From Acidobacteriota bacterium (GTDB taxonomy: Bacteria; Acidobacteriota; Thermoanaerobaculia; Thermoanaerobaculales; Thermoanaerobaculaceae): a stretch of 62,306 nucleotides of DNA. How positions within the stretch are numbered: the first letter of the stretch is position 1; each line of letters starts with the position of its first letter. Shown piece by piece: positions 1-62,306 of the stretch. Made by a program: the position numbers and the translations under genes. The stretch covers positions 1 through 62,306 of the forward strand of contig PMLC01000039.1 of the NCBI GenBank assembly GCA_003158745.1, read 5' to 3'. Below the pieces are notes generated by a model, which saw only the letters and a program-made list of their open reading frames with translations, ran no database searches and was not told the DNA's origin.

Positions 1-22
1 TGTCAAACTTCCGCTTGGCCAT
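1..22 (-). CDS. tuf: Elongation factor Tu, first seven codons only
   Basis: Read on the minus strand, the window edge begins ATG GCC AAG CGG AAG TTT GAC, giving MAKRKFD, the usual N-terminus of EF-Tu. A purine-rich AGGGAGG ribosome binding site lies upstream. The rest of the gene is outside the window. The call is supported by position: four tRNA genes in the order Thr-Tyr-Gly-Thr directly precede it, the arrangement found upstream of tufB in E. coli. EF-Tu delivers aminoacyl-tRNA to the ribosome. Seven residues alone would not be decisive; the context makes it likely. Confidence 0.8.
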
Positions 23-145
23 GTTTCCCTTGCCTCCCTCTCCCCTGATCTGTTACGGCCGCCGAGACGGCCTTGGCCCGCGAGGTGACGGGCCCCTTTG
101 CCACTGCTCTTTCAGCTGCTCGTCACTCCCCACAGGTGCTGACAA

Positions 146-221
146 TGGAGCCCAGGACCAGATTTGAACTGGTGACCCCGTCCTTACCAAGGACGTGCTC
201 TACCGCCTGAGCTACCTGGGC
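146..221 (-). tRNA. tRNA-Thr (anticodon GGT)
   Basis: The minus strand folds as a cloverleaf: acceptor GCCCAGG/CCTGGGC, anticodon stem CGTCC/GGACG with loop TTGGTAA, and a T arm with TTCAAAT. The anticodon GGT reads threonine ACC/ACT codons. The 3' CCA is encoded. It is the last tRNA of the operon before tuf and corresponds to thrT of E. coli. Confidence 0.97.
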
Positions 222-244
222 CCACGAGAAAGCCTGCGAAGCTA

Positions 245-319
245 TGGAGCGGGAGACGGGATTCGAACCCGCGACCAACAGCTTGGAAGGCTGTGACTCT
301 ACCCCTGAGTTACTCCCGC
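245..319 (-). tRNA. tRNA-Gly (anticodon TCC)
   Basis: Acceptor GCGGGAG/CTCCCGC, anticodon loop CTTCCAA (TCC, glycine GGA/GGG) and T loop TTCGAAT are visible on the minus strand, and CCA is encoded. It occupies the glyT position of the E. coli thrU-tyrU-glyT-thrT-tufB order. Confidence 0.97.
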
Positions 320-335
320 GAGAACGCAAGAAAAG

Positions 336-422
336 TGGTGCGGGCGGATGGATTTGAACCACCGTAGGGCGTTGCCCGGCAGATTTACAGTCTGCTGCCA
401 TTGACCGCTCGGCCACACCCGC
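336..422 (-). tRNA. tRNA-Tyr (anticodon GTA)
   Basis: This is a type II tRNA of 87 nt with a long variable arm (CGGGCAACGCCC region). Acceptor is GCGGGTG/CGCCCGC, anticodon loop CTGTAAA (GTA, tyrosine), and the 3' ACCA is encoded. It occupies the tyrU position in the operon. Confidence 0.97.
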
Positions 423-478
423 ACGCATGACATCGCCGTCGAGGCACCCTGGACCATGGAAAGGCCGCCGTTGCTCAC

Positions 479-554
479 TGGAGCTGGCGATGGGACTCGA
501 ACCCGTAACCTGCGGATTACAAATCCGCTGCTCTACCAGTTGAGCTACGCCAGC
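479..554 (-). tRNA. tRNA-Thr (anticodon TGT)
   Basis: Acceptor GCTGGCG/CGCCAGC, anticodon loop TTTGTAA (TGT, threonine ACA/ACG), T loop TTCGAGT and encoded CCA are all present. It is the first gene of the tRNA-tuf operon, about 80 nt downstream of a recognisable promoter. Confidence 0.97.
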
Positions 555-634
555 CTGCGCGGGAACGAGCACCCGTCCATCCCCTCTGCCAAAGATCTCC
601 CCTCGAGGCACACCTACCCCGGAGGGGGACGGAG

Positions 635-662
635 ATGATACCACTGTACGGAGCAAATGCAA
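635..662 (-). promoter_or_regulatory. Promoter of the tRNA-tuf operon
   Basis: On the minus strand TTGCAT and TATCAT are separated by 16 nt, a good sigma-70-type promoter. Transcription would start about 75 nt before the first tRNA. It lies between the A1 inverted repeat and the tRNA genes, so the operon is insulated from rlmB upstream. Confidence 0.7.
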
Positions 663-675
663 GACCCTTAAGTGA

Positions 676-853
676 GTCGACAGCCTCCGCCCACCCTCCC
701 ACCCGGTTCACAGTTGACAGTTAACAGCTTCCACCCACCCTCCCACCCATTTGACAGTTGACAGTCCCCCACCCGCCCAAGAAACAAACCTGAGGAAGAG
801 GAGGCTGCGAGCTATACGTCTTTGACTGTCAACTGTCAACTGTCAACTGTTAA
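676..853. repeat. Heptad-arm inverted repeat A1 (long form)
   Basis: The left part carries units of the type TTGACAG/TTAACAG plus two C-rich spacers (CCACCCTCCCACCC). The right arm (824-853) is a run of ACTGTCA units complementary to the left arm. The end overlaps the TAA stop of rlmB, which is formed by GTTAACAG of the repeat. The same composite layout recurs at 62126-62306. The element fills most of the space between rlmB and the tRNA promoter. Confidence 0.85.
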
Positions 854-1584
854 CCCTTGGTGGGGAAACGACGGCGCCATTCCCACGCCAGCACTCCGGC
901 AGCTACCGACAGGTTGAGCGACTCCACCTCCCCGGAGATAGGGATCGCCAGGGTGCCGTCGAGCGCCTTCCGGGTCTTCGCACGCAGTCCGCCAGCTTCC
1001 GCGCCCAGGCACAGGACGAGTCGGTCCGGGAGATCGACGCGGTCGAGAGGCGTCCCCCCCGCCTCGGCACCGTACACCCAGAACCCGGCCTCCTTTGCCG
1101 CCAGCGCGAAATCGCCCAGCGCGCCAACATGGGCGATGCGGACCAACGACAGGCTACCGGCGGCGACCTTGGCGGCCGCCCCTCCGAGCGGTGGCGGATG
1201 CGGACCACCCACCACCACGCCGCCGAGACCAAACGCCGCGGCGGTTCGCACCACGGCCCCGAGATTGTGCCCGTCCTCGAGTCCGTCCAGGCCGATCAGA
1301 CAGACCTGCCCCTCGAGACTCAAGAGGGTTTCGGGCTCGGCGAGCGGCGCCGGCGCCAGGCGCGCCGCGAGACCGTTGTGCGCGTTTCCGGCGGCCGCGT
1401 CATCGAGCTTGCGCCTCGGCACCGAGTTGAACCTGACGCCGGCCGCACGGGCGGCGTCTAGCACCTGCCGCGCCCGTGGGCCACCGAGGCCGTCCGCGAT
1501 CCACACGACCTCGACGCGCGCCGCTTCGCGTTCGAGGACGGCCAGCACGGCGTGGAAGCCGACGACCCACTCAGGCTGGCTCAA
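850..1584 (-). CDS. rlmB: TrmH-family 23S rRNA 2'-O-ribose methyltransferase (RlmB-like)
   Basis: The 244-aa product is a SPOUT (TrmH) methyltransferase, which transfers a methyl group from SAM to a ribose 2'-OH, in RlmB of G2251 in 23S rRNA. All three TrmH motifs are visible: LEDGHNLGAVVRT near residue 100, LCLGAEAGGL near 190 and IPISGEVESLNLSVA near 215. The short N-terminal substrate-binding part (VVGFHAV) is also of RlmB type. The start is a TTG overlapping the last codons of ispDF by 14 nt, so translation is probably coupled. The TAA stop is shared with repeat element A1. RlmB is preferred over TrmH or RlmH because of length and the N-terminal domain. Confidence 0.88.
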   Translation of the reverse strand: MSQPEWVVGFHAVLAVLEREAARVEVVWIADGLGGPRARQVLDAARAAGVRFNSVPRRKLDDAAAGNAHNGLAARLAPAPLAEPETLLSLEGQVCLIGLDGLEDGHNLGAVVRTAAAFGLGGVVVGGPHPPPLGGAAAKVAAGSLSLVRIAHVGALGDFALAAKEAGFWVYGAEAGGTPLDRVDLPDRLVLCLGAEAGGLRAKTRKALDGTLAIPISGEVESLNLSVAAGVLAWEWRRRFPTKG

Positions 1585-2713
1585 GGGTCACCACCGCTAG
1601 CGCGGCGAGCCCTTCGCGCCGCCCGACGAATCCCATCCCCTCGCACGTCGTGGCCTTGACGTTCACATCGTCCGACGCGAGGCCCAGCAGTTCGGCGAGC
1701 CGCGCCCGCATCGCCGCGCGGTGCGGCGCGATCCTCGGAGCTTCCGCGAGCAGCGTCAGGTCGCACCCCGCGAGGCACCACCCCCGCTGGGAGGCGAGGG
1801 CGATGGCGTGGCGCACGAAAAGTTCGGACGGCGCATCGCGCCAACGCTCCTCGGAAGGAGGAAAGTGCTCGCCGATGTCGCCGCAGCCGCACGCGCCGAG
1901 GATCGCATCGGTCACGGCGTGAAGGGGGGCGTCCGCGTCGGAGTGCCCGGCCAGACCCATCTCACCGGGGAACCGGATCCCGCAAAGCCAGAGGGGACGC
2001 CCGGCAGCGAAGGCGTGCACGTCGAAGCCTTGCCCGACCCGCGTCCGCCTCGGGAAGATCCCCGCGACGAAGGCGAGGTCGTCGGGGTGCGTGACCTTCA
2101 CGTTCCGGCTGTCCCCATAGACCGCCACGACCGCGCCGCCCTGGCGCTCGACGAGCGCGGCCTCGTCGGTCCAGAACGTATCCCCCGCCGCCTCCCACGC
2201 GCTGCGGAGCAGACCGGCGCGGAACGCCTGGGGCGTGAGCGCGCGGGCCAGTCTGTCGCGTGGTACCGTCGTCTCCACCGTGCCATCCGGGCGCAAGCGC
2301 TTGACCGTGTCGACCACGGGCGTGACGAGAAGAGCCGCGCCGCCCTCGGCGGCTGCAGCCACGACGCGCATCACATCGTCCGGCGGAACGAACGGCCGCG
2401 CGCCGTCGTGGATGACCACGATCGTGTCGTCGGCCGCGTCGAGGGCCGCGAAACCGTTCCTCACGGAGTCCTGGCGGCGCTCCCCGCCGGCCGTGACCCT
2501 GATGGCAAGCTCTTCCCAGCGGGCCCGGACCTGCTCGACCTGGTCGCCCCGCACAACCAGCACCAGAGGCGCATCGGGAAACGGCTTGCGGAGGGCGGCC
2601 ACGGCGCGTTCCAGCACCGACCGCCCACACAGGAGGACCCCGAGTTTGTCCGTCCCGAAACGGGTCGAAGACCCGGCAGCGACGATGATGATGGCTACGT
2701 TGGTTTCCGGCAT
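1571..2713 (-). CDS. ispDF: Bifunctional IspD/IspF enzyme of the MEP isoprenoid pathway
   Basis: This 380-aa fusion joins 2-C-methyl-D-erythritol 4-phosphate cytidylyltransferase (IspD, residues 1-220) to 2-C-methyl-D-erythritol 2,4-cyclodiphosphate synthase (IspF, 223-380). The IspD part has AAGSSTRFG at 12-20 and IHDGARPF at 101-108. The IspF part has GQGFDVH at 227-233 with metal ligands D231 and H233, GHSDADAPLH at 256-265 and the C-terminal CEGMGFVGR. IspDF fusions are known in several phyla; here no IspE lies nearby. dxs, which feeds the same pathway, is in this window at 56140-58059. The gene follows frr after about 100 nt. Confidence 0.95.
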   Translation of the reverse strand: MPETNVAIIIVAAGSSTRFGTDKLGVLLCGRSVLERAVAALRKPFPDAPLVLVVRGDQVEQVRARWEELAIRVTAGGERRQDSVRNGFAALDAADDTIVVIHDGARPFVPPDDVMRVVAAAAEGGAALLVTPVVDTVKRLRPDGTVETTVPRDRLARALTPQAFRAGLLRSAWEAAGDTFWTDEAALVERQGGAVVAVYGDSRNVKVTHPDDLAFVAGIFPRRTRVGQGFDVHAFAAGRPLWLCGIRFPGEMGLAGHSDADAPLHAVTDAILGACGCGDIGEHFPPSEERWRDAPSELFVRHAIALASQRGWCLAGCDLTLLAEAPRIAPHRAAMRARLAELLGLASDDVNVKATTCEGMGFVGRREGLAALAVVTLEPA

Positions 2714-2810
2714 TGCCGTGCCGTGAGACCCCTCGCCGCGCTTCCGGGAGATCCTCCGCGCTGCCTTCGGCTGCGCTCAGGATGTGACCCGGTCCGCGGC
2801 ACGGGTGGGA

Positions 2811-3365
2811 TCACACCTCCAAAATCTCCTTCTCCTTCGCGCCGAGGACATCGCCGATGTGCTTGATGTGCTCGTCGGTGTGTTTTTGGATCTCTTCGAG
2901 CCCGCGGTGCAGGTCGTCCTCCGAGATCTTCTTGTCCTTCTCGAGCTTTTTCAGTTCCTCATTACCGTCGCGGCGGACGTTCCGCACGGCCGTCCGGGCC
3001 CGCTCCGCATACTCGTGGGCGACCTTGACGAGCTCCTTGCGCCGCTCCTGCGTCGGCGTCGGGACCGGAAGCTTGATGACCTTACCGTCGTTCATCGGGT
3101 TCAACCCTAGGTTGGCCTTCTGGATCGCGTGCTCGATCGCAGAGATGAGCGTCGGGTCCCACGGCTGGATCACGATCAGGGCGGGATCCGGCACTGAGAG
3201 GTTCGCGACCTGGTTGAGGGGCGTGGGCGTGCCGTAGTAGTCCACCCGCACCGAGTCCAGGATCCCGAGCGAGGCCCGCCCCGTGCGCACCGTCTTGAGT
3301 TCGTCCCTCAGCGCGTCCAGCGCCTTGTCCATATGAGCCTTCGTCGTCTTGACCGTCTCGCGCAT
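2811..3365 (-). CDS. frr: Ribosome recycling factor
   Basis: The product of 184 aa has the usual RRF length and hallmarks: RTGRASLGILDSV near residue 30, PTPLNQVANLSVPD near 50, and the helical C-terminus. RRF splits post-termination ribosomes with EF-G. I place the start at the ATG at 3365, five nt after the purine-rich site GAGGGAG; a GTG two codons upstream overlaps that site. It is the fourth member of the standard rpsB-tsf-pyrH-frr order, but separated from pyrH by repeat element A2. Confidence 0.96.
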   Translation of the reverse strand: MRETVKTTKAHMDKALDALRDELKTVRTGRASLGILDSVRVDYYGTPTPLNQVANLSVPDPALIVIQPWDPTLISAIEHAIQKANLGLNPMNDGKVIKLPVPTPTQERRKELVKVAHEYAERARTAVRNVRRDGNEELKKLEKDKKISEDDLHRGLEEIQKHTDEHIKHIGDVLGAKEKEILEV

Positions 3366-3450
3366 CGTCACTCCCTCTTACGGTCCCGTCGCCGCGGGGT
3401 CCGCCTTGAGATGCCAACGCGTTCCATTGTATCCGCTCAGGAGGAAGAAG

Positions 3451-3580
3451 TTGACAGTTGACAGTTCACAGTCGACAGTCAGAGGCACGAATCCGGCACC
3501 ACAACGACCGGTAGCGCATCGCGCTCGCAGGCTTTCTCTTGCTTCTGACTGTTGACTGTCGACTGTGAACTGTCAACTGT
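3451..3580. repeat. Heptad-arm inverted repeat A2
   Basis: The left arm (3451-3482) is four 7-nt units of the type TTGACAG. The right arm (3545-3580) is the complement, five units of the type ACTGTCA, separated by a loop of about 60 nt. The element lies inside the pyrH-frr operon and begins 4 nt after the pyrH stop codon. Confidence 0.9.
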
Positions 3581-3584
3581 CGCG

Positions 3585-4292
3585 CTACGAGACGGTGGAG
3601 CCGACGTCCACGCCCAACACCACACGCCTGATGTTGCCAGGCACACGGATGTTGAAGATCTTGATCGGGATCTTCGCGTTCTGGCAGAGCGAGACGGCAG
3701 CGGCGTCCATGATCTTCAGACTGTTCTCGAGCAGGTACTGGTAGCTCGCCTGCTTGAGCAACTTGGCGCCCGCGTCCCGAACCGGATCGGCGGTGTAGAG
3801 ACCGTCCACCTTGGTGCCCTTGAGGAGGGCGTCCGCGCGAATCTCGCTCGCCCGCAGCGCGGCCGCCGAGTCCGTCGTGAAGAACGGGTTGCCTGTGCCG
3901 GCCGCAAAGATCACGACGCGATTCTTCTCGAGATGGCGGATCGCCCGCCGACGGATGAACGGCTCGGCGACCTCCCGGATGTCGATGGCGGTGAGCACGC
4001 GGGTGAAGCAGGCGCGCCGTTCGAGGGCGTCCTGCAGGGCGAGGGCATTGATCACCGTCGCGAGCATCCCCATGTTGTCGCCGGTGACCCGGTCGAGCCC
4101 CTGCTCGGTGGCGGCAATCCCTCGGATGATGTTGCCGCCGCCAATCACGATCGCGACCTCGATGCCGAGGTCGCGCACGTCGGCGATCTCCGCTGCGAGG
4201 ACCGGGAGCACCTCGGGCGCGATCCCGAAAGGCTGATTGCCCATCAGGACCTCGCCCGAGAGCTTGAGGACGATGCGCCGGTAGGGGGTCAT
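3585..4292 (-). CDS. pyrH: Uridylate kinase (UMP kinase)
   Basis: This 235-aa amino-acid-kinase-fold protein phosphorylates UMP to UDP. LKLSGEVL at the N-terminus, VIGGGNIIRG near 45-55, GTGNPFFTTDSAA near 130 and the C-terminal IFNIRVPGNIRRVV match bacterial PyrH. The ATG at 4292 gives the standard N-terminus MTPYRRIVLKLSGE and lies 5 nt after the tsf stop, so translation is coupled. The stop is followed almost at once by repeat element A2. Confidence 0.96.
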   Translation of the reverse strand: MTPYRRIVLKLSGEVLMGNQPFGIAPEVLPVLAAEIADVRDLGIEVAIVIGGGNIIRGIAATEQGLDRVTGDNMGMLATVINALALQDALERRACFTRVLTAIDIREVAEPFIRRRAIRHLEKNRVVIFAAGTGNPFFTTDSAAALRASEIRADALLKGTKVDGLYTADPVRDAGAKLLKQASYQYLLENSLKIMDAAAVSLCQNAKIPIKIFNIRVPGNIRRVVLGVDVGSTVS

Positions 4293-4297
4293 CCCGC

Positions 4298-5158
4298 TCA
4301 CTTCTCGACCGCCGCAGCCCCCTCGCCGAGCTTGAAGCGGAGGAAGCCCTTCACGACCGCGCCTCCGCGCTCCGCCAGCACAGCAGAAACCTTCTTTGCG
4401 GGGTCCTTGACGAACGGCTGGTCCACGAGGCACACCTGCTCGTAGAACTTGGCCACCTTGCCGTCGGCGATCTTCTCGATCACCTGCTCCGGCTTGCCGG
4501 AAGCGGCGGCCTGCGCCTTGGCGATCTCGCGCTCCTCGTTGACGGCCTCGGCGGGCACCTCGTTCGAGGTCACCCATCGCGGCTCGGCGGCCGCGATTTG
4601 CATCGCCACGTCCTTGACGGTCTCATCGTCGGCCGCATCCGAAACCTCGACGATGACCCCGATCTTGCCGCCCATGTGGAGGTACGAACCGATCTTCATG
4701 CCGGGAGCCGCGGCCATGAAGCCAACGCGGGAGAGCAGGATGTTCTCGCCGATGGTGGCGATCTGGCTCCCTATCACATCGCCCACCGTGTGGAGCGGGT
4801 CGGCGGCGTAGCGCGTGGCCTTGACCTTCTCCACGTCCGAGATGCCGTCGGCCGCCACCTGGTCGGCGAGCGCCTGGGCGAACGCCTGGTACTGCTCCGT
4901 ACGGGCGACGAAGTCGGTTTCACAGTTGAGCTCGACCATGCCGGCGCGCCGGCCGTCCTCCGCGACAGCGATGGCCACGAGGCCGTCCTTTGCGGTGCGG
5001 CCGGCCTTCTTGGCGGCTGCGGACAGCCCCTTCTTGCGGAGGATCTTGATCGCCTCCTCCATGTCGCCGTTCGCCTCCTGCAGGGCCCGCTGGCAGTCCA
5101 TCATCCCAGCGCCCGTCTTCTCGCGCAGCTCCTTCACCATCCCAGCAGAAATTGCCAT
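4298..5158 (-). CDS. tsf: Elongation factor Ts
   Basis: EF-Ts exchanges GDP for GTP on EF-Tu. The 286-aa product begins MAISAGMVKELREKTG and carries the signature TGAGMMDCQRAL, followed by the long core domains and the C-terminal LVDQPFVKDPAK. The ATG at 5158 is chosen because GGAGG lies six nt upstream; a start six codons earlier lacks this. It follows rpsB in the conserved order, with repeat element F in the gap. Confidence 0.97.
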   Translation of the reverse strand: MAISAGMVKELREKTGAGMMDCQRALQEANGDMEEAIKILRKKGLSAAAKKAGRTAKDGLVAIAVAEDGRRAGMVELNCETDFVARTEQYQAFAQALADQVAADGISDVEKVKATRYAADPLHTVGDVIGSQIATIGENILLSRVGFMAAAPGMKIGSYLHMGGKIGVIVEVSDAADDETVKDVAMQIAAAEPRWVTSNEVPAEAVNEEREIAKAQAAASGKPEQVIEKIADGKVAKFYEQVCLVDQPFVKDPAKKVSAVLAERGGAVVKGFLRFKLGEGAAAVEK

Positions 5159-5206
5159 CTCGATCCTCCATGACAACGGCCAGGAAGCGCACCCCCCTGG
5201 CCGTGA

Positions 5207-5312
5207 AAAACCGTGGTCCGTGATCAGTGGCCCGTGATCAGAAACGGCCGTTGTCGCTATCGACCCGCTGCCTACTCTCTCAACCTTGCCACGGTTCCAC
5301 GGGCCACGGTGC
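5207..5312. repeat. Heptad-arm inverted repeat F
   Basis: The left arm (5211-5243) reads as 7-nt units GTGGTCC, GTGATCA, GTGGCCC, GTGATCA. The right arm (5288-5312) has CCACGGT, CCACGGG, CCACGGT units. The two arms pair through ACCGTGGnCCGTG. The element fills the rpsB-tsf intergenic region. It differs in sequence from the other classes but shares the same architecture. Confidence 0.65.
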
Positions 5313-5314
5313 TC

Positions 5315-6190
5315 TCAGCGCTTCTCGTACTGCTCGGTCTCCTCGTCGTACTCCTCGAACGTCTCCTCCAGGGAAGGCAGTGCCGCCTCCTCGGTTGCCT
5401 CGGGTGCCGCCTCGGCTACCGCCTCGGCCGGCTGCTGCGGCTGCGCCTCCGTGACCTCGACCGGCGCGCTGGCACGAACCAGTACAGCCTCGGGTTCCGT
5501 CCGGCCCTCGACCATCGCCAGCCCCTCGAGCACCGAGTCGGCAATCCGCGAGGTGAATAGCTTGATGGCGCGGATAGCGTCGTCGTTGCCCGGGATGGGG
5601 TAGTCCACCACGTCCGGATCGCAGTTGGTGTCCACCACGGCAACGACCGGAATGCCGAGCCTGTTCGCCTCGTGCACGGCGTTGTGCTCGTGGTTGGTGT
5701 CGATCACGTACAGCGCGTCCGGCAGCGACTCCATGTCGCGAATGCCGCCGAGGTTCTTCTCCATCTTGGCGCGCTCGCGCTCGAGGTGGACGCGCTCTTT
5801 CTTCGTGATCTGAGCATCCGTGTTGGCGAGCTGGCGCTCGATGTCCTTGAACCGCTCCACGGAGCGGCGTAGGGTCACGAAGTTCGTGAGCGTTCCGCCC
5901 AACCAGCGGTTCGCTACGTAGAACATCCCGCTGCGGGCGGCCTCTTCCTTCACCACGTCCTGCGCTTGCCGCTTCGTTCCAACGAACAGGATTGTGCCGC
6001 CCGTGACCACGAGGTCACGGACGAAGTTGGAGGCTTCTTCGAAGAGCTGCAGCGTCCTCTGGAGGTCAACGATGTAGATCCCGTTGCGCTTTCCGAAGAT
6101 GTAGGGTCGCATCTTCGGGTTCCAGCGCCGGGTCTGGTGACCGAAGTGGACGCCAGCCTCGAGCAGCTCTTTCATTGAGATGGAAGCCAA
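5315..6190 (-). CDS. rpsB: 30S ribosomal protein S2 with acidic C-terminal extension
   Basis: The 291-aa product matches S2 throughout ([54 protein letters not shown]). It is about 50 residues longer than E. coli S2 because of a Pro/Ala/Glu-rich acidic tail (residues about 238-291). Initiation is probably at TTG: an AAAGGAGA site lies five nt upstream and the resulting [13 protein letters not shown] aligns with the start of the family, whereas the first ATG is five codons inside. It opens the rpsB-tsf-pyrH-frr block and follows rpsI after only 35 nt. Confidence 0.97.
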
Positions 6191-6225
6191 GCGAGTCTCC
6201 TTTCAGGCTCTCCTTCAGGCTTTTC

Positions 6226-6618
6226 CTAACGCTTCGAGAACTGGAACCGACGACGAGCCTTGGGCTGGCCGTACTTCTTGCGCTCAACCTCGCGTGCGTC
6301 GCGCGTGAGGAAGCCGGCGCTCTTCAGCTTCGGCCGCAGCTCGGGGTTGAACTCGAGGAGGGCGCGCGAAAGGCCGTGCCGGATCGCTCCGGCCTGGCCG
6401 GTCATGCCGCCGCCCGCCACGTTGATCACGATGTCGAACTTCTCGTTCGTCTCGGTGATCGCGAGCGGCTGACGGATGACCATCTTGAGCACGCGGTTGG
6501 GGAAGTAGCTCTCGAAGTCGCGGTTGTTGACCTTGATGACGCCGGTGCCCGGACGCAGGTAGACGCGAGCCACCGCGTTCTTCCGCCGGCCTGTCCCGTA
6601 ATACTGGATGCTCGCCAC
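6226..6618 (-). CDS. rpsI: 30S ribosomal protein S9
   Basis: The product is 130 aa, the family's usual length, with [13 protein letters not shown] at the N-terminus, [14 protein letters not shown] in the middle and the basic C-terminal tail ending [11 protein letters not shown] that reaches the ribosomal P site. The GTG start at 6618 is preceded by AAGGAGA at good spacing. It is cotranscribed downstream of rplM, as in most bacteria. Confidence 0.97.
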
Positions 6619-6629
6619 GGATGCTCTCC

Positions 6630-7064
6630 TTACCCTTCCGCCTTCACGACCTGCGGCTGCTGCGCCTGGTGGGGGTGTTCCGCTCCGGGGTAGACCTTGA
6701 GCTTCCTGAGAAGCTGGCGGCCCAACCGGTTCTTCGGCAGCATCCCCCAAACCGCAAAGCGCACCAGACGCTCGGGCGACCTATCGCGCAGCTCGCGGGC
6801 GGTCTGCTGGTGCAGGTGCCCCGGATCGCCGGAGTGGCGGTAGTACTTCTTGTCGTCCCACTTGTTGCCGGTCAGTTTGACCTTGTCTGCGTTGACCACG
6901 ATCACGAAATCGCCCGTGTCGAGGCCCGGCGTGAAAATCGCCTTGTGCTTGCCGCGCAGAAGCGTCGCCACCTTCGTGGACAGGCGCCCGAGCACGACAT
7001 CGGCCGCGTCGATCACGTACCAGTCGTGACGGATTTCACCCTGTTTCGGCACGTACGTCTTCAT
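6630..7064 (-). CDS. rplM: 50S ribosomal protein L13
   Basis: The 144-aa product begins [20 protein letters not shown] and contains [25 protein letters not shown] and [11 protein letters not shown], all L13 hallmarks. The start is taken at 7064 by alignment with the family; an adjacent upstream ATG (7067) is also possible, and a GGAG site serves either. It is the first gene of the long minus-strand translation block, behind a strong promoter. Confidence 0.97.
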
Positions 7065-7128
7065 CATCGGCTCTCCACTCGCCCGTCGAAACCCACGCGA
7101 GGCAAACCCCTCCTCGCAAGGGACGGAG

Positions 7129-7157
7129 ATGCTAACCCGGTGGCTCGGATCTGTCAA
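7129..7157 (-). promoter_or_regulatory. Promoter of the rplM-rpsI block
   Basis: On the minus strand a perfect TTGACA is followed after 17 nt by TAGCAT. Transcription would begin near 7122, leaving a leader of about 58 nt before rplM. It is the strongest -35/-10 pair in the window and may drive everything down to rlmB. Confidence 0.75.
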
Positions 7158-7290
7158 GCGCGGCAGGCACATTCAGAGGTAAAGTCGGAGCGAGCCCGCG
7201 GCAACCGATTGACCGCCAACCCTGCGCCCCGGAAGTGCGTATCATACCGTAGTACCCCCGCCGCAGGCGCGGGCCGCGGGAGGACTCACG

Positions 7291-9441
7291 ATGCCCTTCA
7301 CTCGCACAACAGCAACGGCCGCGGCTTTGGTCTTGCTCGTCGCCGGCGTCGCCTGGGCGCAGCAGGCCCAGCCGAGTGGCCGGCTCGCGTACCCTGCCGC
7401 CCAAAAGGGCGACCTCGTCGACGACTACCACGGCGTGAAGATCGGCGATCCCTACCGCTGGATGGAGGATCTCGACTCGGCTGGGACGCGGGCGTGGGTC
7501 GAGGCCGAGGCCGCATTAACCGAGTCCTACCTCGCGGCCATCCCCGCTCGAGACGCGATCCGGAAGCGTCTGACCGAACTCTGGGACTACGAGCGCTACA
7601 CGGTGCCATCCGTCCAGAGCGGGACGACGTTCTTCACCCGCAACAGCGGTCTGCAGCCGCAGAGTGTGCTCTACGTCGCGGATTCCCCCGATGCCGAGCC
7701 CCGAATGCTCCTCGACCCCAATACGCTCTCCAAGGACGGAACCGTTGCGCTCTCGGGCATCTCGGTTTCCGATGACGGGAATTGGCTCGCGTACAGCACG
7801 TCCGCGGCAGGCTCCGACTGGCAAGAGTGGAGGGTTCGCGAGGTCGCGACCGGCAAAGACACCGAGGACCGGCTCGAGTGGACGAAGTTCACGCGCGCCG
7901 CCTGGGCGCAGGACGGAACCGGGTTCTTCTATGGCCGTTTCGACCAACCTCCCGCCGGAGCCGAGCGCAAGGCCACCAACTTCTTCCAGAAACTCTGCTA
8001 CCACCGGCTCGGGACGTTACAGTCCGCCGACCCGATTGTTTACCGGCGCGACGACCACAAGGACTGGCAGTTCTCGCCCGAGGTGTCCGACGACGGCCGC
8101 TATCTCGTCATCAGGGTGTCGACCGGCACCACCCGGTACAACGCCGTCTTTGTCCGCGATTTGGGCGACCCGGCTGCCAAGGTCGTCGAACTCCTCCCCG
8201 ATTTCGATGCCAACTACGCCTTCGTCGACAACGAGGGCACAGCGTTCTTCTTCCGCACCGACCAGGGTGCACCAAACGGCCGCCTGATTGCGATCGACAC
8301 CAGGAACCCGGGCCGCGCAGCGTGGCGCGAGATCGTCCCCGAGGGGAAGGATGCGCTGGTGCGCGTGTCGCTGGTCCATGACACATTCATCGCAAGCTAC
8401 CTGAAGGACATCACCACGGCCGTGCGGCTCTTCGCCATGGATGGCAAGCCTCTCGGGGAAGTCAAGCTGCCCGGCCTCGGCGCCGCCAGCGGATTCGGCG
8501 GAAAGCGCGGTGAAGCTGTCACGTACTACTCTTTCACCGGCTTCACGACGCCCGGCACGATCTTCCGCTTCGACGTGGCCGCCCGTACCAGCGCCGTGTT
8601 CAGGGAACCGAAGTTGAAGGCGGATCTCGCCGGGTACGAAACCAAACAGGTCTTCTACACGAGCAAGGACGGCACCCGCGTTCCGATGTTCCTCTCGTAT
8701 CGGAAGGGCATCAAGATCGACGGCAACAACCCGGTGCTGCTGTACGCGTATGGCGGCTTCGACATTCCCTCGACCCCGAGCTTCTCAGTGGCGAACCTCG
8801 TGTGGATGGAGATGGGCGGTGTGTACGCTCTCGCCAATCTCCGGGGCGGCGGTGAGTACGGCGAGGCGTGGCACGAAGCCGGGATGTTCGAGCGCAAGCA
8901 GAACGTTTTCGACGACTTCATCGCGGCCGGCGAGTGGCTGATCGCGAACGGGTACACCTCGAAGAACAGGCTCGCGATCTTCGGCGGCAGCAACGGCGGC
9001 CTGCTCGTCGGCGCTGTGCTCAATCAGCGTCCCGACCTGTTCGGCGCCGCGATCCCGGCCGTAGGGGTCATGGACATGCTGCGCTACCAGAAGTTCACGA
9101 TCGGCTGGGCGTGGGCCTCAGAGTACGGCACAGCCGACGATCCGAAGCTCTTCCCGGCGCTGCGCGCGTATTCTCCGCTGCACAACGTCAAGACAGGCGG
9201 GTGCTATCCGCCGACCCTCGTGACCACCGCCGACCACGACGACCGGGTGTTCCCCGCGCACTCGTTCAAGTACGCCGCTACGCTGCAGGCGGCTCAGGGG
9301 TGCGCCAACCCGGTCCTGATCCGGATCGAGACCCGGGCCGGACACGGCGCCGGCAAGCCGACCGCCAAGCAGATCAACGAGGCCGCCGACCGCCTGGCGT
9401 TCCTCGTGAAATCGCTCGGAATGCAGACGCCGAAGTTTTGA
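7291..9441 (+). CDS. Secreted prolyl oligopeptidase (S9A family)
   Basis: The 716-aa protein has a signal peptide (residues 1-23, ending AWA) and then the full prolyl oligopeptidase layout: a seven-bladed propeller (about 80-440) and a C-terminal alpha/beta-hydrolase. The N-terminal strap DDYHGVKIGDPYRWMED is typical. The catalytic triad is S567 in GGSNGG, D650 in DHDDRV and H685 in RAGHGAG. It should cleave short peptides after proline outside the cytoplasm. GGAGG seven nt upstream fixes the ATG. It converges with another S9 peptidase; the 99-nt gap is entirely repeat element E1. Confidence 0.95.
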   Translation: MPFTRTTATAAALVLLVAGVAWAQQAQPSGRLAYPAAQKGDLVDDYHGVKIGDPYRWMEDLDSAGTRAWVEAEAALTESYLAAIPARDAIRKRLTELWDYERYTVPSVQSGTTFFTRNSGLQPQSVLYVADSPDAEPRMLLDPNTLSKDGTVALSGISVSDDGNWLAYSTSAAGSDWQEWRVREVATGKDTEDRLEWTKFTRAAWAQDGTGFFYGRFDQPPAGAERKATNFFQKLCYHRLGTLQSADPIVYRRDDHKDWQFSPEVSDDGRYLVIRVSTGTTRYNAVFVRDLGDPAAKVVELLPDFDANYAFVDNEGTAFFFRTDQGAPNGRLIAIDTRNPGRAAWREIVPEGKDALVRVSLVHDTFIASYLKDITTAVRLFAMDGKPLGEVKLPGLGAASGFGGKRGEAVTYYSFTGFTTPGTIFRFDVAARTSAVFREPKLKADLAGYETKQVFYTSKDGTRVPMFLSYRKGIKIDGNNPVLLYAYGGFDIPSTPSFSVANLVWMEMGGVYALANLRGGGEYGEAWHEAGMFERKQNVFDDFIAAGEWLIANGYTSKNRLAIFGGSNGGLLVGAVLNQRPDLFGAAIPAVGVMDMLRYQKFTIGWAWASEYGTADDPKLFPALRAYSPLHNVKTGGCYPPTLVTTADHDDRVFPAHSFKYAATLQAAQGCANPVLIRIETRAGHGAGKPTAKQINEAADRLAFLVKSLGMQTPKF

Positions 9442-9540
9442 CGGGCAGACAAGGAAAACTATGCGGGAGAGGGCCGCCCTTCCCCCTCATTTCATTTTCC
9501 CTTCCTGCTTCTGCCCGTCTTCCGTTTTCCCTCTTCCCTC
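9442..9540. repeat. Heptad-arm inverted repeat E1
   Basis: The whole gap between two convergent peptidase genes is this element. The right side is a run of 7-nt pyrimidine units (TTTCCCT, TCTGCCC, GTCTTCC, GTTTTCC, CTCTTCC). The left side GACGGGCAGACAAGG pairs with part of it. It could act as a bidirectional terminator here, but other family members lie between divergent genes. Confidence 0.6.
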
Positions 9541-11598
9541 TTACTGCTTCTTCAGCCACTGATCCAGCCAGCCAAGCACCGTCTCGTGCCACAGGATCGA
9601 GTTGGCCGGCCTGAGCACCCAGTGGTTCTCGTCCGGAAATACCAGCAGCTTCGAGGGGATCCCCTTGCGCTGCAGCACGGTGAACGTCGCCAGGCCCTCG
9701 CTGTATGGGATCCGGAAATCCTTCATCCCGTGGACCACCAGAGTGGGGGTCTTCCAGTTCTTGACGAAGTCGATCGGGTTGACCTTGGCGTACCCCTGGG
9801 GGTTCTCCCACGGCGTGCCCCGGTGCTCCCACTCAGGGAACCAGAGCTCCTCGGTGTCGAAGTAGGCAAAACGCTCGTCGAGGTTGCCGTCGTGGCACAC
9901 CAGGCACTTGAATCGGTCCGTGTGGCCGGCGACCCAGTTGATCATGTACCCACCGTACGAAGCGCCGAGCGCGCCCATCCGGTCCTTGTCCAGGAACGGG
10001 TACTTCGCGAGCGCGAAGTCGAGCCCCTTCATGAGGTCCTCGAACGGCGCGCCGCCCCAGTCGTCGTTGATGGCGTCCGTGAACGCCTGGCCGTACCCGG
10101 TGGAGCCGTGGAAGTCCACCATCACCACGGCGTAGCCGGCGCCAGCGTATGCCTGGGGGTTCCACCGGTAGTGGAAGTCGTTTCCGAACATCCCCTGCGG
10201 GCCGCCGTGGATGAGGAAAGCGACGGGGTACTTCTTCGCCGGATCGAAGTCCGCCGGGTAGACGACGTAGCCGTACACGGTGTCGCCCTTGGCACCGGTG
10301 AACGAGAACTGCTCCGGCCTTCCGAACCGCACCGACGCGACCCTCGCGTCGTTGAGATGGGTGATGCGTCTCGGCTCCTTACCATCGAGGCCGACCGTGT
10401 AGAGCTCGGTCGGGCCGAGGAGAGAGTTCATCGCGTAGAGGATCCTGTTGTCGGCGGCCTGCTGCGGGTCGCTGCACGTTCCGGCTCCGACCACGAGCTT
10501 CGCCTTTCCGGTCGCGACGTCGACCGCGAATACGGCGCCCTGCCCGAGGTGGTCGGCCGTGACCAGGAGCGTTCCGTTGCCGTACCATGCCAGGCTACCC
10601 GGCGAGCGGTCGCCGCGCGGCGAGTCATCCACCCGCAGCGTGAACTTGCGCTCGGCGCCGGTGGCCTGGTTGCGGAGAACGATTTCGAACCTGTCCGCCT
10701 CGTACCCCGGCCGGCTCATTGCCAGGTACGCCAACGTCTTCCCGTCCGGCGAAAACCTCGGCTGCGCGTCCCAGGCGGGGTTCGTGGTGATGCGCCTGGG
10801 CGCCGCCGTCCCGTCGATTGGAACCTCGAACAGGTCGAAGTTGGTCGACCACGCCTCGGCGGACTTGTTGGCGCCCATCTCCTTGGTGGAGAGCACGACC
10901 GTCTTGCCGTCGGGCGAGACCGCAAAGTCCTCGCTGCCGCCGAACGGTTTGGTCGGGGAGTCGGCGTCTATATGCCCCATCAGGTCGGTCGCCTTGCCGG
11001 CGGCGAGGTCATACGCGAACACGTGGTTGCGGGTGCCGTCATCCCAACTGTCCCAATGCCGGACGAACAGATGGTCGAAGAGCATCCCGGTGGCTTTGGA
11101 CTTCTCCTTCTTTTCCAGAATCTCCTGCGTCTCCTCGGGCGTCTTGCCGGGAAACACGGCCATTCCGAACAGCAGCGTGCCGCCGCCGGGCGCGACCGCG
11201 AGCGCGTCCACGTCGAGCGGGAGCTTGGTGACTTGCTGCGCCTCGCCGCCGTCAACGGCGATCTTCCACACCTGCGCCGAACCCGAGCGCGACGAGACGA
11301 AGTAGATCGTCTTGCCGTCAGGGCTCCAGCGCGGTTGGCTGTCACCCGCCGCATGGGTCGTCAGGTGCTTGTGCCACGAACCGTCAATCGCGGCGAGGTG
11401 GAGATCGCTGTCCCGCTTGTTCTTCTCGAGGTTGGTGACGCTCACCTGGAACACCACGAGCGTCCCGTCCGGGGACACGCTCGGGTCGGAGACCCGCGCC
11501 ATCGCCAGCATGTCGTTAACCGAGAACGGGTGCGTCTCGGCGGCGACTGCGCCGGCCACGAGTCCGCACAGCAAGGTGAGGGAAAGGAACCGCAGCAT
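9541..11598 (-). CDS. Secreted S9-family peptidase (dipeptidyl/acylaminoacyl-peptidase type)
   Basis: The 685-aa protein has a signal peptide (MLRFLSLTLLCGLVAGAVAA), a TolB-like beta-propeller with repeated WSPDGKT/FSPDGKT strands, and a C-terminal alpha/beta-hydrolase. Catalytic residues are S547 in GASYGGY, D627 in MKDFRIP and H659 in DENHWV, and the oxyanion region is LIHGGPQG. It probably trims peptides outside the cytoplasm. The start at 11598 follows GGGAGG by five nt; a longer frame upstream runs into repeat DNA. A TACGAT -10 hexamer lies at 11634-11639, giving a leader of about 29 nt. It is convergent with the prolyl oligopeptidase, suggesting shared peptide use. Confidence 0.93.
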   Translation of the reverse strand: MLRFLSLTLLCGLVAGAVAAETHPFSVNDMLAMARVSDPSVSPDGTLVVFQVSVTNLEKNKRDSDLHLAAIDGSWHKHLTTHAAGDSQPRWSPDGKTIYFVSSRSGSAQVWKIAVDGGEAQQVTKLPLDVDALAVAPGGGTLLFGMAVFPGKTPEETQEILEKKEKSKATGMLFDHLFVRHWDSWDDGTRNHVFAYDLAAGKATDLMGHIDADSPTKPFGGSEDFAVSPDGKTVVLSTKEMGANKSAEAWSTNFDLFEVPIDGTAAPRRITTNPAWDAQPRFSPDGKTLAYLAMSRPGYEADRFEIVLRNQATGAERKFTLRVDDSPRGDRSPGSLAWYGNGTLLVTADHLGQGAVFAVDVATGKAKLVVGAGTCSDPQQAADNRILYAMNSLLGPTELYTVGLDGKEPRRITHLNDARVASVRFGRPEQFSFTGAKGDTVYGYVVYPADFDPAKKYPVAFLIHGGPQGMFGNDFHYRWNPQAYAGAGYAVVMVDFHGSTGYGQAFTDAINDDWGGAPFEDLMKGLDFALAKYPFLDKDRMGALGASYGGYMINWVAGHTDRFKCLVCHDGNLDERFAYFDTEELWFPEWEHRGTPWENPQGYAKVNPIDFVKNWKTPTLVVHGMKDFRIPYSEGLATFTVLQRKGIPSKLLVFPDENHWVLRPANSILWHETVLGWLDQWLKKQ

Positions 11599-11661
11599 GT
11601 CGTCCTCCCGCCCGCGGGCGCGGGCCGGAGCGTATCGTACAACCAACTCCGCAAGCTCGCG

Positions 11662-11758
11662 AAAGAGGGTAGACGGCCGAAGGTAGAAGGGAGAGGAAAG
11701 GCAAGGCTCGCCCCCTTTCTCCGTCTTCCGTCTCCCCTCTTCCTTCTCCCTTCTTCCC
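11662..11758. repeat. Heptad-arm inverted repeat E2
   Basis: Left arm 11662-11704 reads AAGAGGG, TAGACGG, CCGAAGG, TAGAAGG, GAGAGGA. Right arm 11716-11758 reads TCTCCGT, CTTCCGT, CTCCCCT, CTTCCTT, CTCCCTT, CTTCCCT. The arms are complementary over about 35 nt. This copy lies between divergent genes, which argues against a pure terminator role. Confidence 0.85.
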
Positions 11759-11778
11759 TGGTCCGCTATCGGCGGCGC
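11759..11778. repeat. Fragment of the 130-nt interspersed repeat
   Basis: Twenty bases match the right end of the 130-nt repeat found at 18141-18270 and 46737-46866 with one change (CGGCGGCGC for CGGTGGCGC). It directly abuts repeat element E2, as if the rest had been lost or replaced. Confidence 0.5.
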
Positions 11779-11788
11779 TGGGATCACG

Positions 11789-11794
11789 TACGAT
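11789..11794 (+). promoter_or_regulatory. -10 hexamer TACGAT, predicted leaderless start
   Basis: TACGAT ends six nt before the ATG at 11801, placing the transcript start at or next to the start codon. No Shine-Dalgarno sequence precedes that ATG. Confidence 0.5.
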
Positions 11795-11800
11795 TGGGTC

Positions 11801-12931
11801 ATGAGAGACCCCGGGAGGATCGCCGTGTTCCTCATCATCGTGCTGGGCACCTGGACTTTGATGCATGTCTACCTGCTCTGGCGCGCGTCGTCGGTGTCAG
11901 TGATCTCGGCGCACACCTCGAGGTGGGCGCTGGTGGCCGCGGCGGCGGCGTTGTGGCTCGCGTACCCGCTCTCGCGCATCCTCGACCGCAGCGGCCTCGG
12001 CCTGGTAGCTCGACCGTTGGAGTTCGTCGGCTCGGCGTGGCTCGGCGTGCTGTTCCTGGCGTGCGTGACCCTGCTGGCAGTGGATGCGATCACGCTCGGC
12101 GGACTGGCGCTCCGTTCCATCGCGCACGCGTTGCGCGGATGGGGGTTGCTCGTCGCATGCGCGCTGTCGCTGGTCGCGCTGGTCCAAGGGTTGCGGCCCC
12201 CGGTAGTCGTCGACTACGAGGCCCCCCTCGCCGGACTGCCGGCCGACCGCGACGGCCTGGTGATCGTCGAGATCTCCGACCTCCACCTCGGCACGCTTAT
12301 CGGGGACCGCTGGCTCGCGCGCCTGGTGGACCACGTCGATTCCATGAAGCCGGAGCTCGTAGTGGTGGCCGGCGACCTCATCGACGGCAACGTCGACCGG
12401 GTCGAAGCGTTCCTGCCCGAGCTCAAGCGCCTGCGCGCGCCGCTCGGGGTCTTCGCGGTCACGGGAAACCACGAGGTATACGCAGGTCTCGACCGCAGTG
12501 TGAAGCTGTTCGAGGAAGCCGGGTACACCGTGCTTCGCGACCGTTGGGCGGCGCCGGCTCCGGGCCTGATCGTCGTCGGCGTCGACGACCTGACCGCCCG
12601 CCGCCAGTTCGCCCTCGGCGACCACCCGGTGGAGAAGGCGCTGGCGGGCCGCCCGTCAGGCGCCACGATCCTGCTCTCGCACACCCCTTGGCAGGCGAAG
12701 GAGGCGGCGAAGCTCGGCGTCGGGCTGATGCTCTCGGGCCACACCCACGACGGCCAGATCTGGCCGTTCGGCTACCTGGTGCGGTTCACCTACCCGCTGA
12801 TGGGCGGGCGCTACACCGTCGGCGGGATGACCGCGATCGTCTGCCGCGGCACCGGCACGTGGGGCCCCCGAATGCGCCTGTGGCGCCCCAGCGAGATCGT
12901 GCGGATCACGCTCCGAACCGCGAAGGCCTGA
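11801..12931 (+). CDS. Membrane-bound calcineurin-like metallophosphoesterase (YkuE type)
   Basis: The 376-aa protein has four hydrophobic segments in residues 8-140, then a metallophosphoesterase domain with the metal-binding motifs DLHLG, GDLID, GNHE, LSHTP and SGHTHDGQ. This family hydrolyses phosphodiesters or phosphomonoesters, sometimes of lipids such as UDP-diacylglucosamine; the substrate here is unknown. The ATG at 11801 fits the leaderless pattern. An in-frame GTG at 11825 preceded by GGGAGG is an alternative and would remove eight residues. A second enzyme of this family is encoded at 15592. Confidence 0.88.
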   Translation: MRDPGRIAVFLIIVLGTWTLMHVYLLWRASSVSVISAHTSRWALVAAAAALWLAYPLSRILDRSGLGLVARPLEFVGSAWLGVLFLACVTLLAVDAITLGGLALRSIAHALRGWGLLVACALSLVALVQGLRPPVVVDYEAPLAGLPADRDGLVIVEISDLHLGTLIGDRWLARLVDHVDSMKPELVVVAGDLIDGNVDRVEAFLPELKRLRAPLGVFAVTGNHEVYAGLDRSVKLFEEAGYTVLRDRWAAPAPGLIVVGVDDLTARRQFALGDHPVEKALAGRPSGATILLSHTPWQAKEAAKLGVGLMLSGHTHDGQIWPFGYLVRFTYPLMGGRYTVGGMTAIVCRGTGTWGPRMRLWRPSEIVRITLRTAKA

Positions 12932-12950
12932 AGCTCTCGGAGGTTTGAGA

Positions 12951-13090
12951 ACGAGTTAAGAGTTGAGAGTGAAGAGTCAAGAGCTAACTACAAGAAACTG
13001 CAACCTCAGGCTTGCGTCCGGGCGGACTGCGTCGGCCCCGTGTCTTTCAACTCTTCACTCTTCACTCTTCACTCTTAACTCATCACTTCT
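12951..13090. repeat. Heptad-arm inverted repeat B1
   Basis: Left arm 12952-12989 reads GAGTTAA, GAGTTGA, GAGTGAA, GAGTCAA, GAGCTAA. Right arm 13045-13086 reads CTCTTCA three times, then CTCTTAA and CTCATCA. A loop of about 55 nt separates them. It lies between convergent genes (phosphoesterase and thioredoxin-like). Confidence 0.9.
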
Positions 13091-13126
13091 TCTGGAGCCG
13101 TGGCAACCTGCGAAGGCTCTGCCGTG

Positions 13127-13618
13127 CTACTTCGAGCCGTCCCACTGCTTGAGGAATGCCAGCAACTTCGCAGGATCGTGGCCCGGCTTGTTGCGGTCCG
13201 GGTTCTCGAACGAGCCGCTGTCCTGGGTGTGCAGGATCTTGAGCTTTGGCGAGAGGACGACGAAGGACGGGAATCCGAGCGCCTCGGGGTTGCCCAGGTG
13301 TGCCATCGCCTCGGCGTTCTTGTTCTCCTTGGACCAGTTCAGGTGCACCAACTCGTAGTGCGCGGCGATCTCTCCCTTGAGCTCCGCGTTCACGACCATC
13401 AGGCTGTCGAGCGCCCGGCACCACTTGCACCAGTTGCCGCCGACGATCACCAGCACGCGCTTCCCGTCGGATTCGGCCTTCTGTGCCGCGCCCTGAACCT
13501 GTTTCCATCCATCGAGCAACGCGTCGTACGGGACGGCCGGTTTGACCGCATCGGCCGCAATGGCGACGCTTCCCACGGTAATCGAAAGAAGGACGAAGGT
13601 CGTAATCGCCAGCTTCAT
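13127..13618 (-). CDS. Secreted thioredoxin-fold protein with CxxC
   Basis: The 163-aa product has a signal peptide (residues 1-22) and one thioredoxin-like domain with the active-site pair C64 and C67 in GNWCKWC, followed by a cis-proline strand GFPSFVVL. It resembles the thioredoxin_7/DUF255-type family that acts as an extracytoplasmic thiol oxidoreductase. There is no partner DsbD or cytochrome-maturation gene nearby. A TAGAAT hexamer at 13652-13657 suggests a promoter with a short G-rich leader. Repeat elements flank the gene on both sides. Confidence 0.82.
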   Translation of the reverse strand: MKLAITTFVLLSITVGSVAIAADAVKPAVPYDALLDGWKQVQGAAQKAESDGKRVLVIVGGNWCKWCRALDSLMVVNAELKGEIAAHYELVHLNWSKENKNAEAMAHLGNPEALGFPSFVVLSPKLKILHTQDSGSFENPDRNKPGHDPAKLLAFLKQWDGSK

Positions 13619-13709
13619 CGGCCCCCCCCCGCGCGGATGCTCGGCGCGCGAATTCTACCCCTTCACCAAGGCTACTGAAATCCTCAGAGGTTGCAGAACT
13701 TGAGTGGAA

Positions 13710-13845
13710 AGTTCAGAAGTAAGATAAGAGTTGAGAGTTAAGAGTTGGAATCACCAATAGGACTCGCGCTCACGTACCCCTGTTTTCTTGCCCCGGTGGC
13801 TCGTTTCTCAACTCCTCACTCTTCACTCTGAACTCTTAACTTCTA
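13710..13845. repeat. Heptad-arm inverted repeat B2
   Basis: Left arm 13710-13748 contains ATAAGAG, TTGAGAG, TTAAGAG units. Right arm 13804-13844 contains ACTCCTC, ACTCTTC, ACTCTGA, ACTCTTA units. It is closely related to B1 and is followed at once by a half element of class D. Confidence 0.85.
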
Positions 13846-13847
13846 TC

Positions 13848-13885
13848 GCGCTCCTCTGCGCCTCAGCCCCTCTGCTCCCTTGCTT
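13848..13885. repeat. Class D half element within the 3' end of the PP2C gene
   Basis: The plus strand reads as 8-nt units GCTCCTCT, GCGCCTCA, GCCCCTCT, GCTCCCTT. The minus-strand phosphatase gene runs into it, so its last residues (REQRG) and its TGA stop are encoded by repeat units. No complementary purine arm of this class is present. Confidence 0.6.
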
Positions 13886-15515
13886 CGTCTCCCCCGAGGT
13901 ACCGGACCACGAGCAACGTCACATCGTCCTCGGCCTCGCGCCCTGCGCGATGCGCCGCGGCCGCTTCCAGGAGCGCATCCGCCAGCTCCTCGGCGGTCGA
14001 GCCCGAAAAGCCCTCAAGGGTCTTCCGTACGCCCTCGATGCCGAACTCCTCGTCCGTCGGCGAGAACGACTCGGAGATCCCGTCGCTGTAGAACACGATC
14101 GTGTCCCCCGGCGCCATCTGGACCGTCTCCACGCCCCAGGTCGCGGCCGGGAGCAAGCCGAGAATCGGTCCCCGGGGCGTCACCAGTTGCACGCTCCGGT
14201 CGCGGCGCAGAACCGCGAGCGGGCAGTGCCCGCCGTTGGTCAGCGCCAGCGTGCCGTCCTGCGAGAGCACGCCCATCCCGAGGGTCACGAACTTGTTGCC
14301 CGGGTTGTGCTCGATCAGGCTCCGGTTGAGCGCGGGCAGCACGAGCTCGATCGGTTGCCCGAGCTCGTGCAGGAGGCCAAGCATGCCCTGAACCATCGCC
14401 ATGATGAGCGCGGCCGGCACGCCCTTGCCCGAAACGTCTCCGAGCGCCACCGCGAGCGATCCGTCCTGGCGGACCGCCCCCTGGTAGAGATCGCCCCCCA
14501 CACTGCGCGCGGGGTGCGAAACGGCGAACACCTCCGCGTACGGCACCTGCGGCAGGGCGGGCAGGAGCGCGCTTTGGATGTTCCTGGCGAGTGCCATCTC
14601 GTGGTCGGTCTTGGCTTTTTCGCGCGCCTCCTTGTACAGCTTGGCGCTGTCCACGGCGACGGCCGCATCTGCCGCCAGCGACTCGAGCACCGCCAGGTCC
14701 TCGCGGCCGAAAGGCTTACCGGCCGTGGCGCGCTCCACCAGGATCCCGCCGATGACCTCGACCGTCGCGATGAACGAAGCCTCCTCGGCGCGGCCGAACG
14801 GCCTCCTGGCGACAAGGAGCGGCGCGGCGACCGCCAGCGCGGCGCCGCGGGCGACCATCGTCGTGGACGGCGACACCTCCATGCCCACGTGCACCGCTCT
14901 GCGCTCGGACAGGGCCCGCTCGAACAGGGAGCTGCGTTGCCCCCACGCGGTCTCGGCCACGTCGCGGGGGTAGGACGCAACCGTGCGCCGCTCGCCGTTC
15001 TCGACCAGGATCAGGCAGCCGCGGTCCGCCCGCAGCAGCCTCACCGCCGCCTGGAGCACGATGTGCACGACGTCATCAAGCACCGTCGCCGCATTGAGCG
15101 CGCGGGCAACCTCCAGCAACACCTGAAGTTGCCGGACACCTCCCCCTTCCCCGCTGCTCTGCTCGGCCACCATCTCCAGCGCGCTCGATGACTCGTCGGC
15201 CTGGACGACGTACTCGGTCCTCGGCCCGATCCGCAGGACATCGCCTGGCTTGACCACGGCACGCTGGACCTTCTCGTCATTGACGAAGGTGCCTCCGGAA
15301 GATCCGAGGTCCTCGACCACGAACTCGTGTCCGTCCCAGCTCACCTTGGCGTGCCGGCGCGACACCGTGGGCTCGGCGATGACGATGTCGCACGCGGGGT
15401 CCCGGCCCATGCGCATCACCGACTGCTGCACTCGCACACGCGGCACCAGGGCCCCGGGATCCCGGGGCACCAGGGTTGGCGCCGAGCCCCACTCGCTTCG
15501 CTCGCCTTGGGACAT
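13863..15515 (-). CDS. FHA-GAF-PP2C serine/threonine phosphatase (SpoIIE/RsbU type)
   Basis: The 550-aa protein combines an FHA phosphothreonine-binding domain (about 25-105; MGRDPACDIVI, SRRHA), a GAF domain (about 130-295) and a SpoIIE-type PP2C phosphatase (about 315-545). Metal-binding aspartates are visible in GGDLY, GDVSGKG, SDGISE and DDVTLLV. Such proteins dephosphorylate anti-sigma antagonists or other phosphoproteins in response to a ligand of the GAF domain. No anti-sigma partner lies nearby. The ATG has no ribosome binding site; TAGACT ends six nt upstream, so the mRNA is probably leaderless. The C-terminal codons and stop lie in a repeat half element. Confidence 0.93.
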   Translation of the reverse strand: MSQGERSEWGSAPTLVPRDPGALVPRVRVQQSVMRMGRDPACDIVIAEPTVSRRHAKVSWDGHEFVVEDLGSSGGTFVNDEKVQRAVVKPGDVLRIGPRTEYVVQADESSSALEMVAEQSSGEGGGVRQLQVLLEVARALNAATVLDDVVHIVLQAAVRLLRADRGCLILVENGERRTVASYPRDVAETAWGQRSSLFERALSERRAVHVGMEVSPSTTMVARGAALAVAAPLLVARRPFGRAEEASFIATVEVIGGILVERATAGKPFGREDLAVLESLAADAAVAVDSAKLYKEAREKAKTDHEMALARNIQSALLPALPQVPYAEVFAVSHPARSVGGDLYQGAVRQDGSLAVALGDVSGKGVPAALIMAMVQGMLGLLHELGQPIELVLPALNRSLIEHNPGNKFVTLGMGVLSQDGTLALTNGGHCPLAVLRRDRSVQLVTPRGPILGLLPAATWGVETVQMAPGDTIVFYSDGISESFSPTDEEFGIEGVRKTLEGFSGSTAEELADALLEAAAAHRAGREAEDDVTLLVVRYLGGDEAREQRG

Positions 15516-15521
15516 GGATCA

Positions 15522-15527
15522 AGTCTA
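15522..15527 (-). promoter_or_regulatory. -10 hexamer TAGACT, predicted leaderless start
   Basis: On the minus strand TAGACT is followed by six nt and the ATG of the FHA-PP2C gene. No Shine-Dalgarno sequence is present. Confidence 0.55.
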
Positions 15528-15578
15528 GCAAAACGAAACCGTTCGAGCACCCGGCCGGAATCTCCTGACGCATCGGTG

Positions 15579-15584
15579 TATACT
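15579..15584 (+). promoter_or_regulatory. -10 hexamer TATACT, predicted leaderless start
   Basis: TATACT ends seven nt before the GTG at 15592, the first codon of the phosphoesterase reading frame. Confidence 0.55.
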
Positions 15585-15591
15585 CTTCACG

Positions 15592-16467
15592 GTGCCGTTG
15601 GTGCCGATCATGCGGACTATCACATACCTAACACGCAGGGGGATGCTCAAGAAAGGCGCCATGGCCTTCGTGGGCGGGAGTGTGCTCGCCCGCTCGGGCT
15701 GGCTGGAGGCCACCGAGCTTCCAATGGTGCGGCGCGTCATCATCAGCCACCCCCTCCTGCCGCCAGCGTTCGACGGCCTCCGTATAGCCCAGGTCTCCGA
15801 CCTCCACGCCGGTGTCTTCATGCCGCCAGAGCGACTCGAGCGCGTTCGCGCGCTGATCGAGAGGCTCGCCCCGGACGTCGTCGCCTTCACCGGGGACCAG
15901 CTCGACCGCAGACAGGTCGACGCCGATCTCTTCGTCCATGGCTTTGCCGGCGTCGACGCGCCTCTCGGGGTCTACGGCATCCTCGGCAACCACGACCACC
16001 TCGCGAGCCCGCGCCTCGCGCTGGCAGCGATGGAGGCCGTGGGGATCACGCCGCTGGTCAACGAGTCCGTGACCCTCCGGCGCGGCAGCTCTTCGATCGC
16101 CCTGGCCGGCGTCGACGATCTCGACGCCATCCCCGGCTGGGGACCCGACTTCGGCATCGTCGGGCGCTCGGACGCCCCGTTCCACCTCCTCCTCTGCCAC
16201 CAGCCCGGCGGCTGGCGCGCGGCGCGTGCCGCCGGCGCCGACGTGACGCTCGCAGGTCACACCCACGGCGGCCAGATCGCGCTGCCTTCCCGCGGGGTGA
16301 ACCTCGCGCGCCTCTCGACGCCGTACGTCGCGGGCCCCTACCAGCGCGGGGATCAGATCCTGTACGTCTCTCGCGGCATCGGGGTGGGCGCGATCCCGCT
16401 CCGGTTCGGCGTTCCGCCGGAGATCGATCTGGTCACGCTGCGCCGCGGACCTGCCTCCGTCGTCTGA
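15592..16467 (+). CDS. Metallophosphoesterase with Tat-like signal
   Basis: The 291-aa protein has a twin-arginine-like leader (TRRGMLKKGAMAFVGG, residues 14-29) and a calcineurin-like domain with DLHAG, GDQLD, GNHDH, CHQP and GHTHGGQ. The Tat-like motif suggests export after folding with metal. Homologues (YkuE/YaeI) act on phospholipid-type or nucleotide substrates; I cannot tell which. The GTG at 15592 fits a leaderless transcript; ATGs at 15610 and 15643 are alternatives that keep the twin arginines or lose them, respectively. It is divergent from the FHA-PP2C gene and convergent with the VOC gene. Confidence 0.85.
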   Translation: MPLVPIMRTITYLTRRGMLKKGAMAFVGGSVLARSGWLEATELPMVRRVIISHPLLPPAFDGLRIAQVSDLHAGVFMPPERLERVRALIERLAPDVVAFTGDQLDRRQVDADLFVHGFAGVDAPLGVYGILGNHDHLASPRLALAAMEAVGITPLVNESVTLRRGSSSIALAGVDDLDAIPGWGPDFGIVGRSDAPFHLLLCHQPGGWRAARAAGADVTLAGHTHGGQIALPSRGVNLARLSTPYVAGPYQRGDQILYVSRGIGVGAIPLRFGVPPEIDLVTLRRGPASVV

Positions 16468-16507
16468 GGCTCCGCCTCAAGCACCCATCCACTTTCTTTG
16501 CCACATC

Positions 16508-16640
16508 CGTGGAGGCTCCTTTCTTTTGCCCCGCCGGCTCGGATGGGTCGCTCGCTCCGGCGTGTCTCTCTGGCTGCGCTCGATGCGCAGCCAGAGAGAC
16601 CCCTCCGAGCGCCCGCGGGGCAAGAAAGAAAGCCTCCACG
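16508..16640. repeat. Long nested palindrome between convergent genes
   Basis: A perfect 16-bp stem (16564-16579 with 16585-16600, loop TCGAT) sits inside an outer imperfect stem. In the outer stem GTGGAGGCTCC...TTGCCCCGC on the left pairs with GCGGGGCAAG...GCCTCCAC on the right. About 20 nt remain unpaired on the left side. The element lies between the convergent phosphoesterase and VOC genes and could stop transcription from both sides. It is unrelated in sequence and period to the heptad-arm elements. Confidence 0.8.
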
Positions 16641-16711
16641 CAGTGGAACGACATGACGGTAGGACGCCGCACGTCCGGGGTAAGAAAGGACAGCGACCTG
16701 GATGGGACCGA

Positions 16712-17137
16712 CTACTTGCCGCGCTTCTTGGGAGAAGCGGCATGGAATTCGATGAGCTCGATGGGAGCGCCATCGTGGACGATCATCGCCACCCTCACGC
16801 CCTCGGAGGGCGAGTTCGGCGGCGTCAGGATTTCCTTGCCGACGATCGCCTCGTCGAGGTCGTCCACCTCGAACGCGACGTGCGGCACGTCCCGGATGAT
16901 TTCGGGGACCGGGCAGTCCGGCTCGAACCTCATCCACTGGATCCCATACGGGCTCGTCTCGAACCCCGAGACGTGGATCTTCAGATGGTCGATGTGTTGC
17001 TCGCCGGGGCGCGGTTCGCGGTACGGGACGCCGAGGTGGTGGTAGCGCCACCCGCGCTCGGCGATCGCCGCCGGCGGCTCGTCGTCGCGGCGCGCGCGGG
17101 CCAACCGGTCTCCGTTGGGCTCCCTCTTCGTGGCCAC
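16712..17137 (-). CDS. VOC-superfamily protein (glyoxalase/dioxygenase fold)
   Basis: The 141-aa product has the paired beta-alpha-beta modules of the vicinal-oxygen-chelate fold: HIDHLKIHV near 50, a DVPHVAFEVDDLD strand-helix near 85 and the C-terminal GAPIELIEFH, whose glutamate is a likely metal ligand. It cannot be assigned to lactoylglutathione lyase, bleomycin resistance or dioxygenase on this evidence. A GTG start follows an AGGAG site, and the gene begins 11 nt after the stop of the upstream SDR, so the two are an operon. Confidence 0.75.
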   Translation of the reverse strand: MATKREPNGDRLARARRDDEPPAAIAERGWRYHHLGVPYREPRPGEQHIDHLKIHVSGFETSPYGIQWMRFEPDCPVPEIIRDVPHVAFEVDDLDEAIVGKEILTPPNSPSEGVRVAMIVHDGAPIELIEFHAASPKKRGK

Positions 17138-17148
17138 GCGTCTCGCTC

Positions 17149-17886
17149 CTAGCTTCGGTTCATCACGGCGAAGAGCGCGTCGCGCTTGCTCCGCAGGTTC
17201 TCGGCGTCGCCGATGGCGATCTCGAGGTCGTCGCCCTCGAGCCCCGCAACGATCGCGGCGGCCGCAGCCTCCGCGGGCATGGCGGCTCTGTTCACCTCGG
17301 CCGGCCTGTGGTTCGCGCCGAGCTCGCTCGTGACGATCGGGGGGATAACCTCGAACACCTTGACGTGCGTCTCCCGCAGCTGGTGGCGCAACGACATCGT
17401 CAGCGAGTGGAGCGCGGCCTTGGTGGCGCAGTACACCGGCATCTGGGCGAGAGGGGCGAAACCGAGCCCCGACGAGACGTTCACGATCGCCGCCTCGGAC
17501 CGACTCGCGAGCAGCGGCAGCATCATCGACGTGAGATGGATCGGTGCGGAGAGGTTCGTCGCAATCTCCTCATCGGCCTTGGCCAGCTCCGCGGCGCCGC
17601 CCTGGAAGTCGACGAGGCGCTGAATCCCGGCGTTGTTCACCAGGACGTTCGTGCGCGGAAACGAGTCCCGGATCCACGCGAGAAGATCGGCGCGCGATCT
17701 CGCGTCCGCGACGTCGGCGACGCGGACCCGCAAACCGGGGTTGGACGTCCTGGCGGCGGTCAGGCGGTCGGCGCGCCGGCCGCAGACGATTACCTCGTTC
17801 CCCCGCTCGAGCAACGCCCTTGCGAGCGCGAGCCCGATGCCAGAACCCCCGCCCGTGATGAGCACCGTGTTGCCGGTCATCTTCAT
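17149..17886 (-). CDS. Short-chain dehydrogenase/reductase (DltE-like)
   Basis: The 245-aa classical SDR has the nucleotide-binding TGGGSGIG near residue 10, NNAG near 85, the catalytic serine in NVSSG and YCATK near 150. The sequence VTSELGANHRP near the C-terminus resembles DltE-like oxidoreductases. The substrate is unknown. The ATG at 17886 is preceded by AAGGGAG at six nt. The 386 nt between its start and the next gene (17887-18272) hold repeat element C1 and the 130-nt repeat. Confidence 0.85.
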   Translation of the reverse strand: MKMTGNTVLITGGGSGIGLALARALLERGNEVIVCGRRADRLTAARTSNPGLRVRVADVADARSRADLLAWIRDSFPRTNVLVNNAGIQRLVDFQGGAAELAKADEEIATNLSAPIHLTSMMLPLLASRSEAAIVNVSSGLGFAPLAQMPVYCATKAALHSLTMSLRHQLRETHVKVFEVIPPIVTSELGANHRPAEVNRAAMPAEAAAAAIVAGLEGDDLEIAIGDAENLRSKRDALFAVMNRS

Positions 17887-17970
17887 GAATGCTCCCTTCG
17901 GATCACGCGGGCACGAAAGCGCGGATCCGCCCCCTTGCAACCTAGCACGAGCCGCCCGACGCCACGAGCA

Positions 17971-18090
17971 GAAAGGGGGAAAAGGTAAAAGGTCAAACGT
18001 TAAAGGGAAGACAGGGAATCCAAGTCCGGGGTCCTACCGCGTCGTCGTCTTCCGTTTCACCTTTTCCCTTTCACCTTTTCCGTCTTTCCG
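17971..18090. repeat. Heptad-arm inverted repeat C1
   Basis: Left arm 17971-18015 reads GAAAGGG, GGAAAAG, GTAAAAG, GTCAAAC, GTTAAAG, GGAAGAC. Right arm 18046-18090 reads GTCTTCC, GTTTCAC, CTTTTCC, CTTTCAC, CTTTTCC, GTCTTTC. The arms are complementary with a loop of about 30 nt. Confidence 0.9.
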
Positions 18091-18140
18091 TCACGCCCGC
18101 GTGCCGTAGGTGGAGCAAAGCAGGGCCTCGCGGCACGGCG

Positions 18141-18270
18141 TGTAGCCGCGCCGCCGAGAGTGGGCCAGATGCAAGGAAGGCGAGCGGCGAGCAGCGGAGC
18201 CTAGCCGGAGGCTAGGTGAGCATGCGAGCCACGAGCCTGACGCAGCAGATGGTCCGCTATCGGTGGCGCC
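18141..18270. repeat. 130-nt interspersed repeat, copy 1
   Basis: This 130-nt block matches 46737-46866 without any gap and with 17 differences by my count (about 87 per cent identity). It ends 2 nt before the stop codon of the minus-strand response regulator. The internal stem CCTAGCC/GGCTAGG with loop GGA is retained in the other copy with compensatory changes. The flanks TGGGCCAGATGCAAGG and CAGATGGTCCGC are the most conserved parts. Confidence 0.85.
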
Positions 18271-18272
18271 CC

Positions 18273-18983
18273 CTACGAGGAGGGTTCGCCTTCGGGGGTG
18301 AACCGGTATCCGACCCCCCGCACCGAGTGGATGTACGTTGGCCTGCGCGGCTCGGCCTCGAAATAGCGGCGCAGGCGGACGATGAAGTTGTCGATCGTGC
18401 GCGAGGACGAGCCGTACTTGTACCCCCAGACGCGTTCGAGGATGAGTTCGCGCGCAACGACCTGGCCCTGGCGCTCGACGAGGAGCTTCATGAGCATGCA
18501 CTCCTTCTCCGTGAGCTCGATCTCGCCCCGCGGGCCCTTGGCCTTGAATGTGCGGAAGTTGACCTCGTTCCCGCCGAACTTGAAAATGCCGCGCTCCGCC
18601 ACGGGCGTCTGGTACCACTCCTGCCGGCGCAGAATGCCGCGGATGCGCAGCACCACTTCCTCGAGGAGGAATGGCTTCGCCATGTAGTCGTCGCCGCCGT
18701 GACGCAGCCCGTCGAGGCGGTCGGCGTCGGTGTTGCGGGCAGTAAGGAAGAGCACGGGTACGCGGTTGCCGGCTTCCCGCAGCCGCCGACACACGTCGAG
18801 GCCCGAGATCCCAGGCAGCATCACATCGAGCACCACGAGGTCGAAGTCCTCCGCGGCCAGGCGCTCCAGGGCCGCCTCGCCGTCGCCGACGACTACGGTC
18901 TCGTATCCCTCGAACTTGAGATTGTGCGCCAATGCCTCTGCAAGATGCCGCTCATCCTCAACGATCAGGATGCGACTCGTCAT
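18273..18983 (-). CDS. OmpR-family response regulator
   Basis: The 236-aa protein has a receiver domain (D53 phosphoacceptor in VVLDVMLPG, switch residues TA and K of YMAKPF) and a C-terminal winged-helix DNA-binding domain (ELTEKECMLMKLL, RTIDNFIVRLRRYFE, SVRGVGYRF). It is the output of the histidine kinase encoded 3 nt upstream; kinase first, regulator second. The residues around DDYMAKPF are typical of OmpR/PhoB regulators. The target genes are not evident. Its 3' end abuts the 130-nt repeat. Confidence 0.95.
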   Translation of the reverse strand: MTSRILIVEDERHLAEALAHNLKFEGYETVVVGDGEAALERLAAEDFDLVVLDVMLPGISGLDVCRRLREAGNRVPVLFLTARNTDADRLDGLRHGGDDYMAKPFLLEEVVLRIRGILRRQEWYQTPVAERGIFKFGGNEVNFRTFKAKGPRGEIELTEKECMLMKLLVERQGQVVARELILERVWGYKYGSSSRTIDNFIVRLRRYFEAEPRRPTYIHSVRGVGYRFTPEGEPSS

Positions 18984-18986
18984 GGC

Positions 18987-20396
18987 TCACCTCGCTCCGT
19001 TCTCTCCACTGTACTCGGAAAACTCGTCCTCCGGTAGTACTTCCGCGCCGGGCAGGGTCAGGCGGAAGGTCGATCCGCGTCCTGGGCCGGGGCTCGAAGC
19101 GGAGGTCCTGCCTCCGTGAGCGGCAACGATCTCTCTCACGACGAACAGGCCGATGCCGGTACCCGGTGTGCGACGGGTGACCTCGTCGTTGGCCCGGTAG
19201 AACGGCTTGAAGATGGACTCCAACTCGTACGCCGCGATCCCGACACCATTGTCCTGGACTTCGAGCACGGCCTCGCCGCGCTCCAGCACAAGGCATACCC
19301 GGACCTCCGGGGTTCCCTTCCGCGCGTATTTGAGGGCGTTCTCGATCAGGTTGGAGATCACGATGGACATCGCCTCGGGGTCGAAGGTGGCGCGTACGCC
19401 CGGCGTGATCGCCACTTCCAGCGCCACGCCGCGAGCTGTGACGCGTCGTTCCGCCACGGCCACTTCGTCCTCGACGAGTTGTGAGAAATCGCCAAGGCCA
19501 AGGCGCAGGCGGTGGGCGCCACCCGTGTACCGCGTGACGTCGAGCACCTTTTCGACCAGGTCGCCCAGCCGTTCGCTGTCGGCCAGCGCGTTGTTCAGGA
19601 ACCGCGTCCTGCCCTCGTCGTCAACTCGACCGGAGAGCACCGTCTCGAGGGCGAGGCGAATCCCGGCAATCGGCGTCTTGAGCTCGTGCGTCACCGCCGA
19701 AACGAAGTTCTGGTGCTGCCGCTCGAGCGAACTCTCACGCCGCAGAACGCCCCAGAGCAGCACGACCGCAGTCACGATGGCCGCGAGGAAGAACGTCCCC
19801 TCGAGGAGCACGCCAACGATCCGCTGTCGGTAGCGGTCGACGAGTTCCTGCCACCGGTGGAAGTCCGGGGTCACGACGAACCGATCGAGAGGCGGCTCGA
19901 GGGCCGCACCGGGCCGCCCCTCCTGGACGTTGTCGCGGCTCACCAGCTGCATGTCCGGGTCCGATGAAGCCAGCCACTGGAAAGGTGCCTGCGGATCCAG
20001 GAACGCCAGCGCGACGCGTCCCCGACCGAGCGGCTTGGCGACAGCAGAACGCTCGCCGAGCCGGATCCACCCGCGCGTGTTCTTGACGGCATCGGCGGGC
20101 CCCGGCACGATCTCGGCTTCGTCGACCACGCGGACCTCCGCGAACGGCGGCGTCGGCGAGGGAATGACTCCGACGGGCAGCCTGGCGACGGCCAGCTCGG
20201 ACTCGAGCAGGCGAGCGCTCAGCCTCTGGGCGGCCAACTCGCTCCGGCTCGCGACCAGCCCTCGCTGGAGGTCGAGGCGTTCGCGGTTGTCGCGGAGAGA
20301 GTACACGACCCACCAGGTGAACTGCGCGTTCAGGACAAGCGCAACGACGACGAATGCGACCATGTGACCGAGCCCGAGACGCATTCCGCCACGCAC
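18987..20396 (-). CDS. Membrane sensor histidine kinase
   Basis: The 469-aa protein has a transmembrane helix at about 12-33, an extracytoplasmic sensor region (about 35-190), a second helix at about 196-220, then HisKA and HATPase_c domains. H237 in THELKTP is the phosphorylation site; the N box is NLIENALKYA, G1 is DNGVGI and G2 is GTGIGL. It phosphorylates the downstream response regulator. The GTG start is preceded by TATACT with six nt between and no ribosome binding site, which predicts a leaderless mRNA. An ATG four codons later is possible. Confidence 0.94.
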   Translation of the reverse strand: MRGGMRLGLGHMVAFVVVALVLNAQFTWWVVYSLRDNRERLDLQRGLVASRSELAAQRLSARLLESELAVARLPVGVIPSPTPPFAEVRVVDEAEIVPGPADAVKNTRGWIRLGERSAVAKPLGRGRVALAFLDPQAPFQWLASSDPDMQLVSRDNVQEGRPGAALEPPLDRFVVTPDFHRWQELVDRYRQRIVGVLLEGTFFLAAIVTAVVLLWGVLRRESSLERQHQNFVSAVTHELKTPIAGIRLALETVLSGRVDDEGRTRFLNNALADSERLGDLVEKVLDVTRYTGGAHRLRLGLGDFSQLVEDEVAVAERRVTARGVALEVAITPGVRATFDPEAMSIVISNLIENALKYARKGTPEVRVCLVLERGEAVLEVQDNGVGIAAYELESIFKPFYRANDEVTRRTPGTGIGLFVVREIVAAHGGRTSASSPGPGRGSTFRLTLPGAEVLPEDEFSEYSGENGAR

Positions 20397-20402
20397 GTCG
20401 GC

Positions 20403-20408
20403 AGTATA
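20403..20408 (-). promoter_or_regulatory. -10 hexamer TATACT, predicted leaderless start
   Basis: On the minus strand TATACT is followed by six nt and the GTG start of the histidine kinase. Confidence 0.6.
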
Positions 20409-20453
20409 GCCATAGGCCCACGCCGGAGCCTTGCCCAGCTATGGGCCATGGTC

Positions 20454-20500
20454 GAGAGCTGAGAGGGAAAAGGTCAAAGGGAAAACGAAAGACAGGGGGA
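20454..20500. repeat. Half element of class C
   Basis: Only the purine arm is present: GAGCTGA, GAGGGAA, AAGGTCA, AAGGGAA, AACGAAA, GACAGGG. It resembles the left arm of C1 including the AAGACAGGG end. No complementary arm follows before the next gene, so it looks like a decayed copy. Confidence 0.6.
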
Positions 20501-20550
20501 CCGTTCCGAGAGCGGTGCTTGGGCTCGCAACCGTCTCTGAGGACGTGGAT

Positions 20551-20579
20551 TTGACAGAGAAAGGGCCGGCTACGAGAAT
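20551..20579 (+). promoter_or_regulatory. Promoter of the deaminase operon
   Basis: TTGACA at 20551-20556 and GAGAAT at 20574-20579 are separated by 17 nt. Transcription would start about three nt before the ATG at 20589, so the mRNA is practically leaderless. Confidence 0.6.
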
Positions 20580-20588
20580 CGGGGTCTT

Positions 20589-21920
20589 ATGGAAGCCTCC
20601 GGGTCGGTTCTCATCCGCGGCGGCGTGGTCGTCCCGATGACCGCACCCGGCACGTTCCTCGAGGCCGACGTCCTCGTCAAGGACGGCTTCGTCTGTGCCA
20701 TCGGACACGGACTGAAGGAAGACGGGGCCCGACTCCTCGACGCGCGGAACGCCCTCGTGCTGCCCGGTTTCGTGCAGGCCCACGTGCACGTGGTGCAGAG
20801 CCTCGCCCGGCACCGTGCCGAGGGGCTGCCACTCTTGCGTTGGCTTGCGGAGCGCATCTGGCCGTACGAGGCGGCGCTTTCGCCGCAGGAGGTGACGGCC
20901 GCCGCGCGCCTGGGAATTGCCGAGCTGCTCGCCGGCGGAACGACGGCGGCTCTCGACATGGGCACGACCCACGACCAGGACCTCGTCTTCGAAGCCGCCA
21001 AGGGACTCGGCATCCGCCTGAGCTCCGGCAAATGCCACATGGACATCGGCGAAGGCGTGCCCCCGCGTCTATTGGAGGACCGGGACGCGTCTTTGGCCGA
21101 AGCCGAGGCGCTGGGCTCGCGCTGGCACGGTTCCTGCGGGAACCGCCTCCGGTACGCGATCGCGCCCCGCTTCGTGCTGTCGTGCTCGAGTGAGCTGCTC
21201 GCAGGCGCCGTGGATCTCGCACGGAGGAACGGGTACCTCCTCCACACCCACGCCAGCGAGAACACCGACGAGACCCGCGCAGTGCGCGAGATCACGGGGA
21301 TGGGCAACGTCGCCGCGCTCGCCCAGGCCGGGCTGGCCGGGCCCGACGTCGTCCTGGCGCACTGCGTCCACCTCGACGAGGCCGAGGTGAGCCTCCTCGC
21401 GCGGCAGGGCACAGGGGTGGCCCACTGCCCCGGCGCGAACCTCAAGCTGGGCTCAGGGATCGCCGACCTGCCACGACTGCTCGCGGCCGGAGTGCGCGTC
21501 GGCCTCGGCGCCGACGGACCGCCGTGCAACAACCGCCTCTCCATTTTCCACGAAATGGCGCTCGCCGGCACGATCCATAACCTCGCGCATGGGGTCGGGG
21601 CGGTGGCCCCCTGGACCGTGCTCGAGATGGCAACCTGGCGCGGCGCCGGCCTGCTCGGGCTCGACCGCGTGGGCCGCCTCGAGCCAGGCTGGAAAGCCGA
21701 CGTCGTTGTATTGAGCCTCTCGGGGTGGGCCATGGAGCCGGTCGCCGATCCTGCGACCGTGATAGTGTACGGGGGAGGCGTGGAAAGCGTGCGGCACGTG
21801 ATCGTTGACGGCAGGGTGGTGGTTTCAGGAGGTGAGCTCGCGACCGCCGACGGGATCGTAATACGACGCGAAGCGCGGGCCGCCGCGGCAGCCGTGTCGC
21901 GGCGCTTGAGGTGGGAATGA
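20589..21920 (+). CDS. Amidohydrolase, probable adenosine-type deaminase (MTA/SAH or 5'-deoxyadenosine)
   Basis: The 443-aa protein is a metal-dependent amidohydrolase of the ATZ/TRZ/guanine-deaminase group. Metal ligands lie in VQAHVHV (about 62-68), LHTHASEN (about 220), AHCVHLDE (about 257) and the aspartate of GLGADGPPCNN. The GADGPPCNNRLSIFHEM segment is closest, from memory, to 5'-deoxyadenosine and methylthioadenosine deaminases, which recycle products of radical-SAM and SAM chemistry; an N-ethylammeline-type hydrolase is the alternative annotation often given. Its TGA overlaps the ATG of the next gene. Confidence 0.8.
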   Translation: MEASGSVLIRGGVVVPMTAPGTFLEADVLVKDGFVCAIGHGLKEDGARLLDARNALVLPGFVQAHVHVVQSLARHRAEGLPLLRWLAERIWPYEAALSPQEVTAAARLGIAELLAGGTTAALDMGTTHDQDLVFEAAKGLGIRLSSGKCHMDIGEGVPPRLLEDRDASLAEAEALGSRWHGSCGNRLRYAIAPRFVLSCSSELLAGAVDLARRNGYLLHTHASENTDETRAVREITGMGNVAALAQAGLAGPDVVLAHCVHLDEAEVSLLARQGTGVAHCPGANLKLGSGIADLPRLLAAGVRVGLGADGPPCNNRLSIFHEMALAGTIHNLAHGVGAVAPWTVLEMATWRGAGLLGLDRVGRLEPGWKADVVVLSLSGWAMEPVADPATVIVYGGGVESVRHVIVDGRVVVSGGELATADGIVIRREARAAAAAVSRRLRWE

Positions 21921-22798
21921 TGTTCAAGGGAAAACCGCGTTTCGAGAACCTCGACCAGTACGTGGCGCAACGTGACTACGCGCTGGCCCTCGAGGCGATT
22001 GCCGAGGAGATCAAGCGGCGCCCCGATGCGTTCAACCTCCTGCTCAGGCAGGCCGAGATCCTCGGACTTGCCGGGGACCGCGACAAGGCGATCTCGTTAT
22101 ACCGCAAGCTCGCCCAGCATTACGCGGAACAGGGGTTCTACGCCCGCGCCATAGCCGTCATCAACAAGGTGCTCCGCCTCGACCCTGCGCGTCAAGACGT
22201 CACTAAAGAGCTGGCGCAGTTCATCGCTGCCCAGCAGGAGACCGAGCGGGCCGAGCGCACCAAGCTGCGGCGAGCGACCGGAGAGGCCGCGGCCGAACCG
22301 CCCGCGCCGGCCCCGCCGCTGCTCCCGCCGGCCGCCGATCCAGCTCAGCAGCAGGCCGAGAAGGAGCGGGCGGCGTCGCACTTCTTTGCGGAGTTTCCTC
22401 CACCAGCCCTTGAGTTGCTCCTGTCCAAGACCACGGTGCGGTCGTTCGCGCCGCCCGAGACGATCGTTCGGGAGGGCGACCCGAGTACGTCGCTGTTCCT
22501 CATCGAAGAAGGCGAGGTTGAGGTCCAGACCACCGACCCCTCCGGCCGCCAGCTCTTCCTGGCCAAGCTCGGCGCGGGCGAGTTCTTCGGCGAGGTTGCC
22601 GTGCTTACGGGGAAGCCTAGAACGGCAACGATCGTGGCGACGAAAGCGGTAACGGTGATCGAGATCTATCGCGAGGACCTCGACGAGATCGCGGCCCAGT
22701 ACCCAGAGGTGCGCGCAGTCTTGCAGCGCTTTTACGAGCGACGGGCCCAGGCGACCGTCGAGGCTGTCATCACGCGCATGCGAGGCGCCAATGCCTGA
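21917..22798 (+). CDS. TPR protein with C-terminal cyclic-nucleotide-binding domain
   Basis: The 293-aa protein begins with about three TPR-like helical hairpins (residues 12-100), continues with a Pro/Ala-rich linker (about 115-150) and ends with a cyclic-nucleotide-binding domain (about 165-285). The phosphate-binding cassette FFGEVAVLTGKPRTATIVA keeps the glutamate and arginine needed for cNMP binding. There is no DNA-binding domain, so it is not a CRP-type regulator; it more likely docks partners in response to cAMP or a related ligand. It overlaps the deaminase (ATGA) and the ligase downstream (8 nt). Confidence 0.85.
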   Translation: MMFKGKPRFENLDQYVAQRDYALALEAIAEEIKRRPDAFNLLLRQAEILGLAGDRDKAISLYRKLAQHYAEQGFYARAIAVINKVLRLDPARQDVTKELAQFIAAQQETERAERTKLRRATGEAAAEPPAPAPPLLPPAADPAQQQAEKERAASHFFAEFPPPALELLLSKTTVRSFAPPETIVREGDPSTSLFLIEEGEVEVQTTDPSGRQLFLAKLGAGEFFGEVAVLTGKPRTATIVATKAVTVIEIYREDLDEIAAQYPEVRAVLQRFYERRAQATVEAVITRMRGANA

Positions 22799-24272
22799 CG
22801 CGGCCTGCCCGATCGTCCGCCGGTTCCTCGCGCGGGCCTGCGAGCGAGGAGACTCGCCCGCCCTAATCGGTCCAGACGGTGAGGTCCTCGCCACGCGAGC
22901 GGACTTGGCGGTTCAGATCGAAGCCGCGCACGCTTCGTACGCCGCTGTCGTTGCACCCGGATCCACGGTGCTGCTCTCGTTGCCCAACGGTCCGGAGTTT
23001 GTCCGGTCGTTCGCCGCGCTCCGCCTGCTCGGAGCCAGAGTCGCCCTCGTCGATGCCGCGGCGCCGCCCGACGAGATCGAGCGCTCGGCGGCGGCGGCGG
23101 GCGCCGGTTGGGTCGTCGCCACTCCCGAACGCCTGGCCGGAAACGAAGTCGTGGCTAGCCACCGCGGCACCGCCGTCGCGGCCCGCCCCGGCGCCGAGCC
23201 GATCGCCCTGCCCGAGAGGACGGCAGTCCTCAAGCTGACGTCCGGCTCCACCGGGCTGCCGCACGTAGTGGCAGTCAGCCTGCGGCAGCTGGTCGCGGAC
23301 TCGGTGCAGATCATGCGGACGATGGGTTTCGGCCCCGGCGACGTGACGATCGCAGCCATACCGCTCACGCACTCGTACGGGATCGGGAACTGCCTGATAC
23401 CGCAGCTCCTGGCAGCCATCCCCCTCGTCTTCCCGACCTGCGCACTCCCCGCGGCGCTCGCCCACACTCTGGCAACGGCCCGCGTTTCCCACTTTCCCGC
23501 AGTGCCCGCCATGATCAGGACTCTTGCCACGCTCGGGGACCTGCCGGACCTCCCGCACTTGCGGGTATGCCTCGCAGCGGGGGCGCCGTTGGCCCCGAGG
23601 GACGCGGCTGCGTTCTTCCGCGCCACGGGGCACAAGGTGCACGTCTTCTACGGCTGCTCCGAGTGCGGTGGCATTACCTACGATCGCTCTTCCGAGTCGG
23701 CGCACCAGGAAGGCACGGTAGGCACCGCCATGGACCGCGTGCGCGTCGAGATCGTCGACGAGGATGGTCGCCCGCTGCCCGCCGGCACTCAGGGGAGAGT
23801 CCTGGTCCTCTCGCGCGCGGTGGCGCTGGCCGAGCTGCCGCCGGCCGAAGAAGGCGGGGTGTTGGGACCCGGCCGATTCCTGTCCGGGGACCTGGGCGTC
23901 CTCGACGGGCAAGGTCGCGTCACGCTCACGGGCCGCGTCGGCGAGACCCTCAACATAGCCGGGAAGAAGGTACACCCCGAGGAAGTCCGTCGGGTGCTGG
24001 AGGAGATCCCAGGCGTGCGCAGCGCGGTTGTCGCAGGCCTGCCGGACCGGCATCGCGGCCAGCTCGTCGCCGCGGTTGTCGAGGCCGAGCCGAACGCGTC
24101 CCTCTCGGTCCACGCGGTGCTGGCCGGGTGCCGGGCGCGGCTCGCCCCGCACAAGGTGCCGCGCCGCGTGGTGATCGTGGATAATCTGCCAGTCTCGGAG
24201 CGAGGGAAGGTCCGCAAGGAGGTCGTGATGCGCCTGCTCGCCGGATCCGGGCAGGCGCACACCGCCCGCTAG
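22791..24272 (+). CDS. AMP-forming acyl/aryl ligase (ANL superfamily)
   Basis: The 493-aa protein has the ANL motifs: P-loop-like LTSGSTGLP near 150, YGCSECGGI near 287, the ATP-binding aspartate in SGDLG near 368, the hinge GRVGETLNIAGKKVHPEEV near 385 and the C-terminal catalytic lysine in RGKVRKE. It activates a carboxylate with ATP to an acyl-adenylate; whether CoA, a carrier protein or another nucleophile follows is unclear. It is the last gene of a three-gene overlapping operon with a deaminase and a cNMP-binding TPR protein. Confidence 0.85.
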   Translation: MPDAACPIVRRFLARACERGDSPALIGPDGEVLATRADLAVQIEAAHASYAAVVAPGSTVLLSLPNGPEFVRSFAALRLLGARVALVDAAAPPDEIERSAAAAGAGWVVATPERLAGNEVVASHRGTAVAARPGAEPIALPERTAVLKLTSGSTGLPHVVAVSLRQLVADSVQIMRTMGFGPGDVTIAAIPLTHSYGIGNCLIPQLLAAIPLVFPTCALPAALAHTLATARVSHFPAVPAMIRTLATLGDLPDLPHLRVCLAAGAPLAPRDAAAFFRATGHKVHVFYGCSECGGITYDRSSESAHQEGTVGTAMDRVRVEIVDEDGRPLPAGTQGRVLVLSRAVALAELPPAEEGGVLGPGRFLSGDLGVLDGQGRVTLTGRVGETLNIAGKKVHPEEVRRVLEEIPGVRSAVVAGLPDRHRGQLVAAVVEAEPNASLSVHAVLAGCRARLAPHKVPRRVVIVDNLPVSERGKVRKEVVMRLLAGSGQAHTAR

Positions 24273-24389
24273 CCCGGATTGTTCGCGGGGGTTCGCCGCG
24301 AAAACGCGCAGTTCGCCGGCATGGTGGGCAACCGTCCGTCGCGGAGGGACCGGCGCCACTCCACCCACCCAACCGGCGCCTCGAGCAAA

Positions 24390-32897: not shown

Positions 32898-35441
32898 GTG
32901 ACTCCTGAGAGTATCGGCCGCTACAGAATCGTGCGACTCCTCGGCAGCGGCGGCATGGGCGAAGTCTTCGAGGGGTACGACGACCGGCTCCAGCGGCCGG
33001 TCGCCATCAAGGGGCTCCATCACGACCGTGTAAGCCCGGACCGGCGCGAGCGCCTCCGCCGCGAGGCCCTGTCCACGGCCGCTCTCTCCCACCCGGCGAT
33101 CACCCACATCTACGAGATCCTCACCGAAGGCGACACCGACTGGGTCGTGATGGAGTTCGTGGACGGCAGCTCGCTGGCCGACGTCCTCGGCAAGGGGCCG
33201 CCCTCCCCGGCCGAGGTGGCGAGCATCGGGGCCGAGATCGCCGAGGCGCTCGCCGAAGCGCACCGGCGCGGGATCGTGCACCGGGACATCAAGACGGAAA
33301 ACGTGATGCTGACGCCGACCGGTCACGTGAAGGTGCTCGACTTCGGCCTGGCGAAGTGGGTCGGGGTACGGGCGGCCAGCGACGACAGGATCACGACCGA
33401 CGGGATCGTGGTCGGGACGTCGAAGGCGATGTCGCCGGAGCAGGCGCTCGGCAAGGAAGTGGACTCCCGGAGCGACATCTTCTCGCTCGGCTCCACGCTG
33501 TACGAGCTGGCGACGGGAAGGCCGGCGTTTCGGGGAACGACGCCTATGGAGACGATGCACAAGGTGGCGCGCTGCGAGTGTGAGCCCCTCGCGGAGGTGG
33601 GCCCCGACCTTCCGGAGGCGCTGGTCTCGGTGATCGAGCGGTGCATGGCATGCGACCCCAAGGGCCGCTACCAAACCGCGGACGAGCTGGCCCGCGACCT
33701 GCGTCGGGTGGCTGCGAGCGCGACCGACGCGACAGAGGCGGCGCCGGCGGTGAGGTCGAGCCAGGTCTTTGTCAGAGCTCGCCGGCATTGGGTGGCAGGG
33801 GCGGCGATCGTGGCCGTGCTCACCGTCGCAGCAGCAGTCGCCGTGAAGCAAGGCTGGCTCTCCCCACGCAAACCGCTCACCGTGGCGGTCCTGCCGGTGC
33901 AATCGCCGGCCACGGATGATGCCGCCAAGCTCGCGTCGACCGCGATCGAGGACGCGGTCGTCATCAGTCTTGCCGCGCTGAAGAACGTCATCGTCGTCTC
34001 GGGCCGGGACGCGCGAGCGGTCTCGAGCCCGGGGAAGCGAGTGCCGGATATCGCCCGTGAACTGGGCGTGCGCGAGGTTGTGGAGACATCGGTGACGCCG
34101 GGCCAGGCGGGGCAGCCGATTCGCGTCGGCCTCCAGCGGCTCGACGGCCGAACCGGCCAGGTCACCTGGAGCGAACAGCTCGAGGTCGGGACCGACGACC
34201 TGATCCTGCTGCAGGACCGCATCGTCACCGCTCTCGGCGACGCGTACCGAGGGGTGCCGACGAGCGGGCACCCTGCATCCCGGGAGGCCACGCCGGAGGC
34301 GCTCAAGGCGTATCTGCAGGTGAAGAGCAGGCTCGATTCGGGCAACTATTCGAAAGACCAAACGGAAGAAATCACGCTGCTCCAGGCCGCGATCGCTGAC
34401 GCTCCGAGGTTTTTCGCGCCGGTGGCCTCGCTCGCCTGGAGGTACCGCTACGTGTACCAGCTCTACCGCCGACCAGCCGACCTCGACCGCTGTTTAGCGC
34501 TGGCAAAACGCGCTCGGGAGCTTGCGCCGGATCACCCGTGGGTGTTGCAACTCGAGGCGTGGCAGGCGCTCGACCGGCGGGACAACGACGAGGCCCTCGA
34601 TCGGGTACGCGCGTGGACCTCCTCCCGACCCGGCGACAGCACCGCCTGGCAAACCCTCGCGGTGGTCCTGGATCGCATGGGACGGTACCCGGAGTCCGTA
34701 ACCGCCTTCGAGCGCTCGTTCGCCCTGCTCCCCTCGTGGTACACCCTCTACTACCTTGCAGAGTCGCAGGAGCTTCGCGGCGAGTTCGACGGTGCGCGCC
34801 AGGCCATCCGGCGCGCGCTCGAGATCTCGCCGGCAAACCTCTCTTGCCTCGGGCTCCTGGCGGAGGTCGAGATGTACGCCGGCAACAACGCCGAGGCGGA
34901 GCGTTTGTACCGCGACCTGGTCGCCCGGCGGGGCGAGCGTTGGGATCGCATCCATCTCGGCAACTGTCTCTACTACCAGAACAGGCTCGCGGAGGCCGCC
35001 GAGCAGTACCAGGAGGCGGCGGAGGCGGACCGCACCAACTACCTTGCCGTCGCCAACCTGGCGGACACCAGGCTGGCACTGGGCCAGCTCGACCTGGCCA
35101 GGGCGGGTTACGCCGAAGCGTTGCGCCTGTGCGAGACCGAATTTGAACGGGGGCTGCGCGGGAGGCCACTGCTCGAGACCCGGGCCCGCTGCCTCGTACA
35201 GCTCGATCGCGGGCCCGAGGCGTTTCTCGCCATCCAGGAGGCCCTCAGGGAGTACGGCGACAACCCGGCCACGATGTACATGGCCGCGCTCGTCGCAGCC
35301 GTGGCCGGGGATACGAATGCCGCTCTGGCGTGGACGGGCAAGGCGCTTGCGGCGCACGCACCGGCGGTGTGGTTCGCGGGCCCGGAGTTTGCCCGCCTCG
35401 CCCGGGACGCTCGATTCCAGGCGCTCTTCCCGAAGCGCTGA
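32898..35441 (+). CDS. Serine/threonine protein kinase with C-terminal TPR region
   Basis: The 847-aa protein has a Hanks-type kinase domain (about 8-275): glycine loop LGSGGMGEVF at 15-24, K38 in VAIK, catalytic D130 in HRDIKTEN and D148 in DFGLAK. A transmembrane helix at about 296-318 follows, then a TolB-like region (about 325-445) and a long run of TPRs (about 460-840). It senses or docks proteins outside the membrane and phosphorylates cytoplasmic targets. Kinases of this build are abundant in Acidobacteriota. It may be a separate unit from the Wsp-like operon, with its own leaderless start only 12 nt after cheR. Confidence 0.93.
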   Translation: MTPESIGRYRIVRLLGSGGMGEVFEGYDDRLQRPVAIKGLHHDRVSPDRRERLRREALSTAALSHPAITHIYEILTEGDTDWVVMEFVDGSSLADVLGKGPPSPAEVASIGAEIAEALAEAHRRGIVHRDIKTENVMLTPTGHVKVLDFGLAKWVGVRAASDDRITTDGIVVGTSKAMSPEQALGKEVDSRSDIFSLGSTLYELATGRPAFRGTTPMETMHKVARCECEPLAEVGPDLPEALVSVIERCMACDPKGRYQTADELARDLRRVAASATDATEAAPAVRSSQVFVRARRHWVAGAAIVAVLTVAAAVAVKQGWLSPRKPLTVAVLPVQSPATDDAAKLASTAIEDAVVISLAALKNVIVVSGRDARAVSSPGKRVPDIARELGVREVVETSVTPGQAGQPIRVGLQRLDGRTGQVTWSEQLEVGTDDLILLQDRIVTALGDAYRGVPTSGHPASREATPEALKAYLQVKSRLDSGNYSKDQTEEITLLQAAIADAPRFFAPVASLAWRYRYVYQLYRRPADLDRCLALAKRARELAPDHPWVLQLEAWQALDRRDNDEALDRVRAWTSSRPGDSTAWQTLAVVLDRMGRYPESVTAFERSFALLPSWYTLYYLAESQELRGEFDGARQAIRRALEISPANLSCLGLLAEVEMYAGNNAEAERLYRDLVARRGERWDRIHLGNCLYYQNRLAEAAEQYQEAAEADRTNYLAVANLADTRLALGQLDLARAGYAEALRLCETEFERGLRGRPLLETRARCLVQLDRGPEAFLAIQEALREYGDNPATMYMAALVAAVAGDTNAALAWTGKALAAHAPAVWFAGPEFARLARDARFQALFPKR

Positions 35442-35466
35442 CACTCCCTATTCGCCACCGAGCGGG

Positions 35467-35883
35467 CTAGTTTCCGGGACCCCCGCCGGGCTGGTTGGCC
35501 CCGCCGGGGTCCGCCTGCGCGATGACCTTTCCGGCGGCGTCGAGCAGCTTGACGTCGTAGTAGAAGAATCCAGCCTCCAGGGTGTTGCCCGTGGTCACGA
35601 TGTCGGGCAGGTGCGACCCGGCCGAAGCCTGGGCGTGGCCGAGGCCGCGGTGCACCCCGCGGGATCGAAAACCCCCGGGGGTGCCCGGGTCGGTCGGGTA
35701 TTTTGCCGGGACGGTCGCATGGAATTCCACGACGGCGCCGACCGCGGTGGCGGGCGCTCCGTCGAAGACCCAGCGGATGTCCGCCGGCCCATCGTTCCAG
35801 TAGAGGTTGACCCAATCGGGGGTGCACGTCAGTTTCCCATCCCGCGTGGTGACCCTCACAATCTCATGCGTCTTGCCAGGCAT
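35467..35883 (-). CDS. Hypothetical small beta-rich protein
   Basis: The 138-aa product has no signal peptide or membrane helix. It looks like a single beta-sandwich: VNLYWNDGPADIRWVFDGAP, AVVEFHATVPAKYP, EAGFFYYDVKLLDAAGKV, ending in a Gly/Pro-rich tail. I do not recognise a family. The ATG at 35883 is fixed by AAAGGAGG five nt upstream; a start eight codons earlier has no such site. It is convergent with the kinase gene, with only 25 nt between stops. Confidence 0.65.
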   Translation of the reverse strand: MPGKTHEIVRVTTRDGKLTCTPDWVNLYWNDGPADIRWVFDGAPATAVGAVVEFHATVPAKYPTDPGTPGGFRSRGVHRGLGHAQASAGSHLPDIVTTGNTLEAGFFYYDVKLLDAAGKVIAQADPGGANQPGGGPGN

Positions 35884-36062
35884 GTCGCCCTCCTTTCCAA
35901 TACTCATGCGTCCGTGTTTTCAGACTATCACTTTAGTCCGCCGCTGAGGCCTACGCAACGCCGGCTCTGATCCGGATTCCGGCTCAGGGTGTCGGCGGGC
36001 GGCGGGACCCTTCGGCCCGCCCGTGCCAGGCATCCCGGGTCGACCGGGTGCGGGCCATACCG

Positions 36063-36068
36063 TACAAT
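36063..36068 (+). promoter_or_regulatory. -10 hexamer TACAAT, predicted leaderless start
   Basis: TACAAT ends six nt before the GTG at 36075. No ribosome binding site precedes that codon. Confidence 0.5.
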
Positions 36069-36074
36069 CCGGCC

Positions 36075-36323
36075 GTGCCCGGCCGAAATTCGCTGCGCGC
36101 GACGCTGACTCTCGCCGTCGTGGTCTACCTCACCGCGGCCGGCTGGTTCTTCATACTCGCACCCTGGAGCCGGTTCTGGGCCGTCAGGGTCGTGTCGGTG
36201 GCACCCTTCTGGCTCGTGGCCTGGCTCGACAACCCCGCCCTGCGCGGTGCGCTTTCGGGCTTCGGCGTGGTGCACTTCGCCGCAGCGTGGGCCTGGCTCG
36301 ACAAGGCCGCGAGGAGAGCGTGA
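36075..36323 (+). CDS. Small membrane protein
   Basis: The 82-aa product has two or three hydrophobic helices (about 8-30, 34-48, 58-75) and no recognised motif. It overlaps acpS by 4 nt (GTGA), so the two are cotranscribed. The GTG start fits the leaderless pattern. A role linked to lipid or membrane synthesis is only suggested by the neighbour. Confidence 0.65.
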   Translation: MPGRNSLRATLTLAVVVYLTAAGWFFILAPWSRFWAVRVVSVAPFWLVAWLDNPALRGALSGFGVVHFAAAWAWLDKAARRA

Positions 36324-36685
36324 TCGTCGGGCTCGGCCTCGACCTGGTGAGCGTCGCGCGCGTCGAGAGGATGATCTCGCGTCACGGAGCGCGACTCCTG
36401 TCGCGCTGCTGCGCTCCGGGCGAGGTGGTGCGACCGGATGACCCCGGTCATGTCGCCGGCGTCCTGGCCGCCAAGGAGGCCGCCTTCAAGGCACTCGGAT
36501 CCGGCTGGGGGATGGGCGTCGGCTGGCGCGACCCCGTGGTGAACCGCACATCCTCCGGCGCGCCCCGCCTCACGCTCACGGGTGCTGCCGCCTCGCGCGC
36601 CTCTGCGCTCGGCGTCCGCAGCACGCATCTCTCCATCACGCACGCAGCAGGCGTCGCCGTCGCGGTCGTCATCCTCGAGTCCTGA
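36320..36685 (+). CDS. acpS: Holo-[acyl-carrier-protein] synthase
   Basis: The 121-aa product transfers 4'-phosphopantetheine from CoA to acyl carrier proteins. The magnesium-binding residues D8 (GLGLDLVSVARVERM) and E53 (AAKEAAFKALGSG) are in place, and the C-terminal HLSITHAAGVAVAVV is typical. The length is normal for AcpS. The GTG start overlaps the upstream small membrane protein. Confidence 0.93.
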   Translation: MIVGLGLDLVSVARVERMISRHGARLLSRCCAPGEVVRPDDPGHVAGVLAAKEAAFKALGSGWGMGVGWRDPVVNRTSSGAPRLTLTGAAASRASALGVRSTHLSITHAAGVAVAVVILES

Positions 36686-36714
36686 ACCCCTTGGGACGCG
36701 ACCCGCGCTAGGAC

Positions 36715-36812
36715 GGCGAGCGGAGGAGCTGAGGGGCTGAGGAGCAGAGGGGAAAAGGCAAAGGGGTGCCTGACTTGTCTTTGGCTCCTCTGCTCCCCTG
36801 CTCCTCTGCCCA
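36715..36812. repeat. Heptad-arm-type inverted repeat D1 (8-nt units)
   Basis: Left arm 36719-36755 reads GGAGCTGA, GGGGCTGA, GGAGCAGA, GGGG. Right arm 36782-36811 reads GCTCCTCT, GCTCCCCT, GCTCCTCT, GCCC. The period is 8 rather than 7. It lies between acpS and the CheY-like gene. Confidence 0.9.
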
Positions 36813-36823
36813 TCAGCTGTCGC

Positions 36824-36829
36824 TATACT
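36824..36829 (+). promoter_or_regulatory. -10 hexamer TATACT, predicted leaderless start
   Basis: TATACT ends seven nt before the GTG at 36837 and lies directly after repeat element D1. Confidence 0.6.
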
Positions 36830-36836
36830 GAATTCC

Positions 36837-37208
36837 GTGCCGGCCAGAGTGTTGATCGTCGATGATGAGCCCTATATCCTCCGCATCCTGGCGTTCAAGC
36901 TGCGGCGGGCCGGGTACGTCGCGCTCGAGGCTGCCAGCGCGGCGGAGGCGCTGGCATTGCTCGAGACGACGCCGGTGCAGTGCCTGATCCTCGACGTCTC
37001 CCTGGGCAACTCGATCACCGGGTTCCAGCTCGCCGAGAAGCTGCGCGACGACCCGCGCCACTGCCGCACGCCCGTCGTTTTCCTCACGGCCCACGCCCTG
37101 GCGGCGGAGGTCCGCCGCGGCCGGGAGCTGGGCGCCGCGGCCTACATCACAAAGCCGTTCTCCCTCCAGCGCGTCATCGAAGAGGTCGGGCGCCTCGTCC
37201 CCGCTTGA
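36837..37208 (+). CDS. CheY-like single-domain response regulator
   Basis: The 123-aa product is one receiver domain: acidic pair DD at 9-10, D53 in CLILDVSLGN, T of FLTAH and K of YITKPFS. It has no output domain, so it acts by binding a partner. No kinase gene is adjacent, although the CheA hybrid at 26845 or the kinase at 18987 are candidates. The GTG start has the leaderless arrangement. Confidence 0.9.
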   Translation: MPARVLIVDDEPYILRILAFKLRRAGYVALEAASAAEALALLETTPVQCLILDVSLGNSITGFQLAEKLRDDPRHCRTPVVFLTAHALAAEVRRGRELGAAAYITKPFSLQRVIEEVGRLVPA

Positions 37209-37284
37209 CGGGGCACCGCATCCTGCGTAGGGTTAGATATTTCGCGCCCCGGACGCCGGTGGCGCAAGTGTGAAGGGGCATTGC

Positions 37285-40179
37285 ATGTACAAGGACACGC
37301 TCAACCTCCCCGCCACGGACTTCCCGATGCGCGCGGACGCCGCGCGCCGCGAGCCTGATCGCCTCGCGCGGTGGGAGAAGGGGGATCTCTACGGCCGCCT
37401 GCGCGCCGCCCGCTCGGGCGCGGCCCGCTTCGTGCTGCACGACGGACCCCCATACGCCAACGAACACATCCACCTTGGGACCGCATTCAACAAGATCCTC
37501 AAGGACCTCGTCGTCCGCTCGCGCGCCATGCTCGGTTTCGACGTCCCCTTCGTTCCGGGCTGGGACTGCCACGGCCTGCCGATTGAGCAGAAGGTCGACC
37601 GCGAGCTGGGCGGACGCAAGCTCGCCATGTCGGACCTCGAGGTGCGCGCCGCCTGCCGTGCCTACGCGGAGCGGTTCGTCGGTGTGCAGCGCGAGGAGTT
37701 CCGGCGATTGGGCGGGATCGGCACCTGGTACGAACCCTACCTCACCATGTCGCCGCGCTACGAGGCGGATATCGCCGCGGCACTCGGCAGGTTTGTGGAT
37801 CAGGGACTGCTCTACCGCGAGCGTAAGGCAATCCGATGGTGCTGGCACGACCGCACTGCGCTCGCCGAGGCGGAGCTCGAGTACGTGTCGCGCCGCGACC
37901 CGGAGATCACCGTGGCCTTCCCCGCCGCGGAGCCCACCGCCGTGCGGAAGGCATTCGGCGCGACCGGCAATGGGCCGGTTTCCTTCGTGATCTGGACCAC
38001 GACGCCCTGGACCATCCCTTCAAACCTCGCGATTGCGGTCCACCCAGAGGCGGAATACGTGTTGGTGGAGACGGAACGCGGTGGTCTCGTCGTCGCCACG
38101 ACGCTCGCGCCGGCGGTGCTGACCGCGGCAAAGCTCGACGGGACCCGGGTCGGCCGCGCCAGCGGTTCGGCACTCGTGGGTCTCGCGTACCGGCACCCGC
38201 TCGCGGCCGGATTGCGCGCCACGCTGCCCGAAGGCGCCAGGGCTTTCGTCATCGTGCCGGCCGCATATGTCACTCTCGACACCGGCACAGGCCTCGTGCA
38301 CACGGCGCCCGGGCACGGCGAGGACGACTTCCGCACCGGCAAGGTCGAGGGAATTCCGATCGTGTCGCCGCTCGACGACGGCGGCCGCTACACATCGGAG
38401 GTGGCGGACCTCAAGGGCGTCCACGTCTTCGACGCCAACCCGCGGGTCACGGAAGCGCTCGCCAAGGCCGGCGCCCTCCTCGCGTCCGGCACCGGCGAGC
38501 ACGAGTACCCGCACTGCTGGCGCTGCCACGAGCCGGTGATTTTCCGCGCCACCGAGCAGTACTTCATCGCCCTCACCCCCGACGCGGCTCCGCACGCCAC
38601 GATCGACCTCCGGCAGCGCGCGCTGGCGGAGATCGCCAAGGTGTCCTGGCTGCCGCAGTGGGGCCAGGCCCGCATCCACGGGATGGTCGAGAACCGGTTC
38701 GAGTGGTGCGTGTCGCGCCAGCGCCGGTGGGGCTCGCCGATCACCGTGCTCGTGTGCGCCAACGAAGAGTGCAAGGCTGTGTGGCCGGACGGCTCGGATC
38801 GCGATGCCACAGGCGCCTTCTTCGCCCGCGTCGAGGAGTTCTTCGCGGCAGAGGGCGCCGACGCGTGGTACGCGCGGCCCGTCTCTGACTTCGCCCCGGC
38901 CGGCCTCGCGTGCCCGAAGTGCGGCGGCACGGCATGGGAGAAGGAACGCGACATCCTCGATGTCTGGTTCGACTCCGGCGCCTCGCACCTCGCCGTCTGC
39001 GACAAGGGCCGGTTCCCGGGTCTGACCTGGCCCGCGGACCTCTATCTGGAGGCGCACGACCAGTACCGCGGCTGGTTCCAGTCGTCCCTCCTCGTCGGCG
39101 TGGTGACTCACGACGCCGCGCCGTACCGTACAGTGCTGGTCCACGGGCACGTTCTCGACGCCGAGGGCAAGAAGATGTCGAAGTCGCTCGGCAACGCCGT
39201 CTCGCCGCTCGACGTGACGGCGAAGTACGGCGCCGACGTGCTGCGTCTCTGGGCCTCGTCGGTGGACTTCCGTGAAGACATGCCGTTCTCCGACGAGAGC
39301 ATCACCCGCGCCGCTGACGCGTACCGCAAGATCCGCAACACGCTGCGCTTCCTGCTCTCCAACCTATCCGGGTTCGACCCCGTTGCCGACGCGACCCCGG
39401 TCGCCCGACTTCTGCCGCTCGATGCGCATTTCCTCCGGCGCGGGCGGGCCCTCGCGCAGCGCATCCGCGACGCGTACGAGCGGTACGAGTTCCACACCGT
39501 CTACCACGCCCTCAACAACTTCTGCGCCGTGGATCTCTCCGCCGTGTACCTCGACGTTCTCAAGGACCGGCTCTACTGCTCGCACCCGTCGGCGCCGGAA
39601 CGACGCTCGGCACAAACCGTGCTGTACCGGCTCGCCCGCATGCTCATGACCGCGATGGCGCCGGTGCTCGCGTTCACCGCCGACGAAGCATGGGAGCATC
39701 TCCCCGGCGAGCATTCCGACGCAGTGCTGCTCGAGCGCTTCGACCTGCTCCAGGACGCGTCCGACGACGCCGATGCCGACGCACGCTTCCTCAAGCTCCT
39801 GACGTTGCGCGAGGAGGTCAACAAGGAACTCGAGGTCCACCGCCAGCAGGGCGAGTTCGGCAAGTCACTCGAGGCGGTGCTGGTGCTGTTTGCGGAGAAA
39901 CCTGAAGGCCGGGCCAGGCTGGCGCAGGACCTCGCGGCGTGCCGATTGACGCTCGAGGAGCTCTGCATCGTCTCGCAAGTCGAGTTCAGCACAGAGAAGC
40001 TGCCCTTGCACAGCGCTTCGTCGGCCTACGAGGGTCTGTTCATCGGCGTTCGCAAGGCCGAGGGTCAGGCGTGTCGGCGGTGCTGGCAGGTGCTCCCGAA
40101 GACCGGCCACCCCGACCACCCGGACCTCTGCGGGCGATGCCTGAAGGTCGTCCTGGCGCTGGGGAACCGGACGGCGTGA
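37285..40179 (+). CDS. ileS: Isoleucyl-tRNA synthetase
   Basis: The 964-aa class I synthetase charges tRNA-Ile. The HIGH motif is HIHLG at 61-65, KMSKS is at 630-634, and the editing domain has [14 protein letters not shown]. The C-terminal zinc motif CRRCW...CGRC is present, as in the bacterial type. The ATG at 37285 gives [16 protein letters not shown], which aligns with the family start and has AAGGGG seven nt upstream. It heads the ileS-lspA-lgt-rluD operon and overlaps lspA by one base. Confidence 0.97.
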
Positions 40180-40682
40180 TGCGACTCTCCCGCTCGCTCC
40201 TTATTGCGGCAACTGTGGCAGCGGCCGACCAGCTCACCAAGCTCTGGATCGTGGCCGCCTACCCGTTCGGCTCCGAGACCGAGGTGATCCCAGGTGTGTT
40301 CCGCTTGGTCCACACCCGAAACCGCGGAATCGCCTTCGGACTCTTCGGCGCATCGGGATCGGCGGTACAGCTCGCTCTGCTGATCGTCGTCGCTGGCGTG
40401 GTGGGTTTCGTAGCCTGGCAGGTCTCCAAAACCGGCGGCGACGGGCAGGCAGGCTGGGGCCTCGCGCTCGTCCTGGGGGGCGCGGTTGGCAACATCATCG
40501 ACCGCGTGACCCGCGGCGAGGTCGTGGACTTCCTGGACTTCTACCTGAGGCTGGGCGGGCGCGAGCACCACTGGTTCGCGTTCAACGTCGCCGACTCGGC
40601 GATCTCCGTGGGGGCGTGCCTAGTCGTCTTGGGCGAGCTGGTCTCGCAGGCGAGGAGCAAGCGTGCACCCAGTTCTGATTGA
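40179..40682 (+). CDS. lspA: Lipoprotein signal peptidase (signal peptidase II)
   Basis: The 167-aa membrane protein has four hydrophobic helices and the two catalytic aspartates D108 (GNIIDRV) and D139 (FNVADSAI). It cleaves the signal peptide of prolipoproteins after Lgt has acted. The ATG overlaps the ileS stop (TGATG). Its end overlaps lgt by 20 nt, so the two consecutive steps of lipoprotein maturation are translationally coupled. Confidence 0.95.
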   Translation: MRLSRSLLIAATVAAADQLTKLWIVAAYPFGSETEVIPGVFRLVHTRNRGIAFGLFGASGSAVQLALLIVVAGVVGFVAWQVSKTGGDGQAGWGLALVLGGAVGNIIDRVTRGEVVDFLDFYLRLGGREHHWFAFNVADSAISVGACLVVLGELVSQARSKRAPSSD

Positions 40683-41454
40683 CCTCGGCTTCTACCAGCT
40701 CCCGACCTACGGGGTACTCCTCTACTCCGGCATCGTGTTGGGGATCTGGCTCGCGAGCCGGAGAGCGAAGCTTGTCGGTCTCCCAGGCGACAAGGTGATG
40801 GATCTCGGCGCGTGGGTCGTCCTGTGGGGGCTTGCCGGGAGCAAGCTGCTGCTCGCGATCACCGATCCGTCATACCTCGGCTCGCTCTCGGGCCTTTGGG
40901 GACTGCTGCGCGCCGGTGGTGTGTTCTACGGCGGCCTCATCGGCGCCCTCGTCGCCGCCGTCGTCCTGCTGCGGCGGTATCGCCTACCTTTCTTCGAGGT
41001 TGCCGACGTACTGGCCCCGTCGGTCGCGCTCGGCCATTTCTTCGGGCGCCTGGGGTGCTTCTCGGCCGGCTGCTGCTACGGCCGCAGCTGCAGCCCGGCG
41101 TGGGGCGTCGTGTTCAGCCACCCGCTCGCCGCCGAGATCTCCGGCACGCCGCTCGGCGTCCCCCTGGTCCCGACGCAGCTCTACGAGGCCGCGTTCAACC
41201 TCGCGAATTACGCTTTCCTCGCATGGTTGTTCCGCCGACGCCTCCGCCCGGGGAGCGTGCTCGCCGCGTACCTCATCGGCTACGGCGTCGCCCGGTTCGT
41301 GATCGAGTTCTTCCGCGGCGATGCGGACCGCGGTTTCGTGCTGGGCGGCGCGCTCTCGACGAGCCAGGCGATCGCCGGGGTGATGGTCCCGCTCGGCTTC
41401 GCCATCCTTATCTGGGTCCGCCGCCGTGGGCAGGGACAGCCGGTTTCAGAGTGA
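40663..41454 (+). CDS. lgt: Prolipoprotein diacylglyceryl transferase
   Basis: The 263-aa polytopic membrane protein transfers diacylglycerol from phosphatidylglycerol to the lipobox cysteine. PTYGVLLYSGIVLGIW at the N-terminus, the signature HFFGRLGCFSAGCCYG near 130 and RFVIEFFRGDADRG near 210 identify it. The GCCYG variant replaces the more common GRxGNFxN motif. A GTG start lies within lspA. Repeat element D2 starts right after its stop. Confidence 0.92.
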   Translation: MHPVLIDLGFYQLPTYGVLLYSGIVLGIWLASRRAKLVGLPGDKVMDLGAWVVLWGLAGSKLLLAITDPSYLGSLSGLWGLLRAGGVFYGGLIGALVAAVVLLRRYRLPFFEVADVLAPSVALGHFFGRLGCFSAGCCYGRSCSPAWGVVFSHPLAAEISGTPLGVPLVPTQLYEAAFNLANYAFLAWLFRRRLRPGSVLAAYLIGYGVARFVIEFFRGDADRGFVLGGALSTSQAIAGVMVPLGFAILIWVRRRGQGQPVSE

Positions 41455-41460
41455 TGGCAA

Positions 41461-41590
41461 GCATGGGAGCAGAGGAGCAGAGGGGCAGAGGGGCGGAAAC
41501 GACCGCTCCTGCTCCTACCTGCTCCCATGCCGCGATCCTCTTCCGCGTCTTTGCTCCTCCGCTCCTCCGCTCCTCTGCTCCTCTGCTCGC
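41461..41590. repeat. Heptad-arm-type inverted repeat D2 (8-nt units)
   Basis: Left arm 41465-41498 reads GGAGCAGA, GGAGCAGA, GGGGCAGA, GGGGCGG. Right arm 41552-41590 reads GCTCCTCC twice then GCTCCTCT twice. It separates lgt from rluD inside one operon. Confidence 0.9.
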
Positions 41591-41604
41591 TCTGGCGGGC
41601 CGGA

Positions 41605-42561
41605 ATGGGTGAGCCCGAGGCGACCATCCGGCTGGTGGTGCCGGCTGAGGCGGAGGGGCTGCGGCTCGACCGCTTCCTGGCCGCGGCCGGACACGGCTGG
41701 TCTCGCTCCCAGGCGGCGCGCTGGATCGAGGAGCGCCACGTCACCAGGAACGGCCGCTCGAGCAAGCCGGCACAGTTCCTCGCGCCCGGTGACGTGATCG
41801 AGGTGAGCCCGCCAGCGCCGACGCCGTCCGAGGTCCTCCCGCAGGCGATCCCGCTCGACGTGCTGTACGAGGACGGGCACCTGATCGTGATCAATAAGCC
41901 CCCCGGCCTCGTGGTCCACCCGGCTGCCGGCAACCCCGACGGCACCCTGGTCAACGCTCTGCTCGCGCACTGCCGGGATCTCTCCGGGATCGGTGGCGTC
42001 GAGCGGCCCGGAATCGTCCACCGCCTCGACAAGGACACCTCCGGTGTTCTCGTCGCGGCCAAGACGGACCTCGCCCACCGGTCGCTGTCGCTCTCGTTCC
42101 GCTGGCGCACGACGGACAAGCGTTACCTCGCGGTCGTGTACGGGGCGCCAAACACGGCCGAGGGCGTGGTGGATGCGCCGATCGCACGCCACCCCTCCGA
42201 GCGCAAGCGCATGGCTGTCGTCCCAGGCGGCCGGCCGGCGCGCACGCTCTGGTGGGTGCGCGAGCGCTTCGCCGGCGCCGCCCTCGTCGAGTGCCGTCTT
42301 GTGACCGGCCGGACGCACCAAGTCCGCGTCCATCTGGCCCACATCGGGCACGCGCTCGTCGGCGACCCCACGTACACGGGCAGGCAGTGGCGCGCCGTCG
42401 AGGACTCGGTGACCTCCGCGGCCTGTCGGGATTTTCCGCGCCAGGCCCTCCACGCCTGGAAGCTCACGATCACACACCCCGCGACCGGCGAGCCGATGAC
42501 GTTCGAGGCGCCGCTCCCCGAGGACATCGCCATGTTGCTCGCCGTTCTGCGCCAGTCGTAA
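41605..42561 (+). CDS. rluD: Large-subunit pseudouridine synthase (RluD-like)
   Basis: The 318-aa protein has an N-terminal S4 RNA-binding domain (about 12-75) and a pseudouridine synthase domain with catalytic D142 in HRLDKDTSGV and the NKPPGLVVHP and GRTHQVRVHL motifs. RluD-type enzymes modify helix 69 of 23S rRNA; RluA/RluC specificity cannot be excluded. The ATG at 41605 gives the usual S4 N-terminus; longer frames read into repeat D2. The lspA-rluD neighbourhood is common in bacteria. Confidence 0.92.
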   Translation: MGEPEATIRLVVPAEAEGLRLDRFLAAAGHGWSRSQAARWIEERHVTRNGRSSKPAQFLAPGDVIEVSPPAPTPSEVLPQAIPLDVLYEDGHLIVINKPPGLVVHPAAGNPDGTLVNALLAHCRDLSGIGGVERPGIVHRLDKDTSGVLVAAKTDLAHRSLSLSFRWRTTDKRYLAVVYGAPNTAEGVVDAPIARHPSERKRMAVVPGGRPARTLWWVRERFAGAALVECRLVTGRTHQVRVHLAHIGHALVGDPTYTGRQWRAVEDSVTSAACRDFPRQALHAWKLTITHPATGEPMTFEAPLPEDIAMLLAVLRQS

Positions 42562-42580
42562 CACGCGAAAGACCCGATGT

Positions 42581-42586
42581 TATAGT
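42581..42586 (+). promoter_or_regulatory. -10 hexamer TATAGT
   Basis: TATAGT ends six nt before a TTG and 24 nt before the ATG at 42611. The start would be leaderless if TTG is used, or have an 18-nt leader without ribosome binding site if ATG is used. Confidence 0.45.
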
Positions 42587-42610
42587 TGGTCGTTGTTGCC
42601 TCACAACACC

Positions 42611-45091
42611 ATGCAGGACACGCTGACGCAAGGAGATCCGAACGCTTCCGACGCGCGCGGGCCGAACGGGTCGGGTGCGGGCCGGCGCGCTGCGCTGTTG
42701 ATCTCGGCGCTGCTCGCGGTCGGCCTGTTCAGCGGGGTACTTCTCCGGGGAGAGACTTTCTTCGAAAGGGACCTCGCCCTGATGCACCGCCCATACCGGG
42801 CGCTCCTCGCGCACCTCTGGACGGCTTCGGGTGGCCTTCCGATGTGGAACCCGCTTTCCAACATGGGCCGCGAATTTGCAGCCAACCCGCACTATGCGGT
42901 CTTCCATCCGCTGTCCCTTCTCTTCTTCCTCCTGCCCTGGGAACTCGCGTTCCGCCTCCAGGTGCTTCTCCCGTTGATCGGTACAGGCATCGCGATGTTC
43001 TTCTTCCTGAGGACCATTGGCATCGGGAGGCCGGCCTCTCGCACATGCGCGTTGGCCTGGGCGTTTGGAGGGCTGGCGCTCTCGCTCACGAACCTGCTGC
43101 CGATGCTCCTGACCGCCGCCCCGATCCCGGCGCTCGCCGCCTTTGCGATTCGGGTCGTGCGAGGAGGGGGACGTCTCGCCATTGCCGGTGCTTCCGCGTG
43201 CACGGCGCTCACCTGCGCCGGCGGAGAGCCGGCGACGCTGCTGGCCGGTGCCGCTATCACCGGAGCAGCCTGCTTCATCGAACTGCTGCACGCTCGGGGC
43301 CAGCGGTGTGGCAACCGCCCATTCCGCTCCGCCCTCCGTCTCGCGGGAGCGCTCGCTTTGGGCCTCGCCGCGGCCGCCGCCATACTCGTCCCTGCGATCC
43401 GGCTCGGCGCCAGGTCGAGCCGCGGCCACGGCTTGCCGAGCCGGCAGACCCTCGACTGGTCGTTCCCTTTGGCGAGGCTCGCCGAACTCGCACTGCCCCG
43501 GGCGCTCGGCCAGCCGGCCGCCAACGACCCCGAGGACTACTGGGGCTCGGACCTGTACCCCACCCGAAAGCACCCGCTTGTCTACTCCATCTACCCCGGT
43601 CTCCTCATCACGGCGCTCGCCGCGTCCGCTCTCGGTCGGCCGAGCGCTCGCCGCGCAGGCTGGGCCCTCGTGGCGGTCGCGGGCACGGTCGCGGCGGCCG
43701 GAGCCCAGACGCCCGTCTGGCGCATCCTCTCGGCATCCCTCCCGGTCCTCGGCGGTCTCCGCTTCCCGGAGAAGTGGGTCGTCATCCCGGTGTTCGCTCT
43801 GGTCGTGCTCGCGGCCGACCAACTGGACGAACTCCTCGATCGGGGCCGGCAAGCGTTCCGACGCACCTGCACGTACCTCGGATCGTTCGCGGCCGCCGCC
43901 GTGGCGCTCGGCGCCGTCGTCGCCGGAATCACTGCCCTCCGCGGCGCGGCCGTGTGGGAATTTCTCGGCCTCTCGCCTGGTGCAGCGAACCGTTTCGCCG
44001 ACGGAATCCCGAGAGACTGCGGCCTCCAGGCGGCGCTCGCCGCCACATACCTGCTGGCAGTCCTGTTGACCCGGCGCAACCCTGCGCGCGCGGCGTGCCT
44101 GCTCACTGCCGTGCTCGCCCTCGACCTTCTCCGCGCAGGAAAACCGCTCGTGCCCACCGAGGCACCCGAGGCCGCCGACGGCTCGGCGGGCGCAATTGCC
44201 CTGCGGACGCTCGAGGGCTCCCCCCGCGTGTTCAACCTCGCGGAGTGGCAGAACCTCGGCAAACCGAGGATCGACGCCGCGAGCGTTGCGGCGCCGGCCC
44301 GCTACGGCCTCGGGACCGCGTTCGACGTCGACCCGGATTTCACGCTTCCCCGCTGGTCCGTTCGCGCGACGGACCTGTTCTGGCGCGCCGTAAAACGCGA
44401 CCCCAGCATGATGTCGCCGTTGCTGGCGCGGCGCGGCGTCGCCTGGGTCTTGCAGGAACACCCGGCGTCAGCGGTCCGCCAGCGGGGGTCGGAGTCCACC
44501 GCCGGCACACCATCGCTGGAACTGGTTCCTGTGAAGGACCCGGCGCCGGCCGTCGCATGCGTGGACCGTATCGTCCGCTTCCAGGGAGACGCCGCGTGGC
44601 TGGCCGGCGTCGCGTCGCTGGGGCAGACATTGCGCACCGTGGCTCTGGCGGAGGAAAGCGACGCGGCCGCGCTCCCATTCCAACCCTCCCCGTGCACGGC
44701 GGCGCTGACCTCCGGCCGCCCCGGCCGGCTTACGGTCGAGGTCCTCGCACATGGACCCAACCCCTCAGTCCTGGCCGTCAACCAGTCGTGGCACCCCGGC
44801 TGGCGTGCTCAGATCGACGGGGAAAAATCCGACCTGGCACGCACCGACATCGACCTCTGCGCCATCGCCCTCCCGCCCGGAAAGCACAGGCTCGATCTCG
44901 TGTACACCGACGCCTGGCTGTCGGTTTCCTTGGCGATATCGGCTGCCGCCCTCATGGTCTGTGCGCTCCTCATTGCATCGACGCTCCTTCAAACGCGCAG
45001 TGAAAGCCAGCCCTGGCGCGGGCTCTTCTTTCGGGCCCTTCGGCAAATCCGGCAGCGAAAGACCCAGCCTGGTCAGAAGTTCCGGGTATAG
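42611..45091 (+). CDS. Large polytopic membrane protein, YfhO-like
   Basis: The product of about 826 aa has 11-13 hydrophobic segments in its first 500 residues, then a periplasmic-looking C-terminal part (about 530-770) and a last helix near 780. The first loop has FFERDLALMHRPYRALL and GLPMWNPLSNMG, the pattern of YfhO-type proteins, GT-C-like enzymes associated with glycosylation of lipoteichoic acids or other surface glycans. The donor and acceptor are unknown here. The 3' end overlaps the convergent SH3/TonB lipoprotein gene by 19 nt. A TTG at 42593 is an alternative start. Confidence 0.8.
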   Translation: MQDTLTQGDPNASDARGPNGSGAGRRAALLISALLAVGLFSGVLLRGETFFERDLALMHRPYRALLAHLWTASGGLPMWNPLSNMGREFAANPHYAVFHPLSLLFFLLPWELAFRLQVLLPLIGTGIAMFFFLRTIGIGRPASRTCALAWAFGGLALSLTNLLPMLLTAAPIPALAAFAIRVVRGGGRLAIAGASACTALTCAGGEPATLLAGAAITGAACFIELLHARGQRCGNRPFRSALRLAGALALGLAAAAAILVPAIRLGARSSRGHGLPSRQTLDWSFPLARLAELALPRALGQPAANDPEDYWGSDLYPTRKHPLVYSIYPGLLITALAASALGRPSARRAGWALVAVAGTVAAAGAQTPVWRILSASLPVLGGLRFPEKWVVIPVFALVVLAADQLDELLDRGRQAFRRTCTYLGSFAAAAVALGAVVAGITALRGAAVWEFLGLSPGAANRFADGIPRDCGLQAALAATYLLAVLLTRRNPARAACLLTAVLALDLLRAGKPLVPTEAPEAADGSAGAIALRTLEGSPRVFNLAEWQNLGKPRIDAASVAAPARYGLGTAFDVDPDFTLPRWSVRATDLFWRAVKRDPSMMSPLLARRGVAWVLQEHPASAVRQRGSESTAGTPSLELVPVKDPAPAVACVDRIVRFQGDAAWLAGVASLGQTLRTVALAEESDAAALPFQPSPCTAALTSGRPGRLTVEVLAHGPNPSVLAVNQSWHPGWRAQIDGEKSDLARTDIDLCAIALPPGKHRLDLVYTDAWLSVSLAISAAALMVCALLIASTLLQTRSESQPWRGLFFRALRQIRQRKTQPGQKFRV

Positions 45092-45684
45092 GTGTAGATG
45101 AACGGCGCGGGCTTGCAGTTGCGGATCGGCGGCGCAAACTGGAACGCTCTCACTTCGGTCAGCGCACGCTCGAGAAGCTCGGGGGCGCCCGTCGTGTCCT
45201 GCACGACTCTGGTCGAAGCGACGCTCCCCGACGAGCTCACCGTCGCCTCGATGACGACCCTGCCGATCGCGGCGCCCTGGTTGAAGGAGAGCGGAACGTC
45301 CGACAAGAGCTCCGCGTTCGCCTTGTCTCCCGGGCAGAGCTCGTCCTTCCTGACGTACGCGCCGCTCACCCACCCGCTCGTGCCGTCCGCCAGCTTGACC
45401 TGGACCCAATCCTCGTCACGGCCGAGCACGAGCAGCCGTTCGCCCTTCTTCACCCGAGCCACGGTCGCGCCGGCGGTGGTCGGCTGCGAGCGCACGTTGA
45501 GCCTGCTGGCCGTGACGCGGACGGTCTCCTCGGGTGGCACCGGCTTCGCTTTGGCGGCGGGAGCCACCTCGACGGGCGCGGAGGCCGGCGGGGGAGGCGG
45601 CGCGGCGGTCTTGCAGCCCCCGATCAGGCCGAGCAGAATGGGCACGAACAGAACGGCAACGGATCTCGGGGTCGTGGTCTTCAC
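45073..45684 (-). CDS. Lipoprotein with SH3b and TonB C-terminal-like domains
   Basis: The 203-aa product has a lipoprotein signal (hydrophobic stretch ending LIGGC), a Pro/Ala-rich spacer and a bacterial SH3 domain (about 50-110; SRLNVRSQPTTAGATVARV, GWVSGAYV). The C-terminal domain (about 120-203) resembles TonB/energy-transducing domains (GRVVIEATVSSSGSVAS, AFQFAPP). TonB-like domains without the membrane anchor occur in many periplasmic proteins. The GTG start at 45684 lies seven nt after a CAGAAT hexamer; an ATG three codons upstream is possible. Confidence 0.8.
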   Translation of the reverse strand: MKTTTPRSVAVLFVPILLGLIGGCKTAAPPPPPASAPVEVAPAAKAKPVPPEETVRVTASRLNVRSQPTTAGATVARVKKGERLLVLGRDEDWVQVKLADGTSGWVSGAYVRKDELCPGDKANAELLSDVPLSFNQGAAIGRVVIEATVSSSGSVASTRVVQDTTGAPELLERALTEVRAFQFAPPIRNCKPAPFIYTYTRNF

Positions 45685-45775
45685 AACCGCCATTCTGGCG
45701 ACCGCATGAGGGGACATACGACACGCCCGCCCACCTGTCTTTGTCTTGCTGTCAGCTTCGGTGGGGGGCAGCGCC

Positions 45776-46609
45776 TCAAGCGCCCGTCGCTCCTTCTGCG
45801 CCCGGCAACGAACGGTCGCGGCGGACCGTGAAGCGCTCGTGGCCGTAGCGCTCACGCTGCAGCAGGTAGGCGCGCACCAGCTCTTCCGTTTTGAGGGCCG
45901 AGCGTTCGAACTCGGCCCCGAACGTCTTTGAGAACCCCGCCGCGATCGCGGCGGCGAGCACCTCGGGCGCCGGCGGCGTCCGGAGAAGGTCGCCGAGCGT
46001 CACCACGGCAGGTCGAAGCGACGAGTCGTCCTTCAACCCCAGGCAACCGGCCTGTAGGACGCCATCCCAGCGCTCGAGGATGGAACCGTGCTGCAGGATG
46101 GAGTTCCCAATACGCCGCATCGCCGACCCCACAAGCTTCCGCCCTCCCACCACCACCTCGCCGGCCGCCGGGCCGATGAAGCAGGGAATCGCCTGCGTCG
46201 GCTTGATGAGATCGCCCTCCGGCTGGCCCGATACTTCCGCCGGCACGCCCAGCGCGGTGAGGCCCGCCACAATGGCTCTGCAGATCGCCTGGTAGGCCGC
46301 CTGCAGGTCCTGCGTGAAAGGGCCCCTGCCTAGCGGCGCGAGGGCCGCGTACGTCAGCTCCAGATGGTGGAGCACGGCGCGCCCGCCCGTCGGGCGGCGC
46401 ACAACATCCACCCCGTGAGCGGCGCAGAACGCCGAATCGGCGGCCCCGAACGGCTGCGAGGAGCCGAGCGAGAGACAGGGGGGCGACCAGCGATACAGGC
46501 GCAGCACCGGCGCCGACCGTCCGGCGTCCACGACCTCGGCGAGCGCCTCGTCAACCGCCATGTTCCAGGCGCCCGGGTGCTCCCCGTCGAGGATCAGCCG
46601 CCACTTCAC
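45776..46609 (-). CDS. Lipoyl-pathway acyltransferase of the LplA/LipM family
   Basis: The 277-aa protein has the biotin/lipoate ligase fold: RLYRWSPPCLSLGSSQ near 37-52, RRPTGGRAVLHH at 71-82 and the catalytic lysine K158 in GGRKLVGSA. C143 in IPCFIGPAAGE stands at the position of the acyl-carrying cysteine of LipM octanoyltransferases, so octanoyl transfer from ACP is more likely than ATP-dependent lipoate ligation. No lipA lies in the window. The GTG at 46609 is preceded by TAGACT with seven nt between. Confidence 0.82.
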   Translation of the reverse strand: MKWRLILDGEHPGAWNMAVDEALAEVVDAGRSAPVLRLYRWSPPCLSLGSSQPFGAADSAFCAAHGVDVVRRPTGGRAVLHHLELTYAALAPLGRGPFTQDLQAAYQAICRAIVAGLTALGVPAEVSGQPEGDLIKPTQAIPCFIGPAAGEVVVGGRKLVGSAMRRIGNSILQHGSILERWDGVLQAGCLGLKDDSSLRPAVVTLGDLLRTPPAPEVLAAAIAAGFSKTFGAEFERSALKTEELVRAYLLQRERYGHERFTVRRDRSLPGAEGATGA

Positions 46610-46616
46610 GGCCCGC

Positions 46617-46622
46617 AGTCTA
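46617..46622 (-). promoter_or_regulatory. -10 hexamer TAGACT, predicted leaderless start
   Basis: On the minus strand TAGACT is followed by seven nt and the GTG of the LipM-like gene. Confidence 0.55.
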
Positions 46623-46736
46623 CCGCCCTCGCCAAACCCCACATCTCATCGCGCCGGACCGCTGAAGAGACCGGCGTCCGGGGTCACGGACCCGGGATCC
46701 ATAAACGCAAGGACGGCAGGGCACCGGAAGCATGCG

Positions 46737-46866
46737 TGCAGCCGCGCTGCCGAGAGTGGGCCAGATGCAAGGAAGATAAGCGGCGAGCGCCGCAGCATAG
46801 TCGGAGGCTATGTGAGGACGCGAGGCGCGAGCCTGACGCCCCAGATGGTCCGCTATCGGTGGCGCC
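46737..46866. repeat. 130-nt interspersed repeat, copy 2
   Basis: Aligned without gaps to 18141-18270 (17 differences). It abuts the stop of the minus-strand SDR, just as copy 1 abuts the response regulator. The stem here is CATAGTC/GGCTATG: one base pair is changed on both sides (C-G to A-T) and another becomes G-T, so pairing is preserved. Confidence 0.85.
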
Positions 46867-46868
46867 TT

Positions 46869-47618
46869 TCACAGCCCGGCGCCGCGGGCGACCACGGTGG
46901 CGCTCGCCTGTGCGACCGGCTTCACGACGATCTCGTCGATGTTGACGTGGGCCGGGCGCGTGACCGCCCACACGACGCAGTCGGCAATGTCCTCCGCGGT
47001 CAGAGGCGTCAGCCCCTGGTACACCGTGGCGGCACGCTCGGTGTCGCCCTTGAACCGCACGACCGAGAACTCGGTCTCCACCATGCCCGGGGCGACGTCG
47101 GTGACCCGGATAGGCTTGCCGGAGAGCTCGAGGCGCAGGGTTCGGGTGACCGCCACCGCCGCGTGCTTCGCGGCGGTGTAGCCGGCGCCGCCCGGGTACA
47201 CCTCCCGGCCGGCGATCGACGTGATGTTGACGATGTGCCCGCGCCCGGCCTCGAGCCTGGGCAGCAGGCCCTTGGTCACCCGCATCAGCCCGAGGACGTT
47301 GGCCTCGTACATCCACGCCCAGTCCTGATCGTTGGCCTGCGCCACCGGCCCGAGCCCATGCGCCCCGCCGGCGTTGTTGACGAGTACGTGCAACTGCTCC
47401 GGCACGGCGCCGCAGAACGCAACGACCGACGCGGCGTCGGTGACGTCGAGGGGCCGCGCGCTGCCGCCGATCTCCCGCGCGAGAGCCTCCAGCCGGTTCA
47501 CCCGCCGTGCGCCGACAATCACCAGGTACCCGACCGCGGCCAACGCCCGGGCCGTCGCCGCACCGATTCCGCTGCTCGCACCGGTGACCACCGCCACCTT
47601 CCGCTCTGCCCCGCTCAT
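46869..47618 (-). CDS. Short-chain dehydrogenase/reductase (YdfG-like)
   Basis: The 249-aa classical SDR has TGASSGIG at 12-19, NNAG near 82, the catalytic serine in NITSIAG near 140 and YTAAK near 152. PGMVETEFSVVRFKGD resembles NADP-dependent 3-hydroxy acid dehydrogenases (YdfG). The exact substrate is open. GGAGG lies four nt upstream of the ATG. Confidence 0.88.
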   Translation of the reverse strand: MSGAERKVAVVTGASSGIGAATARALAAVGYLVIVGARRVNRLEALAREIGGSARPLDVTDAASVVAFCGAVPEQLHVLVNNAGGAHGLGPVAQANDQDWAWMYEANVLGLMRVTKGLLPRLEAGRGHIVNITSIAGREVYPGGAGYTAAKHAAVAVTRTLRLELSGKPIRVTDVAPGMVETEFSVVRFKGDTERAATVYQGLTPLTAEDIADCVVWAVTRPAHVNIDEIVVKPVAQASATVVARGAGL

Positions 47619-47700
47619 GGTTCCTCCACTACGACGACGGGCGGACGAAGGCGTCCGCCGCGCAAGAGAGTAGCGCAGCTCGCCGCCCCTTTTGCAGAAC

Positions 47701-49497
47701 TCACCTGCAGAACTTCCTGACCGTGTCGTACGGGGTGATGTCCACGAGATCGCCCGCGCTCACCTGCTCCTTGACCGACCGCCAGAACTCCACCGTGAAG
47801 AGGTCGGAGTGGACAAGCTCGAACACCCCCTTCAGCCGCTGCGGGATGCCGGAGTAGTTTCGCATCTCGTCTACGAAGAAGTCGCGGGACGTCGCTACGA
47901 TCCTCTCCTCCTCGGGCGTGAACTCGTCGCTCTCCTCGAAGGCACGCGGCTTGTGAGCGAAGCTCGCGCTCTCGATCGGGATCACATCGTCGTAGTCGAA
48001 CAGCACGACCCTTCCCCGCCTGGTCACGCCGTAGTTCCAGGTGTTGAAGAGATCGCTCGGGAAGATCCCGCTCGCCGCCAGGTCCTTCAGGAAGCACCCG
48101 AAATCCAAGATCGTGAGCCGCAGCGTCTCCGGGTCGCGTTCCTGGTCGAAGAAGATCGGCAGCGGCGTCACCTTGCGCTGAACGTAGAGGTGCCGGAGGA
48201 CCACGTGGTCGTCCTCGAGACTCACAAGGTCCCGCGCCGTTTCCAGAAGTTCACTCAGCAACCCATCGTCGAAACGCTCCCGCCGGAAGCGCAGGTTCTC
48301 GAACTCCTGCGTGTCCACGAGCCGGCCCACGCGGTCGCGCCGGCACACGAACGCGTACTGTTCCATCACATCGCCCCTGGAGCTCGTCTTGTCGGTGACC
48401 GCGACGCTGCGGACGAAGCACGGCCTGTCCTTGATGACCTTGAAGACGTAGCTGTAGGCCGGCATGGTGAACACACTCATCACCGCGCCTTCCTTGCCGG
48501 GAGCGATGACGAACCTCTGCCTGGACCGGTGGACGAACCTGTGCAGGTCACGGTAGAACTCGGTCTTCCCGTGCCGGTTGTAACCGATCGAGATGTAGAG
48601 CTCCGCCACCGGCTTCTCCGGGAGAATCGAGCGCAGGAACTCGATCAGCAGATCGTGTCTCTCGATGAGGACGTGGAAGGAGGAGAAGGCGAAGCTGAAG
48701 ACCTTGCTCACCTCCGGCTCGGTCAGCAGCACTGTGTCTACGAAGACACCTGAGCCGCCGTTGTAGAGCGGGAGCACCAGTGGGATCAGCCTGTCGCGCG
48801 CGACGATGCGGCCCACGAGGTACGCCGCCTTGTTGCGGTAGAAGGGGGACCGGATCACCTCGATCCGGAAATCCCCTCCCCGCGCCACGACCGGCCAGAG
48901 GTACAGGTCGATCTCGGCCGCGACTCTTGCCGCGTCACGTTCGGCGTCCTGGTAGGGAGGCGTGAACCTGTAGTCGTGCAGGATGTTGCGAATGACCAGC
49001 CTGGTTTCACGACCGCCGGTGTAGGCGCGAAAGACGGGCTCGGGCGGCCCGACCTCAACCGGTCTCGGGTACCAGTGGAAGAACTCGATCCGCCGGTTGA
49101 TCCCGACCGTGCTGAAGACCGTGCGCGTCACCGAGTTGAAGAACGTCCTGGCGAGCTCGGCGTGGTGGCGCCCTCGGATCAGGCCCCCAAACCGTTCTTT
49201 GATGGCCTCCCAGAGCTGCTCCTCCCGGAGGTCGGGTCCGAGGAGTTCCTCGACCGCTGATGCGACGTCCTTCAGGACCTTGTCATAGAGGTCCAGGCGC
49301 TCCAGCGCGTCCTCGTGGCGGCCCTTCCAGTCAAGGCTCTGGAACCGCCACCTGGCCCGCTTGGTGATGCTCACGAACTCATCGGTGTAGATCTCGAAAC
49401 CGCGCCTGATCCGGGCGGCCGCTGCACCAGCCGACTCGGACGCCCTCGCGGAGTCCTTCCTCTTGACGGGCTCGGGTCCGGTGTGCCTTGGTTTCAC
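47701..49497 (-). CDS. aceK: Isocitrate dehydrogenase kinase/phosphatase
   Basis: The 598-aa product matches AceK over its whole length: IYTDEFVSITKRARWRFQ at the N-terminus, GRHHAELARTFFNS, RNKAAYLVGRIV, and the C-terminal catalytic region DLFNTWNYGVTRRGRVVLFDYDD. The enzyme switches isocitrate dehydrogenase off and on to divert carbon to the glyoxylate shunt. No aceA, aceB or icd lies in this window, unlike the aceBAK operon of enterobacteria. The GTG start is preceded by CATACT with six nt between. Confidence 0.95.
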   Translation of the reverse strand: MKPRHTGPEPVKRKDSARASESAGAAAARIRRGFEIYTDEFVSITKRARWRFQSLDWKGRHEDALERLDLYDKVLKDVASAVEELLGPDLREEQLWEAIKERFGGLIRGRHHAELARTFFNSVTRTVFSTVGINRRIEFFHWYPRPVEVGPPEPVFRAYTGGRETRLVIRNILHDYRFTPPYQDAERDAARVAAEIDLYLWPVVARGGDFRIEVIRSPFYRNKAAYLVGRIVARDRLIPLVLPLYNGGSGVFVDTVLLTEPEVSKVFSFAFSSFHVLIERHDLLIEFLRSILPEKPVAELYISIGYNRHGKTEFYRDLHRFVHRSRQRFVIAPGKEGAVMSVFTMPAYSYVFKVIKDRPCFVRSVAVTDKTSSRGDVMEQYAFVCRRDRVGRLVDTQEFENLRFRRERFDDGLLSELLETARDLVSLEDDHVVLRHLYVQRKVTPLPIFFDQERDPETLRLTILDFGCFLKDLAASGIFPSDLFNTWNYGVTRRGRVVLFDYDDVIPIESASFAHKPRAFEESDEFTPEEERIVATSRDFFVDEMRNYSGIPQRLKGVFELVHSDLFTVEFWRSVKEQVSAGDLVDITPYDTVRKFCR

Positions 49498-49503
49498 GAA
49501 ACA

Positions 49504-49509
49504 AGTATG
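49504..49509 (-). promoter_or_regulatory. -10-like hexamer CATACT, predicted leaderless start
   Basis: On the minus strand CATACT is followed by six nt and the GTG of aceK. The first base deviates from the TANNNT pattern. Confidence 0.4.
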
Positions 49510-49561
49510 CGCCTGACCCCCGCGCGCGCGTCCCGCGCGGAAGGCGCTCGCTCCGGCGCAA

Positions 49562-51148
49562 TCAGTCCCACTTTTTCAGACGCGGCCAGATCTGTTGCAG
49601 AGTCCACCCTTTGGGTTTCCGGCAGAGGAAGACCGTGAAGTGCTCTTGAGCCATTGCGTAAGGGTGCCCCACCTCCGCCACCGCCTCCACCCGGTCGAAC
49701 CAGCGCTCCACGGCCCGGCGGTCGTCACCGAGCACGATCATGCACTCGCCGGTGTACTCTCGCGGCCCCCAGGTCCAGTAGGACACGTGTCCGCCGATCG
49801 CCTTGGGGAGGCCGAGCTTCGGGCCGTAGAAGTCAATCGAGCCAGACTGGCCGTAGTGGTTGCCGAAGATCGCGCACTTGGACCGTTCCTCAAGAGGCAG
49901 CGAGCGGTAGACCTTCGCAACGGTCTCTGCCATCTCCGGCCACCCGAATCTGTCGGCGAACAGCTGCGGCAGGGCGCTGGTCGTGCGGTGCTCGATCCTC
50001 GGCTGGTCCAGGTGAATGGCGTGCGTGTAGCGGATGTACGTTTCGGGAGCCAGGATCGGCATGGCCAGCGGCGCCAGCACGGCACCGGACCCGGCTACAA
50101 GAACCACGTACGCCGCTTTCACCCAGCCCCGACCGGGCCGCGCCAACCACCCCTCGAGCGCCACGGCACCTGCGGCGAAGAGCATCGGGTAGGCGGGAAG
50201 GAGGTAGTAGACGCGGCCGTGCACCGCCAGCAGCATCCCGATGGCGATCAGGTACGCGAGTCCGAGCCCCCGGAACTCCCTCCATTCCCGACGCACGACC
50301 AGGTTCCACAGGCCGACAAGCCACACCGGGGCGGCCAGCGGCCCCATGAAGATGAACTGCTGGGCCAAGAACTGGATCGATGAGAGCTCGATGTTGCGTT
50401 GGTTGCGACGGATGTTGGCGAGCATCTCGAGGTGCGGAAAGTGGTGCTGGATCATCCAGAGCAGGTTCGGCAGGAAGATCAGATACGCGACCACGCCCCC
50501 GAGCAGGAACCAGCGGTTCGCCATCAGCCGCCGCCCGGACGTCAGCAGCACGCCGACGACCACGGCGAAGCCGAATAGCAGCACCGTGTGCTTGTTCTCG
50601 AGACCAACGCCGGCGAGGACCCCGAACGCGAGCCACAGCCTGGCGTTGCCCGTCCGGATGATGCGGATCAGCACGAAAGCGCACCCCATCCAGATCAGCG
50701 GCTCGACCGAGTTCATGGAAAGGTAGCTGCCAACCAAGAGATACGCCGGCGCGAGGGTGACCGTCAGCGCGGCCAGCCCCTGAGCGAAGCGCTTCCCGCC
50801 CAGCTCCCGCACGATGGCACCGGTGAGCAGCACGATCCCGGCGCCGGCCAGCGCGGGGAAGAGGCGGATTGCCAGCATCGAATCCCCGAAAACGGCCCGG
50901 GCGAGGAACGCCTGCAGCGCGGTCAGCGGCGGCATGTCCACGAACCCCCAGGCGAGGTGCTCACCGCACGCCAGGAAGTACAACTCGTCCGTGAACAGCC
51001 CGTAGACGCCGGAGGTGGCGAGACGAAGGAGGAGGGTGGCGGCTGCGATGGCCGCCACGATCGCGGGGCCGCCGGTCCAGCTATTCGCCGGCGCGCTCGG
51101 CGTCATCGCGCCGCGTGATTCGGGGTGCCCTGCCTCCGTTGCGCTCAT
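49562..51148 (-). CDS. GT39/ArnT-type membrane glycosyltransferase
   Basis: The product of about 528 aa is a polytopic GT-C glycosyltransferase with roughly 11 hydrophobic helices. The first loop has the acidic motif FTDELYFLACGEHLAWGFVDMPPL, typical of the PMT_2/ArnT group that uses polyprenyl-phosphate sugars. The C-terminal part is a soluble domain of about 130 residues. The GT2 enzyme at 55299 could make such a donor. The start is uncertain: ATG at 51148 follows AGGG, and an ATG at 51106 is possible. Confidence 0.82.
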   Translation of the reverse strand: MSATEAGHPESRGAMTPSAPANSWTGGPAIVAAIAAATLLLRLATSGVYGLFTDELYFLACGEHLAWGFVDMPPLTALQAFLARAVFGDSMLAIRLFPALAGAGIVLLTGAIVRELGGKRFAQGLAALTVTLAPAYLLVGSYLSMNSVEPLIWMGCAFVLIRIIRTGNARLWLAFGVLAGVGLENKHTVLLFGFAVVVGVLLTSGRRLMANRWFLLGGVVAYLIFLPNLLWMIQHHFPHLEMLANIRRNQRNIELSSIQFLAQQFIFMGPLAAPVWLVGLWNLVVRREWREFRGLGLAYLIAIGMLLAVHGRVYYLLPAYPMLFAAGAVALEGWLARPGRGWVKAAYVVLVAGSGAVLAPLAMPILAPETYIRYTHAIHLDQPRIEHRTTSALPQLFADRFGWPEMAETVAKVYRSLPLEERSKCAIFGNHYGQSGSIDFYGPKLGLPKAIGGHVSYWTWGPREYTGECMIVLGDDRRAVERWFDRVEAVAEVGHPYAMAQEHFTVFLCRKPKGWTLQQIWPRLKKWD

Positions 51149-51385
51149 GCCCAGCCCTCCGACATCCGGCTCTGCGGATCCGCTTCGTACAAGGGTACGC
51201 GAGACTCCTCCAAGAGTTACGGGCCGACGGCGACGGTTGCCACGGAAACCCCCGCCGCCCTTCGCGCCATCTTGCGACATGCGCAGCGTGAGCCTGACTG
51301 GAATGGGTTGTCGTCCTTCATCGAGAACAGGCCATCAGCGGGCGTCTCGCAACCTGGATGGCTCTCTGAATTCAGGAATTGGCGC

Positions 51386-51414
51386 TTGTCTTTTTGCGGG
51401 TGGGCCGGTACGCT
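51386..51414 (+). promoter_or_regulatory. Promoter of the aminotransferase gene
   Basis: TTGTCT and TACGCT are separated by 17 nt, giving a transcript start near 51421 and a leader of about 31 nt with an AGGAGG site. The remaining divergent space (51149-51385) shows nothing I can identify. Confidence 0.55.
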
Positions 51415-51451
51415 CGCTGACCGTCCGGGACGCCCGGGCTCAGGAGGCGAG

Positions 51452-52669
51452 ATGAAGATCTCCCACCGCGCCGTGTCGATCCAGGAGTCCCCGATCCGGA
51501 AGCTCGCACCGCTTGCGGCGGCCGCACGCAAGCGCGGCACGACCATCTATCACCTCAACATCGGCCAGCCCGACGTGGCCACCCCGCCCGAGTTCCTGCG
51601 CGCGGTCGCCTCGTTCAAGGACAAGGTCCTGGAGTACGGCCCCTCGGACGGGCTGCCGGAGCTGCGCGACGCGATGGCCGCGTACTTCGCCCGCTACGAG
51701 ATCGCCCTCGACCCGCACGACATCCTGATCGCGAACGGCGGCTCCGAGGCGATCCTGTTCGCGTTCAACGTCGTGGCGGACGAGGGCGACGAGATCATCA
51801 TCCCTGAGCCGTTCTACACGAACTACAACGGCTACGCCGAGATGGCAAACCTCAAGGTGGTGCCGGTGCGCACCTGCGCGGAGGATGGGTTCCACCTGCC
51901 GCCCGACGAGGTGCTCGACGGCGCCGTGACGCCTCGCACCCGCGCGATCCTGATCTGCTCCCCCAACAACCCGACCGGGACCGTCCTGAGCTGGGAGGAG
52001 CTCGAGCGTTTGGCCGCATTCGCCGAGCGCCACGACCTGTTCCTGATCGCCGACGAGGTGTACAAGGAGTTCACCTACGACGGCCGCCGCCACCGTTCGG
52101 TGCTCGAGCTGCCCGGCATCGGAGAGCGCGTGATCGTGGTTGACTCGATCTCGAAGCGCTTCTCGGCCTGCGGCGCCCGCGTCGGGGCGGTGATCTCGCG
52201 CAACCGGGAGGTAATGGCGTCGGTGCTCAAGTTCGGGCAGGCGCGGCTGTGCCCGCCGACCCTCGAGCAGCTCGGCGCGATTGCAGCGTACAAGCTGGAC
52301 GAGAGCTACTTCGAGGCCGTGCGCGCGGAGTACCAACGCCGCCGCGACGTCATGTACGAGGCGCTCACGCGCGACCCCGGCATCGTCCTCAAGCGCCCGC
52401 GAGGCGCGTTCTACATGATCGTCAAGATGGCCGGCGTCGAGGACAGCGACGACTTCGCGCGGTGGCTCCTGGAGGAGTTCGAGCACGGCGGCGACACCGT
52501 GATGGTCGCCCCCGCCGGCGGCTTCTACGCAACCCCCGGCGCCGGGAAGGACGAGGTCCGCATGGCGTACGTCCTCGAGGTGGGCAAGCTCGAGCGGGCC
52601 ATGGAGGTCTTCCTCGCGGGACTCGAGCGCTATCGGGCTGCGAAGCCGGCGGCGGCGCACGCCATCTAG
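51452..52669 (+). CDS. Class I PLP-dependent aminotransferase
   Basis: The 405-aa enzyme belongs to the aspartate aminotransferase fold I family: NIGQPDVATPP near 36, ANGGSEAIL near 95, SPNNPTGTVLSWEE near 170, IADEVYKEFTYDG near 200 and the PLP lysine in SISKRFSACGARVG near 235. It moves amino groups between an amino acid and a 2-oxo acid; aspartate is the usual substrate of relatives, but this is inferred. AGGAGG lies four nt upstream of the ATG. The methyltransferase gene follows after 9 nt. Confidence 0.92.
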   Translation: MKISHRAVSIQESPIRKLAPLAAAARKRGTTIYHLNIGQPDVATPPEFLRAVASFKDKVLEYGPSDGLPELRDAMAAYFARYEIALDPHDILIANGGSEAILFAFNVVADEGDEIIIPEPFYTNYNGYAEMANLKVVPVRTCAEDGFHLPPDEVLDGAVTPRTRAILICSPNNPTGTVLSWEELERLAAFAERHDLFLIADEVYKEFTYDGRRHRSVLELPGIGERVIVVDSISKRFSACGARVGAVISRNREVMASVLKFGQARLCPPTLEQLGAIAAYKLDESYFEAVRAEYQRRRDVMYEALTRDPGIVLKRPRGAFYMIVKMAGVEDSDDFARWLLEEFEHGGDTVMVAPAGGFYATPGAGKDEVRMAYVLEVGKLERAMEVFLAGLERYRAAKPAAAHAI

Positions 52670-52678
52670 GGACCCGGC

Positions 52679-53230
52679 GTGCCTGAAGATCCCGAAGCGG
52701 TCCCGGGCGTCCCCGTCGGCGAGATGCCGGTGGCGTGGACGCTCCTCGTCCTGGGTTGCGCCGCCGGCGCCCTCCTGACCGGGGAGTTCAGCCGTTTCAC
52801 GCTACGCCTGGCCGCGCCGTTTCTCCTGGCCGGCGGCCTGCTGGCGCTCGCCTCCGTGCGTGCCATCGGCCGGGGCGCGAGGCTCGTGACGCACGGCCCC
52901 TACCGCTGGCTCCGGCACCCCTACTTCCTCGGCGTCCTCCTCATGATCGTGGGGGCGATCGTCGCGATGCGCTCACTCCCCGCCATCGTGCTATTCATCC
53001 CCACCCTCCGCGTAACGCTGGTTCGCGCGCGCCGCGAGGAGCACAACTTGGCGCTGCGCTTCGGCGAGGCCTACGAGGCGTACTGGGCTAGGGTGCCCTT
53101 CATCCTCCCGCTGCGTCCACCGCTGACGTCCGAGGCGGCAGACGCCATCGCCGCCCTTGGGCAGCCGCCCCCGGCCGAGGATCCCGTGCCCGACCCGCCC
53201 CCCGCACCGCCAGCCGAACCCGAGGCGTGA
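52679..53230 (+). CDS. Isoprenylcysteine/phospholipid methyltransferase-like membrane protein
   Basis: The 183-aa product has four hydrophobic helices and the ICMT/PEMT signature HGPYRWLRHPYFLG (about 75-88) plus REEHNLALRFGEAYEAYW (about 119-136), which form the SAM and substrate site. Bacterial members methylate isoprenoid or lipid substrates, mostly unknown. The C-terminus is a Pro/Glu-rich tail. It is cotranscribed with the aminotransferase. Confidence 0.82.
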   Translation: MPEDPEAVPGVPVGEMPVAWTLLVLGCAAGALLTGEFSRFTLRLAAPFLLAGGLLALASVRAIGRGARLVTHGPYRWLRHPYFLGVLLMIVGAIVAMRSLPAIVLFIPTLRVTLVRARREEHNLALRFGEAYEAYWARVPFILPLRPPLTSEAADAIAALGQPPPAEDPVPDPPPAPPAEPEA

Positions 53231-53292
53231 GCCACACGACTCGCCCTCGGAAGGATCGGAAGGAATAGAATAAACATGGGGGAAGGTAGCCT

Positions 53293-55302
53293 GTGGCTTT
53301 GCCTTGCCGAAATCGCCTCGTAATCCTAGCCGCCGTGACGCTGGCGGCCGCGACCGCAACCGCCACGTCCATCATCCCGCCGGAGAACCTCGGCGAGCTC
53401 GCCAGCATGGCCGACGCGGTCGTCCTCGCGCAGGCGGGCTTTCCGAGAGTTTCGCAGCGCGGCGCACTCCTGTTCACCCTGACCTCGTTCCGGGTGCTGG
53501 TACCGGTTGCCGGCATGCTCGAGCACAACGACCGGCTCACGGTCCAAGCCCCGGGCGGCGAGAGCGACGGCATCGCCTGGCTGGTCGCAGGCTCTCCGCG
53601 GTTCAAACCCGGCCACGTCTACTTGCTGTTCCTCCATGAGCGGCCGGATGGCATTTTTCTGCCGCAAATGATGGCCTACGGCCTGCTTCACCGGGTCGTC
53701 GGGCGTGACGGTTCGGCCCTGCTCGCGCCGCTCCCCGAGCAGGGATCGATTGAGGTTTTCCCGACCTTTGCGTCGGTGGCCGTTGAGCCTGTGGAGACCT
53801 ACCAGGAAACTCTGCTCCTGGCGCACCTGCGCGGCGTCGCCGCTCACCGCGAGACATGGACTGCACGGGCTGTGACGGCACGCCCAGAGCAGCTCCCGCT
53901 CGACGCGGAAGCGCAGTCGGCGCCTGCGGGGTGTGTGTTTGAGCAGGGAAGTCCAGGAAGCGGATACCCCACATACGGATTCCGCTGGCACACGTTCGAA
54001 ACCGGCGGCAGCGTCACGATGTACTACGGCGGCAACCCACCCGCCGGCGACGCCTCGCGCTCCGACGGTGGGCTCCCCGAGTTCCAGAGCGCGGTCGGGA
54101 TGTGGAGCGGGATCGCCGACACGAACATCAACCTAATCTACGGGGCCGGAAGTACTTACGCGATGGACTGCGGCCAAGGCCAGCCGGGCGCATACGACAA
54201 CTACGTGATGTTCAACGACCCGTGCAACGACATCGCGGACCTCGTGAATTGCACTGGTATTCTCGGTTTTGGTGGCCCGTGGTTCGGCACTCCCCCAAAC
54301 ACGACCCCCGACGGTACAACCTGGTGGACGATCATCAGCCAGTTCGTGGTGCTCAACAACGGCATCACGGTCAGCTGCCTGAGCAACAGCAGCTACCAGA
54401 ACATGGTCGCCCACGAGTTCGGCCATGGTCTGGGGTTCGGGCACATCACCGGCCAGCCCTCGCTGATGAACCCGAGCTGTGAGGCCGGCACCTGCACCGG
54501 CATCCAACCGATCGACATCACCTGCGCGCAGTACATCTACCCGGCAGCCGGCCCCGCGCCAACCCCAACACGGACCCCCACCCCCACCGGACCCACGCCG
54601 ACGCCGACGCGGACGCCGACGCCCGGCCCGTCGCCGACGCCAACCTGGACGCCTACGACCGGCCCGCAGCCGACCCACACGCCGACCAGCCCCGCCGCGC
54701 CGCCGATCGCGCCGACCGGCGTTTCCGCAAGCGACGGCGCCTACCCCAACAAGGTTCGCGTGACGTGGAACGCGTCGGTGACCGCTACCACGTACCAGGT
54801 GTGGCGCAACACCATCAACGTCACCTCGACCGCGACGTATCTCAGTGCGCTGCCCGGCATGCTTTACGACGACACAACGGCGTCGCCCAGCGTGATTTAC
54901 TACTATTGGGTGCGCGCGGGCAACAGCGCTGGGTGGGGCGGTTTCTCCGCCCCTGACACCGGGTATGCCGGCACGGCCGGACCCACCCCGACCCCCGCAC
55001 CGCCGACGCCGACAGCGACCCCGATTCCCACGACGGGCGGTTTGGCCGCCTCGTTCACATACGCGCCCGCCACGCCGTACACCGGGAAGAGAACGCAGTT
55101 CACGGACACCTCGAGCGGCGAGCCACGATCGTGGCAGTGGACGTTCGGGGATGGCGGGTCGTCCACCGACCGCAACCCCACCCACAGCTGGGCGAAGCGC
55201 GGGACGTACACCGTCACCCTCGTAGTGACCAGCGGCCCGACCAATGCCCAGGCCAGCAAGACGATCACGGTTGACGCGCGCGCCCGCCGGCACCTTTCCT
55301 AG
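53293..55302 (+). CDS. Secreted matrixin-like metalloprotease with FN3 and PKD domains
   Basis: The 669-aa protein has a signal peptide (residues 1-25), an N-terminal domain (about 30-205) and a metzincin protease domain with zinc ligands H374, H378 and H384 in HEFGHGLGFGH, followed by a SLM Met-turn. A Pro/Thr-rich linker (about 417-470) leads to a fibronectin type III domain (about 475-555), a second Pro/Thr linker and a PKD domain (about 583-660; WTFGDGGSST). It should be an extracellular protease. A TAGAAT hexamer at 53266-53271 and a G-rich site precede the GTG. Its TAG stop shares CTAG with the stop of the convergent GT2 gene. Confidence 0.9.
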   Translation: MALPCRNRLVILAAVTLAAATATATSIIPPENLGELASMADAVVLAQAGFPRVSQRGALLFTLTSFRVLVPVAGMLEHNDRLTVQAPGGESDGIAWLVAGSPRFKPGHVYLLFLHERPDGIFLPQMMAYGLLHRVVGRDGSALLAPLPEQGSIEVFPTFASVAVEPVETYQETLLLAHLRGVAAHRETWTARAVTARPEQLPLDAEAQSAPAGCVFEQGSPGSGYPTYGFRWHTFETGGSVTMYYGGNPPAGDASRSDGGLPEFQSAVGMWSGIADTNINLIYGAGSTYAMDCGQGQPGAYDNYVMFNDPCNDIADLVNCTGILGFGGPWFGTPPNTTPDGTTWWTIISQFVVLNNGITVSCLSNSSYQNMVAHEFGHGLGFGHITGQPSLMNPSCEAGTCTGIQPIDITCAQYIYPAAGPAPTPTRTPTPTGPTPTPTRTPTPGPSPTPTWTPTTGPQPTHTPTSPAAPPIAPTGVSASDGAYPNKVRVTWNASVTATTYQVWRNTINVTSTATYLSALPGMLYDDTTASPSVIYYYWVRAGNSAGWGGFSAPDTGYAGTAGPTPTPAPPTPTATPIPTTGGLAASFTYAPATPYTGKRTQFTDTSSGEPRSWQWTFGDGGSSTDRNPTHSWAKRGTYTVTLVVTSGPTNAQASKTITVDARARRHLS

Positions 55303-56084
55303 AGCACGCGTCTCTGCATCAACTCGGTGGCCAGTCTGGGTCCCGCGGCGTCGAAGATCCGCGGCCTCATGACTCCCGCCCGCGCCAGCCGATACTCGAG
55401 ACTCGTCCAGAGCACGCCTGCCCCGTACCGGACCGACCGCCAGAAGTTAATCGACGACGAGTCGGGGAGATAGCGGGTGGGGCAGGAAACCTCGCCGACC
55501 CGAAACCCGAAGAAGAGGGCCTGCGCGAGCATCTGGTTGTCGAAGACGAAGTCATCCGAATCGGCCGCAAGCGGCAACGTCTCGAGGATCCGCCGCGAAA
55601 ATGCCCGACAACCCGTGTGGTACTCGGTGAGCTTCTCGCGCAGCAGCAAGTTCTGTACGAGTGTCAGGAACCGGTTCGCTAGGTACTTGTAGCGCGGCAT
55701 GCCCCCGAGCCGCGCGCCCTTGCCGATGATGCGGCTGCCCAACACGACATCGTATACGTCGAGGGCGATCAGAGAAGCCAGCGCCGGAATCAGGCGCGGT
55801 TCGTACTGGTAGTCCGGGTGAATCATCACGACGATATCCGCATCCCGTATGAGCGCCGCCGTGTAGCAAGTCTTCTGGTTGCCACCGTAGCCGAGGTTCC
55901 TCGCGTGCACCAACGTCGGCAAACCCAGGCGGCGACTCAACTCGACCGTGCCGTCCCGGCTGGCGTCATCCACCAGGATGACGTCATCGACCACGTCACG
56001 CGGAATCTCGGAGTTTGTCCGTTCGAGCGTCTTCTCAGCGTTGTAGGCCGGCAGGACCACCAACACCCTCTTGCCGTGAATCAT
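55299..56084 (-). CDS. Family 2 glycosyltransferase, polyprenyl-phosphate sugar synthase-like
   Basis: The 261-aa protein is a GT-A glycosyltransferase: VLPAYNAEKTLERT at 10-23, VDDASRDGT near 38, HARNLGYGGNQKT near 60 and the metal site HPDYQYEP near 89. It resembles dolichol-phosphate mannosyl/glucosyltransferase (DPM1, GtrB), but lacks obvious membrane helices. It could provide the lipid-linked sugar for the GT39-type enzyme. GGAGG lies seven nt before the ATG. Confidence 0.88.
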   Translation of the reverse strand: MIHGKRVLVVLPAYNAEKTLERTNSEIPRDVVDDVILVDDASRDGTVELSRRLGLPTLVHARNLGYGGNQKTCYTAALIRDADIVVMIHPDYQYEPRLIPALASLIALDVYDVVLGSRIIGKGARLGGMPRYKYLANRFLTLVQNLLLREKLTEYHTGCRAFSRRILETLPLAADSDDFVFDNQMLAQALFFGFRVGEVSCPTRYLPDSSSINFWRSVRYGAGVLWTSLEYRLARAGVMRPRIFDAAGPRLATELMQRRVL

Positions 56085-56139
56085 CGCATCGCCTCCAGGA
56101 GCACAAAGGAACTGCAGGGCGCATTCGGATGTGGGCGCA

Positions 56140-58059
56140 TCAGGCGGAGTGGGAGCGCCGAACCGGCTGCGGGCCGGCCACGATCTTTGGGAAGAACGCC
56201 CGTGCGCGGCGCATGATCCCCTCGACGTCGAGGTCGAGGCGGGCGCGCAGGATCTCCTGCGACCCGTGCGGCTGAAACTCGTCCGGAATGCCGAGGCGCT
56301 CGATCGCGACGTCCGGCACCCTGAGCGCCATCACGGTTTCTTCGACCGCAGAGCCGAAGCCTCCCGCGAGCGCGTTCTCCTCGACGGTCATCAGGCGCGA
56401 GCCCGGGCGAATCTGGGCGGCGAGCAACTCGGTGTCCAGCGGCTTCACGAAGCGGGCGTTGACCACGGTGAGGTCGAGACCCGTTTCGGATGCGAGGCGC
56501 CCGGCGGCGCGCAGCGCCTCGCTCGCCATCGTGCCGATCGCCCACACGAGGCCATCCCGTCCCGTGCGCAACACCTCGGCCTTTCCGACCGGAAGGGCTC
56601 GCGGCGGCCCCACCATCGGAACACCGTAGCCGTTGCCGCGAGGGTATCGGAGCGCCGCGGGGCGGTCGCTCGCGAGGGCGGTGGCGAGCATGTGCCGCAA
56701 CTCGTCCTCGTCCTTGGGGGCCATCACGACGATCTCAGGGAAGACGCGCAGGTACGAAAGGTCGAAGACACCGTGGTGGGTCGGCCCGTCGGCACCGACA
56801 AGACCACCGCGGTCGAGCACGAACACCACGGGAAGGTGCATCAGCGCGACATCGTGGAAGATCTGGTCGTACGCGCGCTGCAGGAACGTCGAGTAGATTG
56901 CGACCACCGGCCGCAACCCCCGCGTGGCCAGGCCCGCGGCGAACGTCACGGCGTGCTGCTCGCAGATCCCGACGTCGAAGAACCGGTCGGGGATCGCCTT
57001 GGCGAAGACGTCCAGTCCCGTGCCCTCGGGCATTGCCGCCGTGATCGCGACGACCCGAGGATCCTGGCGCGCGATCTCGGTGATCGTGTCGGCGAAGACG
57101 TTCGTGTACGACGGCGGTCCGGGTTTCTTCTTGGCCACCTCGCCCGTCTCGACGGAGAAAGGCATCGCGCCGTGCCAGAAGACAGGGTCCGCCTCGGCAG
57201 GCTCGTATCCCTTGCCCTTGCGTGTCACGACGTGCACGAGCACAGGGTGGGGGTGGTCACGGAACTCTCGCAGGGTCGCGAGGAGCTGCGGAATCGAGTG
57301 GCCGTTGATCGGCCCCACGTACTTGAAGCCCAGCTCCTCGAACAGGACACCGGGGACCACGAGTTGCTTGGCCATCTGCTCGGCCTGCTTGGCGAGCTTC
57401 AGCATCCCCTCGCCGACTCGCGGGATCGCGAGGAGAAAGCGCTCGATGTCATCCTTCAGGCGCCGGTAAGGCTGGCCGTGGATGATGCGGTTCAGATAGC
57501 CCTGCCATGCACCGACGTTCGGCGAGATCGACATTTCGTTGTCGTTGAGGACGATCATCAGCTTCCGGCCGAGGTAGCCGGCCTGGTTGAGGCCCTCCAT
57601 CGCCATCCCGCCCGTGAGGCCGCCGTCGCCGATGATCGCGACCACGCGGTAGTCGTCACCCTTGAGGTCGCGCGCGACGGCCATCCCGAGCGCCGCGGAG
57701 ATCGAGGTCGAGGCGTGGCCGGCGTTGAACACGTCGTATTCGCTCTCCTCGCGCTTCAGGAAGCCCGAGATCCCGCCGTAGGTGCGGAGCGTGTTGAAGC
57801 GCTCGCGGCGGCCCGTGATCACCTTGTGCGGGTAACACTGGTGCCCTACGTCCCACACCAGCACGTCGCGCGGTGTGTCGAGGACGTAGTGGAGTGCGAG
57901 GGTCAGCTCGAGCGCGCCGAGCCCGGAGGCGAGATGACCTCCGGTCCGGCTCACGGACGAGAGCAGGAACCGGCGAAGCTCCTCCGCCAGGTCGCCGAGC
58001 GCCTCCTCCGGGATCCGGCGCAAGTCGGCCGGGCTCGAGACCTTCTCAAGCAGTCCCAT
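56140..58059 (-). CDS. dxs: 1-deoxy-D-xylulose-5-phosphate synthase
   Basis: The 639-aa thiamine-diphosphate enzyme condenses pyruvate and glyceraldehyde 3-phosphate, the first step of the MEP pathway. GHQCYPHKVITGR near 72, the TPP motif GDGGLTGGMAMEGLNQAG near 142-160, GPINGHS near 253 and the transketolase-type FEQHAV-like CEQHAV near 370 are present. It is transcribed with ispA, xseB and xseA, a frequent neighbourhood. The ATG follows AGGGGG. Confidence 0.97.
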   Translation of the reverse strand: MGLLEKVSSPADLRRIPEEALGDLAEELRRFLLSSVSRTGGHLASGLGALELTLALHYVLDTPRDVLVWDVGHQCYPHKVITGRRERFNTLRTYGGISGFLKREESEYDVFNAGHASTSISAALGMAVARDLKGDDYRVVAIIGDGGLTGGMAMEGLNQAGYLGRKLMIVLNDNEMSISPNVGAWQGYLNRIIHGQPYRRLKDDIERFLLAIPRVGEGMLKLAKQAEQMAKQLVVPGVLFEELGFKYVGPINGHSIPQLLATLREFRDHPHPVLVHVVTRKGKGYEPAEADPVFWHGAMPFSVETGEVAKKKPGPPSYTNVFADTITEIARQDPRVVAITAAMPEGTGLDVFAKAIPDRFFDVGICEQHAVTFAAGLATRGLRPVVAIYSTFLQRAYDQIFHDVALMHLPVVFVLDRGGLVGADGPTHHGVFDLSYLRVFPEIVVMAPKDEDELRHMLATALASDRPAALRYPRGNGYGVPMVGPPRALPVGKAEVLRTGRDGLVWAIGTMASEALRAAGRLASETGLDLTVVNARFVKPLDTELLAAQIRPGSRLMTVEENALAGGFGSAVEETVMALRVPDVAIERLGIPDEFQPHGSQEILRARLDLDVEGIMRRARAFFPKIVAGPQPVRRSHSA

Positions 58060-58068
58060 CGTCCCCCT

Positions 58069-58962
58069 CTATCGGTCGCGGCGTGCCACGTAGTTCACGA
58101 GCGCGCCGAGCACCCCTAGCCCACGTTCGAGCCGTTGCGCCTCGTCCGCCAGCGAACTCGCCAGCTCATCGCGCTTGCGTCGCGCTGCCTCGAGGCCATA
58201 CACCGCCGGGTACGTGAGCTTGCCTGCGGCAGCGTCCTTCCCTGGGCTCTTTCCGAGAGATGCCGCAGAGCCCGTCACGTCGAGAATATCATCGGCGATC
58301 TGAAACAGGAGGCCCAGGCGCCGCCCGAAGCCGGCGAACTCGGCCCTGCTCGCGCCCTCCACGCCCTCCAGCAGCGCCCCAAGCTCCACCGCCACGCCGA
58401 GCAGCGCTCCTGTCTTTGCTCGATGTATCCTCTCCAGCCGCACACCGTCAGGTGTCGCCCCGGTCGCCTCGAGGTCCTCCACCTGACCGCCGACCATGCC
58501 GCGGGAGCCGATCGCCTCGGCCACGAGCCGGCACGCATCGGCGCGGCGAGCGGCGAACCCATCGCCCTCGGGGAAACGGCCGAGCACGGCAAAGGCCTCG
58601 GTGAGGAGAGCATCGCCGGCCAGAATCGCGAGCGCCTCGTCGAACGCCACGTGCACCGTCGCGCGGCCGCGCCGCAGCGTATCGTCGTCGAGCGCTGGCA
58701 GGTCGTCATGGATCAGCGAGTAGGTGTGCACCATCTCAAGAGCGCACGCCGCCTCCAGGATCAACTCGGCATCGCCCCCCGCCGCACGGCACGCGGCCCG
58801 CGCCAGGACCGGCCTCACCCGCTTCCCGCCGCCGAATACCGCGTAGCGCATCGCCTGGTGGAGGCGCGCCGGCCACGCATCGGCAGGGGCGAGCAGCCTG
58901 TTGAGCGCGCCGTCGACGCGCTCCCGCTCCTCCGTCAGGAATGCGGCGAGATCCACACTCAC
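58069..58962 (-). CDS. ispA: Polyprenyl (farnesyl/geranylgeranyl) diphosphate synthase
   Basis: The 297-aa trans-prenyltransferase has both aspartate-rich motifs: HDDLPALDDDTLRRG (first, extended, FPP-synthase type) and FQIADDILD (second), plus GGKRVRPVL near 50. It elongates dimethylallyl diphosphate with isopentenyl diphosphate to C15 or C20. The GTG start overlaps the xseB stop (GTGA). dxs follows after 9 nt. Confidence 0.94.
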   Translation of the reverse strand: MSVDLAAFLTEERERVDGALNRLLAPADAWPARLHQAMRYAVFGGGKRVRPVLARAACRAAGGDAELILEAACALEMVHTYSLIHDDLPALDDDTLRRGRATVHVAFDEALAILAGDALLTEAFAVLGRFPEGDGFAARRADACRLVAEAIGSRGMVGGQVEDLEATGATPDGVRLERIHRAKTGALLGVAVELGALLEGVEGASRAEFAGFGRRLGLLFQIADDILDVTGSAASLGKSPGKDAAAGKLTYPAVYGLEAARRKRDELASSLADEAQRLERGLGVLGALVNYVARRDR

Positions 58963-59195
58963 TCCACTTCGGGCGCGAACGGGGCGGTCTTCGGCTCCTC
59001 GCCCTCAGCCGCCTCAGCCAGGAGCTGCTCCACGCGCCGCTCGACGCCCTCCAACTGGGCGCGGCAGCGCTTGGCGAGCTTCACTCCGCGTTCGAACAGC
59101 TTCAAGGCCTCCTCGAGGCCAACGCTTTCGTCCTCGAGCTTTGCAACGACCTCCTCGAGCTCCTCAAGTGCCTGCTCGAACGATTCCTTGGTCAT
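58959..59195 (-). CDS. xseB: Exodeoxyribonuclease VII small subunit
   Basis: The 78-aa helical protein has the XseB pattern SFEQALEELEEVVAKLEDESVGLEEALKLFERGVKL. It binds several copies per XseA. GGAGGG lies upstream of the ATG. Repeat A4 separates it from xseA, and it overlaps ispA by 4 nt. Confidence 0.94.
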   Translation of the reverse strand: MTKESFEQALEELEEVVAKLEDESVGLEEALKLFERGVKLAKRCRAQLEGVERRVEQLLAEAAEGEEPKTAPFAPEVE

Positions 59196-59212
59196 TTGCC
59201 CTCCAAGAGGCG

Positions 59213-59318
59213 AGTTGACAGTTCACAGTTAACAATTGACAGCAAAGACATCACCGAACACCAGGAACGGCCCAGGAGCTGACTCCGCGGACTGTCGACT
59301 GTCAACTGTCAACTGTCT
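59213..59318. repeat. Heptad-arm inverted repeat A4
   Basis: Left arm 59213-59241 (AGTTGAC, AGTTCAC, AGTTAAC, AATTGAC) pairs with right arm 59289-59318 (GACTGTC units). It lies in the xseA-xseB junction, and the last codons (TVDS) and the TGA stop of xseA are encoded by its right arm. Confidence 0.9.
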
Positions 59319-60678
59319 TCTCCTCCTCGTCGAACAGCGAGCCCTGGCTGCCGTTGATGCGCCCCAGGACCAGCGACCGGAGATGCCCAGTCGCGAACGT
59401 CGTCACGACGCGCTCGCCGGCGTTCACCCCGGCGGCGTCGGTCAGCGGTTTCGGGTCTCCCTCTCGGGTCGTGACCGAGTAGCCGCGCTCCAGAACCCGA
59501 CGCGGCGACAGCGCGCCGAGCGCCCGTTCGCCGCCGGCCAGCTCGAGCCGGCGTCGGGCGACGAGCGAGCGCAGCCGCTCGCCGGCCACCGCGAGACGCG
59601 CGGTGATGAGTTCGCGGCGGCGCGGGGCCCCGAACCGGACCGGCCAGCGGTACAGGTGCGCCGTTGCCGCCTCCGTGCGACGGTGGCGCCGTGCGACGAG
59701 AGAGCGCAGGAGCTGCGGCAGCGCTTCGAGGCGCTGGAGCAGCTGATCCAGCTCCTTGAGCCGCAGCGGCAGCCGCGCCAGGCCGCGCGCCCCCTCGAGC
59801 CCGCGGAGGCGCAACTGGGCGTGCTCGAGTTTCCGGGTGAACGCGCTGGCCACGCCGTCCCGCGCGGTTTCGGTCCGCCGCTGCTGCCGCTCGAGCGCGG
59901 CGACGACCAGTTCGCCGGCCTGGGTCGGGGTCGCGGCGCGCACGTCGGCGACGAAGTCTGCGATGGTGAAATCCACTTCGTGGCCCACACCGGAGATCAC
60001 CGGCACCGGGGAGGCGGCGATGGCGCGCGCCACAATCTCCTCGTTGAAGGCCCAGAGGTCCTCGAGGGAGCCGCCGCCGCGAACCACGAGGACGACGTCC
60101 ACCAGTCCGGACCGGCCCAGGTAGCGCACGGCCCGTGCGATCTCGCCTTCGGAGCCCTTTCCCTGCACGCGGACGGCGTAGAGGAGCACCGACAGACGCT
60201 CCCAGCGGGAAAGCACCTTCAGCACGTCGCGCACCGCCGCACCGCTCGCCGAGGTCACGAGGCCGAGCCTCTGCGGCAGCGCCGGTAGCGGGCGCTTGCG
60301 CTCCGCCGCGAACAGCCCCTCGGTTTCGAGCTTGGCTTTCATCTGCTCGAACGCGAGCTGCAACTCGCCGATCCCCTCCGGCTGCACCTCGGCGACGATG
60401 AGCTGCAGTGAGCCGCGCTGGGGGTATACCTCGATCGTGCCGCGCAGCAGCACCGCCTGGCCGTCCGCCAGCTTGAACCTCAACCTGTCGGCGCGCGCGG
60501 CCCACATCGCGCAGGAGAGCTGGCCCTCGCCGTCCTTGACCTGGAAGTAGCGATGCCCCGATGCGGCGACCTTGACGCCGGAGAGCTCCCCCCGCACCCA
60601 GACCTCGCCGAAGCCGCCCGCGAGCGTGGCGTTGATCTCGCCGATCAGCTCGCCCACTCCGTAGGTGCGCGCGCTCAC
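59302..60678 (-). CDS. xseA: Exodeoxyribonuclease VII large subunit
   Basis: The 458-aa nuclease has the N-terminal OB fold (VRGELSGVKVAASGHRYFQVKD), the central region with GLVTSASGAAVRDVL and VVRGGGSLEDLWAFNEE, VGHEVDFTIADFVAD and the long coiled coil. The C-terminal RGYS segment is RVLERGYSVTTREG. The GTG at 60678 follows GGAGG and overlaps the upstream ligase-like gene (GTGA). The final four residues TVDS and the stop come from repeat element A4, so the C-terminus is slightly extended. Confidence 0.95.
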   Translation of the reverse strand: MSARTYGVGELIGEINATLAGGFGEVWVRGELSGVKVAASGHRYFQVKDGEGQLSCAMWAARADRLRFKLADGQAVLLRGTIEVYPQRGSLQLIVAEVQPEGIGELQLAFEQMKAKLETEGLFAAERKRPLPALPQRLGLVTSASGAAVRDVLKVLSRWERLSVLLYAVRVQGKGSEGEIARAVRYLGRSGLVDVVLVVRGGGSLEDLWAFNEEIVARAIAASPVPVISGVGHEVDFTIADFVADVRAATPTQAGELVVAALERQQRRTETARDGVASAFTRKLEHAQLRLRGLEGARGLARLPLRLKELDQLLQRLEALPQLLRSLVARRHRRTEAATAHLYRWPVRFGAPRRRELITARLAVAGERLRSLVARRRLELAGGERALGALSPRRVLERGYSVTTREGDPKPLTDAAGVNAGERVVTTFATGHLRSLVLGRINGSQGSLFDEEEKTVDS

Positions 60679-61844
60679 GTGGTCGCCTCCTCGACCTGAC
60701 CGACGCCCGCACCCATCAGGACAAGCGTCGTGTACTGCACGTTGGCAAACCAGAAGTTGTACTCGAAAAGGCCGGCGATCGAGATCGCCAGCACCGACGC
60801 GAGCGAGGCCGCGACGGCAGCCCGCCGCCTCTCCGATAGCCGCGGGAGGCCCCTCCACGTCACCGTGAAGAACGCACCCATGAGCCAAAGGTAGGCAGCC
60901 AGCGCCGGCAGTCCTCGTTCGGCGGCGATCTGTACGATGTTGTTGTGAAGGTGCGGCACGCTCCAGCGCGGCGCGTCATCGCGACGGTAGAGCGGGTAGA
61001 GCCGATCCACCATGTCGAGCCCGACACCCGTGATCGGGTGGTCACGGATCATCTGGACGCCGGAGATCGCCATGCAGACCCGGTCGTAGTTGGCGGACTG
61101 CCGCAGGTCGAAGATAGAGACGACCCTGTCGAGCACCGAGCGCGGGAAGACGAGCCATAGCGCCAGTGCGAGGACCGGATAGAGGAGAAGAAGGCGACGG
61201 CGCCACACGGCGGCAAGCAGCAGGAGCGCGGCGGTGAGCCCCACCCAGGCGTTGCGCGTGTACGACAGAAGAAGCGCTACCGGGCCGAGCAGCGCCGGCG
61301 GCAGCAGCAACCACACGCGCCGCGCCGGGTTGAGCAGCAGCTCGGCGATCGCTACTACCGCGCCGAGCAACACGCAGCCGGCGAACAGCATGTAGTGGGA
61401 GAGCGGTCCCTGGATCCGATGCTCGAGATCGTTGGCGCCCTGCGCGTACTGGATGATCCCCCAGACCGCCAGGATCGTCGTGGCCACCGCCAGGGCCGCA
61501 ACCAGGCGTTTCCACCAGACGTGGTCGATGAGTGCGGCCGAAAGTGGTACCAGGAGAAGCACGGCGAGCCGCGGCGTCTTGTCAAGACTCTCGAGCGGAT
61601 CCAGCGAGAACAGCACCGAGATCAGCGATGCGGCGGCGAAGAGCACCAGCGGCAAAACGAGAACCCGGGCGAACGGCCGCCCGCGCAGCTCACCCAGGCG
61701 CCACGCCCTCCAGGCCGCGACCGCGGCAACGACGAGCAGAGGGTTGGCGATCCCGAGCCGCGAAGACGTGGCCGCGGCCGCCACGATCGAGCCGGCGGCG
61801 AGCGCGCTGACGCGCGCGGAGCGGTTCGGGGCTCGCTCCTCCAA
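60675..61844 (-). CDS. O-antigen ligase/polymerase-like membrane protein (Wzy_C)
   Basis: The 389-aa protein has about ten hydrophobic helices and the periplasmic-loop motif HLHNNIVQIAAERGLP near 300, typical of the O-antigen ligase WaaL and Wzy_C families. It may join surface glycans to a lipid or protein. There are no glycan-synthesis neighbours apart from the GT genes at 49562 and 55299. The start is probably TTG at 61844, 6 nt after the upstream stop. Confidence 0.83.
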   Translation of the reverse strand: MEERAPNRSARVSALAAGSIVAAAATSSRLGIANPLLVVAAVAAWRAWRLGELRGRPFARVLVLPLVLFAAASLISVLFSLDPLESLDKTPRLAVLLLVPLSAALIDHVWWKRLVAALAVATTILAVWGIIQYAQGANDLEHRIQGPLSHYMLFAGCVLLGAVVAIAELLLNPARRVWLLLPPALLGPVALLLSYTRNAWVGLTAALLLLAAVWRRRLLLLYPVLALALWLVFPRSVLDRVVSIFDLRQSANYDRVCMAISGVQMIRDHPITGVGLDMVDRLYPLYRRDDAPRWSVPHLHNNIVQIAAERGLPALAAYLWLMGAFFTVTWRGLPRLSERRRAAVAASLASVLAISIAGLFEYNFWFANVQYTTLVLMGAGVGQVEEATT

Positions 61845-61850
61845 CGGGTC

Positions 61851-62093
61851 TCACCCCGCGGCGGGGAGTGCCTCGTCGATCAGCATGACGGGGATGTCGC
61901 TGACGATCGGATACACGCGGCGGCAGTTGGCGCACCGGAGCCCCTCTCGGACCTCCGGAACCTCGTCGCGGAACTTCTCCCGGTACCGTTCCACCAGCAT
62001 TGCGCACTCCTCCGGCGGCAGCGGGACCAGTTCCACGTCCGCCTTGCACGCCGGACAGACGAGAATCTCCAACAACTGAGGATCAACCGGCAT
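61851..62093 (-). CDS. Trm112-like zinc-finger protein
   Basis: The 80-aa product starts MPVDPQLLEILVCPACKADVELV and has two CxxC pairs (CPAC, CANC), the second in LRCANCRRVYPIVSDIPVML. This is the Trm112/YcaR family. In eukaryotes and archaea Trm112 activates methyltransferases; the bacterial role is poorly known. The ATG at 62093 follows GGGGAGG. Confidence 0.88.
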   Translation of the reverse strand: MPVDPQLLEILVCPACKADVELVPLPPEECAMLVERYREKFRDEVPEVREGLRCANCRRVYPIVSDIPVMLIDEALPAAG

Positions 62094-62125
62094 GTCGGCC
62101 TCCCCAGGCATGCTACCACTGGTAC

Positions 62126-62306
62126 GGCAGTCGACAGCCTCCGCCCACCCACCCGCCCAGTTGACAGTCGACAGTCCCTCTGAAGACAGTTGACAGCTTC
62201 CGCCTAACCGCCCGCCCAGTTGACAGTCGACAGTCCCCCACCCATCCAAGAGACGATGGAAGGGAAGGAGCTGTTGGTTTCTGACTGTCAACTGTTGACT
62301 GTCAAC
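62126..62306. repeat. Heptad-arm inverted repeat A5 (long form, reaches window end)
   Basis: Two tandem composite units of about 57 nt (CGACAGCCTCCGCC... and TTGACAGCTTCCGCC..., each followed by AGTTGACAGTCGACAGTC) form the left side. A right arm of ACTGTCA units begins near 62279 and runs off the window. The layout and C-rich spacers match A1 at 676-853. Confidence 0.85.

Follow-up and report, generated by a model that had tools for sequence, protein, structure and literature searches.

One layout, several unit sequences: dispersed inverted pairs of 7- and 8-nt tandem arrays in a genome related to Thermoanaerobaculum

Introduction

The STRR heptamers of cyanobacteria are intergenic tandem 7-mers, as are many of the arrays described here, and we know of no paired arms among them. 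The omega heptads, in turn, are 7-bp repeats that occur in both direct and inverted orientation. Convergent pairs of degenerate heptamers with the sequence GGGAATC were described in Xanthomonas (Rehm et al., 2015; PMC4692102); in the accessible part of that report they form arrays with a mode of four units, belong to a single G-tract class and are studied as quadruplexes. Sites with 3–5 tandem repeats of GTTGCTYN, TCTCCGTS[Y] or MTYCTGA were found in Geobacter metallireducens (PMC2700814). According to the available sections of that study, these 7-/8-mer sites are mostly paired on opposite strands at variable distance, with several classes per genome, and a role as possible IHF/HU sites was proposed without demonstration. 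The TAACTGA arrays of Beggiatoaceae (PMC4679880) are likewise dispersed 7-mer arrays of sporadic distribution, but the part of the account at hand presents them as direct repeats located mostly just upstream of start codons, with one inverted case. Finally, REPIN/REP doublets (PMC3116915) are extragenic inverted pairs with a less conserved, variable spacer and several sequence groups, and REPs carry a GTAG or CGTC tag (PMC3733652, as far as its accessible text goes).

We analyzed a window of 62,306 nt from a 3.7-Mb genome of a relative of Thermoanaerobaculum (Acidobacteriota; host genome, G000). The preliminary description of this DNA knew of no comparable paired-arm family, which is correct only in part: the format is already known piecemeal, as paired heptamers have been published for Xanthomonas and Geobacter, and the new part is a family with many unit sequences, or dialects. 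Like the Xanthomonas arrays, those of class A here consist of degenerate heptamers, most often four, in convergent inverted pairs; the difference lies in the many classes per genome, of which A and B lack G-tracts (no GGG by eye). The Geobacter features of opposite-strand pairing, variable distance and several classes recur here as well. We additionally examined the independence of the arms and the differences in class at orthologous gaps, relative to the Xanthomonas work, and arm matching, the unit alphabet and orthologous replacement, which do not appear in the accessible part of the Geobacter account.

Results

An ungapped inverted-repeat scan of the window, combined with autocorrelation of the arms, returned 50 inverted repeats, 17 of them with a periodic arm. 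The lag was 7, 8 or 14 in 12 of the 17, all at places listed in the preliminary description, and 3 or 9 in the remaining five, while eight dinucleotide shuffles of the window together contained five lag-7 and three lag-8 repeats but no lag-14 repeat. The paired-arm elements are thus real, with 12 of the 16 listed places recognized automatically as inverted repeats whose arms have a 7- or 8-nt period. A further listed place, 5207, is a decayed copy: it is weak in the window (score 12.4 versus a maximum of 12.6 in 200 shuffles), and its counterpart is a clear lag-7 repeat in the relatives G004 and clean3599. The other three lack paired periodic arms. At 9442 we found a 10-bp inverted repeat inside the shuffle range and no periodicity. 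The places 13848 (0.57, lag 8) and 20454 (0.59, lag 7) are periodic, with no above-chance complementary arm within 260 nt on either side; they are a lone class D-like array of period 8 (13848..13892, minus strand) and a lone class C-like array (20454..20498, plus strand).

Twenty stretches of the same genome (329 kb), picked for carrying the class A pattern, contained 54 inverted repeats, including 37 at lag 7 and four at lag 8; one shuffle of them gave five inverted repeats, none periodic. A third sample of 20 stretches (277 kb) was taken from contigs without a class A pattern match and is therefore biased against class A. It yielded 33 inverted repeats, eight at lag 7 and five at lag 8; a GC hairpin with a 4-nt loop is among these five and was left uncounted. 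Two shuffles gave 18 repeats, one at lag 7 and one at lag 8. Periodic inverted repeats exceed shuffles in the window and in both further samples, so that the family was not refuted by this check. Reversed patterns make an unfair null, as some of them match tandem arrays themselves (545 matches in G100). At gathering thresholds, Rfam matched four tRNAs in the window and nothing else.

Each element has two inverted arrays that flank a loop. An array mostly counts 3–5 units, each 7 or 8 nt long, and its G-rich strand is usually oriented towards the loop; the loops are mostly unrelated (any similar loop for 16 of 62). The claim that a single layout accommodates several unit sequences unrelated to each other was borne out. 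Class A (ACAGTNN) is represented by five elements: 705..855 (arms 705–727 and 833–855), preceded at 672–704 by more ACAG units and CCCACCC modules; 3453..3581 (arms 3453–3481 and 3553–3581, identical by chance), between the pyrH and frr orthologs; 26673..26829, 12 nt past a called stop and 15 nt ahead of the next called start; 59217..59317, with a 3' array that overlaps a minus-strand gene at its called end (59302); and 62219..62306 at the window end, accompanied from 62126 on by other ACAG units and CCCACCC modules. Class B (AGAGTNN) elements lie at 12953..13081, in a convergent gap, and at 13721..13842. The class C (AAAGGNN) element at 17971..18088 has GAAGAC/GTCTTC beside its loop, and class C-like units adjoin the loop of the first of two class D (GGAGCAGA, period 8) elements, at 36727..36818 and 41467..41588. 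Class E (GAAGGTA-like) is found at 11666..11759. The class F (GTGGTCC) element at 5208..5314, directly downstream of rpsB (minus strand), is partly decayed in the window and intact in G004 and clean3599, and the class G (CGGAGCC) inverted repeat at 32220..32446 is located within a called ORF (31399–32886).

Inverted pairing is the rule in the host genome: a reverse array follows within 260 nt downstream of 32 of 36 forward arrays in class A and 8 of 11 in class B, and class A arrays less than 100 nt apart point outwards in one case. Counting exact arrays of at least three units, class A arms have four units in 30 of 55 cases, three in 16 and five in nine. The class A alphabet is narrow, as ACAGTNN uses six of the 16 possible NN pairs (TG, CG, TC, CA, TA and CC). 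Among exact-core arrays of at least three units in the sampled stretches, with the last unit omitted, this code is without exception in the host genome (158/158), G152 (48/48) and G155 (32/32), or 238/238 units in total; relaxing the count to one core mismatch and to last units leaves 14 of 263 pairs that do not belong to the six. The class A unit code is thus reused across three distant genomes, and the class B alphabet is wider. A purine-rich 5' arm, noted for several classes, does not hold as a universal rule (58/64 in the host genome, yet 15/20 in G152 and 0/3 in G004). G exceeds C in the 5' arm of 110 of 132 periodic repeats from 12 genomes (one of four in G155). Stop codons in each unit as the reason for a pitch that is not a multiple of three were dropped, since many units by eye have none.

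The earlier statement that the 3' arm is the reverse complement of the 5' arm is true of the shared unit core; the variable positions match no better than chance in classes A and B. In an unbiased test covering these two classes of the host genome, an arm resembled its own partner no more than it resembled arms taken from other elements (p = 0.87 for class A and 0.29 for class B), and no compensatory changes between the arms of these classes were seen. Arms as cut by the finder did fit their own partner better than others in class B (12 elements), class D (nine) and class A of G152 and G155 (13, p = 0.03), with a similar tendency for TAGTC arms of G152 (four, p = 0.08), in a test biased by the way the arms are cut.

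For placement relative to genes, called with a simple, non-standard codon-position program written for this analysis, three rows (L126:3480, L136:17322 and L169:7927) that hold plain GC repeats or repeats in coding regions were removed by hand from 70; where rows overlap or are nested, each is counted. The stop-side distance is at most 50 nt in 58 of 69 cases, and the start-side distance at most 25 nt in 15 of 51, which leaves scant space for a promoter between element and start. As first described, the elements occur in tandem, convergent and divergent gaps. Enrichment in convergent gaps, suggested with the class-A-picked stretches (16 of the 67 placed elements), was abandoned, as in the stretches from contigs lacking the class A pattern elements occupy 1 of 15 convergent gaps, compared with 8 of 70 gaps between tandem genes and 1 of 21 between divergent ones.

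Comparison with relatives revealed that an element at one locus need not be present at its orthologs, and that one boundary may hold different classes or none, depending on the species (classes at these gaps were assigned by eye, and the automated scan called some of them). At tsf|rpsB the window shares GTGGTCC repeats with G004 and clean3599; four relatives (G003, G005, G006 and G010) have CGGAGCC-like repeats, as judged by eye, and six (G001, G007, G009, G011, G012 and G013) have no element. At this one site the arms are conserved over the loop: between G004 and clean3599, 0 of 64 arm positions are changed, against 8 of 50 in the loop (p = 0.001), and the 5' flank differs at 8 of 69. The window copy differs at 4 of 49 arm positions and 28 of 50 loop positions and has lost 15 nt. 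In the frr|pyrH gap, the arms of G001 and G007 are diverged. Among 396 Acidobacteriota genomes the distribution is sporadic: 16 carry the class A pattern and 19 that of class B. We saw no insertion event, target duplication or intermediate; with rpsB at 86–88% within the genus, the relatives are too distant to reveal one. Of the features of a MITE, a target-site duplication and a conserved interior, the second can be compared with the loops, of which 16 of 62 have any similar counterpart.

Discussion

Our preferred reading, to which we give somewhat less than an even chance, is that these are dispersed non-coding REP/REPIN-like elements in whose arms a putative trans-acting protein or enzyme recognizes the sequence of each unit. 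Such recognition would hold the unit core constant and let two positions vary among a few permitted letters, the elements would appear, vanish and change class in the short gaps behind gene ends, and transcripts across them can fold as long imperfect hairpins. The data themselves establish the layout, the class A code, the independence of the arms (classes A and B), the lack of a slippage signature in class A of the host genome, the differences between orthologous gaps and, at one site, the conservation of the arms over the loop; the factor, the mobility and any effect on mRNA are what we infer. The preliminary description had suggested that structure or a copying mechanism is selected rather than a binding sequence; this view found no support, as the unmatched arms (classes A and B), the depletion of identical neighbors in class A and the tight class A constraint point to sequence recognition. 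Several classes per genome would require several recognizing proteins or one flexible protein.

As for RNA hairpins behind genes, acting as bidirectional terminators or 3'-exonuclease barriers with the structure selected and the unit sequence incidental, we consider this explanation rather unlikely. The elements adjoin stop codons, their 5' arms tend to G over C, and all eight strands of six elements folded better than shuffles (z from –2.8 to –7.3; one folded stretch, 26664–26808, is too short to include arm pairing). A U-tract, however, is absent, as a T-run of at least four within the next 15 nt follows 4 of 61 sense-oriented ends; an intrinsic terminator was rejected on this ground, and the few T-runs together with the elements close to start codons support the view that terminator function alone does not account for them. 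Compensatory RNA stems were not seen in classes A and B, arm matching does not go beyond the shared class, and no G-U asymmetry or preference marks the sense strand of the 21 tandem class A elements (N1 of the 5' arm T49 C25, of the 3' arm T48 C17 G1). Moreover, the rpsB|tsf gap has its own separate conserved GC hairpin (by eye), classes are spread genome-wide instead of being private to a locus, and the stretches from contigs lacking the class A pattern show no enrichment of convergent gaps.

Alternatively, the arrays might be immobile double-stranded sites of a nucleoid- or partition-type protein with a 7–8 bp pitch, such as IHF/HU or a ribbon-helix-helix protein. The strict class A core with its limited alphabet and the symmetry of the arrays with respect to transcription would suit such sites, and binding of heptad repeats by ribbon-helix-helix proteins is a known format (PMC9499535, in its accessible part). 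Against it stand the many unrelated classes in one genome, their presence or absence across orthologous gaps, the location at gene ends and the fact that no protein is linked to the arrays, and we regard it as quite improbable.

Slippage, or arm-to-arm copying at replication, would make the elements a mutational by-product, which seems to us very unlikely. One study (PMC4692102, accessible text) proposed slippage as a source of bacterial heptamers, and slippage would agree with the homogeneous class B arrays in stretches of G104 (17/17 adjacent pairs identical) and with a non-significant excess of identical class A neighbors in G155 (7/22 versus 4.0 expected, p = 0.09). In the host genome it is disfavored: identical class A neighbors are rarer than chance (23/103 versus 30.1 by within-arm shuffling, p = 0.006, or 31.0 by pooled shuffling, p = 0.03), and those of class B number 8/41 versus 9.3 (within-arm, p = 0.25) or 12.3 (pooled, p = 0.06). 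Values are near chance in class A of G152 (4/32 versus 5.2) and class B of G317 (11/16 versus 10.6), and dozens of loci carry one unit code. With unmatched arms, copying by quasi-palindrome correction is unsupported for classes A and B.

That the elements are genuine REPINs, mobilized by a RAYT (Y1 transposase), is hardly credible: the inverted doublets with variable spacer, five PF01797 matches in the host genome (two adjacent on C26; PF01797 is broader than RAYT) and a gene that reads as RAYT-like (L124:6194-7180) with a class H/B element 127 nt beyond its end speak for it, but that gene is flanked on both sides by another repeat type, GGTACC, PF01797 is unmatched in G152 despite its richness in arrays (eight matches in G104, two in G155, one in G317), and REP arms, in the accessible text of PMC3116915, are palindromic with a conserved 16-mer and compensatory changes called common, whereas the arms here are tandem units without compensation in classes A and B.

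Going beyond the REP/REPIN-like reading, one may speculate, though we think it unlikely, that many bacterial lineages share one system, defined by its format: an inverted pair of arrays behind genes, each with about four units at a 7- or 8-nt pitch and usually G-rich towards the loop. The unit sequence would be a dialect that changes fast. The arrays would then be read and spread by a family of modular or oligomeric proteins whose step is fixed at 7–8 nt, its specificity being recoded in each lineage and whole genomes switching dialect at the same boundaries.

Bacterial heptamer arrays have so far been curiosities of single groups, explained variously by quadruplexes, IHF sites or slippage. 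Our data join several array types in one layout with many dialects, in which the arms of two classes do not co-vary as a stem and the units of one class are unlike fresh slippage products. An old oddity thereby becomes a testable question, namely which protein, if any, reads the 7–8 nt step.

Distribution and anatomy of the elements

The window corresponds to contig C7 of a 3.74-Mb genome (G000) in 163 contigs. The closest rpsB sequences among labeled genomes belong to clean3599, an Acidobacteria MAG (86%), a bacterial MAG (76%) and a Thermoanaerobaculum MAG (74%); judging by the same match coordinates, clean3599 is probably genome G008. Ungapped inverted repeats were scanned for, the periodicity of their arms was measured and dinucleotide shuffles served as control. 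Twenty stretches of G000 were chosen for holding the class A pattern, which favors this class, and 20 further ones came from contigs without a match to it and are thus biased against it. Of the 16 places listed in the preliminary description, 12 hold an inverted repeat whose arms have a period of 7, 8 or 14 nt, while 9442, 13848 and 20454 lack paired periodic arms, and 5207 is a decayed copy in the window that is clear in two relatives. The proposed excess over shuffled sequence was observed: arms with a 7- or 8-nt period were found in 41/54 inverted repeats of the stretches picked for class A vs. 0/5 in one shuffle, and in 13/33 (one discounted) vs. 2/18 in two shuffles for those without the class A pattern. 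A joint scan of 668 kb yielded 64 elements, 54 with a pitch of 7 and 10 with a pitch of 8.

Rough motif sorting of 70 repeats gave 35 of class A (unit ACAGTNN), 12 of B (AGAGTNN), nine of D (GGAGCAGA), five of E, four of C (AAAGGNN), four of G, three of which are not elements, and one of H (GTTCGAAG, pitch 8). Class H is arranged concentrically around a class B element at L124:5888-6066, on another stretch of G000, and, by eye, around class C elements at two gaps of the related genome G005. Most loops are unrelated, any similar loop being found for 16 of 62. In many class A elements, CCCACCC modules separate short ACAG arrays; such composites lie at 672-785 and 62126-62254 of the window and at many other genomic places, and their opposite strand has G runs. 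At L139:13411-13603, also in G000, a class A element is tandemly duplicated, with loop and 3′ arm identical between copies and 5′ arms differing mainly at variable positions.

The window also holds a 133-nt dispersed repeat (18138-18270 and 46734-46866, 87% identical), whose GGTCCGCTATCGG end is seen by eye directly after 11759 as well, and a non-periodic inverted repeat with perfect 16-bp arms around a 5-nt loop (16564-16600).

The gene context of 67 elements was determined with a simple gene caller, mostly on the stretches chosen for class A: 37 lie between tandem, 16 between convergent and seven between divergent genes, six at stretch edges and one inside an ORF. Distances to stop codons are at most 50 nt in 58/69 cases (12 overlapping the called gene end), and those to starts in 21/51. 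Among gaps of at least 60 nt, elements occupy 8/70 tandem, 1/15 convergent and 1/21 divergent ones in the 20 stretches without the class A pattern, and 6/15, 1/3 and 1/5, respectively, in the window.

Independence of the arms and test for slippage

Selection for pairing, or copying of one arm into the other, predicts that an arm resembles its own partner more closely than arms from other elements. We found no better match in class A (32 elements; own-partner mean 18.44 vs. 18.80, sd 0.34, across elements, p = 0.87) or in class B (10 elements; 20.10 vs. 19.76, p = 0.29), and no excess matching of the variable dinucleotide between arms (46/119 vs. 48.7 in class A, 13/32 vs. 14.5 in class B). Arms cut by the repeat finder do favor their own partner in class B, in class D and among the class A arms of G152 and G155, two genomes from other families of the phylum, as expected from the manner of cutting; in class D the excess might nonetheless be a genuine signal. 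Transcripts of the elements would fold (eight strands from six elements gave z of -2.8 to -7.3), and neither a G-U bias of the sense strand nor a U-tract was detected at the elements.

In G000, identical neighboring class A units (23/103) are fewer than expected from shuffling within arms (30.1, p = 0.006) or pooled (31.0, p = 0.03), and units with one other between them resemble each other somewhat more (20/48 vs. 14.3, p = 0.02). Class B leans in the same direction, not clearly significantly (8/41 vs. 9.3 within arms, p = 0.25, and 12.3 pooled, p = 0.06). Slippage may be at work in some genomes, given the opposite lean of G155 (7/22 vs. 4.0, p = 0.09) and the homogeneous arrays of G104, another Acidobacteriota genome, with G152 (4/32 vs. 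5.2) and G317 of the same phylum near chance.

Unit code and turnover

In the internal units of exact class A arrays within the stretches examined, NN is always TG, CG, TC, CA, TA or CC (G000, 158/158; G152, 48/48; G155, 32/32); when last units are counted and a mismatch in the core is tolerated, 14/263 fall outside these pairs in G000. ACAGT followed by other pairs (GA, AA, AG) occurs in other genomes. Further dialects of the same layout are TAGTCGT (7) and AATCGGGT-like (8) in G152, and AAGTTGA (7) and GGACTTGA (8) in G317. Of 396 Acidobacteriota genomes, 19 have the strict class B pattern and 16 the class A pattern; overlapping matches are numerous in a small number of them (243 and 156 for class B in G104 and G317, 102 for class A in G152), and the remaining genomes have no match. 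Within the genus, the three-unit class A pattern has 62 matches in G000 and 0–5 in each of eight others. Lag-7 inverted repeats appeared in 3/101 loci of diverse bacteria (1.35 Mb), namely in clean3599 and in single MAG loci labeled Methylomirabilis and Desulfobacca.

Gene order near rpsB is kept across the genus. The elements are not fixed at orthologous loci: class or presence varies at tsf|rpsB, g11801|g13127 and frr|pyrH. At tsf|rpsB, GTGGTCC arms occur in the window, G004 and clean3599, CGGAGCC-like repeats (by eye) in G003, G005, G006 and G010, and no element in G001, G007, G009, G011, G012 and G013. At g11801|g13127, judged by eye, class B occurs in the window, class E in G002 and G006, a class E-like repeat in G004 and class C inside H in G005; no element is present in G001, and G003 lacks the gap. 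Class A or related elements are present at frr|pyrH in several genomes and absent in others, with diverged arms in G001 and G007. The element-free divergent gap g13863|g15592 measures 159–160 nt in 6/7 genomes compared. Between G004 and clean3599, the tsf|rpsB arms differ at 0/64 positions, the loop at 8/50 (p = 0.001) and the 5′ flank at 8/69; between the window and G004, the arms show 4/49 differences plus a 15-nt loss, and the loop 28/50. A GC hairpin (ACGGCCAGG...CCTGGCCGT) also lies between rpsB and tsf (5176-5204 of the window), and, by eye, other genera of the family have similar hairpins in this gap.

Known relatives and possible mechanism

Degenerate GGGAATC heptamers in Xanthomonas, in convergent pairs (70 and 75), are reported near the upstream ORF and rarely between divergent ORFs (Rehm et al., PMC4692102). 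The Geobacter metallireducens genome paper describes several classes of paired tandem 7-/8-mer sites, for which IHF/HU was suggested (PMC2700814). In the portions of the open-access literature consulted, outside which most subscription papers lie, we found no description of multi-class dialects at orthologous gaps, of arm independence or of the shared ACAGTYV code; paired heptamers as such are a known kind that has yet to be explained.

Y1 transposases are present in G000, and a search of G152 returned none. The RAYT-like Y1 transposase gene at L124:6194-7180 is flanked on both sides by repeats that contain GGTACC and differ from the element arrays; these GGTACC repeats are possibly a separate REP family. 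We did not adopt a REPIN assignment, as no Y1 transposase was found in G152 and the sole RAYT-like gene examined has another flanking repeat. An element whose two arms are recognized by sequence would be consistent with the constant cores with a limited alphabet, the regular inverted pairing, the independence of the arms and the turnover at gene ends; the elements are presumably mobile and their arms read by a putative protein.
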